NCBI GenBank assembly: GCA_021399445.1
Contig: JAJTUQ010000002.1
Location: forward strand, 7,440,001-7,504,000
Origin: Xylogone sp. PMI_703
Taxonomy: Eukaryota; Ascomycota; Leotiomycetes
DNA length: 64,000 nucleotides
Direction of reading: 5' to 3'
Of this stretch, positions 1 to 64,000 are shown one piece after another. How positions within the stretch are numbered: position 1 is the stretch's first letter; each line of letters opens with the position of its first letter. Under the pieces are notes generated by a model. That model was not told the origin of the DNA and did no database searches. It saw only the letters and a list, made by a program, of their open reading frames with translations. The position numbers and the translations under genes were made by a program.

Positions 1-1358
1 CGGACAATGCGCGAGGCAAACGCGACTACGATTTTGAAATCGGGAAGAAAGCGATCGTAAGAGCTTTCTGAAGTGAATAGAGTACCTGCAAGCAGAATTT
101 TCATAACTCTGGCATGGATTTGGAGACGCGCCATTGGATACCATATATCAGAGTTCTCGTATGGTGCAAAGGCTTTTTGAACCAGAGGTTCAAACGCCGC
201 GAGCCAGCGGCGTAAGTAGGCCGTGTATTCGGAATGGTGAAAGTGGTGTTCGGGGGACAACACGGCTCCCTGGTAGCTATAGATGCTGCTACCAAACCAA
301 ATTTGGGCCTGCGTGTTATGGGGTGTATCCTCCCATTCTCCATTTACGGCTGCGGCATTATAGGAGCTAAGAGCAGAAGCCATGAAGTGGCCTACTTCCC
401 GCATAAGCAGGTCGATGTAGATTTTGGCGTCCGCTATACTTCGAAATACTGATGGCATACCTGGAAGCAGCGTGCAGCCTTCATATTCGATAAATTCACT
501 ATGCTGAGCAGGACTTCTGGTATCAATAGTAGTTAAAAGGAGCAGATCCAGGCGGGCGAAGCCACGGATGATATCAATTTCCAGAGGGCAGGTATATGAC
601 GAGGATGGACAGCGCCGGCCTTTAGAACGTGTTGAATAGATGATCCTGTCCTGAAATAACTTGTGTCCGCTCTGAGCCTGCGATATTGCCAGGTCTCTTC
701 TCCCTTGAAAACTTTCAAAGCAATAAATAAGTAGGCATGACAGCAAGACTTTCCGCAAATCACGATTCGGATCGGCAATTGACAATCTCATATACCTTAC
801 CGCTTTATCATACTGAGCGAGCGCAAATCGCTGATGCTCATCTAAATTCTCAGAATGTACCGGTAAGCCGGTACTACCCCATTGGAGCTGAGACTTATAT
901 GAAACATTTAGAGCAGCAAGAGCTACTACCGCATGACTGGCAAATGGTTCATTCTGACATGCTAGCAGAACAGATCGAGTCCAGAGAGAAAGTTGAAAAG
1001 GGCCTGAGAGTTCGCCAGAAGTTTGTTTCTCGAAGATGTGAAAATAACGTGCTTCTAACTCGCTTTTCAATTGGACGGTACCTGGCGGTCGGAGTGGGTT
1101 TCGCAAGCCCGACTTAGCTTGAGTCTTTGGGAGAGGATCACGGTCACGGTCTTGTGGTTTATAGACTAGCTTCTTGGGCTTTCGGAGCGTGTGAGGGAGG
1201 TAACCGCCACACTTGCGTCCAAAGCGGGTGCAGTTCTGGCAGTAAGGCTTTGTTTCGTCGCATTTCACGCGGCGTTTCCTGATATATTAGCTACACGGGC
1301 CAAGTACACCTTAGGGCACATACTTGCAAGTAATGCAGCCACTTTTGACCTTCAACAT
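1..1358 (-). CDS. Zn2Cys6 transcription factor, C-terminal part beyond the left edge
   Basis: DNA-binding regulator of the fungal binuclear zinc cluster class, expected to act in the nucleus. Two exons are visible: 1358..1324 and 1278..1, the latter running off the window; the 45-nt intron starts GTATGT and ends CAG. The start ATG follows an in-frame stop. Cysteines at residues 8, 11, 18, 25, 28 and 35 give the canonical C-X2-C-X6-C-X6-C-X2-C-X6-C cluster, with a basic KKRRVKC core. About 437 residues are present. The rest matches the fungal-specific regulatory region seen in many Zn2Cys6 proteins, with motifs such as ELSGPFQLSLW, SHAVVALAAL and FESFQGRRDLA. No frame break is seen. It sits next to the prenyltransferase/mevalonate gene group and is the obvious candidate for its regulator, but that is inferred from position only. 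Confidence 0.88.
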
Positions 1359-3172
1359 ACTTTAACTGGTCTCTGTTATGATTATATTAACGAATGCGAG
1401 AAGTCCACAGATTATACAAGTTGGAAAGTGTTGCTTGTTGGAAAATGGTTGGAATTTGTTGCACACAGATTAAGTTTCGCCAAGCCGCCAACCGACACTA
1501 AATATGCACATGTTTGTTATTCGCCGTATAAAATAGACTAAACTTCGGTCTCTTTTACTATTGGCTGTTTGGCACGTGTTTGCTTTCGTATACTTCCATA
1601 CAAGCCTGATCAATCCCCATTTCAACGTCTGTGCTCAGCCGTGGAATTATATGGATAAGCTCCTCTTCAAGTAATAGTGCACAGATGTGAGGGTAGGAAT
1701 TAATAAGGCTTGTCCGGAGTATGTTGTTGTTGAGAAGGCTGTTTATAATACTTCGGAGTTAACGCAAAAGAGTCCAAAGCGTATGTTGTATAAATATCCT
1801 TGTAACGTTTGAACGTGTAACGTATTACACTTGCGAATTTGATAAGCTTTTGTCAAGTCTAACTAAATGAGACTGTTTACTTTACGTTCTAACAAGTAGC
1901 TTACAAATCTAGAAGACATTGTTGTAAGATTACATAAAATATTATGATGTAGCTTATTACAAGTGACATTCTACTTTGGTCTGTCTATTAACCAGCGAAA
2001 TGTTACATCAAAATGAGGTTATCATGCTTTGCGTACTTGACCCACCCCGTGCTCGAAGCTCGGGGCGCTTATAACCTCGTTCATATGCATTTTAAAATGT
2101 TCATGTACTACTAATTTCATGATGAGATATGTCGTAATCCACTTGCTATTGATTTTATGAGAATAACAAATTTGGCATGACTTGGATTATTTCGGCCGCA
2201 AATTAATCGAGGAACGCATCTAAATCTTCTGGCAAGTATCAGCTTGATTGAGCCGGTATTCTGAGTGAAGTCTATTGTAAGCAGTATATGATAACGGTTG
2301 GACAAAATTGATCATTGGCAAAATTGGCAACATATACCCGCTTCTATAGACTTTCGAAAATCAGAAAATAGCTATCGGTCTATTGAGCAGACCTCTCAAA
2401 GGGGAGGAAATACCAAGCGGCTAGGACTGAACGATTTAGAAAAAGGTTTGGAAATCTGGTATGTGATTTGCAGAAACAAATTCCTACACAAATAGAACAA
2501 CGGAAAGAACTTCTCAATTCTTCGGGTGATACAATATAAGTTCTAGCCTATACGCCAATACAGCTCAGACTCGAACTCTCAATATGGCTCTCAATTAACT
2601 CCCAGTTATAACCATACAGTAACTGAGCCATCAAGTTTAGTGGACTGAAAGGCTGGAGCTTGTAGCCTGGGTGGGTTACAGTGGCTCAATGTACTCTAAT
2701 TATAGGCTATTATAGTGGCTAGCTGCGCTGGAGCCTGTAACCTATAAGGCCTTTGAAATCAGCTATACATAAACTATTCATATACGATCACTCAAATATT
2801 AGTATGCGGGCCAGCTCACACGCCAATCTTCGTATTGGTGGTTGGGCTAGACTGTATATTAAGTTCATCGAGAGGCGTTGCCTGAAACGTCTCTTTAGAT
2901 ATCTCATTACATGTAACTTTAAAAAGATACGTTTTAAGTAAAACTTATATAATAATTATTATTATAGATTATGGTTTGAATAAGAAGATAATGAAGTTGA
3001 TTTGTTTTATTTTGTATATGAATCTCATATAAAAAAAGTGTGACATTCACGTATTAAATTGCTTCCTCCGACTAAGAGGGACCGACTAGAAATGAAAGGC
3101 CGATTAATCGAGCCGATGATTACAGAAATTTTGGGTACTTAATACAACTTGTATGTTCACTGTATGATGTCA
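1359..3172. other. AT-rich intergenic region
   Basis: No convincing gene. It contains the 5' region of the zinc-cluster gene with TCCGGAGTATG at 1713..1723 and CTTCGGAGTT at 1751..1760, then AT-rich sequence and a degenerate repeat at 2541..2852. Short open frames here have no recognisable domain. Confidence 0.6.
2541..2852. repeat. Degenerate element with terminal inverted repeats
   Basis: The ends are imperfect inverted repeats: ttctagcctatacgccaata (2541..2560) against tattggtggttgggctaga near 2833..2852. The inside is rich in TA, with several ctgtaacc/ggttacag words. The right half, read on the minus strand, matches 12749..12880, including the words actaatatttga and cgtatatgaat. So at least two copies of the same family lie in this window. 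No coding capacity; a mutated non-autonomous DNA element is likely. Confidence 0.6.
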
Positions 3173-4656
3173 TCACTTCCGTAGCGGAACGCTTTGCGGG
3201 TTGTGGAAAACATCGTGAGGGTCAATCTTCCTCTTGATGCTCTCCAGCCGCGGCAGATTACTGCCCCAATACTGCTCTTGCGCATTCTTTAGTCGCGGGT
3301 CCACATATCCAGGATATGCAGGGAACGAGGCATTCGGCTGCGCGGAGGTAATAACGTTTTGCTGGCCGTCAATAAAATCGTACGTTGTGGAAGTAACGGT
3401 TCCGTTGGTCAACGCATAAAAGAGTATGAAGTACAGCGCATCACGGTGTGCGTACGCAGTTGCATTTGCAGGTACGTCGGCTATAGCGCCACCTAGGAGC
3501 TGGATCTCCATCAGCCACTGCACTGCACCTGATGGTGTGGTATCAGAGTATGTGAATAGTGCGTCCCATGATGAGGCCAGTATCAAGGATGATGGATCAA
3601 CGAATATGTTTTTGCCATAGAAATAAGCTGGGACCTCTGCGCTCGCTGTTTGCCTCGAGAATATATCCGACAAGGCCAGCCAATCATTAACGACTGTGAC
3701 ATTGGTGAGAGTAGGTGGCACCGTGAAGGCAGACTCGAAGTTGAGCGCGTTATATTGGTCCAATGTGCCGTAATATACTCCACCAATGAGGATAGTACCT
3801 GTCACAACATCCACGACGGGGAAGAACTCTCTTGGTAGGTTCGGGTTGGCGACGAATGTTTGCCAGTCCTGAAGAATCTGGGCGCGAGCAGTAGAGTCGT
3901 TGCTGACGAAGGTGTAGTCAAAATACACGGATTGAGTGGGTTCAGGCTCCGTCTTGAATGTAAACTCGGTGACGATTCCGAAGCTCCCTCCTGCACCTTT
4001 GATAGCAAAGAGCAAGTCTGGGTTCTCCGTAGCTGATGCGGTGACGATGCTGCCGTTTGCGAGAACGACTTCAGCGGCCTCAACGTGATCGACTGTTGTT
4101 CCGAACATGCGCGATGTTATGCCCACGCCCCCAATTGTAGCATGTCCACCAACTCCAACATCCGGACAAGCACCATGGGAAACGGCACGACCTCCGGCAT
4201 TGTGTAGCAGCGTCGTCACGTCCCCAAGGTTACTGCCGCTGCCGATGCGGGCCGTCTGAGTCTGGGGGTCGTAGCAAAAGCTTTTGAGGTTGGCTAGATT
4301 CACGACGACCTCCCCGTTGGCTCCACCCCATCCTTTTAGTTTCATAGGTCAGCTGTGTTCTTGCTTCTGGGCAAACAATCTTTCACATCAACAAATCTCG
4401 CCTTACCATAATTTCCGTAGCTGTGGCCTCCGCCCTTCGCCTGGACCTTGAGCCCACTTTGTGCTGCGCATTTCACGACGCCGGCGACCTCATCGGCTGA
4501 GCTGGGGTAGGTAACAGCGGCGGGTGCAATAGGTATGTTCAAGTTGAGGGGGGTCACGCTTTCATCGTAATCCGCCGAGCTTGGCAATACCAATGCTGAG
4601 TAGTTCCCCTTCAGAGCCGCCGCGAAGCAGGCGGCAGTTACAGGGCTTAGCTTCAT
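3173..4656 (-). CDS. FAD-linked oxidase, berberine-bridge-enzyme type
   Basis: Two exons, 4656..4407 and 4332..3173, joined across a 74-nt GTAAGG...AAAG intron; 469 residues. It belongs to the PP-loop FAD-linked oxidases (FAD_binding_4 plus BBE C-terminal domain) that use O2 to oxidise alcohols, sugars or carry out oxidative cyclisation. The flavin can be bicovalently attached in this family, and both anchor residues are present: His78 in GGGHSYG and Cys139 in HGACPDVGVGGH. The C-terminus FHNPQSV is also typical. Unlike many secreted members it has no clear hydrophobic signal peptide; the N-terminus MKLSPVTAACFAAAL is only weakly hydrophobic, so a cytosolic biosynthetic role is plausible. It is divergent from the HMG-CoA synthase gene over a 481-bp shared promoter. 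The substrate is unknown. Confidence 0.9.
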
Positions 4657-5137
4657 TTTTCTTATCCGTGTGTCCAAATGAGAGTGCACGGCTTGTCGAT
4701 TGATCAACGAATGGAAAGATAGAAGACGGATCCAGATGCTACTTGGATTGGGAAGGTAAGCAAGAAGCCACACTGAAAATTAAGAAACTTATAGCCTGGG
4801 GGCGGTGAACTTTCGCCAAATCCTAGCGACATGAGAAGGGATCAGCGATATGAGAAGGGCTGAAGGGGATACAGATGCGCTGACCAAATGTTCGCAGTTG
4901 TCCATTCTCCTCCGCCTCCGTAACTGCAGCCGGTTCGTCGGTCTTCGGGAACCGGGTGTGTTTCAGCCGCCGGAATTGTATGCTGTAGTATCATATCTCA
5001 TATCGGTAAAAGGCACAACCTGGCATTACTAGAGCCTGGGTACATATTTGCGACATTTTGATAATGGTTTGTACATACGGAGGAGCTTTTCAATAGTTTA
5101 TGCTAGAGTGGTGCTAAAACCGGCACAACCTCACGCC
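4657..5137. promoter_or_regulatory. Bidirectional promoter between FAD oxidase and HMG-CoA synthase
   Basis: 481 bp separate two divergent start codons. Inside lie a 19-bp tandem duplication (agcgacatgagaagggatc, then a near copy, 4825..4862), several CGG words near 4930..4975, and ATACGGAGGAGC at 5075..5086, whose reverse strand reads CTCCTCCGTAT and resembles the CTCC-G sites seen before other genes of the group. Shared control of the two genes is an inference. Confidence 0.45.
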
Positions 5138-6704
5138 ATGGCTGCGCGACCTCAGAACGTAGGCATTAAGGCCATTGAGATCTACTTCCCTAGTCAAGTA
5201 TGTCTTAGAATTAGAGTGCAACCAAATTTTGATCCAGGGCCATGCTGATCACTTCTCTGCGCAGTGTGTTGACCAGGCCGAGCTCGAGAAGTTCGATGGC
5301 GTTAGCCAGGGAAAATATACCATTGGTCTTGGCCAGACCAAGATGAGCTTCTGCGATGACAGAGAAGGTGAGCAAACGCTACAATTCCATGTCTTCGAGC
5401 ATCTCAAAGCTTACAAAGTTACAGATATCTACTCTTTCGCTCTCACCACCGTCTCTAACCTCCTGAGCAAGTACAATGTTGACACTAACTCCATTGGTCG
5501 TCTCGAAGTCGGTACCGAGACCATCCTTGACAAGTCCAAGTCCGTCAAGTCCGTCCTCATGCAATTGTTTGGTGAAAACACCTCCATTGAGGGTGTGGAT
5601 ACCATCAATGCCTGCTATGGTGGTACTAACGCTCTCTTTAACACCGTAAACTGGTTCGAGTCATCTGCTTGGGATGGAAGAGATGCCATTGTCGTCGCCG
5701 GAGACATTGCACTTTATGCTAAGGGCGCTGCCAGGCCCACAGGTGGAGCTGGTTGTGTTGCTATGTTGATCGGCCCAGACGCACCTCTTGTTGTGGAGCC
5801 TGGACTACGAGGTACCTACATGCGACACGCCTACGATTTCTACAAGCCGGATCTTACTAGCGAATACCCCATTGTTGATGGTCAGTTCTCCATGCAGTGC
5901 TACACTGAAGCTGTGGATGCTTGTTACCGCGCCTACAATGCTCGAGAGACCACATTGAAAAGTCTTACAAACGGAGTTAATGGCCACTCCAATGGTGTAA
6001 ATGGAGAAGAGGCTTCCCAGAAGACCCCTCTTGACCGATTCGACTATATGGTATTCCATGCTCCCACTTGCAAGCTCGTTGCCAAGTCCTATGGCCGCTT
6101 GCTCTACAATGATTACCTCGCCGATCCCACCGCACCAGCCTTTGCTACCGTTCCAGAAGAGCTCCGAGATATCGACTACCAGAAATCCCTGGCTGACAAG
6201 GCTGTGGAGAAGACTTTCATGGGTCTGACCAAGAAGCGCTTCAACGAGCGTGTGCAACCAAGCATCCAAGTGCCTACTTTATGTGGTAACATGTACTGTG
6301 GTAGCGTTTATGCTGGTCTTTCCAGCTTACTGTCTTTCGTCGACAGTGAGGCACTCCAGGGCAAGCGAATTGGTATTTTCAGCTACGGAAGCGGCTTGGC
6401 ATCAAGCATGTTCTCCTTGAAGGTCAAGGGCTCGACCCAGCCCCTGAAGGAAGTCTTGAACCTAGACAAGAGGCTCGCAGCTCGCAAGGTTGTTCCACCA
6501 CAGACATATGACGACGTAAGTGTGATTACTCCAGATTACTCATGCTTCCTGGCTAACAGCATATAGATGTGCGAATTACGAAAGAAGGCGCACTTGCAAA
6601 AGGGATACACTCCCTCTGGTAGTATCGAAGGCATCGTCAAGGGTACATACTACCTCACTGAAGTTGATGACATGTTCCGACGAAAATACGAAATCAAAGC
6701 ATAG
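5138..6704 (+). CDS. ERG13: Hydroxymethylglutaryl-CoA synthase
   Basis: Condenses acetyl-CoA with acetoacetyl-CoA to HMG-CoA, the step before HMG-CoA reductase in the mevalonate pathway. Four exons: 5138..5197, 5265..5367, 5425..6515 and 6567..6704. Spliced it gives 463 residues, the normal fungal length. The start was chosen because [20 protein letters not shown] is the conserved N-terminus. Catalytic residues are all visible: Glu86 ([10 protein letters not shown]), Cys118 (NACYGGT) and His266 (VFHAPTCKL). A short Asn/Gly-rich insert lies at residues 237-248 ([12 protein letters not shown]). The gene is intact. Its position within 30 kb of an HMG-CoA reductase and an aromatic prenyltransferase suggests a cluster copy that raises isoprenoid precursor supply. 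Whether it is the only synthase gene in the genome cannot be seen from here. Confidence 0.95.
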
Positions 6705-7670
6705 AGAGCCGGTTTCGAGAACTCTTTTCCTCCATCCAATCATTTTAGAAAGTTTTGTGATTTCCGACGATTTTTAGAGCACGGTTATGCACTCGATAGA
6801 CGGATTAAACGGTAAGATGGATTTGGAAGCGATCAGAGACGATGCGAATTTGGGTCTTTTTTTGACGACTTAAGGAATAATGCCTCGATTGTTGCACATA
6901 TATGCGCCGCTTATTAGAAACTACGGTGGAGTCTCCACGGAAGAGTTGGCAGTTGCACTAGCATCATCATTGGCATTAGTCACCGGGATAGATACATAGT
7001 GATTATTTATTCTGTAGATCAGCTGCAAAAGCATCTTGGCATACTATTAGAAATCAATTATGTTATGTCTTCCGTTCCTAGGGTCCGACTCCGATACCAT
7101 TGGAAATCAAGACTTAGTCCCATGCAAAAAGATGCGTATATACTACAGAGCGTCATATCATTTACAACTTCGACATTCCAATCCATCCTTTTCTTTCCGA
7201 GCCTCTTTAGTCTTTTCTGTATCTTCCCCTTCACCTCGCCATTGCCCTTGGAAGATATGCCCGTGAATATACTATCTCCGAGTTCTTTCAACGACTCAGC
7301 TTTCATGACTTTTGCACTTGATGTCACGCTTGAAAGTCGCGTCATTGATGAAGTCCACCCAGTTGTCAACACACTTCCTTCCGACCGCCTGCCCAGCATT
7401 TGGTACCATTACAAAGCAAGACGACATAGCCTCAACTGCTCAAACACAACTGAAACCCTTCGCTTTGCAAGTTTCACTGCGACATATTTGTCCTCGTCGG
7501 TGAACTGGCCTTATACGTTTATCAAGGGCAGGTAATTGAAGTCACGATTGACTATGCAGGTCAGAGAGGAGTGTGTGGTATCGTGCCATAGGCTCAATTA
7601 ATCATTGAGAACTTCTATACTTTAACGTTTCTCCCAGTTTTTAGTCGGACTTGTAACCACCAGAACCTAT
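6705..7670. other. Intergenic, no gene recognised
   Basis: Space between the convergent HMG-CoA synthase and glyoxalase-like genes. A 178-codon open frame (6999..7535, +) and a 113-codon frame on the other strand overlap here, but neither shows a domain. Nothing further seen. Confidence 0.5.
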
Positions 7671-8227
7671 TTACACCTGCTCAAGCAGGAGAACCTGTAC
7701 TCCATCCGGATCCCTTACCACTCCAAACTGAACACCCCCATCTGTCGCAATCTTGGGAGTCCCACCAAGTCCTAAAGCTTCCAACCGTGCCAAAGTCGCG
7801 TTTACATCCACGAAGAAGGAAATCACGAAGAAACCAGTTTCCGGTTGCCCAACGGAAGCTGGGCGGCCTTTTTTAATACCCTCGAAATATGTAAGTTCTA
7901 GGACACCATTCTGCGTGGCTGGTAGAGAAGCGTTGCCAAGGTAAACTTCGCTCACGGTGTCGGTTGTAGCGCCAAAGAGGTACTTGTAGTTGGCGGTTTC
8001 GGTCACGTTTTCAAGGATGCTAAGTCCGATGCCGTCGACATAGAATTTGATGCTTAGGTCGAGATCGCCAGGGGTCAACACGGTATGAAAGAGTGTGGTC
8101 TAGTTTGTTATTAGTTTTGCCACTCGCGTTTTTAACATCGAATGTGGATATAACTAACCTGCGCGTTTCCGAGGCAAGCAATTATGCCAACGAAGAGCAA
8201 GATAAGCGCTGAGAAGTTTGGACCCAT
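7671..8227 (-). CDS. Secreted glyoxalase/bleomycin-resistance fold protein
   Basis: Two exons, 8227..8159 and 8099..7671, with a 59-nt intron (GTTAGT...CTAG, branch-like ACTAATA); 165 residues. Residues 1-23 (MGPNFSALILLFVGIIACLG plus NAQ) look like a cleavable signal peptide. The mature part is a single vicinal-oxygen-chelate module: TTLFHTVLTPGDLDLSIKFY, then VLELTYFEG, then a second beta-alpha unit ending in VRDPDGVQVLLLEQ. The His of LFHT and the Glu residues of LELT and LLLE are candidate metal ligands. Family members act as isomerases, dioxygenases or binding proteins; the reaction here cannot be assigned. A secreted or vacuolar-lumen form beside biosynthetic genes is unusual, and its role in the group is inferred only from position. 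Confidence 0.8.
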
Positions 8228-9702
8228 TTTTACAAATGTGTTGACTTTGAATTATGGCTATTCTCAATGCTGTAAACAGCTTTTTCTATGTACAATCTAA
8301 AACCTAACAACATCTCAACAGCATCTCATTATATAGATAATTTTACGTACATAGCTCTCAGCCTCAACACCGCAACTTGGGTTCATTTCGGCATAAAGCC
8401 ATTTCGGGTGGCGTTCAGATGTCGAAATGTGGCGTTCAAATTGTAAGAGCTATACCAGATGAACGGTGTAAGATGTAAGAAATTAAATTAGGTTGTCAAG
8501 TTCGTCGTATTTTAACGGCATCCTTCTTGACAATATACTAATTTGAGTTGTGGATCCATGTGTCCGACCACCTGCGTTACCGGCCAGTGAAATTTACCGC
8601 AAAATCTAGCAGATCAATCCAGCGAATCAGAAGGTGGAATTGCTGGATTTTGCGGTAAATTTCACTGGCCGGTAACGCAGGGCTGGAATTACGTCAATAC
8701 AGTAGGATTGATAATTTGGTATTGATAATTTGGTAAAAGTGCTTTCGGTAGACCGGTTGTTCAGGGGTTATTTACTATATCCGAGATTACATCCTATCGG
8801 ATTGAGGTGTGATTAGAGTTTGCCGAATGCAACTATCCGGCCCAATCTGATACTTGGTACAGCGCCAAATAACCCACCCATTGCAGTCTGTGCTCGTTAG
8901 TTGAATGTGATGGAGAACTGGGCGATTCGCCCAACAGAAATTGGGGAAGCAAAGCCACGATGATAAAATCCCGATGGTTCTTATCGGAGATATTCTTGAT
9001 GTCTGCCGAACAAGCCGCGTCCATACTGCCTGCCAATAGAAAGTCTAATAGAATTGCAAGTGAGGGGTTGAGGGGTTGAGGGGTTGTGCATCTTGACACC
9101 TACGATGATTTGCCGGGCATACTGGAACTACGATAACCAGGTATTATGTATGGACGAGAAAGATTCCTTGTAAAACACCATCGCCTATGATCATGGTATA
9201 TTGAGTACTAACAAGGGTGTTTTCTTTGTTCTTCTCTCGGGTCCGATACGGAATACGTGGACATACAGCTGTCTATGGTCGTCTGATTTGCTCGACTATC
9301 TCTTTTCGGGCATCCAACTTGCTCCGGAGTCAATAATTCAACCAATTGATTCACTAAGAACTCAACTGGCCTGATTTAAATCGAAAGTGGTTCCATACTA
9401 TGCTATCTCTTTGACTAAGCTCTTGATCGCCGTACAAGAGAATAGTAAACAGAGTAGTGTGATTTCGGTTGGGGAAAAAAAAATGTGTTTCGCATCCCGA
9501 GAACTTGGTGGGTCGATACCTGTAGAAGGTATCTACGGAGGATGTTCACTCCCTCCTCCGATGCGCTAGTGACATGGCATGAATCATGTCTCACCACAGC
9601 TCTGCTTTATAAAATCATCCTCATAACCAGGTAGTTCCAGAATATCACGCCTCGTTCCTGCTTCTCCGTGCATTTTACGAAACATCTTAGGATCAGCCAA
9701 TC
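8228..9702. other. Intergenic region before the FAD monooxygenase
   Basis: Holds the promoter of the glyoxalase-like gene, a hairpin element (8572..8680), a duplicated attgataatttggt (about 8707 and 8722), an 8-bp unit gaggggtt repeated three times (9062..9085), a perfect CTCCGGAG at 9322..9329, and a CTACGGAGGATG/CTCCTCCG pair at 9533..9560, about 145-170 bp before the monooxygenase ATG. No gene seen. Confidence 0.55.
8572..8680. repeat. Hairpin miniature inverted-repeat element
   Basis: Two 40-41 bp arms, starting ctgcgttaccggccagtgaa at 8572 and ending with its complement ttcactggccggtaacgcag at 8680, differ at one position and are separated by about 28 bp. The whole unit of 109 bp would fold into an almost perfect hairpin. 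There is no coding potential and no obvious target-site duplication. The near-perfect arms suggest a young insertion or a structure kept by selection. Confidence 0.8.
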
Positions 9703-12341
9703 ATGGAGAACCCCAAGGGCTTCCGGGTTGTTATTGTTGGGTCATCAGTTGCAGGCCTTACATTAGGTCATTGTTTGCACAAGGCTGGAATAGACTTTGT
9801 CATTCTTGAGAAGCACCACAGCATCGAGAAGGAAGTTGGCGCCACAATCGGCATTGGCGCAAATGGCGCTCTAATTCTGGACCAATTGGGTGTACAGGAG
9901 GCAGTCGAGGAAAACTCGTGCCGTAGAGAAGAAATTGAGTTTCGAATCGGACTCAAGGCAAAACTCCTTGGGCGTATGGATGATTACTTACGACTAGTTC
10001 AGAAACGGTAAGCAATAGAAAGCTGTAGCTTTTGATTCTTGTCAGTTACATTCTTCAATTGAATACTAAGTGGCCGTAGATCAGGCTATTCTCTATTTGC
10101 TACCACACGCCATGAGTTGATCACAGTACTTTTCACACGCTTCCCGCAGAGGGACAAGATTATGACTGACCACCGTGTGTCAAATATCGATCTTGATTCG
10201 CAGGGCGTCACGGTGCACTGCGATAACGGCGCCTCCTTCAAGGGAGATATTGTTGTCGGAGCAGATGGCGTCCATAGTACAATTCGCTCCGAAATGTGGA
10301 AACATGCTAGCAAACTTGCCCCAGATGCGTTTACTCCTAAAGATAAAGGTAATTGTTATTATAGTAACTTTAACACTTAATTGTGATGTGTACTTACGTC
10401 GATTTATAGTGATGACGGCGGAATATAGACTGATGTTTGGAATATCAAAGCCAATTCCAGGGCTTCCCCACGATCCAGACCAGTCTGTCGTAAACAAGAA
10501 CTTCTGTTTCCTCATTGTTCCATGCTCACGCGGGAGATTTGGTTGGTTCATATTTGAGAAGCTAGACAAGAAGTATTATACGCCAAACATTCCACGATAT
10601 ACCGAAAAGGACGCGGAAATTATGGCCGCGAAGTACATGGACTTCTCAATTACGGAGCGCATATTATTCCGAGATGTGTACAACCATCGTATTGCATCTG
10701 GTCTAGCTCCTCAAGAAGAGTATCTAGCTGATAGATGGACGTGGAATCGAATTGTCTGCATAGGAGATGCAATCCGTAAGGTACGTAATATACACGAGTT
10801 CCTAATAACCTACAGGCAACTTGCTTATACACTATCTTAGACCGCCCCAACTTCTGGTCAAAGCGGGAATAATGCTATGGAAGACTGTGCTATATTGACA
10901 AACGCTCTTCACGGAATGCTCGAAAAGAATCCGAGACCTGATACAGCTACACTTGAACGTGGTTTCCTGGAATTCCAGAAAATCCGGCACCCACGCGCTA
11001 ACGTTTTCCACGAGGAATCCCAATTCATCCTTCGCAATGAATGTCTGAATACAGTAGTGGATGAGCTCATAGCCAAATATCTCATCCCCAACTTCCCCGA
11101 CATTCTGGTAAATCACTTGGCTGACACAGCCATTGGGTCCTCCCGCTTGAACTTCCTCCCTCTAGGAGGACTGGTAAAGAGAGGGAGCATGTACCGACCT
11201 AAAGCAGAACCTATGATTCGTCGAGCCGCGAGGGCAGCCCCAATACTGCTTGTATTGGTCTGGTTCGTTTTCCTCAGTGGGCAGGTATTCAACTTAATTT
11301 CAGACAAGCGTAGTGCCCAAAGCTTCGAAGGAGACGTCGCAGCAGGTTCGTGGGGCTATAAACTCCCATCTAACTCGCTTGTGAATTGGCTACCACTGCC
11401 TCAGCTCCTTTCTACTGAGCTAAAAACAGTTGTTGAGTTCTATATGAGTATGCTTACTAACGAACTTGCGCGTGCGCGGGCCCTTGCTTTCTGGTTCGAT
11501 TTCAACGCGATATTGGGCATCTGGATGGTTGAAAGCCACAGGAGAGGAAATATGTTCTCTTTGGCACAAATGTAAGTTTCCTACCTAAAGTTCTTAATCT
11601 GTGATCTAACAATCTAGTTTCTCGCTATTCGTCTGGATCGTAAAATTCCGAGGCAGTGGTTCTAGTGTGCCGCTTTACTGCTTTTTCCACTATCTGCTGA
11701 ACCCTATCACGAACTACAGAGCTCTGGATTTACGACATGTTCAGACACATAACGCCCAAGCACTTCTGCCAGCAATTCTTCTTGGCTTTACATTGCCGAC
11801 CGCTTACCTGTTGCTCTACGCACCTAGCACCAGTCAATCATACTTTGTGAACTTCATTACAGCATGGCAGTTCTTCCCTGCGCTAGTGCCTGCCCTCCAT
11901 ATGCTAATTTCATCTGTTATGCCTCGATCTAAGGTACACTTTGTGGACAGGCCCCTCTCGGATTTAGGATACCTCCGAGTGTTTTACGTCACTTGTGCAT
12001 TGACTTCTACAGCTGCCTACTGGTATACGGCTCTGAAATTCTACCCTGATTCTGTGTACTATGGAATGTCGTTTTTGAGTGGCCTTAAGAACTTTGCTAC
12101 AATGGGTGATTTATGGGCCACTTGGTTACAGGTCGATATGCTGGCAGAGCGACTTCCCATGATCTATCTCGTTGCACTCAATTTCAGAGATCTAAAGGCA
12201 GTCGGGAGGTTGACTGTAGGTTGGGTCCCACTTGTATTGGGATTTACTGCCATCGCAGCTCTTTTTAGTCCGGGAACTGCGTTGATTGCCGCCTGGGCAT
12301 ATAGGGAAGAGTTGTTGGCATCATGGCACGTCGCAGTGTAG
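9703..12341 (+). CDS. PaxM-like FAD monooxygenase fused to a polytopic membrane domain
   Basis: Five exons: 9703..10007, 10080..10348, 10410..10780, 10841..11571 and 11618..12341. Spliced it gives 799 residues. The N-terminal ~430 residues are a class A flavin monooxygenase: Rossmann GSSVAG near residue 13, GATIGIGANGA, the DG motif VVGADGVHSTIR and the GD motif CIGDAIRKTAPTSGQSGNNA. This layout is that of the PaxM/epoxidase group of fungal indole-terpene and meroterpenoid pathways. The C-terminal ~350 residues hold about seven or eight hydrophobic segments (for example APILLVLVWFVFLSG, LLPAILLGFTLPTAYLLLY, WQFFPALVPALHMLI), so the enzyme is membrane-bound. The membrane module may be a terpene-cyclase-like unit or only an anchor; I cannot tell which. 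All exon joins keep frame. Likely substrate: a prenyl chain or prenylated aromatic, by inference from its neighbours. Confidence 0.87.
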
Positions 12342-13973
12342 ACGCTAGAAGATCCTGTGTTAGCATCTCTTTAGCAGGGGGCACAGCAGAAAGTCAAACT
12401 TACTACTTGTCTGGTTAACAAGTCTTAATCCTCGTCATTCATACATACTACATCAGACCGCCAGTCCAAAAGTTCCAGACCACTCAATGTTATAGATTTT
12501 TTACGATTTCATAAGTATTGTATTTTGTATGCCTCAAGTCTTAAGACCTCTATTTGGTGTTTGATGTGTGACTCTTTTAAGTAGATGAATATTTTAACGT
12601 TATATGGTATACTGTCTGTAAACTGTGTAACTATTCGATTTAAATACTGCATCTTAAACTTCAATTGAAGTATTTTCTAGATGTTAAAAGCTTCACATGA
12701 AGTTAATGACTTGATTTTCTGTAGAAGTAAGATAAGCTTCATATATGTTCTAGCCCATACGCCAATATACTACGTTGGCCAGTGGTGGCCCAGCCCGTCC
12801 ACTAATATTTGAATTATCGTATATGAATTAGTCCATGTATAGCCGAGGTCAAAGGCTTTATAGGCTACAGGATACAGAGCCAGTGAGCGCATCTAACTAC
12901 GGACTACAGGCTATAGGCATCCAACCCCACTAAACTCAATAACTCAATAATTGTACAGCGATAACTATATTGCACACCTTGTGTGATAATGTAAGTGCAA
13001 TTGTGTGCAATTGTGAGTCAAGCTGAGAGCTACAGTATATGGAGAATGCAAGCACAAGCTGCATTGGCGTGTGGGCTGGAACATATATCGTAGCCCACTC
13101 ACCAATTTACTACTATATTACCACGTAAGGTATACAGTATAGTTATCGCTGTACAGTTATTCATTCATTGAGTTTAGTGAGGCTGGATGCCTATAGCCCG
13201 TAACCTGAGTAGGTTATAGTAACGGAGTGTTCTGTAATTATAGGCCATTATAGTGAGTAGGTACACTGTAGTTCTAAGCTATGATAGGAGGTGCGTGCTC
13301 TGTAACTCTAGGCTGGAGTTGAGTTTGGTGTAACGATTGAGCGTACTGTAATCTTAGGTTACTATAGTAGTTAAGAGCCTGTACAGCCTAAGCCTGCAGC
13401 GCCCGAACTTGTACTGAAGTTAATGCCTAAAGCTCACTAAATCCATAGCGAGTTACAGTGATTGATAGCCTGAAAATCACTATAATTACAAGGCATTTTT
13501 GGATTTCCATCACTAAGGAAAGCCTAACGTTTTAGTAGTGTTTCTGCCAGGCAATAATGACGTGTCTTTATTATGCTTTACTAAACTCTTGTCCTAATCT
13601 CAGGCATCCATAGCTCGCTTTTTAACAATTTTCCACTAATGATTATTACAATAGCACATTCGTGCGCTGCCTAGCGAAGTACCATTCGGAGTCTCACTCA
13701 TCCACGCAGGGATTGCACAGCTGAATCTGAAGACCGGACCCTATTAAGTGCCACAGCATTGCGAGCTTCCGGGGGTCGAAAGCCGAATTACCGGAGCCTT
13801 TCTTAGCTATGAAAGTGACTTCCTGGTGCATGTTATGATATACGGGAGTAACGTGCAACGAAACCAAACACTGATTGATGAAAAGGCAATAATAATTCCA
13901 AAGAGTACTGATTGTATACTGCTTGTGATCTCCTCTTCTCCTTCTGGTGTCTCCTTTTCTAGGTTCTACAGTA
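12342..13973. other. AT-rich intergenic region with nested repeats
   Basis: After the monooxygenase 3' end the sequence becomes TA-rich and is filled from about 12749 to 13480 by degenerate inverted-repeat material. Open frames near 13694..14065 on the minus strand overlap the start of the next gene and have no domain support. Confidence 0.5.
12749..13205. repeat. Nested palindromic repeat, same family as 2541..2852
   Basis: The start ttctagcccatacgccaata matches the end of the element at 2541..2852, and the following ~130 bp match its minus strand. Inside lies a large imperfect palindrome: ggctataggcatccaaccc...gcgataactata (12909..12968) pairs with 13138..13198. Degenerate ctataggct/agcctatag words continue to about 13480, so the right border is uncertain. 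Non-coding and probably mutated by RIP. Confidence 0.6.
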
Positions 13974-14892
13974 ATGCTTTCCCGAGATCCCGACGCTAGA
14001 ATTAGCCCAGCTACAGATTCTTCGTTATGGGCTGAAAGAATTGTACTGGTCGTAGGTGCTGCCACAGGTACAGGTCAAGCAGTCGCCACGGCCTTCGCTG
14101 CAGCTGGGGCACGCCGCATCGCTCTTGTGGACAGTGGTGATATGTCTATCACTCAAGAACGAGCGATTCAAGCTGCAGCTGCAAAGCATTTACCACCTCC
14201 CGATCTGCTCATCCTCCACCTGCAACCCGAAGACTCCGCAGGTTTGGTGGAAAGAGTTGAGGAGGTCAGTCGCAAATGGGGACATGTTGACATCATTGTC
14301 AATCACGTAGATTCAACACATTCAACATCGAACGAGGGCAAACGGGGCAAGTATTTTGAATCTGCCTTCCAGAATGTCTATGCCATTGTTCATGCATTCC
14401 TCCCTCTGCTGCTTGCCGGGTCCGAGAAGACATTCATCAACATAATTCCTGCCAGCTCTCCTGTTTTAAAGCCAGGACAAGGCGCTAATATGATTGCTGA
14501 GATGGCCAACAAGCAACTGACCGACAGCTTGATGATCGATTATGGACACGAGGGCCTATTGGCGTATTCCATACACTCACTTAAAACCCCCACGAATCAA
14601 GGTACGTGCTTTTTCACAAGGACCTCAAAAATCCAAGAGAGACATTAACATCGAATTCATAGATCCCCTGAACCAATTAAAACTAGACGGCAGTGCCATT
14701 ATTTATTTGACTACTAAAAGGCGCGAATGGCTAGCTAGTCGACATATCTCCAGCACGCAGAATGCGTATGAACTCGTAGCTCAAAAGGAAGTGATTGTTC
14801 GAAATGATCTTCTAAGGTACAAGAATACGCTCTCATTCGACTTTCCACCTGAACGGGTATCGAAAGGTCGGGTTCCCAGAAGCAGTTGGTAA
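13974..14892 (+). CDS. SDR-like protein lacking the catalytic Tyr (probable pseudoenzyme)
   Basis: Two exons, 13974..14601 and 14663..14892 (61-nt intron, GTACGT...ATAG); 285 residues, or 294 if an upstream ATG at 13947 is used. The fold of a short-chain dehydrogenase is clear: nucleotide-binding VVGAATGTGQAVATAFAAAG, HVDIIVNHVDS in place of the NNAG strand, and a C-terminal YLTTKRREWLASRHIS block found in a fungal SDR subfamily. The active site is degraded. Where the family has S...YxxxK, this protein reads IIPASSP...GANMIAEMANKQ, so the Tyr is absent, and the usual HPG turn is HSLKTP. The frame is otherwise open, so it is either a recent pseudogene or a non-catalytic protein. An additional 5' exon is possible because related proteins have a longer N-terminus. 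Confidence 0.68.
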
Positions 14893-16493
14893 TGAAATTT
14901 TTCACGGTGATTTTCAACATGAGATATGAATGGCGTTACCAGGATATAACTTGGAGTTCATTGTTTTTAGATGCGACATTGGTACTCGATAAGACTACAA
15001 AGAGAATAGCTACTAGTCACCTATGGTCAATGTCATCGCCCGTGCTGATTTGTTAGATCTTTGAAGGCGTATCCTACCAGAGTCTGACATTACTGACTCA
15101 TAGAGCTGCTAAAGACTCCTTTTGAACAATTTTCTGTATCGCTCTTGAGATTACAGGCAGCAGGGTACATGTGTAGTATGGGTATAGTAGCTCAGTGTTA
15201 TACCATGGCAGCTAAGTCCACGATCGGGTTGTTTTGGGAGTACCATCTTTTCGAGATGGATTGCGAATTTCGCTACAATAGAAAGTTCTAGCTAGGAATA
15301 TCTTGTCATATTCTGGTCATATCCTTGTAAGCCACATTTGCACAACTTGCATAATCTGAAAGAAGTGTACTGTATCGCCTATCTTCATGCTTCAGTAGTA
15401 CACCAGTTACGCTGTTGATCCCTTGATGTAGTGCTGGGGCGCGCAGGGAAGTTGCTCATGGTGGTGCACAACATTACGGTAAACCAACTCGACGAGATCG
15501 CCTGCACGTGGGATGGCCCTGGTCGATGGCCTAGAAGAAAAGCCATTGACGGGCTTGCTGGGCCTCAGCCGTGCCTCCGACGAAGCTCAGCTTGGGCGCT
15601 CGTCATAGGTCTCGACCGACTCATGCGATACCTCCAAGCTCCTACATAAGATAGCAATGAGACACTCACAGGTGACAGAGCAGAAGATGGACAAGGAAAC
15701 CACCGACCTACGATTTCTTTCAGATCCATCACCGCCTCTTCCCGCATCTTCCCGCCCAGCCTCAACTTACACCGTGAACGAGAGACAGTCGTATGCACAT
15801 TCGAACCTGGATCCACTGGAATTAACGCACGTTGGGAATCTGGTGGGAACGAGCTGACAAAATGCGTTTGATCCAGGCAGGGCGACCTTCTATCCTGACC
15901 AATGACAGAATACCGTAAACCATGCTTAATAATACCGACTCGTCTAATCTGTAATATACGTACCTTTAAGCTCCGTTCCGAAGTGGTGTGTACCCGTGCG
16001 TCACGCTAGAGCGGGAGGCGAGCAGTTCCACCCGGAGACCGTGGGCCACAACCGGTCTGTGTGCCACACCCCTGACCGTATATCATTAGCGTGATGTCGC
16101 TGGCCGGCACGTAGTAGCACCGCCAGATATTACTGCCCTTATGCCGATCGATTCCAGCATACTCCGTACGCGGTATGGGAAAATCAGCCCCCCTACGAGG
16201 TAAGCCTGCAATTAAACATTGCCGTACAGTCTACTCCGTATACTGACCGGAGATGTTGACCTCAACTTCGCATTACTAACCTTCACAGTCGTGTAGGTCA
16301 AGTCTCTATCGTGCAAATACCACCAGCTTCGATATAATACCAGATCATACGCTGTGTCTCTTCCTGCCCTATACTGGCTAGTTGCGACTCTTGTTGGACT
16401 GCTTGGACGACAGAACACTTCGGCGTCGATTTTTCATTGAAAGGAGAAGGAACAGAGTTGGCTACTGTCTTGTAGCTCCGTCTTCTGGACAAA
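14893..16493. other. Intergenic region and promoter of the first MFS gene
   Basis: No gene recognised; open frames at 15431..15857 have no domain. Close to the MFS start the sequence carries CTCCGTACGCGG (16162) and CTCCGTATACTGACCGGAG (16234..16252), the latter an imperfect dyad of CGG/CCG half-sites. Confidence 0.5.
16234..16252. promoter_or_regulatory. CTCCG...CGGAG dyad upstream of MFS exporter
   Basis: CTCCGTATACTGACCGGAG is a symmetric pair of CGG-type half-sites 242 bp before the MFS start codon. Zn2Cys6 regulators bind CGG triplets in dyads. Assignment to the cluster regulator is inference. Confidence 0.35.
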
Positions 16494-18284
16494 ATGGCAG
16501 CGACAACCGACACCACAAATTCCGAAAAGGAAAAGGAATCCTCGCCCCCATCTTCTTCTGGGGAAGTCGTCGACAGCAATAATGGGGATCTCTCAGCAAG
16601 CTCAGATGAAGCTGAGGCGGAAGCGAAATATCCGGAAGGCTTGAGACTCGGTCTTATCGTTGGATCTGTCATGCTGACGATCTTCTTGATTTCTCTCGAT
16701 CAAGTGAGTATTCGTGCCCGCATCCCCCAAATCCTGTTCAAATATGCCTCTAACGATGGGATTAGACAATTGTCGGTACCGCAATTCCCAAAATCACAGA
16801 CGAGTTTCACGGCCTCGACGATGTATCGTGGTACGGTGCTGCATACTTCATGACTCTAGGTGGTTTCACAGCTTTCTGGGGTAAAGTCTACAAATATTTC
16901 CCCTTGAAGCCAACCTTCATTCTTACCGTCTTCCTCTTCGAATTGGGCAGTCTGATTTGCGGCGTGGCACCGAATTCCGTTGCTTTTATTGTTGGTCGGG
17001 CTATTTCTGGTGTTGGCGGAGGAGGAATCGCAACTGGTGGAACCACGATCATCGCTTTCTGTTCACCACCCAAGAAGCGGCCAATCTTCATGGGACTGGT
17101 CGGGTTGACATATGCTTTCGCTGCAGTTGCTGGACCGCTGATCGGTGGTGCTTTCTCGGATAAAGTCACTTGGCGATGGTGTTTCTACATCAATCTACCA
17201 GTTGGAGGTGTCGTCGTGGGCATCATCCTGATCTTCTTTAGACTAGAGACTGCGGCTAAAACCGTCCAAGCCACCTGGAAGGAAACATTTTTGCAGATGG
17301 ATCCCCTTGGTATCATTCTGACCATGGCTGGAATCATTTGCTTCATCCTGGCGCTCCAGTATGGAGGAATAACCTATGCCTGGAACAGCAGCGTAGTAAT
17401 TGGCTTATTCGTTGGATTTGTCGTTATCATGATTGCTCTAGCTCTTTGGGAGGTCTACCAAGGCGAGTACGCTATGCTGCCACCCAGATTGATCAAACGA
17501 CGCGCTCTTTGGGCAGCCTCGATGTTCCAGTTCTTCTTCGCAGGCTCATACTTTCTTGTTCTCTACTATCTCCCCATCTATTTCCAGAGCATCCTGGGAG
17601 CAAGCCCAATCGGATCCGGTGTGGACAACTTACCTATGGTCATTGCTGTCGGCATTTTCGTCCTTGCAGGTGGCATCACTGTCTCCGTCACAGGTCACGC
17701 GACTCCTTACATGGCGGTTGGTTCTGCTATTGCCTGCGTGTCCTGCGGTTTATTCTACACCATGGATCAACATACATCATCAGGAAAGTGGATTGGATAT
17801 CAAGTTCTTTCAGGAGCTGCGTTTGCCTTCCCGTACATGAACTGTCTGAACCTTGCTCAGGCGAATGTAAAGGATGAAGACCTCGCAATCGTCAACTCCA
17901 TTGTTCAATGTAAGTAGCCCCCTTCTCCGCAGCGTGTATGAAGTGAACTAACAGGGTTGTACAGTCCTCCAGGTCCTAGGAGGTGCATTCAGCGTCTCAG
18001 GAGCTCAGTCTGCGTTTGTCAACAAATTGGTCAATACTTTGGCCACCTCTGCGCCCGGAGTGAATACAGCATTGGTAGTAGCCACTGGTGCGGCAGAGCT
18101 CCGAGATGTGTTTCCACCAGACCAACTACCTGGTATCCTTGTCGCATATACAGCAGGAATAAAGGAGGCTTTTATAGTTCCCATTGCTATGGTTGGTGCC
18201 GCGTTTATAATGGCTTTGCTTTGTCCCTGGTCAAAGCTTCCTAGTCATGAGAACAGTGATGGTGCGGTCCATGTTGCAGTTTGA
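16494..18284 (+). CDS. MFS drug/toxin exporter, DHA14 type
   Basis: Three exons, 16494..16703, 16766..17909 and 17965..18284; 557 residues after splicing. A cytosolic, Ser/Glu-rich N-terminus of about 50 residues precedes the membrane part. Signature motifs of the 14-TM proton antiporters are present: ISLDQ-TIVGTAIPKI in TM1, GRAISGVGGGGI in the motif C/loop region and TWRWCFYINLPVG after TM5. Members export metabolites, toxins and azoles at the plasma membrane. It lies between the tailoring genes and the prenyltransferase/HMG-CoA reductase genes, which fits a self-protection or export role for the cluster product; this is inference. No defect seen. Both introns have good GTGAGT or GTAAGT donors. 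Confidence 0.92.
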
Positions 18285-21008
18285 GAGACATTAGAATGGT
18301 AATTGGACCGCTACGGTTCACCTTATATGATAGAATGACAATCTTGTAGAGTAATAAAACTATGGAGAAGGAAAGGCGGTTTAGCATTGCAATTTGTAAA
18401 AAAGCGTTTCTAGTATATCAATGCATTTTCATTATTTCCATGACAAGAGATAATTTATTTGATGGCTTATATTTGCTGAGATTTCGACTATTAGAATCTG
18501 TATTCTGATCCTTGTTCATTTGATATATTATCTTAGTACTGTCATATGAATCGGATAATACTAGAATCTCTGGGCCTGGTTTCTAGCTCCTGGCTTGGAC
18601 AATCTCTTGACTTCGAATCATAAAACCAACGACCTAGATCAGTACGAGAAGATATAATATTGCTAGATTATAGTATCAATTTTGCTACAATATCCAGCAC
18701 ATAATGTCTATTGCTCTTATAGTTACCTACGAAGAATATTTACTATTTTAACTTCTCCATCATCATATCATCTTCCTTGTATGCTTCACAAAGTTACTTT
18801 CCTTTGACTTTATGCCATACAGTATCTCTCACATCTTTAACTTGGTGTTAAATATAAGTCAATTTCTATGGGGTTAATATATTCACCTAAGAGATGATAT
18901 TTGCGAAATTGGGAGAATGAATTGCGAACGTGATAAAGCTTTAGCTTAGGTGGTAAAGCGTAGAGAGATAACGTGACATGTAGTGGAAGAAATGAAAAGA
19001 AAAAGAGAGTGTGAAGGACTTGTTACTCTTGGCCGCTCCTACATCTTCATGCCAAGACGGACATGACCAAACCCGTCCACGGCTTGTGGCTTCTTGTGGC
19101 TTTTCTTAGACACTCGTTCATATCTACAGAGGTAGGGGTAATCGCAGCACTAAACTTAGTATTAAGATAGGCTAAACTCATTTGAACGTTTCCATAGCTT
19201 CACCTTAAATACTGTGTCACTTTTGGCCATAGCCGACTGGGGTTGGTAAAAGTGATGCCGGCGTGCAATTTCTCTGACTCTGGTTTGCAGGAACTGTGAA
19301 CAGGCATACACCTCTCAAGATTAATCTAGGTCACATCAGAGAAATACTCTTGCATGCGCTTGCACCGGCAGAATTAGCTATTGGCTGATTAAATGCATAA
19401 GAGTTAATATCCCAAAGGCTAACACCTGGGTGATAGCAAGTGTATTGTCCGGCTTCTGGATGGAATCATGGTAAGCAGTCATGAATAACTTTTGACGGAA
19501 AGGTGGCAGATTGTTTAGTAGCGCTTGGTCGATTATCCTTAGTCAAGAAATGGGTTGGGTAGAACGTTTACGGCAATATTTGAGTAATCAGGTCTGATTA
19601 ATGACCAAGTTTAGGAGAATACTGTATTTAGAAATGCTTGAGGTTGCTAAGAATAACAGGAAGCCAAGTGTAGTCAAGACGAAATATTACATCTTATCAA
19701 GCAACTTCAACCAGAGGGTATAGCTTAGAGAAAAGTACACTTCTAAACGTCTCTAAGAGCTTGATTTGAACGAGCAACGAGTATGAAAATATATTGGCTT
19801 AGCCCTCTTACCCGGGGGAGCTTAGCATGTGCCGGAATACATAGACGTCGGTGAGCGGTTGTCCGTGAGAGGCTGAAAAACCGGCACAGAATTACTGCAG
19901 GCCTCCACAACCACGCCCGGAAATTTTGATATCGATTAGGCCGTGGGCTGAAAAGTATCGGATAGAAGGTAGTGCAGTATAAATATCTCTCACCCATCCC
20001 CGTGTTTCGTGGACTTGTGTTTTCGTATAACGATAGAGGGGAACTGCCAACCACCTTGGCTCATTGTCTCTGCCCGGGAAATGTACAGTGAAGGTTTTCT
20101 CTCTTATATCGATTCCTGATGTACAAGCTCACCAGTATACCATCCGTGATTTCACTAGCCACCTGGTTGATTAGCACGGCGACATTACGAGACCTATGGC
20201 TCCAAGTATTCGAGGCTGGAGCTCTGACGGCTGTGGAGTGGTGAACGGGGCCACGTTGACGCGTAACAAGACAAACTCAATCTTACTGATGTTCTCTGCT
20301 CTGTCAGGGTCACTACTCCTACTTCTGGTAACCTTAAGGATGTGTGCGTGGTTGTTATTGTCACGTGAGATTTGGTTTACTAATTCCGGCTTGGTTGAAC
20401 TTGTAATCATGCATCGGTTTTCCCTTGTTTGGTTGGGAAAAGCGAATTGCCGACTCGCTTGGTCCGGGTCAGCTTGCGACGGTGTACTCCACTCCGGATT
20501 ACTGTGTAGATATGTACCGTTACAGCCAAGCAAATTTGAGTTCAAATCTTCTTCTCGGCTTCCGCCAGAGCCCCTGCTTCCGTCCAATGGCATGGTCCAC
20601 GCTTTGTCGCAAGGGAGGTGAGTTGCTGGGTGAAAGCGTCTCCCAGCATGGGGGTTCGGCCTCATAAGTTGTCGGCATTCCCCTTCTGTTTGCTCTTGTA
20701 GAGGCTGCTTCTGCTGCTTTTCCTTTTCCCTTTCTCTTTGCTTTCCCATCCTACAATCTCGCAGCATCTGCTTCGTTTTCCCATCGAAGCTCCTCTCACT
20801 GCTTGTAGAGCCGAGGTACGTTGTCTTGTCCCTGGGTGATTTCGTACAAGGGCACACACGTCCACACAAGCCCACTGTCATTCTGATACACGTGCAACCC
20901 TTTCCATCACGATATACCCATCTTCTTTCTCGTTTCGTTGCTTTTATTTCTCATTTGCCCTAATCTCACATGCGACAGTGAATATAGCTTCAGAGGAAAG
21001 CAGAAACC
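18285..21008. other. Long intergenic region between two MFS genes
   Basis: 18400..18900 is strongly AT-rich without a gene. 19700..20900 has higher GC and overlapping open frames on both strands (the longest 236 codons, minus), but their sequences are low in complexity and lack domains; this is probably long 5' leader/promoter DNA. ACTCCGGATTACTG at 20491 lies 517 bp before the second MFS start. Confidence 0.5.
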
Positions 21009-22829
21009 ATGGCCGCCCCCGCCCCCGTAGGTACTGGTCAGGACGTCGCTGAATTCAAAAGCACTCCGTCGTCCAATGTGGACCTAGAGAAGGGTAGTGA
21101 TGCGTCTGCTCTGGACGACAAAGAGATAGAAAGCCAAACCACCCCGGTACCAGCCGTTGTAGAGCAGCCACCGCCCTCAGATCCCAATCTCGTTGAGTGG
21201 GATGGCCCCGATGACCCAGGAAACCCTTTGAATTGGTCTTATGGAAAGAGGTGGCTCATGACCATCATCCTGGCCCTTAACACTTGGATGGTGACATTTG
21301 CGTCATCTGTTACCAGCAGTGCAATTGGTCCTCTGTCCGAGGAATATCACGTCGCACCTGTAGTGGCGACACTGGCAACAAGTTTATTCATCGTGGGATG
21401 GGGACTTGGGCCACTCGTAAGTAGTTTTCCGCGTTTTGTTTTCCCCGTTTTCCCACTTGCTCTGTAGTATAAATCCACCATGGTTTAACCAATATATGTG
21501 TCCAATGCTACCGACTAAGGACTTCACTGACGGCATTAACAGATATGGGGTCCTGGCTCAGAGGCCTTTGGCCGGAAGCGTCCACTCTATCTTGGGTACG
21601 CGATTTTTACGATAATGCAGATCCCCGTCGCGGTAGCACAGAACCTACACACCATCCTAATCTGCCGATTCGTCGCAGGCGTTTTTGGTTCCGCTCCACT
21701 GGCCGTTGTGGGAGGTATCTATGTGGATATCTGGGCCCCCGTTGATCGCGGCATAGCTCTCAGCATAGTCTCCACGACGACTTTCACTGGGCCCATCGCT
21801 GCCCCAATCATAGGGTAAATAACCCCATCAAGTAATGGCTTTTTTCCTATTCGTTCACTAACCCTTTTGCGCAGGAGTTTCATCACCCAAAGCCACCTTG
21901 GTTGGCGCTGGACTGCCTGGATCACCCTGATTGGGGGCGCATTTTTCGGAGTACTTGGGCTCTTCTTCGTCCCGGAGTCGTCTCATGCTCGCCTCCTGCA
22001 GATACGGGCTAAGAAGCTGCGCCACGAGACCAAGAACTGGGCATTACACTCCAAAGCCGATGAGCAGCCCCTGAACTACAACACAGTGATGACTGTATAC
22101 CTAACGAGACCATTTAAGATGCTTTTCTCGGAGCCGATTCTACTCCTCATTACTATCTACACCTCCTACATCTACGGCATCTTATACCTTTTCTTTGAGG
22201 CCTACCCAGTCTCTTTCCAGGAAGAGCGGCATTGGAGTGGAGGTGTCTCATCCCTCCCTCTCTTGTCACTCCTGATCGGAGTCTTAATTGCCACGTTTTC
22301 TTTCAACTACCATGGCCGGACACGCTACGCGCGGCTGTTGAAGGAACAAGGACGGGTTGCCCCTGAGGAGAGGCTGGTCCCAATGATGTTCGGCTCTGTC
22401 CTCCTGCCCATTGGCCTGTTCTGGTTCGGCTGGACTAGCAGTGCGCACATCTCTTGGGTCCCGCAAGTCCTCTCCGGCATTTTCATTGGATGTGGTCTCT
22501 TCCTGATCTTCATTCCAGGATTATCTTACCAGGTCGATGTGTATCTATGGTTTGCAAATTCAGCCCTCTCAGCAAATACGTTTGTGCGATCGATGCTGGG
22601 TGGCGCGTTCCCTCTATTCGCCACGGCCATGTATCACCAGCTGGGCGTCGACGTGAGCATACACTTCTAATCCTTCTCCTGGCTGCATCTGCTAACAATC
22701 TTATGTATATAGTGGGCCTCCTCCCTCCTTGGTTTCCTTTCTATAGCGATGATGCCAGCACCATTCTTGTTTTTTATATATGGTGCGAGAATCCGGGCAA
22801 TGAGCAAATTCGCTCCCAAACTGCCATGA
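21009..22829 (+). CDS. MFS transporter, DHA1 (12-TM) type
   Basis: Four exons: 21009..21416, 21543..21814, 21875..22652 and 22713..22829, giving 524 residues. The N-terminus (about 80 residues) is hydrophilic and ends with the family hallmark VEWDGPDDPGNPLNW, found in fungal polyamine/multidrug DHA1 carriers. The first transmembrane block (SSVTSSAIGPLSEEYHV), SEAFGRKRPLYLG (motif A) and the GWRWTAWITLI segment are present, as is the PESSHARLL loop. The first intron is long for this window (126 nt). The last exon ends FIYGARIRAMSKFAPKLP. Likely a plasma-membrane proton antiporter. With the DHA14 gene 2.7 kb upstream it gives the cluster two export routes; substrates are unknown. Confidence 0.9.
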
Positions 22830-23322
22830 GCCAAGCTATATATGCATCTATAAAACGGATTAGTGTCTGTTGTAACGCCCAGTACCGTCATTATCTGCGC
22901 AAACGACGGTACGCTCCTGTTTACTGTGGGCCTGAAAAGTTCGTACGGCGTTAAGCAATAGAGTAGTTATGTAGTACCCGGTTTTAACAAAGGGTCTACT
23001 GACCAAACGCGCATCAAAAAACTTGTTATTATAAAATATTATTGTAATGCTGAATGATATCTAAAATTAATAAGAATGTATATGATTTTACTTTTCCAGA
23101 CCGCATGGACACATCCAGTTATTTGAGCTCAACTTGATTTTTTTCGTATGTTATCCTTTTGCTACAGTACGTAGATGTCCTATCAGCACTTGGAGGTGGT
23201 CACGGTTGGCTATGGAAGCCAGCAGCGAGATCGTGTTTTGGAGTCAGCCTTGACTTTCCACTCTTTGACTCTTACTTTATTAGCCTCTTTGGCATAAAAG
23301 GCAGAAAGCATACACACCCTTT

Positions 23323-23414
23323 TGGTGGACAACATAGTTAGCATAGTGGTACATAAACCACCACCAAAATTTGGTGACTTCTAAAGTACCACTATACGAA
23401 CTACTTTGTCCACA
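23323..23414. repeat. Miniature inverted-repeat element, family A copy 1
   Basis: Imperfect 29-30 bp arms: tggtggacaacatagttagc... (23323) pairs with ...gaactactttgtccaca (ending 23414). The core (tggtacata, aaatttgg, taaagtacc) matches, in reverse orientation, the core of the element at 42700..42838. The two copies thus define one family in this window. Confidence 0.65.
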
Positions 23415-23796
23415 GGGAGACACGATGTTCTCACATCCAAGCCTGCTGAGTAAGCAGATAATGATGGAGTGAGTGAGTTTTGAATTATGTAATATCCGAA
23501 TTACCGGGCTCCACTCTGCGCATGGCTTTGCAGATGTGCGAATATCTAGATTTGCGAAGGCGCTAACGGCACGGGCCATTTCTCCTTCTTGCAGCATCTG
23601 AGGGCGGGAGCTCAGACCATATCACTGTTTTGGACTAGATACAGCTCCTCCGTTCCGAACTTGGCAGGTGATTAATAACATCGACCGCCACTTGTCTCCG
23701 ATCCGACGCTAACATTACACATTCGCTTGCTGGAGCCAGGAGCAGGAGCTGAGTCGCGTTTGCTCCAGTCCTCATCGTCGTGACTGTTGTGATTCT

Positions 23797-24003
23797 TTGG
23801 TGCAATCCTCCAATATCGGCCAGACTGTTGGTCGCGCTTCTGTAGCAAATGGCTACCAAGTTGCGTTTAGCTTCGAGAGGCGCCAAAGAGACGCAAAACA
23901 ACTACTGACCATATTCACATCGCCAGCAACTTCTCCACCTTCAACCTTTTTGCGAAAACCAAGGCATTGCTGGCTATCCCCTGCGTGGTCGTGTACAAGA
24001 AAA
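23797..24003 (+). pseudogene. Relic of an SDR gene related to the one at 26566
   Basis: With one base shift near the start, this stretch reads SSNIGQTVGRASVANGYQVA, which lines up with PNIGQSVGKLFASKGYKVA of the intact SDR at 26566..27399. Downstream, further short stretches (for example CVVVYK against SVVVYN) keep the order of the intact first exon. No start codon in context and no second exon could be found, so only a decayed exon-1 fragment remains. It is in the same orientation as the intact gene, about 2.8 kb away, which suggests an old tandem duplication. Confidence 0.6.
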
Positions 24004-24149
24004 CAATAATGCTGTAAAAGTAGGCCTGAGCTAAAGGCACTCCACCAGGTATCGAAATTGACCTCAAGATAATTACTACCAAATAAGATGAGTATACCAC
24101 AATGAAGAGAGTATTAAACGCTTGAAGGTCTATGGCAAGTTGTATGACA

Positions 24150-24300
24150 GTTGTAGGCTGTACCGTACTGCACTGCGCCAGCGCCCTACAGCCGTTGGCT
24201 CTTTTTAGCGTGCTTACAGGCCTAAGGCCCTGTAAGCGAAGCCCTACAAGGCCTAGATCTATAGGGCCTGAGCCTGTAGGACGTACCGCTGTACTATCCT
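24150..24300. repeat. Palindromic GC-rich repeat block
   Basis: Words such as gtaggctgtaccgtactgca, gcttacaggcctaaggccct and gtaggacgtaccgctgtact recur in both orientations in about 150 bp. A similar block (aaggccttaggcctacggtc...gtaagcgagggcc) lies inside the element at 37072..37702. Probably a fragment of the same repeat class. Confidence 0.4.
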
Positions 24301-25156
24301 AACCTATAATCGTCGGCTCACTTGATCAGTCTCCATTTTCAGTTATTTTCTCGCAGTTAGAGTGTATGAGTATAATTAAAATTTAAGTCTGAGTCTACGG
24401 TATTGTATCATAAAGGCTAAATCACGATATACTTGGTTATAAAGTGGTTAGAGGTCATCCACAGTCCTTACAGCAAAAATTTTCCTGTGCGGATGTATAA
24501 GTCTTATCATTGAAAACTCGGTAATGAATAAGGATCAGAAATTTAACATTTCTGAGTATCATTTTATTCAACCATACTAAGGTCTTTTTGAATCTTAAGA
24601 GTCTTGCAGACGACTGGAAATTGAAGTTCGATATTTTCAAATTGTAAAAGTAGTGATATCTGCTAATCTCTGGTACGGTAAAAGGTGATATACTTGAGCT
24701 TTCCCATGTGGAAGAAGCCCAAAGCAAAAAATAGGTTCCATTATACTTGTAAGCCTATTGTCAAAAACCATATTCTCCTTTAAGTATTAGCCTTTTTGCC
24801 GACTATTACGTTGTACTTGTCGATTAGTAATCGCGATAATGGAGATTCAGTACCACTTCAATTAGTTTCAACAATGCACAGGGACGAGCAATTGCTCTAT
24901 TGTCACAAGCCCAAGGAAGTTATTTCATAAAGGAAAATTCTTTATTTATTTATTCATGCTAATCCTAAATCCCTGCACACAATGCCAAATCATTCTAGTC
25001 TCGCATATGTGCAGAGCATGCCATGTAGTCCCAAGCTGCGTCCCGCTTTACCCTCTATCACTATCTAGAACGAGCAGTCCTTCCGCAACAATTGATGGGA
25101 ACCTGGCATCTGGCTCCAGCCCAAGCCTGCTAATGGCCGGTCCGCGCGTAGGATGT

Positions 25157-25894
25157 TTAGATCTGAGCAAGACCACCGTCAACGGCCAACTCGCTGGCGG
25201 TCATGAAGCTGCTGTCGTCGGATGCGAGGAAAGCAATGGCGGCGCCAATCTCGGATGGGTCAGCCATGCGCTGGAGTGGGTTGAGCGCGGCAAAGGCCTT
25301 CATGCCCTCCTCGCCTAGCGCTTCCTTGGCGAGCTCCGTGGCGGTGGGGCCAGGGGACAGCACGTTTATCCGGATGCCAGTGCCCTTCAAATCCTCAGCA
25401 AAGCTCTTTGCGAGGTTGCGCACGCCCGCCTTGCTTGCGCCGTACAGACCAAATGCGGGGGCGCCCGTGGTACCAGCGCTTGATCCGGTCAAGACGATGG
25501 AGCTACCCTTGCTCAACAATGGCAGCGCCTTCTGGACGGTGAAGACGGTTCCCTTGATGTTGGTTGCGAGGATCTCATCACAGTGCTCCTCGGTGATCTT
25601 GCCGAGAGGAAGCTGGCTTCCAGTTCCGGCATTGGCGACGACAATGTCGAGTTTGCCGCGCTCGGCCTTGACGGCATCGTAGAGCTTGTCGAGATCGCTG
25701 ATGTTGGAGATGGAGCCCTTCACGGCGCGGGCATTGGGGCCGAGTTTCTTGAGAGCGGCATCGAGCTGCTCCTGTCGTCGACCGAAGATGAAGACGAAAG
25801 CGCCCTCCTCAATGAGGCGCTGGGCAGCTGCGAGACCGATACCGGTGGCGCCACCAGTGATCACGGCAGTCTTTCCGGAGAGTCTGCTGGCCAT
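25157..25894 (-). CDS. Short-chain dehydrogenase/reductase (classical SDR)
   Basis: Single exon, 245 residues, intact. All classical SDR elements are present: TGGATGIG at residues 13-20, NAG at 88-90, catalytic Ser at 138/139 (LTGSSAG), and Tyr151-x3-Lys155 in the motif YGASK; SPGPT follows. After the first strand the acidic NADH-type residue is missing and FGRRQEQ is found, which favours NADPH. The C-terminus FMTASELAVDGGLAQI is typical. Codon use is more GC-rich than most neighbours. It is divergent from the atypical SDR gene at 26566 over a 671-bp promoter. Likely a ketoreductase or alcohol dehydrogenase of the pathway or of detoxification; substrate unknown. Confidence 0.93.
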   Translation of the reverse strand: MASRLSGKTAVITGGATGIGLAAAQRLIEEGAFVFIFGRRQEQLDAALKKLGPNARAVKGSISNISDLDKLYDAVKAERGKLDIVVANAGTGSQLPLGKITEEHCDEILATNIKGTVFTVQKALPLLSKGSSIVLTGSSAGTTGAPAFGLYGASKAGVRNLAKSFAEDLKGTGIRINVLSPGPTATELAKEALGEEGMKAFAALNPLQRMADPSEIGAAIAFLASDDSSFMTASELAVDGGLAQI

Positions 25895-26565
25895 GTTGTG
25901 TGATTTTTTGTGTTGGAGTTGTACGTAAGGGTTAGGAAAATAAGATGCTGACTTGATGGCTTGATGACTTGAGTTATGTCCTTCAAAACGTGGCGGAGAT
26001 GACGACTTTTAAGGGCTGTTGAGCACCACGAGAAATACCTTTGCGGATGGCTCTTCCTCCGCCATGACAAATCAAGGAGTGCAATCTGTAACCTCTTTGG
26101 CCTCGCAGACGTATGTGATTGACCGGCACAATTCGTGATTGCATATTGTCTTGTGCTGCATATTACCTTGAATAGGTGCAAATATTAGAAATCATCGAAC
26201 CGCCGGAAACCAACAGAACCAAAAGTACCAGAACTGATGTATCTGCTATGGCGCCGCTCCTTTGTTGCTTAGAAATATCACATGCAGGTTGATGCAGGAT
26301 TGTCGCCGCTCCGAATCGCTTAACTAATGGGCGCACTAAAACCAGGGCGGGGTTTGTCGTCCGCCCCGGAGCGATTGACTAATGCCCCATTCGGATGCCC
26401 CTCTAAAGCTACCCCTCCTGGTGCCCCTCTTAAGCTTAACCATAGCTGTAATACTGTAATGCACATTGTGGTCCATTTATATACACCAGACGAGGCGCAT
26501 AATTCTTGTGCTTGAACACTCTCTGACCTCTCTGACCTCTTGTTACACTTACTCTCAAATTAATT
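25895..26565. promoter_or_regulatory. Bidirectional promoter between two SDR genes, with a direct repeat
   Basis: 671 bp between divergent starts. Two related segments of about 32 bp, 26301..26332 and 26355..26388, both begin TGTCG, carry a CTCCGA or CCGGAG word and contain a GACTAATG or AACTAATG word. They look like paired regulator sites. A triplicated gcccctct-like word follows at 26387..26433. Confidence 0.45.
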
Positions 26566-27399
26566 ATGGCGTCTCCAGTTATCCTCATCCTCGGTGCAGG
26601 ACCAAATATCGGCCAGTCGGTCGGTAAGCTCTTTGCCTCAAAGGGCTACAAGGTTGCCCTCGCTTCGCGATCAGTGAAGGAGGCAGACAGCACGGCCGAC
26701 CAACTGAACATCCCAAGTGACTTTTCCAAGAACGATGATGTTGTCAACGCATTTCAAAAGGTTAACAAGACATTCGGTGCTGCCCCAAGTGTAGTCGTTT
26801 ACAATGGTAAGTCCTGATACTCGCCGTACCTAAAGATACTTCTGAAGAATTCCTGCTGATAATTCGCAGTCAGCGCCTCGACCTTCACCCCACCAAAGGA
26901 GCCATTCGCCCTTTCGCTGGCCGATCTCAACAAAGACATCAACATCAACATCACTAGTGCTTTCGTTGCTGCGCAACAAGCTGTCTCTGGCTGGGCCAAC
27001 CTCCCTGCTTCTGCTGCCAAGACATTCATCTACACTGGAAACATCCTGAACGTTGAGATCATCCCGGCATTTATCGACCAAGGTATCGGAAAGTCCGCCG
27101 GCGCACATTTGATCTGGGCTGCCTCAGCTGCATACAAAGAGAAAGGATTCAAGTAAGCTAGTTATTTATTAATTTCCAACTTTAATTTGCTAGCGAGAAG
27201 ACTAGACTAAACTACTTCCAGGTTCTATTACGCCGATGAACGCAAGGCGGACGGCTCCGCCAAATACAGGGTCAGCGGGCCGGCACATGCGCAACACTTC
27301 TGGGAGCTCGCGGAGGGGAAGACACAGGGCCCGTGGTTGCAGACGTTCGTCGAGGGCCAGGGATACAAGGACTTCGGCCCATATAAGCTAAATCTGTAG
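26566..27399 (+). CDS. Atypical short-chain dehydrogenase
   Basis: Three exons, 26566..26806, 26870..27152 and 27222..27399, giving 233 residues; all joins keep frame. The N-terminus ILILGAGPNIGQSVGKLFA is a Rossmann nucleotide-binding loop and SRSVKEAD follows the second strand. The central part reads NVSASTFTPPKEPF, then IYTGNILN and GIGKSAGAHLIWAAS. The Lys of GIGKSAG corresponds to the catalytic Lys, but no Tyr stands four residues before it, so this is the atypical SDR group common in fungi that keeps the fold and may use another residue. A decayed relative lies at 23797..24003. It shares a divergent promoter with the classical SDR at 25157..25894. Function is not assignable beyond NAD(P)-dependent oxidoreductase fold. 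Confidence 0.85.
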
Positions 27400-28373
27400 A
27401 TAATTGAAATTACTTCCGTAGAAAAATGACACGGTTTAAGTAATTTGCACTCTAAGGGTCGATTTTCATTTTACTTTTGTGGTTGATTTGTTTTACTCTC
27501 TGTAAATTTCTACACGCTTACGAGGAAGCCTTTTGTTTGTATAATGACGGGGAGCTTACTAGGACAAACAAGTTGCGAGTGAGCTTGGTGAGGAATAATG
27601 AAGCTAGTTAATTTCGAAGATGGCCATTGCTCTGCAACCCACAGTAGAGCATACAGTAATGCGCACTAGAACTGGTTTCCAATGTCAAGCCATGCGTATT
27701 TTTGAGCTAAACTTATCTTTACAGGTGGTTTTGTTTTCCTCGACAGATTTTAGTCAATCTTCATGCAGAGGTACAGCAGTTAGGTGCCGTATTTGCGCAG
27801 CACTAGCAGGGGAGAGTCTTACTTACATTTATTAAGTAGTAACCTTTCAATTCTTTCATCATATTCATCTTATGTTGGCCTATCCGATATGGTGGCTTCT
27901 ACTACCAGATCTAGATAGGGTGGTTGTCGCGGAGGATAAGTCCCCTGCGTGTGCTGTGCATGTACTTAGCCCCGCTCGTGCCGCTTACCTCCGCCCATCA
28001 CCTGGGAGTTTGCGGCCAGGCAAGTCAGCCAGCCGCCAATTAACCTCTACTCCGGAGTACCGATATACAGACGGCAAACAACCACTACTCGGGCTCCGGA
28101 ATATACAGACAAAAAAACAATCACTGCTCCGGAGTATACAGTCAAAAAATTAAGGCATGATGGTCATTCGGTGTCATTTTGATAACGGCTAGCTTTTGTG
28201 GCTAGCACTAAAACTTCCGCCAGCCTCACGAAAAGCATTTTCAAGAATACAGATATAAACGGTGTCTGGCATTACAGCTCTCTGTACTAAGTAAAACCCT
28301 ACAGGCTTTTCTCTAGATCATACGGCCTAACCAGAGTTTCCTACCACGTCATCGCATCATTCTTACGGCCAAC
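27400..28373. other. Intergenic region before the prenyltransferase gene
   Basis: No gene recognised; open frames at 27620..28153 lack domains. The last 330 bp hold a triple CTCCGGA array (28048..28141) and the putative promoter of the prenyltransferase gene. Confidence 0.5.
28048..28141. promoter_or_regulatory. Three-copy CTCCGGA(G)TATACAG array
   Basis: Three imperfect repeats of about 35-45 bp: TACTCCGGAGTACCGATATAC (its first 12 bases form a perfect palindrome at 28048..28059), CTCCGGAATATACAGAC (28094) and CTCCGGAGTATACAG (28127). They lie 230-330 bp before the prenyltransferase start. Related words occur at 1713, 9322, 16234 and 20492, before other genes of the group. The palindrome of CGG half-sites suits a Zn2Cys6 dimer. 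Confidence 0.45.
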
Positions 28374-29270
28374 ATGGGTTCAGCAGCCGCAGATTTCAAG
28401 TTCGACCACGCGCAGTTCCTCGAAGATGTCAAGAGGACAGCAGCTGGAATTGGAGCCCCTTTCAACGAGGAGGTAACCCGTAAAGTGCTCGACGTCTACA
28501 AAGAGCAATTCGCAGAGGGAGGCATTGTCCTGCGAACATCCAACCGAGGCGCCCAACTAGACTACCGCTTTTTCATGCGTCGGAAGACTCCTGTCATGGA
28601 ATTGGCGTTGAAGGAAGGATTTATCAAGCAAGACGATGAATTGACTGAGTTGATTGCCCAATGGAGTGCTCTTTACAACGGTCGACCTGAAGCATCGGGT
28701 GACTTTGACTCTGTTACTGGCTTGGCCAAGATCTGGTTGTACTTTGGAGCTATCCGTCCAGTGGATGAAATCCTCCAGCCATTTGTGCCCGAAGGAATCC
28801 GTGCCCATTTGCCTTCGTTTAAAAGCCTAGGACTTACGCACATCCAGCACGTTGCCGTTGACTACAACCGACGCAGTCTCAATCTTTATTTCAACTTCTT
28901 CGGCGAAACTACACCAAAGCGAGTACACGAGCTGGTGAAGCTTGTGCAAGATGAGGTTCCTAGCGACGCTATCACCAAGCAGATCTGCGATTTCCTTACG
29001 CACGAAAATTACCCCTTCTCTGTCACACTGAGATGGGATGGACACATTGAAAGAGTGTGCTTCTACTGCCTGCGAGACCTTCCACCAGATGCCGACAAGG
29101 TCGATCCAGCTTTAACGAAATTCTGGGACGTGGCTCCTTGTTACGACGTGAGCGATTTCAAGACCGTGGGATGGTCGTTCGGTGGTAAATATTACTTGAA
29201 ATCAGAGCGAGGATACTATGGAAACATTGCGTCTTATGGAGAATATTGGGGAGTGTTCCCGGAGGAATAG
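28374..29270 (+). CDS. ABBA-type aromatic prenyltransferase (NphB/Orf2 family)
   Basis: Single exon, 298 residues, no signal peptide or membrane segment. The sequence has the order and length of the soluble bacterial NphB/CloQ enzymes and of the small fungal group (Ptf proteins of Botrytis, Sclerotinia and Aspergillus terreus) shown to dimethylallylate 2,7-dihydroxynaphthalene. Recognisable pieces include TSNRGAQLDYRFF, the VAVDYNRRSLNLYFNFFG strand and DFKTVGWSFGGKYYLKSE near the end. Unlike DMATS indole prenyltransferases it is short, and unlike UbiA enzymes it is not membrane-bound. It should transfer a prenyl group (DMAPP or GPP) to an aromatic acceptor in the cytosol. Lying 1.2 kb from HMG-CoA reductase and 22 kb from HMG-CoA synthase, it is the best candidate for the core enzyme of the group. 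The acceptor is unknown; no PKS is in view. Confidence 0.85.
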   Translation: MGSAAADFKFDHAQFLEDVKRTAAGIGAPFNEEVTRKVLDVYKEQFAEGGIVLRTSNRGAQLDYRFFMRRKTPVMELALKEGFIKQDDELTELIAQWSALYNGRPEASGDFDSVTGLAKIWLYFGAIRPVDEILQPFVPEGIRAHLPSFKSLGLTHIQHVAVDYNRRSLNLYFNFFGETTPKRVHELVKLVQDEVPSDAITKQICDFLTHENYPFSVTLRWDGHIERVCFYCLRDLPPDADKVDPALTKFWDVAPCYDVSDFKTVGWSFGGKYYLKSERGYYGNIASYGEYWGVFPEE

Positions 29271-30483
29271 GCATAAAAGTCTATATATGTTGCTGTATGT
29301 CGTTAGAACGTTAGTTTATTAGAACCTGGCGTAATTGAAAGTACTATCAAGTAGATGTTTTTTTTTATCATGACCCCGCTAGTAGCCTTAGGTGTTAATG
29401 CCTAGAACTAAAAGCTAATTAACTGTTTTAAGATTTACTCATTTAGACTATGTAACGTCTATCACGCCTCAGAAACCTAAATAAGCTATTACATTCCGAC
29501 GAGGTTATACCACATTTTAATTGTATGAATATATAATTTCTTGAGTTTATGTATCGCTATCCCCTCCATAATACTCGTCACTCGTCAGAACATATAAGAT
29601 ATTATAAGTAGCCAGGCAATTGGGAATTCCCTTTTGTTCTGACGTCGCTGATCCATAGAACCCATCTGGTCTGACGTTCCCATCTGCTCAAACCCCAGTA
29701 TACGAGGTTAAAAATAATCAAAATTTCCCAATTGAGCTTATCAGGTCCCTGCGGTCCCTGTCCAATCTTACGCAAGAGCCTTGTTGACATTGCAATGTTC
29801 TCCAGGTTTGACAGGTATTATGGCGGAGATAGTACTAATCTGACACTATACGACCCCGGTAGCTGAACCACCACCGGATCGGAAGACCGACGAACCCCTG
29901 CCTACAGCTTTCGACCGCAGCAGCCGCGGCAGTAACGGACGATGATGCAGATGAGCCCTGTAGCGGGGCTTTCTGAGGTCCGAGTAACCGGGGCGTCTAT
30001 CAGGTACCCCGTACGCTTAAAAGTCACCATTAAACTTGGGCGTGGCACGGGTACCATTGAGCACCTCGATCCCAAGTGCTGGTGTTCGAGGCGGCGTATC
30101 GTGGGCATGGCTATTGAAGTCCTAGGACATAACGGCAAACGAAGCCATTGTGAACAAAAGAACTAACCGCATTGGTGAAAGTCTAATGCGAACAATTCGG
30201 CCTTGACTGATCTGACAAAGAGCCCTTTCTATATTGTAGTGGTTGCCTGCCTCAGCTGGGGTGAGAGCATATCTTCAATAAGAACTAAGGACAGCACATA
30301 AAGGCAAGTTTTAGTGCCACGAGCAAAATATCATAGGTATGTTAATGCTCCGTCAGTCCCTCTATATATCTCATTACTGAGACAACTAGTTTGCACGGCT
30401 GTTGTCATATACCCGGATTTGCACCAAACTCTGTCGCCCAAATCAGATATAGTGGCCCAGGCCACTCTATTTCCACGACCATA
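29271..30483. other. Intergenic region before HMG-CoA reductase
   Basis: AT-rich 3' flank of the prenyltransferase gene, then a GC-richer block (29860..30160) with overlapping small open frames on both strands but no domain. GCTCCGTCAGT at 30348 lies 136 bp before the reductase start. No gene seen. Confidence 0.5.
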
Positions 30484-33400
30484 ATGTCCTCTCTAATACC
30501 TTCCCACTTTCGTAGTGAGCAGCCTTCCACACCGATATCGTCTCCGCCTTGGATAAATAGGAAGATTACATCGCTTCTCCAAGTCTTTTCTCGCATCACA
30601 TCTTCTCATCCGATCCATACCGTCGTCATTGTTGCTCTGCTCGCCAGTTCCAGTTACATTGGTCTACTAGAAGACAGCTTTTTCGGCGAGACAAGAAGCC
30701 TTGGGAAAGCCGACTGGTCATCGTTGGTGGAGGGAAGTAAAAGGCTTAGAGCAGGCCCTGAAACCGCCTGGGAATGGCAAACCTACGATTCTGAGGGGCC
30801 CACTCCCGAGAATGTCGATCACCTTGCTCTTCTAACCCTCGTATTCCCCGGCTCAAAGTCCGATGATATTTGCCCGGCTCCTCCAGTGCTAAAGGTAGAT
30901 CCTTTCCATGCAAATATTTCTGTTACATCTTTACCATCAACTTCAAACTCCTTCGCATCTTACTCCCAGGAGACGACTTTGACTTTCTCGGTCCCATATG
31001 CTCAGGCTCCCAATTTTCTATCTATTGCCCAGGAGATACCCGACAATGAGTTCGGCGAGAAGACAACTGGGAACAAGCATGGTAGGGAAGAGAAGATGTG
31101 GATTATGAGGTCAGTTAGGGCCCAGACTCGAACCAGTCTTGTCAAATGGGCACAAAATGCTTGGGTTGAGTTTCTCGAACTTGTCAGAAATGCTGAGACA
31201 ACCGATATCATCACCATGATCGTGGGATACATTTCGATGCATTTGACCTTTGTCTCCCTCTTTCTTTCTATGCGCCGCATGGGTTCCAACTTCTGGCTGG
31301 CAGGAAGCGTAATGCTCTCATCTTTCTTCGCATTCCTTTTTGGCTTACTCGCTACATCCACGTTCGGTGTCCCGCTGACGATGGTCCTCCTATCAGAAGG
31401 TCTGCCATTTCTGGTTGTGATTGTTGGTTTCGAGAAGAATATCGTGCTTACACGCGCCGTTCTCTCTCATGCCGTTGAGCACCGAAAGTCTTCGGATACG
31501 GACACCGGCAAGCCATTGGGAAAAGGCGGCAAGGCATCGAACCACATTCAGTCCGCAATACAACTGGCTATTAGTGAGAAAGGATTCGATATCGTTAGGG
31601 ATTATGCTGTGGATATTTGTATCCTAGCCATTGGGGCAGCATCTGGCATTCAGGGCGGTCTTCAGCAATTCTGCTTTTTCGCGGCCTGGATTTTATTCTT
31701 TGATTGCATCTTGTTGTTTTCTTTCTATACCGCCATTCTGTACATCAAGTTAGAAATAAGCAGGATAAGGCGTCACGTCGAAACGCGCAAAGCTCTGGAG
31801 GATGACGGTGTCAGTCACAGGGTGGCCGAAAACGTTGCTCGGAGTAATGACTGGCCTCAAGATAATGACAAAGATCAGCCAGGCACTACTATCTTTGGAC
31901 GGCAGATCAAAAGCACCCACGTCTCCAAGTTTAAGATAGTAATGGTGGTAGGCTTCTTTTTGATTAACGCCTTTAACTTTTACGCCGTCCCATTCCGGAG
32001 TGCAAGGTCCTCGGCCGACCCATTTAAAGTTGCTTCTAATGGCCTAGACACCATTCTTGACATCGCCAGGATGAATAGGCAGGAGACTGTTGTTACTGTC
32101 CTGGCTCCAATCAGATATGAGCTAGAATTTCCTTCCATCCATTACGACTTGCTTGGAAAGTCTGCCACCGGTAACGAAGGCGTGTATGCCGATTTACGAG
32201 GCTATGGAGTTGGTGGCCGGGTGGTAGGCAGCGTACTCAAGAGTTTAGAGGGCCAAATATTGTCGAAATGTATTGTTGTAGCTCTTGCTCTTAGTGTTGC
32301 ACTAAATGGATATCTCTTCAGCACAGCCACAGCCGGAATCAAGGACCCTAACGGTCCTGAACACCCGATTGATCCTGAGGAACTGGCTCAGGCGCAAGCG
32401 TTCAACGACATCGGATCCTCCAAGCTCCCATTGGGAGGTTACATTGGACCGCCAGCGGTACTTACTCCCGCTTTGAGTGATGATGAGGAAGTTGTAGAGA
32501 CGAGTGATTCTCCGCTGGATGCTGCTGAGCCACCCGCGCCTCTACGAAGCCGAAAGGAAATGGAGAAAATGCTGCAGGAAAAACGTGCTCATGAGCTCAA
32601 TGACGAAGAGGTCATCGAGCTATCTATGAATGGAAAAATCCCTAGTTACGCCCTCGAGAAGACACTCAAAGATTTCACCCGTGCAGTTAAGATTCGTCGA
32701 GCCATCATCGCTCGAACCAAGGCAACAGCGGATTTGACTAGTCTTCTTCAATATTCTAAGCTTCCCTACAAAAACTACAATTGGGCACAGGTCTTCGGTG
32801 CCTGTTGCGAGAACGTTGTAGGCTACATGCCAGTACCTGTTGGCCTCGCCGGCCCACTTGTTATTGATGGACGGAGCTATTTTATCCCTATGGCAACTAC
32901 TGAGGGTGTGTTAGTAGCCAGTACAAGCCGAGGATGTAAAGCAATCAATTCCGGAGGAGGTGCAGTGACGGTGTTAACAGCTGATGGAATGACGCGAGGG
33001 CCATGTGTCAGTTTCGAGAACCTTGAGCGAGCTGGTGCTGCAAAGATATGGCTTGACTCTGAGAAGGGCCAAACAGTCATGAAGAAGGCTTTTAACTCCA
33101 CGAGCCGATTTGCTCGGCTCCAGTCTCTGAAGACGGTATTAGCTGGCACTAACTTATTCCTCCGATTTAAGACCACAACCGGTGATGCTATGGGTATGAA
33201 CATGATCTCCAAGGGAGTAGAACATGCCCTGAGCGTCATGATGGATGAGGGCTTTGAAGACATGAATCTCGTGTCAATCAGCGGTAACTACTGCACTGAC
33301 AAGAAAGCAGCAGCTATAAACTGGATCGATGGACGTGGCAAAAGCGTCGTTGCGGAAGCCATAATACCCGCTGATGCTGTTAGATCCATTCTGAAGACTG

Positions 33401-33935
33401 ACGTTGATACAATGGTTGAACTTAACGTATCCAAAAACCTTATTGGCTCAGCGATGGCAGGCGCAATTGGCGGTTTCAACGCACATGCAGCCAATATTGT
33501 TGCTGCTCTCTTCATAGCTACTGGCCAGGATCCTGCGCAGGTTGTCGAAAGTGCGAATTGTATTACTATTATGAGAAAGTAAGTTTACTCTTTTAAGTGA
33601 TTTAAGAGAAATGCATGGACTAACTGCGTATCAGTCTTAATGGCGCTCTGCAGATCTCTGTCTCAATGCCTTCCCTAGAAGTAGGTACGCTCGGTGGTGG
33701 CACCATTCTAGAACCACAAAGCGCCATGCTTGATATGCTTGGCGTTCGTGGTCCTCATCCTACAAGCCCTGGTGAGAATGCTCGCCGTCTGGCCCGTATC
33801 GTGGCTGCGGCAACACTGGCAGGAGAGTTGTCACTTTGCAGTGCATTGGCGGCGGGTCATCTTGTGAAGGCACACATGCAGCACAACCGCTCCGATGCAT
33901 CTACTAGAGTTAATACCCCAGCTCCTACTCGTTAA
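30484..33935 (+). CDS. HMG1: 3-hydroxy-3-methylglutaryl-CoA reductase
   Basis: Reduces HMG-CoA to mevalonate with two NADPH, the rate-limiting mevalonate step; ER membrane. Two exons, 30484..33578 and 33635..33935; 1131 residues. I chose the ATG at 30484 ([20 protein letters not shown]) because it matches the fungal N-terminus better than the in-frame ATG at 30391. The N-terminal half has a first anchor ([18 protein letters not shown]), a large lumenal loop and a sterol-sensing-type set of helices. A linker rich in Pro/Glu/Asp precedes the catalytic domain (from about residue 720). Catalytic residues are complete: Glu807 ([10 protein letters not shown]), Lys940 ([11 protein letters not shown]), Asp1016 (ATGQDPAQ) and His1112 (KAHMQHNRS). 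The gene looks fully functional. Being near HMG-CoA synthase and a prenyltransferase argues for a cluster copy that drives prenyl supply; an inhibitor-resistance role is an alternative. Confidence 0.96.
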
Positions 33936-35436
33936 TTTTCATGAAATCATGGCAACAATCATTGTCGTGTGTCGAAAGTCCTACAGAGATTATTGGGTTC
34001 AGAGAGAACAGGCCGGAACGAGGATTGTATCATCCTTTTCTAGACCTTATACGAACTTAATTCATAACAACAATTAAATCAGTCAAGCTGCGATCCATAC
34101 CATTATTGTGGAAAGGTATGGAACGAACTTGAGCTTCTATTTTTAAAATAGAGATGACTCGGTCCAGCCGAGAGAGTATGTATACGATACTATACTTATA
34201 CTTTACCATACCAATGTAGATAGTAATAGTAGACAATGCATTCGCATTTTATAGAGTTGAAGATTTGGCTATGACATGACATTATCTAGACCTATAAGCA
34301 GGAGAGGCAGTCAAGCCTGCGCTTGATGAAATCCTTTCAATCCTCATTTCATTTTGCCTAGCTTTATACAGAAATCCCGACTACTCCTCCTGGCAGTGTC
34401 TACCTAAATAATATATTGAGATTGATAAATAGTATGTGTAATTAACAACGGCGATTTATAGCGCACAAATTGAATACTAACTAGACTTGAGTGCCCTTTA
34501 CTGAACAATTAAATATACCTTGCTACGAACAGTTTGGTCGATTTCTTAATCTCTAATATGTCTTCAACTCAAGTCACGTAGGTAACAGCAACCCATATTC
34601 TGTAAAATCTCTTACTGGATTGAAATTGGAATCTGAATGCTGGAGAAGGAAATGACCACGCTAAATTCGCCTTTTGCTTGTTGGATACTTTAAGCTTATG
34701 CAGACTTGGTGATAATTACTATTGGTACTAGTATTATAGAGCTCCCCCACCTCATATGTTACTTTGGATTGTGTATCTGTATCCGAAATGAATCTTAAAC
34801 AACAGTACATGCTTTTAAGCTACCTACAATCGTCCCTCCTATCTGTTAGTACAGTCCACTATGGCAATGTTGATGCCTGGTTTCACGAGCTCAGGCCAGT
34901 AAGCTATAACTAATAAGTATTTTTACTTACTAGGAGAATTTAGACTTAATAGTAAGAGATTATATATATAGTAGTATTTTGGATTTATACATAAAATAAT
35001 CTAAGTTTTAATTATGTTATTAATTTTAATCTTGAATTTGTGTAAACATATTATAGAAAACGTTTAAAGATATCCCGCTTTATAGAGAAGGCAATATCTA
35101 AGTCTAGGTGACAAAACTAAGTACTCATTTTATTACCTGTAGGTTGTACCTACAAATAAAGAAAGGGGAGGGGGGGATTATAAAGGCCTTAATAATATGC
35201 CCTAATCCCTTAATCGCGCGGAGACCTGTATTTACTTCTTACAACCTGTTAAATCTTAATGTTTTCACCTTAACAGCTCCCGTCTCTTTTATTTGTGATA
35301 TCTTTACTTACACCTTAATCATGCCTTGTTCTTGTATTTATAACCCTAATTTTAACTCTCATTGCAGTTATGGCGGTGGGTGGGCTACTCTTTTCCTTCC
35401 CTCCTGGCGCCTCTAAAGTCTTAACCATTACACTCT
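33936..35436. other. AT-rich intergenic region
   Basis: No gene or clear repeat borders. 34900..35110 is very TA-rich. Open frames near 35108..35416 are short and without domains. Confidence 0.5.
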
Positions 35437-36726
35437 TCAAGAAATTAGATTACAAACCCCATAATCATGCAGCATTTGTCCAACAACAATAAATCCACCA
35501 ATAGCTGGCGCAGCTCCAATACATATCTGAAAACACCTTATCATCAGCTCTCTCCTACTATGCTCAACCGTAATATCTTCACCCCTAACCTCCGCCCCGG
35601 CCAGACCAATAACACTTCCAACGACTAACCAAGTGATAACCCAAACGCGCTGGGCCAGTGTACTCTCCCTAACCTGAAACCTCGACAACGCCCAAATAAT
35701 CAGCACCGAAATTGCCGTCGGTGCTAACGCAACTGGTAGACGGATCCATTGCTGTTTACTCTTCCACCACTTCATGTCATTCGACTGACGGTGAGGCCGT
35801 TGTCTAGTTCGCTCGGTATGTGTTTCTGTTAGTCGACCTACAGTGCCTTCTATTACTGTACCGGTAACTCGCCGAGCTTCGTCCATGACACTTGATTCTA
35901 CGAGGTATAATGCTGAGTATTGAGGACATACCAGTGTTCCCAGGAGATTCAGTAACGACATTAAGGCGTATTGTGTAACGGTTAGGCCGAAAGCCGCATA
36001 GCCGTACCTCTGGATTTGGTCACCTCGACTCCTATAGAGAGTCGAAGAAGCAAAGACCAACTGGCCAATCGAGACAAGGATTCTGACTGCATTGTAGCTG
36101 CTGGATAATTTGATAGGCAAGCTATCCTCAACATCATTGCCGAATTCGGCATCCGCAGGTAGGATTGCCAGGCCATAGCCAGGAGGGAGGCTTACTCGCC
36201 CATAAATACTGCCCGAGACCCAAGGTTCTAATATGAATATGAATATTATATCTCCATCAACACAAAGAAAAAACTCACGTAGAAGATAAATCTTCGGCCT
36301 TCCTCCTTTCGCCCCTTCTCCCCCTTCCCTCTCAATAACCTCGCACAACGCCCCCGCCCTCGCCGCAGTCTTCGCGAGAATAGCGAAACTAAATAGTGCA
36401 TTCAGCCCACGATTCACCCCCCAAACAGGAAAGAGTAATGCTCTGATTCCATCGAGTGTTGTGTCGAGGAAACAGGCCCCCGGCCTTCCGATTACGGTTG
36501 CGGCGTGCGCGAGGTAGTTACCCAGAAAAAATACGGCGACGTCGGTCCAGCGGGTGGGTACGCAGATTAAGTTGGGGTCACCGTGATTCGAGGCTTCCGG
36601 GGGGAGGGTGATGGTGCTGTTGACGTTGGTGTTGATGAGGGGAGTGGCAAGGCTGGGAGCTGAGAAGAGGAGGAAGATGAATGGTTGGAGAAGGGGAGAG
36701 ATGTACCCGGATAGCATGATGTGCAA
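35437..36726 (-). CDS. Fungal integral membrane protein of unknown function
   Basis: An uninterrupted frame of 429 codons. A 51-nt in-frame segment in the middle (GTGAGT...ATATTAG) fits a fungal intron; removing it gives 412 residues and a smoother loop (YLLQPWVSGSIYGRVSLPPG). The N-terminus is a likely signal peptide (LQPFIFLLFSAPSLATPL). It is followed by a Cys/Pro-rich lumenal stretch and about seven hydrophobic segments, including VAVFFLGNYLAHAATV, LFSFAILAKTAARAGAL and IRLPVALAPTAISVLIIWAL. I do not recognise a family with a known role; similar polytopic proteins are widespread and uncharacterised in filamentous fungi. It lies 1.5 kb past the HMG-CoA reductase gene and may mark the edge of the gene group, but nothing ties it to the pathway. 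Confidence 0.72.
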   Translation of the reverse strand: MHIMLSGYISPLLQPFIFLLFSAPSLATPLINTNVNSTITLPPEASNHGDPNLICVPTRWTDVAVFFLGNYLAHAATVIGRPGACFLDTTLDGIRALLFPVWGVNRGLNALFSFAILAKTAARAGALCEVIEREGGEGAKGGRPKIYLLREFFLCVDGDIIFIFILEPWVSGSIYGRVSLPPGYGLAILPADAEFGNDVEDSLPIKLSSSYNAVRILVSIGQLVFASSTLYRSRGDQIQRYGYAAFGLTVTQYALMSLLNLLGTLVCPQYSALYLVESSVMDEARRVTGTVIEGTVGRLTETHTERTRQRPHRQSNDMKWWKSKQQWIRLPVALAPTAISVLIIWALSRFQVRESTLAQRVWVITWLVVGSVIGLAGAEVRGEDITVEHSRRELMIRCFQICIGAAPAIGGFIVVGQMLHDYGVCNLIS

Positions 36727-37071
36727 AGTGGGCTAACTATAGGGCTATTTTATTGAAGCAGATTTTTAAGCAAAGTTTCGAAACTTAATTAAGAGCAGGG
36801 AAAGAGAGTTGCCTGGTTATATAGCCTCATGGCAATGGATGGCTTGAAGCTGAAATACACAACGGCATAGCCTCAGCACCATACTTTCATTCAGGCCCTA
36901 TTAAACCCCCGCCCCACATATGCGTACTATTACTTGAAGAGAAACTTGTCCACAAAATTCCACGACAGAGCACAGACGTCAAATGGGGGATTAATCGGGC
37001 TTGTAGTAAAGAAAGGGCTGAATTGTTGTCTTACAGTTAGAGGTCCAAATTAACCGATCGCCCCACAAACT

Positions 37072-37702
37072 TATACATTGAGTATACTTAAATCCACTCG
37101 CTGTTTTTTTATTTTCACTTGACACAAATCACTTATTACAGCTAACCAGCGTAACATTCGTGTTATAACAATTAGCAGTTTAGTACTATTACCAAGTCTC
37201 TATATATTTTACTATTTCTTATATATATATAGTCACATTATTATAGCTAGAATGTATATTGATTTAGTCAATTATAAATAGCTCAAAACATAAAGCTAAT
37301 TAACGGCTAAAGCAGCCAAAGCTCATTGACCTAAGGCACGCAGGCGCTACAAGGTTTCAGCTTACAAGGCCTTAGGCCTACGGTCCGTACCGTATGGTAT
37401 GGGCTGTGACATATCACCAACGTCCCTTCTTGTAAGCGAGGGCCTGAGCCGGTAGCGCTAGCTGCCAATTGGCTCTCGTTTTGAACTAATCATAATAAAT
37501 TATTGTATAGCTTGAACAGCATGGCAATTGCTGAATTAATAGTAAATAACTGAATATGCGAAAGTCTGGTCAATCGATAATTTGTAATACTAAACTGCCA
37601 ATTGTTATAGCGCGAATGTTACGCTGGTTAGCCATTATAAGTGGTTTGTGTCAAGTGAAAATAAGAAAACAGCAAGTGGATTTAAGTGTACCATATACAT
37701 TT
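37072..37702. repeat. Non-autonomous element with ~120-bp terminal inverted repeats
   Basis: The left arm (37072..~37195) contains cttaaatccactcgctgttt, attttcacttgacacaaatc and gctaaccagcgtaacattcg; the right arm (~37583..37702) is its complement with about ten differences. The ~390-bp middle is AT-rich with a GC-rich palindromic block (37335..37460). No transposase frame. Arms this long and this alike suggest a fold-back or MITE-type DNA element. Confidence 0.8.
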
Positions 37703-38584
37703 TAAACTCAAATTGTTCTACTAATTCTATAGTATCTGTATTATTGTTGGTCAAGGCTGGGGTTTCGATTGCCGAGGACTCGATATTCTTACAACTCAAA
37801 ATTATACTCTTGACAAGGGAGAGATACCTCTATGTCTCCAACCTTCAGCAATCTCAAATCAAGGGATCACGACCATATGATGAGCGGGAATTTGATACAG
37901 AGGCATTGATGAATGCATGGGAGCAGGATCTCGAAGTACTGGGTATATCTCATCTCCCCGACAATGCATGCGATGAAGGAAGTCAGCAAACTCTTGACTA
38001 GATATACTGAGTGTAAGTTGAGATAAGAAGAAAATGTATAACCAAGCAGAAGCAATACCTGAGCAAGCAGTACAACAACGAAAAGTAACTTTTTCTTGCA
38101 ACCGATATAGACAACCTGCAAGCTTTACGAGTTCGCTCCTGTCTTGGAGTCATAGTAGTACAGTTGGTGGACATATTTGAGGAAGTCTGGTGTTTCGAGA
38201 AGTGTATTCATTTGTGTGAGATTTGCTTGATTGTAGGCTCTCACCGTGGCCAAAACAGCCCTGCATGGCTACAACTTTCCACCCCTGAATACCTTGTGTA
38301 CGCTCGCTAATCTACTCATAGTCTTGTATTCTGACTACTCTTCACAGTATGCACACCAAGAATGTCCAAAACAGTCCTTACGTTCCTGGTAGAGGCTTAG
38401 AAACCCATGTCTAAGCCTGGCACTTATCTCTGGAGGAGAAGTACTGGCGGGCTGGGGAGCAGAATTGCATTTTTACCGAGGTATTGGGCTGTGAAGCACT
38501 TGGGAATGTATGTCAGATTTGTGGCGCTTGAGTGGTGTATGAAACCTTGATGCAAGGTCACAAGCTGTAAAAGTACTGCAGCAA

Positions 38585-38740
38585 CGTATACTCTCAGATT
38601 TACTAGAGCTATACCATCAGGGGTGGAACAGACCCTATGTCAGCAGCCACCCATACAAAAGGAGTTCAAAATCCTTGTATAATTAGCAAAATCTAATACA
38701 TGTTAGGCTAGCCTAACTCTGGCAGATGTGAGAGTATACG
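38585..38740. repeat. 156-bp miniature inverted-repeat element, family B copy 1
   Basis: The ends cgtatactctcagatttact and its partner agatgtgagagtatacg are inverted repeats of about 25 bp. The interior (accctatgtcagcagccacc, caaaaggagt, tccttgtataatcagcaa-like) is the same as in 41975..42143. No coding potential. Confidence 0.8.
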
Positions 38741-39212
38741 ACATACATAAGATATCATGTCCTTATCGTGATACTCGTATAGTATTATGTATTGCAGCTT
38801 GCAGCAATGGCGCTTCAGTCACTCCAGCACAACCCGAGGCCGACATAGCTCCGCAATTTTGCTTGGCTTCTTTTGAATACTGGCCATGAAAAATTTAACA
38901 AATTACATTATTACTGATTTCTATCGAAATGAATCCAACTGCAGGTGCCTTTATAACCCCTGGAATGTTTGAGGAGATACGCTGCCAAGCTGGGTAAGCC
39001 GTCTATCGTTTCTGGCTACTCTCTTCTGGCCACTCTTAGTAGGTTAGAGGTGTCAGTTATTAGCCAACTGAATAGGCGCCAGAAGGTGTCACAAAGTAAC
39101 AGGGTCGCTTGGCTTAGTATCAGCCTCATGGTTTACTTGTCTGTAGATTTACTATCTTGCATTATTGTAAACTTACAGTAAATCACTCCTGGAGGCCTTT
39201 ATTCGCCCGTCA

Positions 39213-41310
39213 CTATGATGCTAGGGTACATGCTCCCGGTGGGCAATACCCATGGTTGCAGGCGTAACTGCACAACCCCAAGTAGCTGGCATCCTCACCA
39301 GGTAGCGGCACTCCATTCTGATCTGTAATCGGTGGAGGGGGTATCTGCGCCTCGTAGGCCGTACACACGCACACTTGTGGTGGGCAGTACCCGAAGTTGC
39401 ATGTAAAGCTGCAAAGACCTGCTTGATTTGGAATCAAGGCCACACCAGCAACGCAGACGTCGTTAGTCTCAATACTACTTGCCGCCTCGTCAGTAGTACA
39501 GGCTCCATCTGGGCAGTAGCCGCGGGCACAAGTGAAACTGCAGAGGGCGACGTAGTCGGGGTCTCCCCCAACTGCGGCAACTGGATATCCCACGACATCA
39601 TTCGCAGTCGGCGGAGGGATCTGGGCGCCGTATGTTGTGCAGGTGCAAGGCGATGGACAATAGCCAAAGTTGCAGGAGAAACTGCAGAGACCGCTGAAAT
39701 TGTCCTGTCCCTCGCCAAGCACGCAAACGTCCGACGAACTGTTGGTAATCTGGTATACGTACAGCGTCCCTTCACCATCAAAATCCGTGTACCCAGTTCC
39801 AAAGAAAAGAAATCTGTCGTATGCAGCAACACCGCTGTGAGCATAGGCGCCGAGCTGGAGGTCGAGTATAATCTCGCCGCTTGTCTGATCAAGCATAACT
39901 AGACCACCCCTGGTGTTGATGCTGTCAGCGCTGTTGTCGCCGCTGCGAGTGACGATAACAAGATCACTGACAACACTAGGAGGGTTGAGAGCTATGTTGT
40001 TCTGCGGGACCTGCGTCTCCCACAAGACCTTGCCAGTCCTCAGATCAGCAGCACCATAGGCACTGTTTTGAATGGCTTGGCCCGAAGGCATCAGTTGCCA
40101 CGATGTGTTCTGGTAGTTGACGGCCGTGAAGTAGACCTGCGAGCTATCGACTGCAAGGCCCCAGGTAAGGCCCCCTTCAAGGCCACCAGGTGTGACTTGG
40201 GTAGACCAGAGGATCTGGCCTGTCTCGGCATTGAATTGGTGGAGGGCACCACTTTTCTGGCCGACAACGATGGCATCCTCTGCAGTATTGCCATTGGGGC
40301 CTGGGACAAAAGATGGAGCCATGCCAAAGTCCGCATCTGGGCCTGGGAAGGGGGCAATTTTGTGGATTAATCGGAATCAAACAAGATACTGTCCAGGAAT
40401 CCAGTGCACCGATCCGCTGTATCCAGTTGATACTACCCGAATCAATATCAAATGCAATTATAGACTCCTGTAGAACATCTTCCGGGAGACAACTGTCTGC
40501 TGTTTCATTCACACATTTCTCAAACTCGACGGGCGCTGTGTAGGTGTTACCGGTCCCGATGAACACCTGACGGCGACCAACATCAATAGCAGGCTGGCTC
40601 CCCCATACTGCTACTCCAGACCACTCAGTATTATTTGGAAGCATCGCCTGGCTCCAGACCAGACTGAACGTGGCTCCTGAACGGTCAAAAGTCCAGGAGG
40701 TCATGCTCCCAATGAAACTGCAGCAGGGATAATCCGGGAAATCAATTGCAGCTCCCTCCTCTTGACTAGCCACGCCGATGAAGATCCTGCCATCGAAGAC
40801 TGTAGGGCTCTGGGTGAGGATTGCTTGAGGGTGAGAGCTGACTTGCTGAAGTCCAAGGACCGTTCCGCTGTTGGCATCGACAGCAACAAGGAGTGCATGG
40901 GTCTGTGTCCCAAAGTACAAGACATCTCCATCAATTGCTGGGCTGGTGCGCGAGATGGGATGAGTGACAACTGCAGTTCCTTCTATAGGAGCGAAATCGG
41001 TGACGATGTCCGTGACATTGATCCTCCAGACGGTCTCACATGTTAGGTAGTCGAGCGCAATGAATTCACCGCTCCAGGTAGGATAGTACACAGTGGTACC
41101 TGAAATGACTGGGGTTGCGCTGATGCCAACTGCATGGTTCACCTGGCATTGTGGGACCAACAATGAGAGGCTCGAAGAGTTCACCTTGACATCGGCAGAG
41201 GCAACTCTGTTATTATAGATATTGCCACCCCAGCCAGACCATTCCTGGGCAACAACACTTCTGGCAACCGGGAGAGCAAGGGCTGCTTTGAGGAAGGAAC
41301 GCATCTTCAA
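39213..41310 (-). CDS. Secreted PQQ-type beta-propeller protein with Cys-rich repeats; one frameshift
   Basis: The N-terminus MKMRSFLKAALALPVARSVV is a signal peptide. Residues ~22-500 form a quinoprotein-alcohol-dehydrogenase-like propeller, with repeated blade ends such as TGQILWSTQV, TGKVLWETQV and SGEIILDLQL, resembling fungal PQQ-dependent polyvinyl-alcohol dehydrogenase-like proteins. The last ~170 residues hold four Cys-rich units (GLCSFSCNFGYCPSPC, ALCSFTCARGYCPDGAC, GLCSFTCNFGYCPPQVC, GLCSYACNHGYCPPGAC). I know such units from the C-termini of fungal GH71 alpha-glucanases, where a wall-binding role is suspected. The frame breaks once in a run of five G (plus strand 40350..40354); one C fewer in the coding strand restores the conserved PGPDADFGMAP. 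Without the break the protein has 698 residues. A sequencing or assembly error or a young pseudogene are both possible. No introns needed. Confidence 0.8.
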
Positions 41311-41974
41311 GAATCCACTTGCTATACTGAGGGCAGGAGAGACGGCGGAGCGATCTACCCAGTATTAATAGGTTTCCGAGAGACGCAACCAGCTGCAATG
41401 GCTGCAATGGCTTCAGTGTTCTTTGACGTTAGCAAAATTCGTACGTGTATTCGGAGACTATCGAATTGCCGTGCCGCTTCACAGGCTGTTACTAGGCCTT
41501 TGCAGACATGTCTAATCTGGTCTTCGGCGTGGTCTCGGGAGACTGGCCTGGAGTAGTTACCGATGCTGGCATTAGAACAATATAGTGGATCACTGTGTAG
41601 TGCTTGCCCCTTTTTCTCAGTGTTAATAGTGGGATGCGAATAAGAAGCGTGTGGCGTCGTTGTGTATGTGCCAGACATTCTTGGAACTGTTCATCCGGTC
41701 TCTCCATACAGACTTAATAAATGGATAGCGGAAAACTTAGTAGTATCATAGCAGGGAGCCCATCAAGTACTCTATACCCTAGCATTCGATGCAAGTCGGT
41801 CTTGGGAGTTCAGCGTGCATTCGATAAGTATAAATATTGATTACGCCAGATGCGGGACGAGATGACGAGAGACGGAGATGTTTCCTTTTATACCGAGCTT
41901 CAATGCGCAAATTTGGTAGGTGTTTTATAGCCAGTCTACCCTAAGCAGCTGCGCCAACACGGCAGAATATTGTC

Positions 41975-42143
41975 TACCGGATACTCTCACATCTACCAGA
42001 GTTATACCATCAGGGATGGAACAGACCCTATGTCAGCAGCCACCAATACAAAAGGAGTCAAGATCCCTTGTATAATCAGCAATATCTAATACGGATTAGG
42101 CTAGCCTAGCTCTGGTAGGTGTGAGAGTATACGGTACTGTAGT
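41975..42143. repeat. 169-bp miniature inverted-repeat element, family B copy 2
   Basis: The ends taccggatactctcacatct and ggtgtgagagtatacggta are inverted repeats. The interior shares ggaacagaccctatgtcagc and caaaaggagt with copy 1 at 38585..38740, in the same orientation. The two copies flank the PQQ-type gene on both sides. Confidence 0.8.
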
Positions 42144-42699
42144 TACCTGTGGTTGCTCAAATCTAACAAGGGTTAAACTAAGGAGTGGGTCACCCCCCGT
42201 TTCTACCACTTGTCAGTAGCCACCAATGCAACCATATGGGAGGCCTCTTTGCTTCACTTATCTCTTCCCCATTTTAGAGGCTAACTATTGACTTTTCGAA
42301 CACCGTATTACATTCAAATTCATTAATAATAATCACTCTTCTCTAACAGATAAATTAGAAGAGATGATACACTTTTCCCTCTATATGCACGTCAGCGGGT
42401 CTTTCTGGCAGCAAGAGTGTACGGCCAATGGAAACCGACAGAAGCTTCTATAGTATTAAGATTAAATAGGGATGCTGCCTTACAGACCCACTGATGCACG
42501 TTTAGAAGGGAAGCGTATATTGTACAAGTATACCACAAGTAAGAAGAATTTAGGGCTGTTACCCACAATTTATCGTTTGAGTGTTCAAGATCCATTAGAC
42601 TCTATGGAAATATGATCCGTACAATCTTAGTGAACTAGTTACAGATTTGGCTAGTGTAACCCTGTCAGATGTAAGAATATACGGCCCCCCTGGGCCAGT

Positions 42700-42838
42700 G
42701 GAAATGGCACACACCCCTGTGACATCTCCCGGTGGACAAAGTAATTAAGACAACGGTACTTTAAGGCTCGCCAAATTTCAGTAGCAACCTATGTACCACA
42801 TGCCAGTTACTTTATCCACACGAGTGTGTGCCATTTCC
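42700..42838. repeat. 139-bp miniature inverted-repeat element, family A copy 2
   Basis: Perfect 15-bp ends, ggaaatggcacacac (42700..42714) and gtgtgtgccatttcc (42824..42838), followed by weaker pairing (ggtggacaaagtaa with ttactttatccacac). The core is the reverse of the element at 23323..23414. No coding potential. Confidence 0.75.
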
Positions 42839-44554
42839 GCCAGCCAAGGGGATAGCATGCTACTACACATTTGGCAAACCCTCAAAGGTACTAACGTTAT
42901 TCGCCTAGAGGGATGGCTTGATCCATGATAATCTTGTATGATCTAGCAGTGCTAGTCTAGTATTGTTTCGATCTTGATTCCTTGTTTCGAACTCGTGGGT
43001 TGGCGCTGTAGAATTCACTACCTTGGCAGTGATTGGGTCTGGTCAGGAACACCTTCGACGCCTGCTAATTGGCTACTCGTCTGTGTATCTTCTGATATGG
43101 AATCAACCTCTTCAGCAGCATTTAACAGCATCATAGTCTTTCTCAGTTCACTTAGATCAACTGGTTTATTAAGTGTTTTCATGTTATAGATAGAATGGTA
43201 CCAAATGATCTTTTTTCCTTTTTTTCTTGAAATTTTGAGTTCTCATTCCTTCACCTTCATGCTTTTAAGTGTTTGAGATATATCATTCTAATCTGAGTGT
43301 CTTGTTTTCGCTGTGTAGCTTTAGCTCGTTTTCGGGCAGTGCAACAAACTTAGCAGATATTTTATTTACCTTAAGGTAAATAACAAAGTTACTTGCCTGG
43401 CACCCATGCAGATGTCAGCAGTGATAAGAGTTTGCAATCCATTTACTATAATACGTAGGCGTAATCAAGAACTGGACTAACTCTTTCTTAGGAAAACTAG
43501 ACGTTATAAATGATGTTTAAAGAATGAGATGTATGCGAGAAGCCTAAAATCCATGGAACATGGAACTTGCATTCAGTCGTTTTATTCCCCAAACTAGACT
43601 TCTTTTTTCTCTTTTCTCAGTCTGTGGAATGTCAGGATAGTAAGGGCAGGCAAATTACAACACATTAAACTCTTTTCTTGATGTGTTCGTAAGCTAATTG
43701 TCATGACCAGAGTTTCCAGCCTTAGTCGTTGATATCCGGGTTTATGGATAATATCAGAATAATAATAGTAGAGAACAATACACTGATAGATGAATTGAAA
43801 GGAGGTGGATATTCTTACTTTACTGAGGAAAAATTTATCAATGCTTTGATTATTTTGATCGTGTATTCTGGATCCAGGAAAGGATATGTTCTGAAATAGA
43901 AGTCAGCTCAGTCTTGAGCTTAAGTCTACCGTAAGGTGCAAAATCCCTCTCCACTTAATCCATCTTAATCTAATCAGATCCCGAGACAAGGAATTTGAGC
44001 CAATTAGATGAACTTTGGGGGCACGGACAGTGTTCAAGCTTTTTGCATCTTACTGTACCATGCGTGCATGCCTATGACTAGCCCTGTGAGGAGGGTTGTC
44101 AGCAGTTATGGGATCCCTTTCCCGATAGGAAGCTAGCTGTATGGTAGTTTTTGTCTCCATTCCCAGGGTTTGCAGGGGCCAGCTTACAGTTTTGAGTAAT
44201 CTACAGCTTCTTCGAAAATATTGGGAGCAGACTTGCTGAACTTGGAAATACGATCCAAACTAAATTTGGTATTTTGCTTTTTTCTAACTTGCATACGGAA
44301 CCTATCCCAGTATATTGAATTCTTTTCAAGAACATTGTGAATAATATAGGTCACACGAGAATACCCGCTTACAGAATTCAGAATGATGTTCTCCTTTCCG
44401 ACTTAGTTTCTGAACGCCACAACTCCAATGAGCCGGTCTGCTCATAAACTCCATTTTGCCTCAAGCGTACTCCAAAAATAATTACTGCTCTCCAAATATA
44501 AGACCACTGACCTTTTGACGCGATCGGTGGCAGCACTCTGCCTGCAACAGGACC

Positions 44555-46819
44555 TCACGGCGCCTGCATCAACTCATCAAATTGATCTCCTAACGCGAGA
44601 GCGATTTCTCGTGAGAGACCAGGGTCAATAGAGCCCATGCCCACATCATACCCTGGGCTGATATCTCCTAAGCTTCGAAGAAATTCCTCCACGCCATCTC
44701 TTCTACTCTGCTGAGCGCTTACCATGAGTTGACCCCACTCTGCGTCCATTGAATTGTACCCCTCAGCAGCCATCTTAGCTTTCTCGTATAAATCGAAGCA
44801 AGACCTGTAAAAATTGGACGCTTTCTCACTCTGGCCAGTCTTAGATAACATTTCTAGCATTCTAAGCAATGGTTCAATAAGTGCAAGATCTGAGAGCGCT
44901 AATGGGTTTGAGGGATCGGTAAGCGAGTTGATGAGTAATGTGGTTGCTGCTGAAATGAAGGTATGAAGAACAGACCTGGTATTATCATCAGAAAAGGGAA
45001 CGGGCACACGAAGATAGGGAGAGAAAAATATGAAATGGAGAAAGGGTAAGACGTACCAAAGACATGCATTTTCTCTTGTTGGAAGGACCTGCAATAACTT
45101 TATGGCTTTACGAGCTTCTGTAGTTTGGACCAAGGCAGCGGACATGACTTGCATATCAACTGGATCTCCCGGCGCCGGTATCTCGCGATACATTGGAAGA
45201 GCCGGTAGAGTATCGTAAATCACAGAAAGGGAGGTAAAATACGCCAGTTGGAGGATCACCGGACGTCTAATGCCATTGGATGCTGGGATTGGGTAACTCG
45301 GCCTGTAATAATCTGTTATGTATTCGGCGGGAACGCTTGCTCGCCAGGTCTGAAGCATGTTTTGAAGTTCCCTTGCTGCTGATATTCGCTCGTCAACCGT
45401 CTGTTTAACCGTTTTGGCCGAGAATAAACGTTTGTATATCTGGCCTTGGATTATGGCGAGTTTGACTCGAAAGTAGAAGATGCCCATATTTATGGATTCG
45501 CCTGGACGAGTTGGTGAAACACCATATTTGGATGGCAACTCCACATCCATGTCATCATCATCCTGAGCAGGGGGCTGCCTGGTCTGCAAGGTAACATCTT
45601 TATCGAGACAATACCCAATCCAGAAAACGAGCTTGCGCTCTTCGATTTCAGCGGCACTGCGACTAGGGTCCTGGGACTGTCTGTGTAAGCCTATTCGTTG
45701 TGCTAGTTTAATTGCTGATGCAGTCAACAAAGAAACCGGGCCTTGATTCGGCGTTCCCTGTATCAACAGTGCCATGCCAAGTAACGCTTGCACTGACCAG
45801 AGCGTGAATTGCGTCGTCATAAGCTGATTGATCACGGCGAGAGCGTTTTGGAAGTATTCCCAAGCTTCGCGACCATCTGCCTCTGGGTCTAGACTGTTGG
45901 CATCGCAAAATCGGTATGTCATAGCCAGAACTACATTTAAGCAAGCCCACCAACTTGGGTCGTGGAGATGCATATCCGTAGAATCAAAAGCGGACAGGAA
46001 AGCATGCTCGTCAAAAAGCGGATACGCCGAATAAAAGTTACCAAAGGATTTTTTGATAAGAGCCAACATCTTGTCTCTAGGAGGGAGGGGCTTGAAGGCG
46101 CGACTGCTAAATTCGTTCACAAAGTTGGGTATTGCGGCTATCTCGCTATTGAGAACTGTATTTGGAAAGGCTATTTGGAGTGTGTCAGCTCGGAAATCAA
46201 TTGACATGGCACGAGGGGAACTGGTTTTACTTGTTTGGAAAGGCAAGGATAGATCTGGTAGGAGAGCATGCTCGCCAACTGCGGGGAACGCTGAGTCCCA
46301 CCCGTCTTCGTTGAAGTTGAAGTCGAGCATAGAGGCTCCAGACTGGTTTGAGCTGGGGGTAGCCAAGCTTAAAGACCTGTGACTCGATGAGGCATCGGAC
46401 GCGGCCGAGGAGCGATTCTCCAGTGCCAGTTTTAGCTGCTCCTCCATCCACTTGAGTTTCTTCTCGAGCTCCTCGACACGTTTCTTCCTGAAAGCTGTCA
46501 ATATGGGGAATCTGCTCCTGGCCGTCTCGTGGCGCACTCACCCGATCGATCGTCTGGATCTCTTGACACTGATGGGTGTGAAGTGGCACTTTGTCTTGTA
46601 CTTGATGCACTGGGCACACACATCGGAGACGATGTCGCATCGAATTTTCTTTTTGCGGCACATGTCGCATGCCTATCGCATGTCAGAAGAGGTGGCATCT
46701 TACCCGGAGAGCTCATGGCAAGGACAGACTCTGGTGACGAGTGATACTGATTTCTCCTCTCCCGTGGTGTCTGAGAGCGACATCGACTTCTCCTCTCCCG
46801 AGGTATCTGGGAGCGACAT
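44555..46819 (-). CDS. Zn2Cys6 transcription factor with fungal_trans domain
   Basis: Well-supported exons are 46672..46542 and 46487..44555, joined by a 54-nt intron (GTGAGT...TTTCAG). The first encodes the zinc cluster ACDMCRKKKIRCDI...CAQCIKYKTKC, with six Cys in the right spacing. A basic stretch and a coiled coil (KKRVEELEKKLKWMEEQLK) follow. The last exon carries the fungal-specific regulatory domain (NFYSAYPLFDEHAFLSAF, WWACLNVVLAMTYRF, AQRIGLHRQSQDPS, ERKLVFWIGYCLDKD). The 5' end is uncertain. A stop stands directly before the zinc cluster, so an upstream exon is needed; the likely one starts at 46819 with MSLPDTSGEEKS and a near copy, and its donor (GTATCA or GTCTGT) is non-canonical. 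About 700 residues. Targets unknown. Confidence 0.85.
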
Positions 46820-48582
46820 GGCGATTGCTTCAGTGACTTGGCGAAATGGAAACAGGCAGTCTGGCGAGGGGCTGAGGGGTTGTAGAGTTGTTGGAACTTG
46901 AAAATCGGAAGACTTGGGGGAGAGCGCTTTGTGTCGGGTTCGATATGAAGGAAGAAATGAATGAGGTGAGCGTCCTGATTCGACGCGCGCCCAGGTGAAG
47001 TGGATTGAAACTCGCGATTCGATTAAGTTCGGCAAGTGAAAAGAAAGTTGTGAGCGGGACTGGGAGTTCAAAGTTACAGGCACGCCATGCTTACTAGTGT
47101 TAACGTAAATCTGCTGCGAGCCAACACATGATAATTTATGCCTGAGGCAGAAGTTAATATACATGCACGATATCTTAATGCACAAGATTATGCAATCCTG
47201 AATAATTCGACGACCATCTTGATCCATAGCAGTTCGCGACGTCATTATCATCATTAACGGAACGCATCATCTCCTTAAAGTTGGATACCACAATATTGCC
47301 GGATCATTGTAGCCGTTGCAAGCCTCCCGAAAACCCAGATACCACTTGCTCCGAACCGTAACCTTTTCCGTCACCAGCTCTAACCCCGCCAAGCGTACTT
47401 GCTCTGGATTGGGTTCAGGTACGACCTTTTTGCTCCGAACGAACACCCAAGAGCCCCGGTGGTTGCCCCGCTCCAAGCCCCTCCGCTCAGCTCACAGCCC
47501 ATTTGCGTCGCCAGGCACGGCCTCCACCATCTGATGCTCTGATTGCGCCGGCGTATAGACTACGGTTGTGGCGTGATGAGGGCCATTTGCATTTGCAAGC
47601 CAGCGAGCAGAGAGCGTGGTGTAGTTGAGCTTCACGAACCCGTGATAAGTGATAGAGACCAGAAGAAAGAGGTCAAATTACAATTACAAGGCTCTCAAAA
47701 TTGCTTGTTCGATGAGGAATCTGCATCTGCGGCTATTACAGTATATTACAGTCCGCTCCCTTAAATGAAGACAGGTGGGTCTATAAAGCGGCTTCCAACT
47801 TTTGTGTTACCGGTAGAGCTCCAGAAGGTTCTGTCAATTTTCATTGGCTGGACACCTTGCCGCTTTATAGACCCACCAGCCTTTATTACTGGGGAGGAAT
47901 CGTAACTCATTCGGATTCCCGATTAGGATACGATTAGTCTATTGAGATGCTCAAGGCTGGACGTGATTTCAGAGATAAGGCTTATGATCTTTATATCTTA
48001 AGCTACCTGTCAGAGTGTTAAAAACTGATCCAGTTTTATTTAATCCCTCATTTTACTGCTACTAACAATCGTTTTATTTAGTAATCTCATGTTTGGCCAA
48101 CATCCAGCCAAAGTATGAGCCGAAAATACAATTTCAGAAACTCGACTTTCTGCTCAATTTATTAAACTTGGCAATTAGTGTATTGATACGTATATTTCAA
48201 CTGCAAGATACGTACTTTATATAAAGTCAAGTAAGCCACCATGCATACTTTACGTAGGAATTGAAGCGAGGCTGCGAGGTTAGCTGACATCAGGTAGCTG
48301 TGACTGTACTGTTTTCTGCCCAACGCCCCGTCAGATTCAGCGCAAGGCTCCATGTTTGCGCGACATCCATCCTCTTCTCATCACCTCTTTGTTTAAAATA
48401 ATCCAACTTCCTGGATCTGTTAAAGATGCTTCGACTGGTTTTGGAAGGCTGCGATCTATCGATGCCGACCAACGCCAGGTTAGACACAGATACATCAATG
48501 GTTTACAACCTTTCTCACTTTGATATGTGCTGGGAAATCCTAGAACACTAACATTGCCAGCAGTCCTTCCATCATCCTAGAT
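46820..48582. other. Intergenic region between regulator and HET gene
   Basis: Promoters of two divergent genes. It contains a short hairpin element (47774..47877); open frames around 47267..47764 have no domain. Confidence 0.5.
47774..47877. repeat. 104-bp hairpin element with 19-bp perfect ends
   Basis: ggtgggtctataaagcggc at 47774..47792 is exactly complementary to 47859..47877. No target-site duplication is clear. Non-coding; MITE-like or a structured site. Confidence 0.7.
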
Positions 48583-50378
48583 ATGGAACTCTTCAAATAC
48601 AATCCTATTGATCTCGGAAAGCCTTCTTTTCGACTTCTTCGTCTCCTGAAAGGAGATGGACGTGATATATGCTGTGAAATTTTCGACGCATGGCTCCATC
48701 AACGCGGAAACGTAGTTTTCTACGAGGCTTTATCTTACACATGGGGTTACAATGATTTTGCAGAGAGCATCGAGGTGAAGGGAAGAAGACTACACATTAC
48801 TCTAAACTTATACCGAGCTCTCCGAGATTTGCGTCTACGAGATCGAGATCGGATATTATGGGTGGACGCTATTTGCATTGATCAACAAAATAAGAAAGAG
48901 CAAGGACTCCAAGTCCAACAGATGGATTATATATATAAGCAAGCGGATCAAGTTATTTTCTGGTTGGGTCAATCCACGTATAATACAAACGTTCTTATGG
49001 ATTCCTTACGGGAGCTGCAAAAAGAGAGCATTAAGCATGTTGGAAACGTTCTGATCAGCATTGGGTAAATCTTTGGACAACAGTCCAACCGACCTTGCGG
49101 GATCGTCATTCAAGCCTAACAGATCGACAACGCGAAGGCCTGCAGGATCTTTTGGGTCGATCCTGGTCCAGGAGGGTTTGGATTTTGCAGGAAGTGGCCA
49201 ACGCTCAGGCGGCTTCAGTTTATTGTGGTACGAAATTTGTTTCAGCACGTTTCTTTGCTCTTGCGCCACGACTGATAAATATACAACTGGACCGTCATTG
49301 CAAAGCTGTTCTGGATATCATGCCCGGTTCATCGAGAGATGATTCGTGGTGGAGCGGGAACCGAGATCTCTACACCCTCCTCGAAAATTTTGGTGGCAGC
49401 AAAGCCACTGATCCACGAGACATGATATACGCCTTGCTTGGAATGTCTTCTGATGCCAAGGATTCTGATATTCTATGTCCAGATTATGATAGGTCTATTC
49501 AGGAGCTTGTTCACGATGTATTTTGCTTTTTATACTATCTCGATACTGGAAAAGAGTGGACAATAGAGGATCTTATCTTACGTCTAAGATTTTTCAACAA
49601 CTATGCTCTCGAAAGACTTATAAAATTGTCGGATATGGAAAATATAGTAGCCCTTGTTAAACATTTTAAACGAAGAGGTGTTAAGATCACAGGGGAGGTG
49701 ATCATGGCTGCAGCAAAGAATAATGTGTGTGGAGGTAAAGTGATGGAGCTACTTATACAGCAGCGAGGGGACGAAGTCGGGGAACACGACCACGGTGTCT
49801 GGCAGTGCCTCAATTTTATGGACAATAAGCGCCAGACACCACTATTGTTGGCTGTCATGAATCAGAATGAGGCAATGGTCCAGCTCCTGCTTGAGAATGG
49901 TGCTGACCTGGAGTTGAAAGATATGAATGGCCGGACGCCACTATCATGGGCTGCTGAATGGGCGAACACGGAGATGGTCCAGCTGTTGCTCGAGAAGGGT
50001 GCTGACCTCGAGGTGAAAGATATGAATGGCCTGACGTCATTATCGTACGCTGCATCAAGAGGGCGTGAGGCGGTTGTCCTGCTGCTGCTTGGAAGAGGTG
50101 CTAACCACAAGGTGAAGGATAGTTTAGGCCAGACACCACTATTGTTAGCTGTCATGAATCAGAATAAGGCAGTGGTCCAGCTCCTGCTTGAGAAAGGTGC
50201 TGACCCGGAGTCGAAAGATTTGAAAGGCCAGACGCCATTATCGTGGGCTACCAAGCGCGGGAACACGGAGGTGATCCAGCTGCTTCGGAAGAGGGCCAAC
50301 AATGAGGTGACAGATGAGTCGGACTGGACACTGTTGGGTGTTGTAGTAACTGTCGCATTAGTTATAGCAATACTTTAG
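48583..50378 (+). CDS. HET-domain protein with ankyrin repeats; one frameshift
   Basis: Heterokaryon-incompatibility type protein, a class of cytosolic self/non-self recognition factors. The first ~155 residues carry the HET signature: YEALSYTWGYND, ILWVDAICIDQQNKKE, QVQQMDYIYKQADQVIFWLG. After a frame change between about 49030 and 49052 the family continues with DQHWVNLWTTVQP, SWSRRVWILQEVANAQAA and KATDPRDMIYALLGM. Five ankyrin repeats (TPLLLAVMNQNEAMVQLLLE and relatives) and a C-terminal hydrophobic segment (LLGVVVTVALVIAIL) follow. One extra base restores a continuous 598-residue protein, and no intron fits the site. This is either a real disabling indel, common in HET genes, or a sequence error. 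Neighbours are unrelated. Confidence 0.85.
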
Positions 50379-50879
50379 GCATTAGGGGGCATGTGTAAAG
50401 TAGTGAGAATCAATTGAATTGGATGAATTGCTTGTGTTCTGATAATGAGGGCATATTTACGGAGGTCGCGGTAAAAGGTCTTGGGAATACGCTAGCCCGC
50501 TAATACTGTATGTTCTGAGATATAGGAGTCCCGAGTTAGCAAGGGTCCACCATTAACTGAGTCAGATTCTGAAGATCATATCCCTATATAGTTAACTAGT
50601 AATATAGATCTAGAGTAGCTAAAATTTAAAATTATGGATTACTTCTCCTCTACGGAGTAATGACACTATCTCTCCACATCGTCACAATTAGTAGAAACCT
50701 CCTCAGTTAGCTCTTTTTGAAAACTTTCTAAGTCGTAAATATTTGACTCCCAACCTGTATAATCTATTGCATCCTCCAATATATCTTTGATCTTGATCTA
50801 CTTGTTTTCACTCCCATCTGGGCATATACTAATACCACGTTGTACGAACGCCTGTTGTACTAGCTTTCTCTTCTCTTGA

Positions 50880-52288
50880 AGACGCTTAAGAGCTGTAGTA
50901 ACAACATGTGTAACCATAATACGCTTATCAGATACACTCTACTTAAAATCTGGTCGACTAGTTTCCTTGGCTGTAGTGTCTTCATCTGTGGCCTCTTGAA
51001 GCCATTGTTTAAATGGCTTATTTATAGCTATATCCCGTGGCTGTAATAAACCTGTACAGCCCAGAGGTATGAGAGCTGTAAAGATGTTGGCTAATTTAAA
51101 AGTTTGTAAGATATTGTCAGTCTTGCGAAAACGAGTTACATCTACAAGTATAACTAATGATGTGTCTTTCTGAATAGTTAAAAGGTTCTAATTCCTCTTT
51201 GATCCATTAGATTGTAAGCTCTTCGTTGTTGTATACTGTAGAACTATATTCTACTGTAACCTCAGGACTGTAGAGATAGCTTTCTTTCTTGAATATCTTA
51301 CTTTCTGACTTTAGCACTCCACGAAATACAATCTTAGATTTAAGACGTTGTATTCCATCTGCAAAAATATACAATATCAATGTGGCTTGACGTTTATCCC
51401 ATCCACTTCAATCTCTATGCCCTGATACTGTCTTAGAACCCTTAATATCGTATGTACAGCCACCTAGGTACTCCAAAGGAATAGGTATTTCATCCATATT
51501 GAATATATGTGTTTTAAGAAAACGTTGCTTTGGTAAAATATGAAGAAGATTTTGCAGATCAGGAGAAAGCTGTTGAGAATCTAATTATGTTCCTGGATTA
51601 ATTGCCCTGTCAAGTTAAGAATTCCTCTTAATAAACTGAAGAAAGTTATTAACTGATTAAGTATATTCTGTAAGTCGTTTACTAGCTTGTTTAGTAAGCT
51701 GACGTCTTGAGAGATGATATCTTCTTTAAAATCCATAAAACCAGCCTTTTGAGAAAGTAAATATCAAGTAATACTGAGGATATTAAACCTTGAATATTTA
51801 CCTTGTAGTAGAATGAAGCTAACCTATTATAACTATCTTACTAGCCTTTCTTTTAGTTAAAAATTAAGCATACAACTCTTGTTCTAACTTTGACCAGCGA
51901 GATAAACAAATAGACTTTGTCTTACTAACTAATATTCTGTCTTGTTTTGCCTCCCATTTTTTTGAAGAGTACTCTTAGGAATCTTGAAAAATTGAGAAGT
52001 CTCTTCTATAGTTACAGGTCGATATGTTGTATCTGGTGTATAAACTAGTTCTGGAACTCCAGAACGATATCTAGGCTTTTGACATTCTAAAGAAGGTTGT
52101 TCTGCAATTCTATGGTGAAGAAGGAATTTTAACACTTCTATTTTGAGTTTTCTTGAATAAGAATATCGCTTTGAGGAAACTGGTTTGCATGGAGGAATGT
52201 AAACTCGTTCTGCTAGTGGCTTAACTTTGGGGCCTCTTTTAAGAGGTTGCAATAGTTGAATATTGGCTGATGTCTCCTGGAGAGCCAT
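50880..52288 (-). mobile_element. Decayed pogo/Tc1-type (DDE_1) transposase
   Basis: The 5' part (52288..51929) is an open frame of 119 codons with a helix-turn-helix-like basic region (KRYSYSRKLKIEVLKFLLHH, TIEETSQFFKIPKSTLQ). Further on, in shifting frames with several stops, DDE_1 pieces can be read: YLGGCTYDIKGSKTVSGHRD, RQATLILYIFADGIQRLK, WIKEELEPF and DIAINKPFKQWLQEATDED. C-to-T-like changes that create TAA/TAG stops and the high AT fit RIP. Terminal repeats were not found. The element is dead. Confidence 0.8.
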
Positions 52289-52503
52289 AGAATTTGAATA
52301 ATTGACTTGAAATTGAATCTATTCAGGAGTTGATTCAGGAATTAGGAGCATGAACAACAATAAATTACGTATGTAATACTGTAGTATCAGTAGCTGTAAG
52401 CTATACCATATACATGGCTTTTTAGCCGGGTGTACTCAGCGTTAGTTTAGCCTACCTTATGACATATTGTATTACTAACAGTTCGCAATAGTCACTGCAA
52501 AGA

Positions 52504-52630
52504 TGGAAGTTATCATAGCTGCCGGTGAAATTGATAGCCCGCGTCTCCTTCTCTTGTCCGGAGCCGGTGCTAAGGCCCATCTTCAAACTCTGGAAATTTC
52601 GGTTGTTAAAGATCTCCCTGGCGAATAGCC
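52504..52630 (+). pseudogene. Fragment of a GMC oxidoreductase gene
   Basis: Starting at an ATG, the frame reads EVIIAAGEIDSPRLLLLSGA, then LEISVVKDLPGE and a stop. This is the GMC signature-2 region (compare [20 protein letters not shown] of the intact gene at 61220..63187). The usual GVGKNLQDH continuation is lost, and no FAD-binding N-terminus or catalytic C-terminus is near. It is a decayed fragment next to a dead transposon, not a functional gene. Confidence 0.75.
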
Positions 52631-53000
52631 AGTTAGGTAACCTCAATGCAATGGCCTATTGATCAATTTAGTGCTGTCTTTGTACGAGAATATCCTTGCT
52701 CATTGTTACTACGTTTTGCTCTTAGTAGAAGACCACTTTGTCTCCTTTTTATTCGCGTTAAGGACTAGTATGCGCTGGCCAAGTCTATCAAGTAAAAGTT
52801 TACAGTATCATTAGTACCAGTTTATATTTTAAGATATCTCTGATATAATCTCTTACAATATTTCTTCTTGATTCATTTACATATTAAACGTTCAATACTT
52901 TTCACTGTAGTAGTAATCATTATACTGAAGTTATTTTTAAATACCAGCTAAAGTGCTTTTAAAGTTAACCTACAGAATCCTTTTTGCTTAAGCTTGGAAT

Positions 53001-54579
53001 TTATACTCTGTATCGGTGAATTTGTTTACTGTTATCAGCGTTAACTTGTTGACTATCCGCTTTAGTCCTCCTAGCCTTATTAGAAAAGCTAATATAAATC
53101 CAAGCACTAGCAATTAGAGCAGCCGAAACTAATGTGAAGATGAGAGAATCAGTCATTCCGTCATGATAATGTGGCGCTTGGCTCGTTCGGAACAGCCATG
53201 CAGATGTGAAGCCTCCTAAGTTACCAATTCCCACAACAAAACCACAGCCGATAGCCCTCTGGAATGGGGTTGATAAATTGACAAGTGTCAGGTTCCAGAT
53301 AATAGGGAGGGATATGTAAGTCCCGATGCTAACGAAGTAGAGTCCTAGCATTGCGATGGAGGGTTTGAAGATGTGGTGTTGACGAAGAATAATGTATCCG
53401 ATGGATGTGAAGAGGTATCCTACTAGGACGTAGCTGGCGCGATGATTGTATTTATCCGAGAGCCAAGCCGATATGAGGCACGCTGCTGCAGAGACGACAA
53501 AGATCGGGATGACCTGGCCTTGGACTTGCGGAACCGTATATGTTGGGTGGAAGGCAGATACGAAAGAGGGGGCAAATATAGCGACGGAGTAGGTAGTGGA
53601 ACAAGTCAAGACGTAGCAAGAGGCCCAAACGTAGTTAAGAGGGTTGGTCAAGAAGATACGCCATTCAGCCGCAACGCCGAGAGTGGTGGTTTGCTGCTCA
53701 ACTTCTCGAGCCACGATTTCTTTATCTTTCTGAGTGAGAAAATTGCAGGTTTCAGGTCGGCTGATGTTTGGTATACAACAGACAAGGCCGATTCCCATCG
53801 TCAGACAGCCTTCAACAATGAAGATCCTATTGCAACTATTAGGATATTACTGAGAGGGGAGTCCGGAGGCAAAAACCTACCATCTCCAGCCATGGTAACC
53901 ATTGGAATTATGGATGTGCGCAATCGCGTAGGCCAGGATGTTTGACACAATGTTTGAAGCAATGTTAGAGACCATAAGCATACTCATTCGCCATTGGAGA
54001 TGTTTTGCCGGGTAGTAGAGCGAGCAGACAAAAACGCAGCCAGGAATGAGACCTGCGTCGAAAATTCCGACCACGAAACGCGTCGCAAGGAGTGCTGAGT
54101 ACGTCTTATCAAATCCTTGACCTAATGTTACAATTCCTTTTAACAGTAGTTAGTAGGGCAGCTTAAAGGAATTATTAGTATACCATACCTAGACAGATCG
54201 TGATAACAGACAGATATCTCATATATGGGAAGCCATAATCCTTCTCGAGGAAGCGCATAATAAGATTGCTAGGGACCTCGAACAGGATCAAAGGCACCAA
54301 ACTAATTGAAATAGCAAGGACAATCTTGTTGGCGTCGAGCTTAAGATCTTGCGGTAGCTTCTGAATCAACGCTGCACCAATGTTTGTGCGGCCCATCAGG
54401 GACAGGAAGTTGAGGAAGAGCATGGGGACGAGAAGCCGTAGATCGATCTTCAGAGCCAACTTTCGATCGAATTCCGATTCAGAGTCTGTTTGCTCCACGC
54501 TGGAGTCGTTGACGGCGCTCATGACAACGACATCCTTCTCCATAATACTGGGTGATTTAGGCGTCTCGCATGAAGACAT
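53001..54579 (-). CDS. MFS transporter, anion:cation symporter (Dal5/Tna1-like)
   Basis: Three exons, 54579..54189, 54121..53881 and 53826..53001, giving 485 residues. The start MSSCETPKSPSIMEKDVVV precedes a hydrophilic N-terminus and the family opening segment KLALKIDLRLLVPMLFLNFL with GRTNIGAA. Later motifs are FEVPSNLIMRFLEKD, TRFVVGIFDAGLIPGC with YYPAKHLQWRM (the loop 4-5 signature of this family) and GWRWIFIVEGCLT. Such permeases bring in small anionic nutrients such as nicotinate, allantoate or pantothenate by proton symport. Introns are of normal size, no defect seen. It is the first of four minus-strand genes with the FAD monooxygenase and the GMC oxidoreductase, which may form a small catabolic or biosynthetic group. 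Confidence 0.9.
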
Positions 54580-55503
54580 TTTGTCGCATTGGCGAGTCGA
54601 AAGACTAGAGGAAAAAGGAAGAGGGGAGTGTAGATTAGGAGAGAAACGTACAAAACTTGCTCCCAAGGGAACCGCAGCATTTACCCGTGTCAGGATAGGA
54701 TTGAGAAGGCGATGGAGCCATCAATTTATTTGTTCAAAAGAGCAGCAGCTTCACGTACAGCGGGCTACTGTGCCTAGTTAGTTCGGGAAGCTGCTATCAT
54801 CCTTTGGCCATGCTCTACAGAGCAGTGAGAGCAAAAGCCAGGGGGACGCGCAGTATTGCAGGGATCCAACACGGCTCCACAGGTGTCTTTCCCCCGGCCC
54901 ACTGCTGCTTTAAGATCTGATCCCGTATGTCCCACTTTCGATGCGACTTCTCGTTGTTCGAGCCCTGGCCACCAGGACCTCTTGACCATAAGTACTGATT
55001 TATTAATCCAAGTCTCTACTTATTTAGAGAGATATGCTAGATACCAAATTTACTCAATTGCTGATAAACCACATGTTATAGCAAGTTAAAAACGTGCTGT
55101 TAAAGGAGTATCCAACTGGATCTTTGAAAAGTGAGATTCTAATATTACTATACTCTCGTACAAAGTAGGTACTCCACCCTGAGAAGGTATCAGTAGGCAT
55201 TTGTTCGGTTATTGAATTTGTTACATCCCTACGGATGCATTTATGGCACTCTTGGATATTTCAAGTTTCATATGGGTAAGCTATTTGATGCAGTACATGT
55301 AGAACAAATAGTCCACTGGCATTGTTCAAATCCATCTCAAGTCCATCTAGACACCGTATAATGGATATCAAATGCAACAACTGTTTTCATTCTATTCCGA
55401 ATTGCCCTTTACAATAGCACCCCACGCCTCTCATACCAATGGTCCAGCAATACTAATGCATTGGGCTTTTGTTAAAACATCTCGCCTGTTAATAATTTCC
55501 TGC
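54580..55503. other. Intergenic, nothing recognised
   Basis: Promoter side of the MFS gene and 3' side of the rhodopsin-domain gene. A small minus-strand frame (54774..54989) has no domain. Confidence 0.5.
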
Positions 55504-56980
55504 TCACTTTTCTGATTTAGATTTCGCATCTACATGGACAGAGGTCTGCGTGTTCAGACCTAACCGTAAAGCCCGCTCGGTATTATCATTCGGAGTGCTC
55601 CCCTCTACTAGGAACGACGTTTCCACTTTGATCCTGTTCTTGTCCTTGGCGATGATATTGGTTGTACTATTTCCCGAATGTACAGATCCCAAATCTATTT
55701 CTTCTTCACCGAATCGAGTGTATTTCTTGTGTGGAACAGTCTTGTTGAGGACCGAGAGTTGGACATCGCTTTTCAGGGAACGGGATCCCAGTTCTGTCTC
55801 GTTTCGCTCACGGCCGAACGCGCAGCGGAAGAGATTGTTGAAGAAGTCTTCCATGATTTTTAGGACTGTGGGAATGCAGGCTGACATAATGCCAAAGTTG
55901 ACCTCAAGTTGAGAGACAGTGATACCTGTCACACTGCCATCTAATAAAGTTAGCCAAAGGGTTCAATGGAGGTGGGAGTAAACGCACAAGTCAAATCTTC
56001 CAAGGAGTGTGCTGATATGTAGAGTCCCTTCAGACGGACGCAGCCAAAGACAATCTCACTGCTGCTGCATTAGAAGGTATTGTAACTTCGCTCTCCCAGC
56101 CAAGGAGTTACCCACGAGAGACTAAGCATTGTCATCAAAGTCGCTATGACATACTTGCGCTTGTATGAAATGTAATAAAACAACCACCAGGGTAAGCCAG
56201 CGATGATGACGCTGGCGAAAATGTTCAGACCAGCATGAATGTACCAGAATGGTGGTTTATTGAAGCAATGTTGCTGAGATTTGGCGTGGTCCCAGTTGCT
56301 CGAAAAATCAATGCCGCAATGAAAAACAGTCGCAATTGAACACGCTATACAGTAGCCGGCGATATATACAATCATGATTTCACAGAATCGGTTGAACAGA
56401 ACCACTTGGTTACTGGAGATTGCAAGAAGTAGTAAGCATGTCGCGATCTTAGAAATACCCGCTGCAAATTTATAGAAAATCTGGTAGAGATAAAACATCT
56501 GCTATAAGTTAGTATTTACTACGCTCAAACCATTTGCAGCATGTAGCAAACCTCAAGGGCATTATCAGCCTGGTGCGCACTCAATAGCTTCATGTGTATC
56601 CCGAGTCCCCAGTGAACGCCTATTGAGTCAGTTGACAACTCTTAGTTCAAGCTTTTAGGAGGCTTACCGACGCATGCGATTACTGTGAGAATAATAGCCA
56701 TTATCTAGTCACCCATATCAGAAGCGTTCTCCAACATTGAGAGTATGCAACTTACAAATGAGAGTAGAATTATAATGTCTGACAGAAAAACCCATAGGTG
56801 GTGGCTCCCAAAGTGTAGACGGAAGGAGTCCGTCGTGGCATTGCTAAACCTATATCGTGCCCATAGTCGCAAGAACACAACAACGGCGACTAGAGCCGAG
56901 GTACAACCTGTGGTTATATAGATGACTTGTCCTCGAGTGTTGTCTAACGTCGGAGGATCCATTGAGTTCAATGAATTCAT
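55504..56980 (-). CDS. Fungal rhodopsin-domain (Pth11/SAT4-like) 7-TM protein
   Basis: Six exons by splice reading from 56980 down to 55504 with introns of 51, 48, 53, 54 and 47 nt; the spliced length of 407 residues is a whole number of codons. The N-terminal half carries transmembrane segments such as VIYITTGCTSALVAVVVFLR, DIIILLSF and IMAIILTVIACV, then GVHWGLGIHMKLLSAHQADN and YLYQIFYKFAAGISKIATCL. This is the order of the fungal rhodopsin/Pth11-related membrane domain. A Cys-rich extracellular loop (HCGIDFSSNWDH...HCFNKPPFWYI) fits. The family segment VSQLEVNFGIMSACIPTVL ends the membrane part, and a 120-residue hydrophilic tail follows. Some relatives are surface-sensing receptors; most are uncharacterised. 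Ligand unknown. Confidence 0.83.
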
Positions 56981-59197
56981 GATAGATCAAGGATTGATGA
57001 ACGGATATTCATGATATTGAACTGCACCTCACGTGGGTGCCTGGAGCTTTACACTCCAAATATACACGGACGGTCCATCAAAGCCCTCTGTATCCCTTGC
57101 TCTGGTGAAAATGGTATCCCTTATACATATGGCGCAAACATATGCTCTGCACTCATTTACGCTACACTAACAACCACACATATGCTTACCGGAGTGAAAT
57201 AAACACCGTACTCAAGTCGGCATGCTTGTAGCCCTTGCTGAAACTATACGATTGATGCCGCTTTCACGAAGCTCAGAGATGCTGTCAGACCTCCAAACTC
57301 CGGCCCAGAGTATTCGTGTTGGATCGTGGCAAGGTTATATCCGGACAAGGCACGATTTCGGATGGGTCCTTCCTTGCAACCACTGCGAAGTCTACGGAGT
57401 GCGATAGCTCGTACTAGGGTGCTTGTAGGTGTTCTAGCCCATCGGCAACGCTTAATTGCTACGCGGAATCATTCAGACTCGTTGTTGGCTATGTATTCCA
57501 CCACCCACATTCACCAAAGTCGTGCACATTTTGTCAAAAAGAAGACATATATCACGGCACTGTTCGATTAAGACGTTCCTTATTCCACTTATGTTTCATT
57601 TCATAAAATATTTGGTTGTTGAGAGTAGCGTAAGTGTATGGCCTGCTATAGCCTGTCCAGGTTAATTTGTCAGGCACGAGTCAGGGTACCAAAAGATAGT
57701 ACGATGTCAACACTAATCTGGGAAGTCTGTCCGCATATACAGCTAGGTAGTAGTGGAGACAAAACCTATCTCATAACTCTGATTTGGCGAAATATTATCA
57801 GGAGGAGCCGGCCATGCTGCACCGCTTTCCGCGCTCGGGTTGGCACTCATGAGGTCTAGGTTGAGCGCGGAGGGTCCGGCACGGCCAGCTCCTTTGGACC
57901 CTCCTTTCCGGACTACACATCTCGGTACCAAACTGGCGGTACGTGCTTGGACCATCGGCTTTGGGGGTGACAAAATCAGCCTGGGATGTAGCGTATGGGT
58001 ATTACTGTATGTATACTTGACTATACTGTGCAATAAGATGGCTGATACGAGGAGAGTTTTAGAATTAGAATTTTACGCAGAATGTGTACTATGGGAGGGG
58101 GGTTTATATTTACAGCATAGAACTGGAGATGTGTGAAATTTTTCGTGCCGTAAAATTCTGCGGAATTACGGATGGCGCCACCAACATTGCGTCTTTTTGT
58201 TGCATACAGCAATGCAGGTTGAAAACAATTTCGGTTAGAGGTAAAGCAGTGGGCCTTCTATCGAGTTAGTACCGAGAGAAATGAGGGAGTAAGTACTGAA
58301 CGAGTTGTAGGTCGTTGCAAGAACCCAAGTGTCTTCACACAACCAAGATTGTCGCTTAGAGCACGGCAAGTTAGTAAGAGTAAGTACAGGAAAGCAAAAG
58401 CGTGTATCCATACAATGCACATTAATCGTCTACTATAGCCTTGTCGTCACGAAATAAAGAGACGACGGAACGCATTGACTAGCCTAGGCTAAACTACTGA
58501 GTGTTAGATGGAAAGATCTCACATGAAATACAACGTCATCCGTGTCAAGGAGAGGAGCCATGTGGGGACTTGTGCTCCTGAGCCCTCTTTCCTCTATAAG
58601 TAACTAACGGATTCAATCTCTCTAGAATAGAAATTGCTTCACCTGAACAGAGAGCGCGTGGACTATAGTTCCGGGATTGATATGTAATATCCGGTGGCTT
58701 GTCCGTGCTGCTTTAGCAAGTACCTGCTGACGCCGAGAGCTTTTTGAGGCGAGGTGATTGAGGTCATTTGCAGTGAATGCTCTGGCTGGAGGTGTATCAG
58801 GGCTTTAGGGATGAAGCGCCGGTGTTGGTTATTTTGCGGAGCAAAAACAATGGATTGCATTGGAGCGGAGTAAATTTGCTTGATTATTATCCTAACAAAT
58901 AATTACGGTATGATATAAAGTAAAGAGAGCAGCTAGGGACTCGGGGACTCCGAGGTTTCCTAGAGTAAGGCAAAACCAAGTGAGACTATCTGTAATCCGG
59001 GACAGCTGTGAATTAAATATGCCAGCTAACTTCGACATGTATTTGCCTTAATAAACTGGAAGAACTTCATCAATTGGATAGGATAGCCAAGGCACATAGA
59101 ACTCAGAGTGTAGCTTGTACCGCTGTACTGTACAAGAGAGACAGGATCAAAGGTCTGGTATTCATGATCCAATTGAGATCTTGGAACCATTCGTCGA
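56981..59197. other. Intergenic region, no gene recognised
   Basis: 2.2 kb with only short frames. A GC-rich island (57800..57960) stands out from the surroundings but gives no recognisable product on either strand. 58060..58170 has loosely inverted ttttacgcagaat/gtaaaattctgcgg words. Confidence 0.45.
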
Positions 59198-60548
59198 TTA
59201 ATCTTTAAGCATTTGCGACCCTGCTGCCTGCCACAGAAACCTAGGTCTCATTGACAATTCATCCACATCAAGAACGCCGCCAGCAAACACGCTGCCCTGT
59301 TCTGCAGAATAATCAGCTAGCTTTTGCGATAGAGGCTGGTGCTTTGCCTGGTAGTTAGCAGAAGCCTCCATGAGGGCTTCAGCAATTTCATCGTTGCTAG
59401 CATTCGGACCGAGAGCTTGGAATCGTGGATTCAACTCATCCCGAAGGAATGTAGTGACACCAATAAATCCTGTAGACATGGAGCCAGCGATATGGGGAAG
59501 CATCCCATTTGCGGCATCGCCGAAACTGGTCATGCAAAGATCTTCGTTGTAGAACTTCCCCAATTTCTCCACTGCCATCAATTCGAGGCATACGCATCCA
59601 TCTGGTTGATCGTTAAGTATCTGTAGAGACATTAGCATAAAAATTAATAAACACTTCACAATACCTACTCGGAGGAGAGTTTGAACTGTGGCGTTAGCCC
59701 CGGAGAAATAGGTCAACAGTTCCTCTGTGCTCGTCTTGTACGTTCTTCCACGTTTCTTATGTATCGCCTCCTCAGCAAATGCTGCAATGTTGACGAATTT
59801 TCCACCTGCAATTGGGAAAATCAAGACGTGCCAACCTTTGACCCCAATGAACATATAAGTCTCTGTAGCAAACCTTTCACCAACAGCTTCCGAGACTTTC
59901 TGGCACGGGACTTTTCCTCGGAATACTACCATACCAGAATACTTGGCAGGTTTGTACTCAGGTCCTTGAATCAGCTTCCTGCACAGGGAGTTCATACCAT
60001 CACAGCCCAACAGAGCGTTTGCTCTCTCTTCTGCTCCATCTGCAAATTCCAGCTTCAACTCTCCTGGTACTTTGGTGACTGACTTGAGTGTCTTCCCATA
60101 CTGAATAGGCTCGCAATGCTTCGGACGGAAAGAATCGAGCAAATCTAAAAGTTCCTCCCGTCCAATCCTCCCATACAATTGGCCTTCGGGAACCTCAATC
60201 GGCGGGAGATCCTGATCCTCAATACCTCCATGGTGAAAATTCATCCAAACAGGACCTGTGATACATTGTCTGAGAAGCTCGTCTCCCAGGGCAGGATTGA
60301 GTCTTAGTGCACTGATAAGGGTCTGTGGTCCAACGCCATACCTTGAAGAGAAGTTGTCAGCACCTAAGACTTATGTAAACAGGCCAAACCAGCAACAGTT
60401 ACCCGAACGAGGGTCTGAGAGGAAGAGTCTCCTGCTCATATATCGAATAAGTCACCCGAGGATGGGGCGTGACTGAGCTTAATAAGAGCTTTCCAATTGG
60501 GCCAGATCCGATGATCGCGATGCGGAATTTTTCTGTTTCCGACATCAT
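59198..60548 (-). CDS. FAD-dependent monooxygenase (class A, salicylate-hydroxylase-like)
   Basis: Three exons, 60548..60403, 60341..59669 and 59620..59198; 413 residues. The 48-nt second intron is a multiple of three, so the frame also runs through it, but its removal restores TLLRILNDQPDGC. FAD-binding motifs are present: IAIIGSGPIGKLLLSS at the N-terminus (a GxGxxG variant), ALLGCDGMNSLCRKLI (DG motif) and MTSFGDAANGMLPHIAGSMS (GD motif). Length and lack of membrane segments fit a soluble aromatic or terpenoid hydroxylase. Two ATGs stand in tandem at the start (60548 and 60545). The next gene downstream on this strand is the MFS/7-TM pair; upstream, 671 bp away, is a GMC oxidoreductase in the same orientation. 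A joint pathway is possible but unproven. Confidence 0.88.
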
Positions 60549-61219
60549 TATCTATGGTGCTAAGAGAAAATTGTGTAGTAATGGTATTGTTGTGTCAGGA
60601 TTGTGTTCCCTCTGAATTGTACGGGAAAATGGGGAGGGGGTTTTGGTTGAGGGTACTGGCGCTAACTTATCTGGTCCAGGGTGGAATACGGGGAGTTGTT
60701 GGTGCTGGGTTTGGGTTCCTATGATTTTCCTTAACAGTAACAGCTCTCCTTTATCAACACCTCTATCAATTCTCGCCACGCCTTTGCTGTCTCATCCTTC
60801 AGATAGCAATTCAATTGAGCTCGGATGCACATCGCGATATCAGGGTTACGAGAGAACACAGCAGGACACTCATTTTGTGATGCCCAGGTAGTCCTTAGCG
60901 GACTTAATTCAGGTAGGATGTGAAAGTATTCCTCTATCGGTTGCCTGTGTCGTCGTAATCACTACTCGGTGAGCAAACATGCTACTTGATATGACTTGGA
61001 ACTAGGATAATGAGCTAAGGAAAGATTATAAAATGGAGATGTAAGCACAGAAGGCCTTCGTAATGTTATTCCATTAATCCCGTGGACTGCTAAAGTAGTT
61101 ACAAATAAAATATAGTAGCAGTTAACCCCTTAAGCCTAAGAAGTTATAACGAAAGAGAGGTTAGATAACAAATATTTCGATCTGTAGTCGAAAGATGTAT
61201 CAAAGTAAAACTCAGAAGA
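60549..61219. other. Intergenic, promoter of the FAD monooxygenase
   Basis: 671 bp between two minus-strand genes. Small frames without domains; nothing else seen. Confidence 0.45.
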
Positions 61220-63187
61220 TTATTGATCGAGTTTATACTCTTCTGTTAATCTCTCGACAATCGACTGACCAATTAGATATGCCGCAGCTTGACTGTGTGC
61301 ACTATTATAGACACAGATAAGTTAACATATTTTCCTTCATATAAATAACGAACACATTACCTTGGAAGTATAGGTGCGATGCTCATATCTGCTACACGAA
61401 TACCGTGAAGTCCGAGGATACGACCATGGCTGTCCACCACTGCCGACGAATCGTCTGGCTTTCCCATTTTGGTAGTCCCAGACATATGACTAGTTGATCT
61501 CAGTTCAGTCTTGATATAAGTGAGAATCTCTTCATCAGTTAAGTCGCTAGACAAAACCGTGCCAAAGGATTTCATTGAGACAATATGCTTTTTCATGAGT
61601 GGACTTTCAAGGAATTGAATAAACTCTCTCAGCGCTTGGGAAAAGACAAATGCGTCGAACGGGTTGCTCAAAAAGCCCAAGTCACAGACTGGCGGATCAT
61701 TTGGGTCGGCTGATTGGATAGTTACTGTCCCACGAGAAAGTGCATTTAACAGCACAACAAATCCTGCTAATGTTGGGGTCTGTAGGCTCCTTTCGGGGTC
61801 TAAGTTGGGAGATTGCTACTGAAACATTAGCTCTTATTATTCCTGTCATGTGTAAGCGGCTGCTCACCGTGATCCACTCGAAGGTTGGAATAGTCGGAAG
61901 CCGAAGGTATTCTTTTACACTTGTGTCTAAATCTTGAAACTGCGGAGTTTGAAATATTTTGTCTAACTTCGCAAATCCAAGAGGCCCTGAGCAAGCAACT
62001 GATGTAAATGGACCAGTATGGTCAGAGTTCCACTGGTCTTCGGCGTCCTTTAAGGCTTCGCCATTCCCGTAGAAAAGATGCCTGTCAGTAAAATCTGGCC
62101 TTACTTCAACCGAGTACGGTGTATTAGGATGGTCCTGGAGGTTTTTACCCACACCAGGTAAGTTATGGACCAGAGGGATACCGTGTTTCTTCAAGTCTTC
62201 TTCTGGCCCCACTCCAGAGAGCAAGAGTAATTTCGGTGTATCAATCGCTCCGGCGCAGAGAATTATTTCTCGACTTGCATAATCTTCTCAGAATCGACTC
62301 AGTGTTGATACAATGAAGAGCCCAGTTTCAATACTTACATTCCTTGTCGAATGTCCGAACCCCAATTGCCAATTGATCACGAAAGATAATCTGAGTGACA
62401 TTAGCAGCTGTAAGAATATGTAGATTACCAGGTACGCTGCCCAGATATGCAGACGAAGAGGTCGTTCGAAGGCCATCTTGGAAAGTGCCAGGGCCGACTC
62501 CGGTTCCAATCGGGTTCCCGGAATTATAATCCAAGTTTATCGGATACTACAGTCCATCAATGTCAGTCATGCCTAAATTTCTTTCCTCAATGAATTGTCC
62601 CTACTCCATAATCTGCCGCGGCTTCAACAACTGTCTTGATATCTCGCTCCCATTCCTTTGCATGGCTCAGCTTTACTGGGCTTTAAAAATCCTGATTAGT
62701 ACTTAGTTATTTCTGACCTGAAGTATACTAACCCTTCTGATCCAAGCCCATTGACTGGATCACTCTTAAAAAGCTTGTCGTACTTCTGATGGGGCTGTTG
62801 AAGTCCCTCAAGCTTGATAAATCTCTCCTTACAACGCTCCCAGGACCAAAATTCATCACCAGTCTGGCGAGCCCACTCATCGTAGTTATCTCTCGCACCT
62901 CGCGTATATGTTATGAAGTTAACAGCCGACGAGCCACCAAGCCCATTACCGCGGAGGCATGCAAGAGAACGATCATTTAACTGAGGCTGAGGTGTTGATT
63001 GATAGCCTTTTTCCATACCCGGAGTAAGGAATGTCATGAACCTCTTACCAGGTACTCTGGCCGCATCATTCTTATTGTCGCCCCCGGACTCGATCAAGAG
63101 CACTTGCGGTGCACCCTTTGTCAGAGAAAGATTTTTGGCAACAAGGCATCCAGCAGTACCACCTCCAACAATAATAAAATCATACAT
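61220..63187 (-). CDS. GMC (glucose-methanol-choline) oxidoreductase
   Basis: Six exons by splice reading from 63187 to 61220, with introns of 52, 58, 55, 52 and 59 nt, give exactly 564 codons (563 residues). [20 protein letters not shown] is the FAD-binding start, [20 protein letters not shown] is GMC signature 1 and [20 protein letters not shown] is signature 2, followed by [15 protein letters not shown]. The short last exon carries the catalytic His in [12 protein letters not shown]; without this exon the protein would end early. No signal peptide, so probably intracellular, unlike secreted glucose or aryl-alcohol oxidases. It oxidises an alcohol with FAD; substrate unknown. The intact gene and the decayed GMC fragment at 52.5 kb bracket the minus-strand gene group. 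Confidence 0.92.
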
Positions 63188-64000
63188 TGTGATAGGGTAA
63201 GATCTAGTGACTGGGTTGGTAGTACTGAAAGGCCAATCTACTCTCCAGTAACAAAAATGTATGGGTAAGACGGAGCCTTCACTCTATCGTTGATCTCAAT
63301 GGGCCTTTTTATAGCTATCTGATGCCGCCTTTGTGTGTTCCTTGGGGAAATTGTCCGCGCTGACGAATGAGGAAATTTCCCGAGTGACGAGATATGTAAG
63401 CCCGACCTTAAGAACTGTATATGACGAATTTGGATGCCTGACTTATTTTCCTTAAAAGAGCCAATATATTTTGTGCCTCATCCGTTACTGGAGTTTTACA
63501 GTATGAAGTGCTGCATTCGTGCTCCCGTAAGTCTCCAATGACAGGATGTAACTTGCAGCGGTAGATGATGAGACCAGTCCCATGGCGTAAAGATTAGGAA
63601 TCAAGGGAGACCTATCCGCATTATTAATCTTTCAAAAATGGCCACAAATGAAGTCCACAAGTAGCAAATAGGAAAAGGGGTGGTGGGTATGCTGTCCCAC
63701 CGATCTTGTGTTGTTAAAGGCTGTTTGTCGACCCATCCTTGAACGGTCAGAAGTTACCAAAGATAAAATGCAATAGAGCATTTCACTACTTATAGTCATG
63801 GAGTCGAGACTGTAGACAGAACATGCCGTGTCATTGAGACTGGCTTATCAACGCTCATTGGCTGTGAAATGAAAATCTGTAGTCCTAAGATATGGAAGCG
63901 GCTATCGTGCACCATCTACCATTCAACAATTTAGTAAAAGGCTTGGGCCATCCCAAATTCAATTATAATTTTACATGTGTTCTACAAAGAATTTCCTGAT
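63188..64000. other. Upstream region of the GMC gene, no gene seen
   Basis: About 800 bp to the right edge. No recognisable coding region, RNA or repeat. Confidence 0.5.

Follow-up and report, generated by a model that had tools for sequence, protein, structure and literature searches.

A Xylogone locus carrying HMG-CoA synthase, HMG-CoA reductase and a CloQ-type prenyltransferase as a candidate cluster for a prenylated aromatic

Among the closest described systems are the hybrid-isoprenoid clusters of Streptomyces, in which an ABBA prenyltransferase (CloQ/NphB-type) stands beside dedicated mevalonate genes. For bacteria that also have the non-mevalonate route, the passages of PMC4650096 concerned with the mevalonate set place it always in the flank of a hybrid-isoprenoid cluster; they count it complete in 13 of 120 Streptomyces genomes and ABBA prenyltransferases in 35, most strains with such a prenyltransferase being without it, so that a private mevalonate supply is not required for these enzymes. 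Among fungi, the ent-pimaradiene cluster of Aspergillus nidulans (AN1592-AN1599) resembles our locus in having a second HMG-CoA reductase (HMGR), an SDR and a Zn2Cys6 regulator, and its HMGR is co-induced and was proposed as a precursor supplier. Unlike our locus, it yields a diterpene by way of a GGPP synthase and a diterpene synthase, and the sections of PMC3323652 describing it make no mention of HMG-CoA synthase (HMGS) and have no ABBA prenyltransferase among the genes listed. An HMGS gene does lie inside the AK/ACT toxin clusters, where the relevant parts of the published accounts propose a role in polyketide branching, while for 1233A they name HMGS as the target of the product.

The locus reported here lies on contig C12 of Xylogone sp. 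PMI_703, a mycoparasite (Leotiomycetes), in a stretch of 64,000 nucleotides which we call the window (Table 1). Like the Streptomyces clusters, it sets an ABBA prenyltransferase (PTase) beside mevalonate genes. However, while those clusters are described, in the parts of the source treating them, as having six mevalonate genes or, in many PTase clusters, none, the window has just two, those for the initial steps, which are of fungal type and come without a core synthase, and HMGS keeps company with HMGR and the PTase, with no PKS. We found no report of a fungal cluster joining these three genes in open-licence papers.

Table 1. Genes and promoter words of the locus, in window coordinates
Feature	Position	Strand	Domains and remarks
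Zn(2)Cys(6) transcription factor	-345..1599	-	left edge, model extends outside the window (to about -345); Zn_clus 24.1 bits, cut-off 21
Berberine-bridge-type FAD-linked oxidase, 469 aa	3173..4656	-	FAD_binding_4 + BBE
HMG-CoA synthase (HMGS), 463 aa, 4 exons	5138..6704	+	HMG_CoA_synt_N/C
Glyoxalase/VOC-fold protein	7671..8386	-	PF00903
FAD monooxygenase, 763 aa	9703..12341	+	PF01494 at residues 8-307
SDR-like protein (first SDR), possibly shortened	13974..14648	+	PF00106
MFS transporter 1, 557 aa	16494..18284	+	MFS_1, TRI12
MFS transporter 2	about 21009..22670	+	MFS_1; gene-finder exons before 20988 doubtful
SDR2, 245 aa	25157..25894	-	short-chain dehydrogenase/reductase
GCACTAAAAC	26333..26342	+	shared SDR2/SDR3 promoter
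SDR3, SDR-like, 233 aa	26566..27399	+	PF00106
GCACTAAAAC	28205..28214	+	starts 169 bp upstream of PTase ATG
CloQ-type aromatic prenyltransferase (PTase), 298 aa	28374..29270	+	PF11468
GCACTAAAAC	30308..30317	-	167-176 bp upstream of HMGR ATG
HMG-CoA reductase (HMGR), 1131 aa, two-exon model	30484..33935	+	membrane/sterol-sensing + catalytic domains
Second regulator candidate	44555..46783		Fungal_trans domain

HMGS, HMGR and the PTase are all intact within 29 kb, with the PTase adjoining HMGR. This confirms the observation of a previous sequence-only reading, which had described the three as intact within 28 kb, and their domains exceed the Pfam cut-offs (HMG_CoA_synt_N/C for HMGS; HPIH, sterol-sensing and HMG-CoA_red for HMGR; PTase_Orf2 for the PTase). 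Every neighbour which it named (FAD oxidase, FAD monooxygenase, SDR, glyoxalase-fold protein and two MFS genes) is present with an open reading frame, and SDR3 can be added to its list. The zinc-cluster regulator which it placed next to these genes is probably the Fungal_trans candidate, which lies about 10.6 kb past HMGR; the Zn2Cys6 gene at the left edge was not in its list. About 350 residues at the C-terminus of the FAD monooxygenase are partly hydrophobic and have no Pfam match, and a genome search with this part returned only itself, with no paralogue. A Pyr4-like cyclase was considered here and gained no support, the segment having neither Pfam match nor paralogue and only three hydrophobic peaks over the threshold applied, the first at residues 414-432.

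By sequence and predicted structure, the PTase is a member of the CloQ/NphB (PTase_Orf2) aromatic prenyltransferases with a PT-barrel fold: it matches PF11468 with 222.3 bits (cut-off 22), and its model (pLDDT 91.5) superposes on CloQ of clorobiocin biosynthesis (2XLY), its best solved relative at 36-37% identity, with a TM score of 0.92. The donor diphosphate-binding residues of CloQ and its catalytic glutamate are kept (R66, K120, Y174, Y233, K279, E281), as is W122, while K54 is conservatively replaced by R. By contrast, the two arginines with which CloQ binds the carboxylate of 4-hydroxyphenylpyruvate (4-HPP), Arg160 and Arg176, are replaced by Q160 and N176. The 12 rows P0001-P0012 have Q160 without exception and none has Arg176; another PTase of the genome, on C25, has R160 but F176. 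Three JGI relatives bear the name 4-hydroxyphenylpyruvate 3-dimethylallyltransferase, yet the window PTase lacks the arginines which that name would lead one to expect. Residues 160 and 176 thus disfavour 4-HPP as acceptor and, since both arginines are missing, the acceptor is probably another phenol. The fungal enzymes PtfAt, PtfBf and PtfSc belong, in the portions of the literature describing them, to the same family as CloQ and the window PTase. PtfAt, which we liken to the window enzyme by family membership only, is reportedly active on 2,7-dihydroxynaphthalene. The closest named PTase among the matches listed is from Bisporella (65%), a fungus which, among the best 120 listed, is named in a single row for HMGS and in none for HMGR, indicating that the association of the three genes is not general.

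A whole-genome copy count found four HMGS and four HMGR loci; those of the window are not the only copies, and a housekeeping-only reading of them is therefore ruled out. The window HMGS, identical to a deposited Xylogone sp. PMI_703 protein (row P0018), scores 689.7 bits against the eukaryotic equivalog TIGR01833 (cut-off 286.2) and aligns to the human cytoplasmic enzyme, including the catalytic NACYGG motif. In the HMGS tree its duplication predates the split between Xylogone and Scytalidium lignicola (support 100/99 and 99/87), which on phylogenetic grounds makes it a lineage-specific paralogue duplicated within the Xylogone/Scytalidium lineage. A dN/dS of 0.05 against the copy at 3.78 Mb on C20 indicates that the duplicate is retained under purifying selection, and it looks constrained. 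Scytalidium lignicola is named once among the listed matches of HMGS, HMGR and the PTase, as the HMGS partner of the C20 copy.

The window HMGR has the domain make-up and motifs of a eukaryotic (class I) enzyme, its HPIH, SSD and HMG-CoA_red domains comprising a membrane/sterol-sensing part and an NADPH catalytic domain. It reaches 456 bits for TIGR00533 (cut-off 441.8) from the first exon only, and 540.5 for TIGR00920, under that model's cut-off of 778.35. Its catalytic TTEG, DKK and GQD motifs align with those of human HMGR, and in the aligned catalytic part an alanine replaces a proline after DKK. In the HMGR tree, where the only Leotiomycete beside it is the genome's own other long copy (on C19), the window copy clusters with Sordariomycete enzymes (support 95/95) on a long branch (0.73). 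The AU test rejects placing it as sister to the C19 copy or as an ancient paralogue branching outside the Sordariomycetes sampled (p-AU 0.0037), while a clade of Sordariales and Chaetosphaeriales excluding the window copy is compatible with the data (p-AU 0.19), leaving the donor order unfixed. Because it groups with Sordariomycetes and not with the genome's own long copy, the window HMGR was probably acquired horizontally from another class of fungi. It departs from 12 of 304 columns invariant in the other rows, a number equalled by the C19 copy (the median over all rows is 1), and appears constrained.

Searches for ketosynthases, NRPS condensation domains and type III PKSs turned up no PKS or NRPS hidden close by. 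Scoring best candidates only, they place the last ketosynthase match on C12 at 7,106,286, 334 kb before the window, and the nearest condensation domain 471 kb downstream of it; the only type III PKS match is at 4.06 Mb on C12. Within these searches the claim of a cluster without a core synthase holds, and the PTase would itself be the core enzyme. Likewise, no later mevalonate gene or prenyl diphosphate synthase matched near the window, and the five GHMP kinase matches fall only on C22, C1 and C20; a six-gene mevalonate set beside the PTase was not found. When four HMGS, four HMGR and three PTase loci are placed at random in 50.1 Mb, the probability of finding both an HMGS and an HMGR within 28.8 kb of at least one PTase is 6.8e-5.

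A promoter word may tie together part of the locus. The 10-base word GCACTAAAAC (58 occurrences in the 50.1 Mb genome; reversed control 124) is found three times in 4 kb, before SDR2/SDR3, the PTase and HMGR, with a scan chance of 6e-4 that, the word being chosen post hoc, applies to it alone. Three random promoters have some 10-mer in common in 77 of 20,000 draws, and adjacent promoter triples in 2 of 53. The word is absent before HMGS, even with one mismatch allowed. Another 10-mer, ACCGGCACAA, is common to the FAD-oxidase/HMGS and SDR2/SDR3 promoters, which counts for little since two promoters are expected to share a 10-mer by chance. Enrichments of CGG-triplet motifs were weak, counted divergent promoters twice and were set aside.

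With moderate confidence, we read the locus as a secondary-metabolite cluster for a prenylated aromatic, with an extra mevalonate supply, DMAPP as donor and an acceptor made elsewhere. Its core would be the PTase and the adjacent HMGR. By analogy with CloQ, the PTase would take DMAPP directly, so that no prenyl diphosphate synthase would be needed; the extra HMGS and HMGR would raise flux at the first two committed steps of the mevalonate route, with DMAPP completed by the kinases, decarboxylase and isomerase of housekeeping metabolism. The acceptor may be a phenol without the carboxylate gripped by CloQ; a hydroxynaphthalene made at a polyketide locus elsewhere is one candidate. Oxidation or cyclisation of the product could then fall to the SDRs and the two FAD enzymes (monooxygenase and oxidase), its export to the MFS pumps, and control of the gene set to a Zn2Cys6 regulator. 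A lineage duplicate of HMGS and a probably foreign HMGR, neither being the sole copy, fit a dedicated precursor supply. The sequence-only reading, which had arrived at such a pathway, is partly supported: the further HMGS and HMGR copies elsewhere in the genome contradict its main ground for refutation, and no core synthase was found nearby, while HMGS, without the shared promoter word, would be the less certain member of the regulon.

That missing word, the 21.7 kb between HMGS and the PTase and the ordinary, home-lineage ancestry of HMGS would suit chance neighbours, the PTase and HMGR (with SDRs) being a small set and the left-hand HMGS and oxidases part of something else or dispersed duplicates. 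We consider this unlikely, as chance would bring all three so close with a probability of about 7e-5 and the HMGS duplicate has been retained under purifying selection; the ACCGGCACAA link to the left-hand genes adds little weight. Quite unlikely, too, is self-resistance, with the extra HMGS and/or HMGR as spare targets against a mevalonate-pathway inhibitor made by the cluster: statins and 1233A usually come from a ketosynthase and none matched within 334 kb, a single inhibitor would not call for duplicates of two consecutive enzymes, and the aligned catalytic part retains the motifs of human HMGR, with one proline-to-alanine change after DKK. Precedent does exist: according to a review (PMC12653290), Fusarium sp. 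RK97-94 has a 1233A cluster that makes an HMGS inhibitor and includes a self-resistance gene. Resistance-gene-guided mining is an established approach, and conserved motifs are retained in both window copies. It is very improbable that mevalonate or HMG-CoA serves as a building block (e.g., as a mevalonyl group or a branched C5/C6 acyl group) and not as a source of DMAPP. In the accounts of the fungal AK/ACT clusters noted above, HMGS is proposed to work alongside a PKS and an enoyl-CoA hydratase. In the gene models from the left regulator to HMGR, however, neither of these was recognised, nor was an acyltransferase or a CoA ligase, and a PTase is present instead.

If the prenylated-aromatic reading is true, the locus is a fungal cluster in which a CloQ-type PTase is joined by the two early mevalonate enzymes. 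It would then be convergent with the bacterial hybrid-isoprenoid clusters, and would be a case of a primary-metabolism enzyme that passed horizontally from one fungal class to another and now serves a metabolite pathway. More tentatively, the fungus may have built this Streptomyces-like arrangement independently from three sources, namely a PTase family shared with bacteria, a Sordariomycete HMGR and a home-made HMGS duplicate, with the acceptor phenol coming from a distant locus. The role of fungal CloQ-type PTases would become testable, because the locus names a precursor supply and the residues argue against CloQ's acceptor. Core-enzyme searches easily overlook clusters that have neither PKS nor NRPS. 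The genome has three PTase loci, and in favour of the prenylated-aromatic reading the PTase on C24 likewise sits with a prenyl-supply gene of its own, and with a PKS.

The genes for HMG-CoA synthase (HMGS), HMG-CoA reductase (HMGR) and a CloQ-type (PTase_Orf2, ABBA) aromatic prenyltransferase (PTase) lie in a 50.1-Mb genome of 25 contigs, in a window that ends 0.71 Mb before the end of contig C12. A taxonomy look-up lists Xylogone under Leotiomycetes as incertae sedis, and passages of a survey term PMI_703 a mycoparasite and put it in the top ten fungal genomes by number of prokaryote-derived transferred genes (PMC11708051). Genes were modelled with a small finder for which 89 long ORFs served as training set, and domains were assigned by Pfam scans; together the two recovered the set named by the sequence-only reading, i.e., HMGS, HMGR and PTase with an FAD oxidase, an FAD monooxygenase, SDR, a glyoxalase-fold protein and two MFS transporters. 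The second HMGS intron, called coding by the gene finder, was placed by hand; the result agrees with the deposited Xylogone sp. PMI_703 protein, to which the window HMGS is identical.

Features of the window, in order from left to right (window coordinates; gene models, Pfam), and of the other PTase loci
Feature	Position	Strand	Remarks
Zn2Cys6 regulator	-345..1599	-	leftmost gene
Berberine-bridge-type oxidase			
HMGS	5138-6704	+	
Glyoxalase-fold protein			
FAD monooxygenase	9703-12341		763 aa; long C-terminal part, its extra ~350 residues partly hydrophobic, without Pfam match or paralogue in the genome
SDR-like protein			
Two MFS transporters			
SDR2	25157-25894	-	
SDR3	26566-27399	+	
PTase	28374-29270	+	
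HMGR	30484-33935	+	
Protein without Pfam match	35437-36717		immediately right of HMGR; intronless, 426 aa, four hydrophobic peaks
PQQ-repeat beta-propeller protein	38951-41707		C-terminal part cysteine-rich, repeated (by eye)
Fungal_trans regulator			
HET/ankyrin gene			
Second PTase	C24:296 kb		loci L038/L040 (C24:290-308 kb)
Polyprenyl synthase	C24, ~1 kb downstream of second PTase		on the strand opposite to the PTase
PKS	C24, from ~299.5 kb		reducing-looking by eye
Third PTase	C25:552 kb		MFS and hydrolase genes by eye, 10 kb read

Family searches of the whole genome revealed further copies of both mevalonate genes, with four HMGS loci (eight matches), four HMGR loci (six matches, two loci being split over two exons each) and three PTase_Orf2 loci. 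Under random placement of 4, 4 and 3 loci, the chance that at least one PTase has both an HMGR and an HMGS no more than 28.8 kb away is 6.8e-5. None of the five GHMP kinase matches in the genome, and none of the 13 polyprenyl synthase matches, is near the window. The proposal that the cluster lacks a core synthase was borne out by searches scoring best candidates only: C12 has no ketosynthase match beyond 7,106,286, the closest NRPS condensation match is 471 kb downstream of the window, and the sole type III PKS match is at C12 4.06 Mb.

The most likely mechanism is one in which a regulator would turn on the gene set and the extra HMGS and HMGR would yield more mevalonate, to be converted to the prenyl donor DMAPP by housekeeping enzymes; the PTase would then couple DMAPP to a phenol made elsewhere, oxidases and reductases would tailor the prenylated product, and the transporters would carry it out. 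The individual parts have precedents. Passages of the respective papers describe a co-induced HMGR, proposed to supply precursor, in the Aspergillus nidulans pimaradiene cluster (PMC3323652), mevalonate genes that flank some Streptomyces PTase clusters and are absent from many (PMC4650096), and HMGS in fungal clusters. In the searches made of open-licence papers we found no published report of HMGS, HMGR and an ABBA PTase in one fungal cluster.

The PTase search gave 17 proteins. Besides the window PTase, these are one from Bisporella sp. PMI_857 (65%), ten further relatives, three of which bear the JGI name 4-hydroxyphenylpyruvate 3-dimethylallyltransferase, four CloQ-type proteins at 36-37%, and one at 26%. 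The best solved relative is CloQ, the clorobiocin PTase (9e-60 vs 9e-7 for NphB), on which the predicted model (pLDDT 91.5) superposes with a TM of 0.92. According to passages of PMC5371340, CloQ uses Lys54, Arg66, Lys120, Lys279, Tyr174 and Tyr233 as donor residues and Glu281 as base, while Arg160 and Arg176 salt-bridge the carboxylate of its acceptor, 4-hydroxyphenylpyruvate (4-HPP). The window PTase retains the donor set (with Lys54 changed to Arg) and Glu281, and since Gln160 and Asn176 replace the two arginines, 4-HPP is unlikely to be its acceptor. Gln160 occurs in 12/12 rows of the moderately supported window group (82/95), Glu281 in 11/12, and Arg160 in 4/4 CloQ-type rows. A hydroxynaphthalene is suggested as a candidate acceptor by analogy with PtfAt-type enzymes, work on which reportedly points in that direction.

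The cluster promoters were compared for enriched 10-mers, with divergent promoters counted twice. One of the enriched words, GCACTAAAAC, is found in the shared SDR2/SDR3 promoter, 169 bp upstream of PTase and 167-176 bp upstream of HMGR, and these are the only three copies within 4 kb of one another in the genome, which holds 58 (vs 124 of the reversed control). Three of 58 random sites would fall inside 3,985 bp with p = 6e-4, a value to be read knowing that the word was chosen post hoc; some 10-mer was common to three random promoters in 77 of 20,000 draws and to two of 53 adjacent triples. Because GCACTAAAAC is absent (at up to one mismatch) before HMGS and across the left half, the motif supports a putative SDR2/3-PTase-HMGR core more than the full 31-kb cluster.

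The two mevalonate genes appear to differ in origin. Among 120 listed HMGR matches, many without a species label, the best labelled one is Canariomyces notabilis (72%), a member of Sordariales by taxonomy look-up; the labelled matches are all from what we take to be Sordariomycetes. In a 53-row tree (51 of the 119 other listed matches, the window copy and a long copy on C19), the window HMGR fell inside a 25-row set with 19 Sordariales and five unlabelled rows (95/95; 95 in another tree). The C19 copy, an open frame of 1082 aa (read in part), is 66% identical to it over 901 aligned columns; a sister relationship between the two was rejected (cost 42 log units, p-AU 0.0037). In a second tree of 40 full-length rows, leaving out the C19 copy, the window HMGR grouped with Sordariales, Chaetosphaeriales and Phyllachorales (98/96), and an alternative Sordariales plus Chaetosphaeriales clade excluding it was not rejected (p-AU 0.19). 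Its branch is long, and the sole Leotiomycete beside it in the trees is the genome's own C19 copy. The best reading is that the window HMGR was probably acquired from a Sordariomycete, the trees leaving the donor order unfixed. Of 304 alignment columns that show no variation among the other rows, it departs from 12, and the C19 copy likewise from 12 (row median 1). Aligned to the human enzyme, it retains the catalytic motifs, with one Pro-to-Ala change after DKK.

The HMGS tree had 38 rows, 36 of them from the 120 listed matches and two for divergent copies of the same genome. In it the window copy, the C20:3.78 Mb copy and the protein of Scytalidium lignicola make up a single clade (100/99). 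Within it Scytalidium pairs with the C20 copy (99/87), so that the window HMGS stems from a duplication predating that split; the C20 copy is likely the housekeeping one. All three introns match in position between the two Xylogone genes, and the 463 codons compared give a nearly saturated dS of 1.64 and dN/dS 0.05. Among the matches listed, S. lignicola has one HMGS row and Bisporella one PTase and one HMGS row; no row labelled S. lignicola appears in the PTase set of 17 or the HMGR list of 120, both of which include unlabelled rows. The trio thus looks restricted to the Xylogone lineage, with room for error from unlabelled rows and from matches as listed.

The polyprenyl synthase beside the C24 PTase gives PMI_703 a second CloQ-type PTase with a private prenyl supply, here a chain-building enzyme, whereas the window PTase is accompanied by mevalonate entry. 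Together with the PKS, this set (C24:290-308 kb) is a candidate separate hybrid cluster. To its left lies a transposase-like ORF (by eye). Two HMGR-like loci, L006 (C12:2.14 Mb) and L007 (C19:5.01 Mb), apparently encode the catalytic domain only, at 32-34% identity to the window HMGR and under the NCBIfam cut-off. A divergent fourth HMGS gene (L013/L041, C20:432-442 kb) lies near an enoyl-CoA-hydratase-like gene, the latter below NCBIfam cut-offs, with an acyl-CoA-dehydrogenase-like ORF (by eye) and a ketosynthase match at C20:441.7 kb in the same region; the set resembles the HMGS/hydratase/PKS sets of Alternaria clusters in published excerpts.
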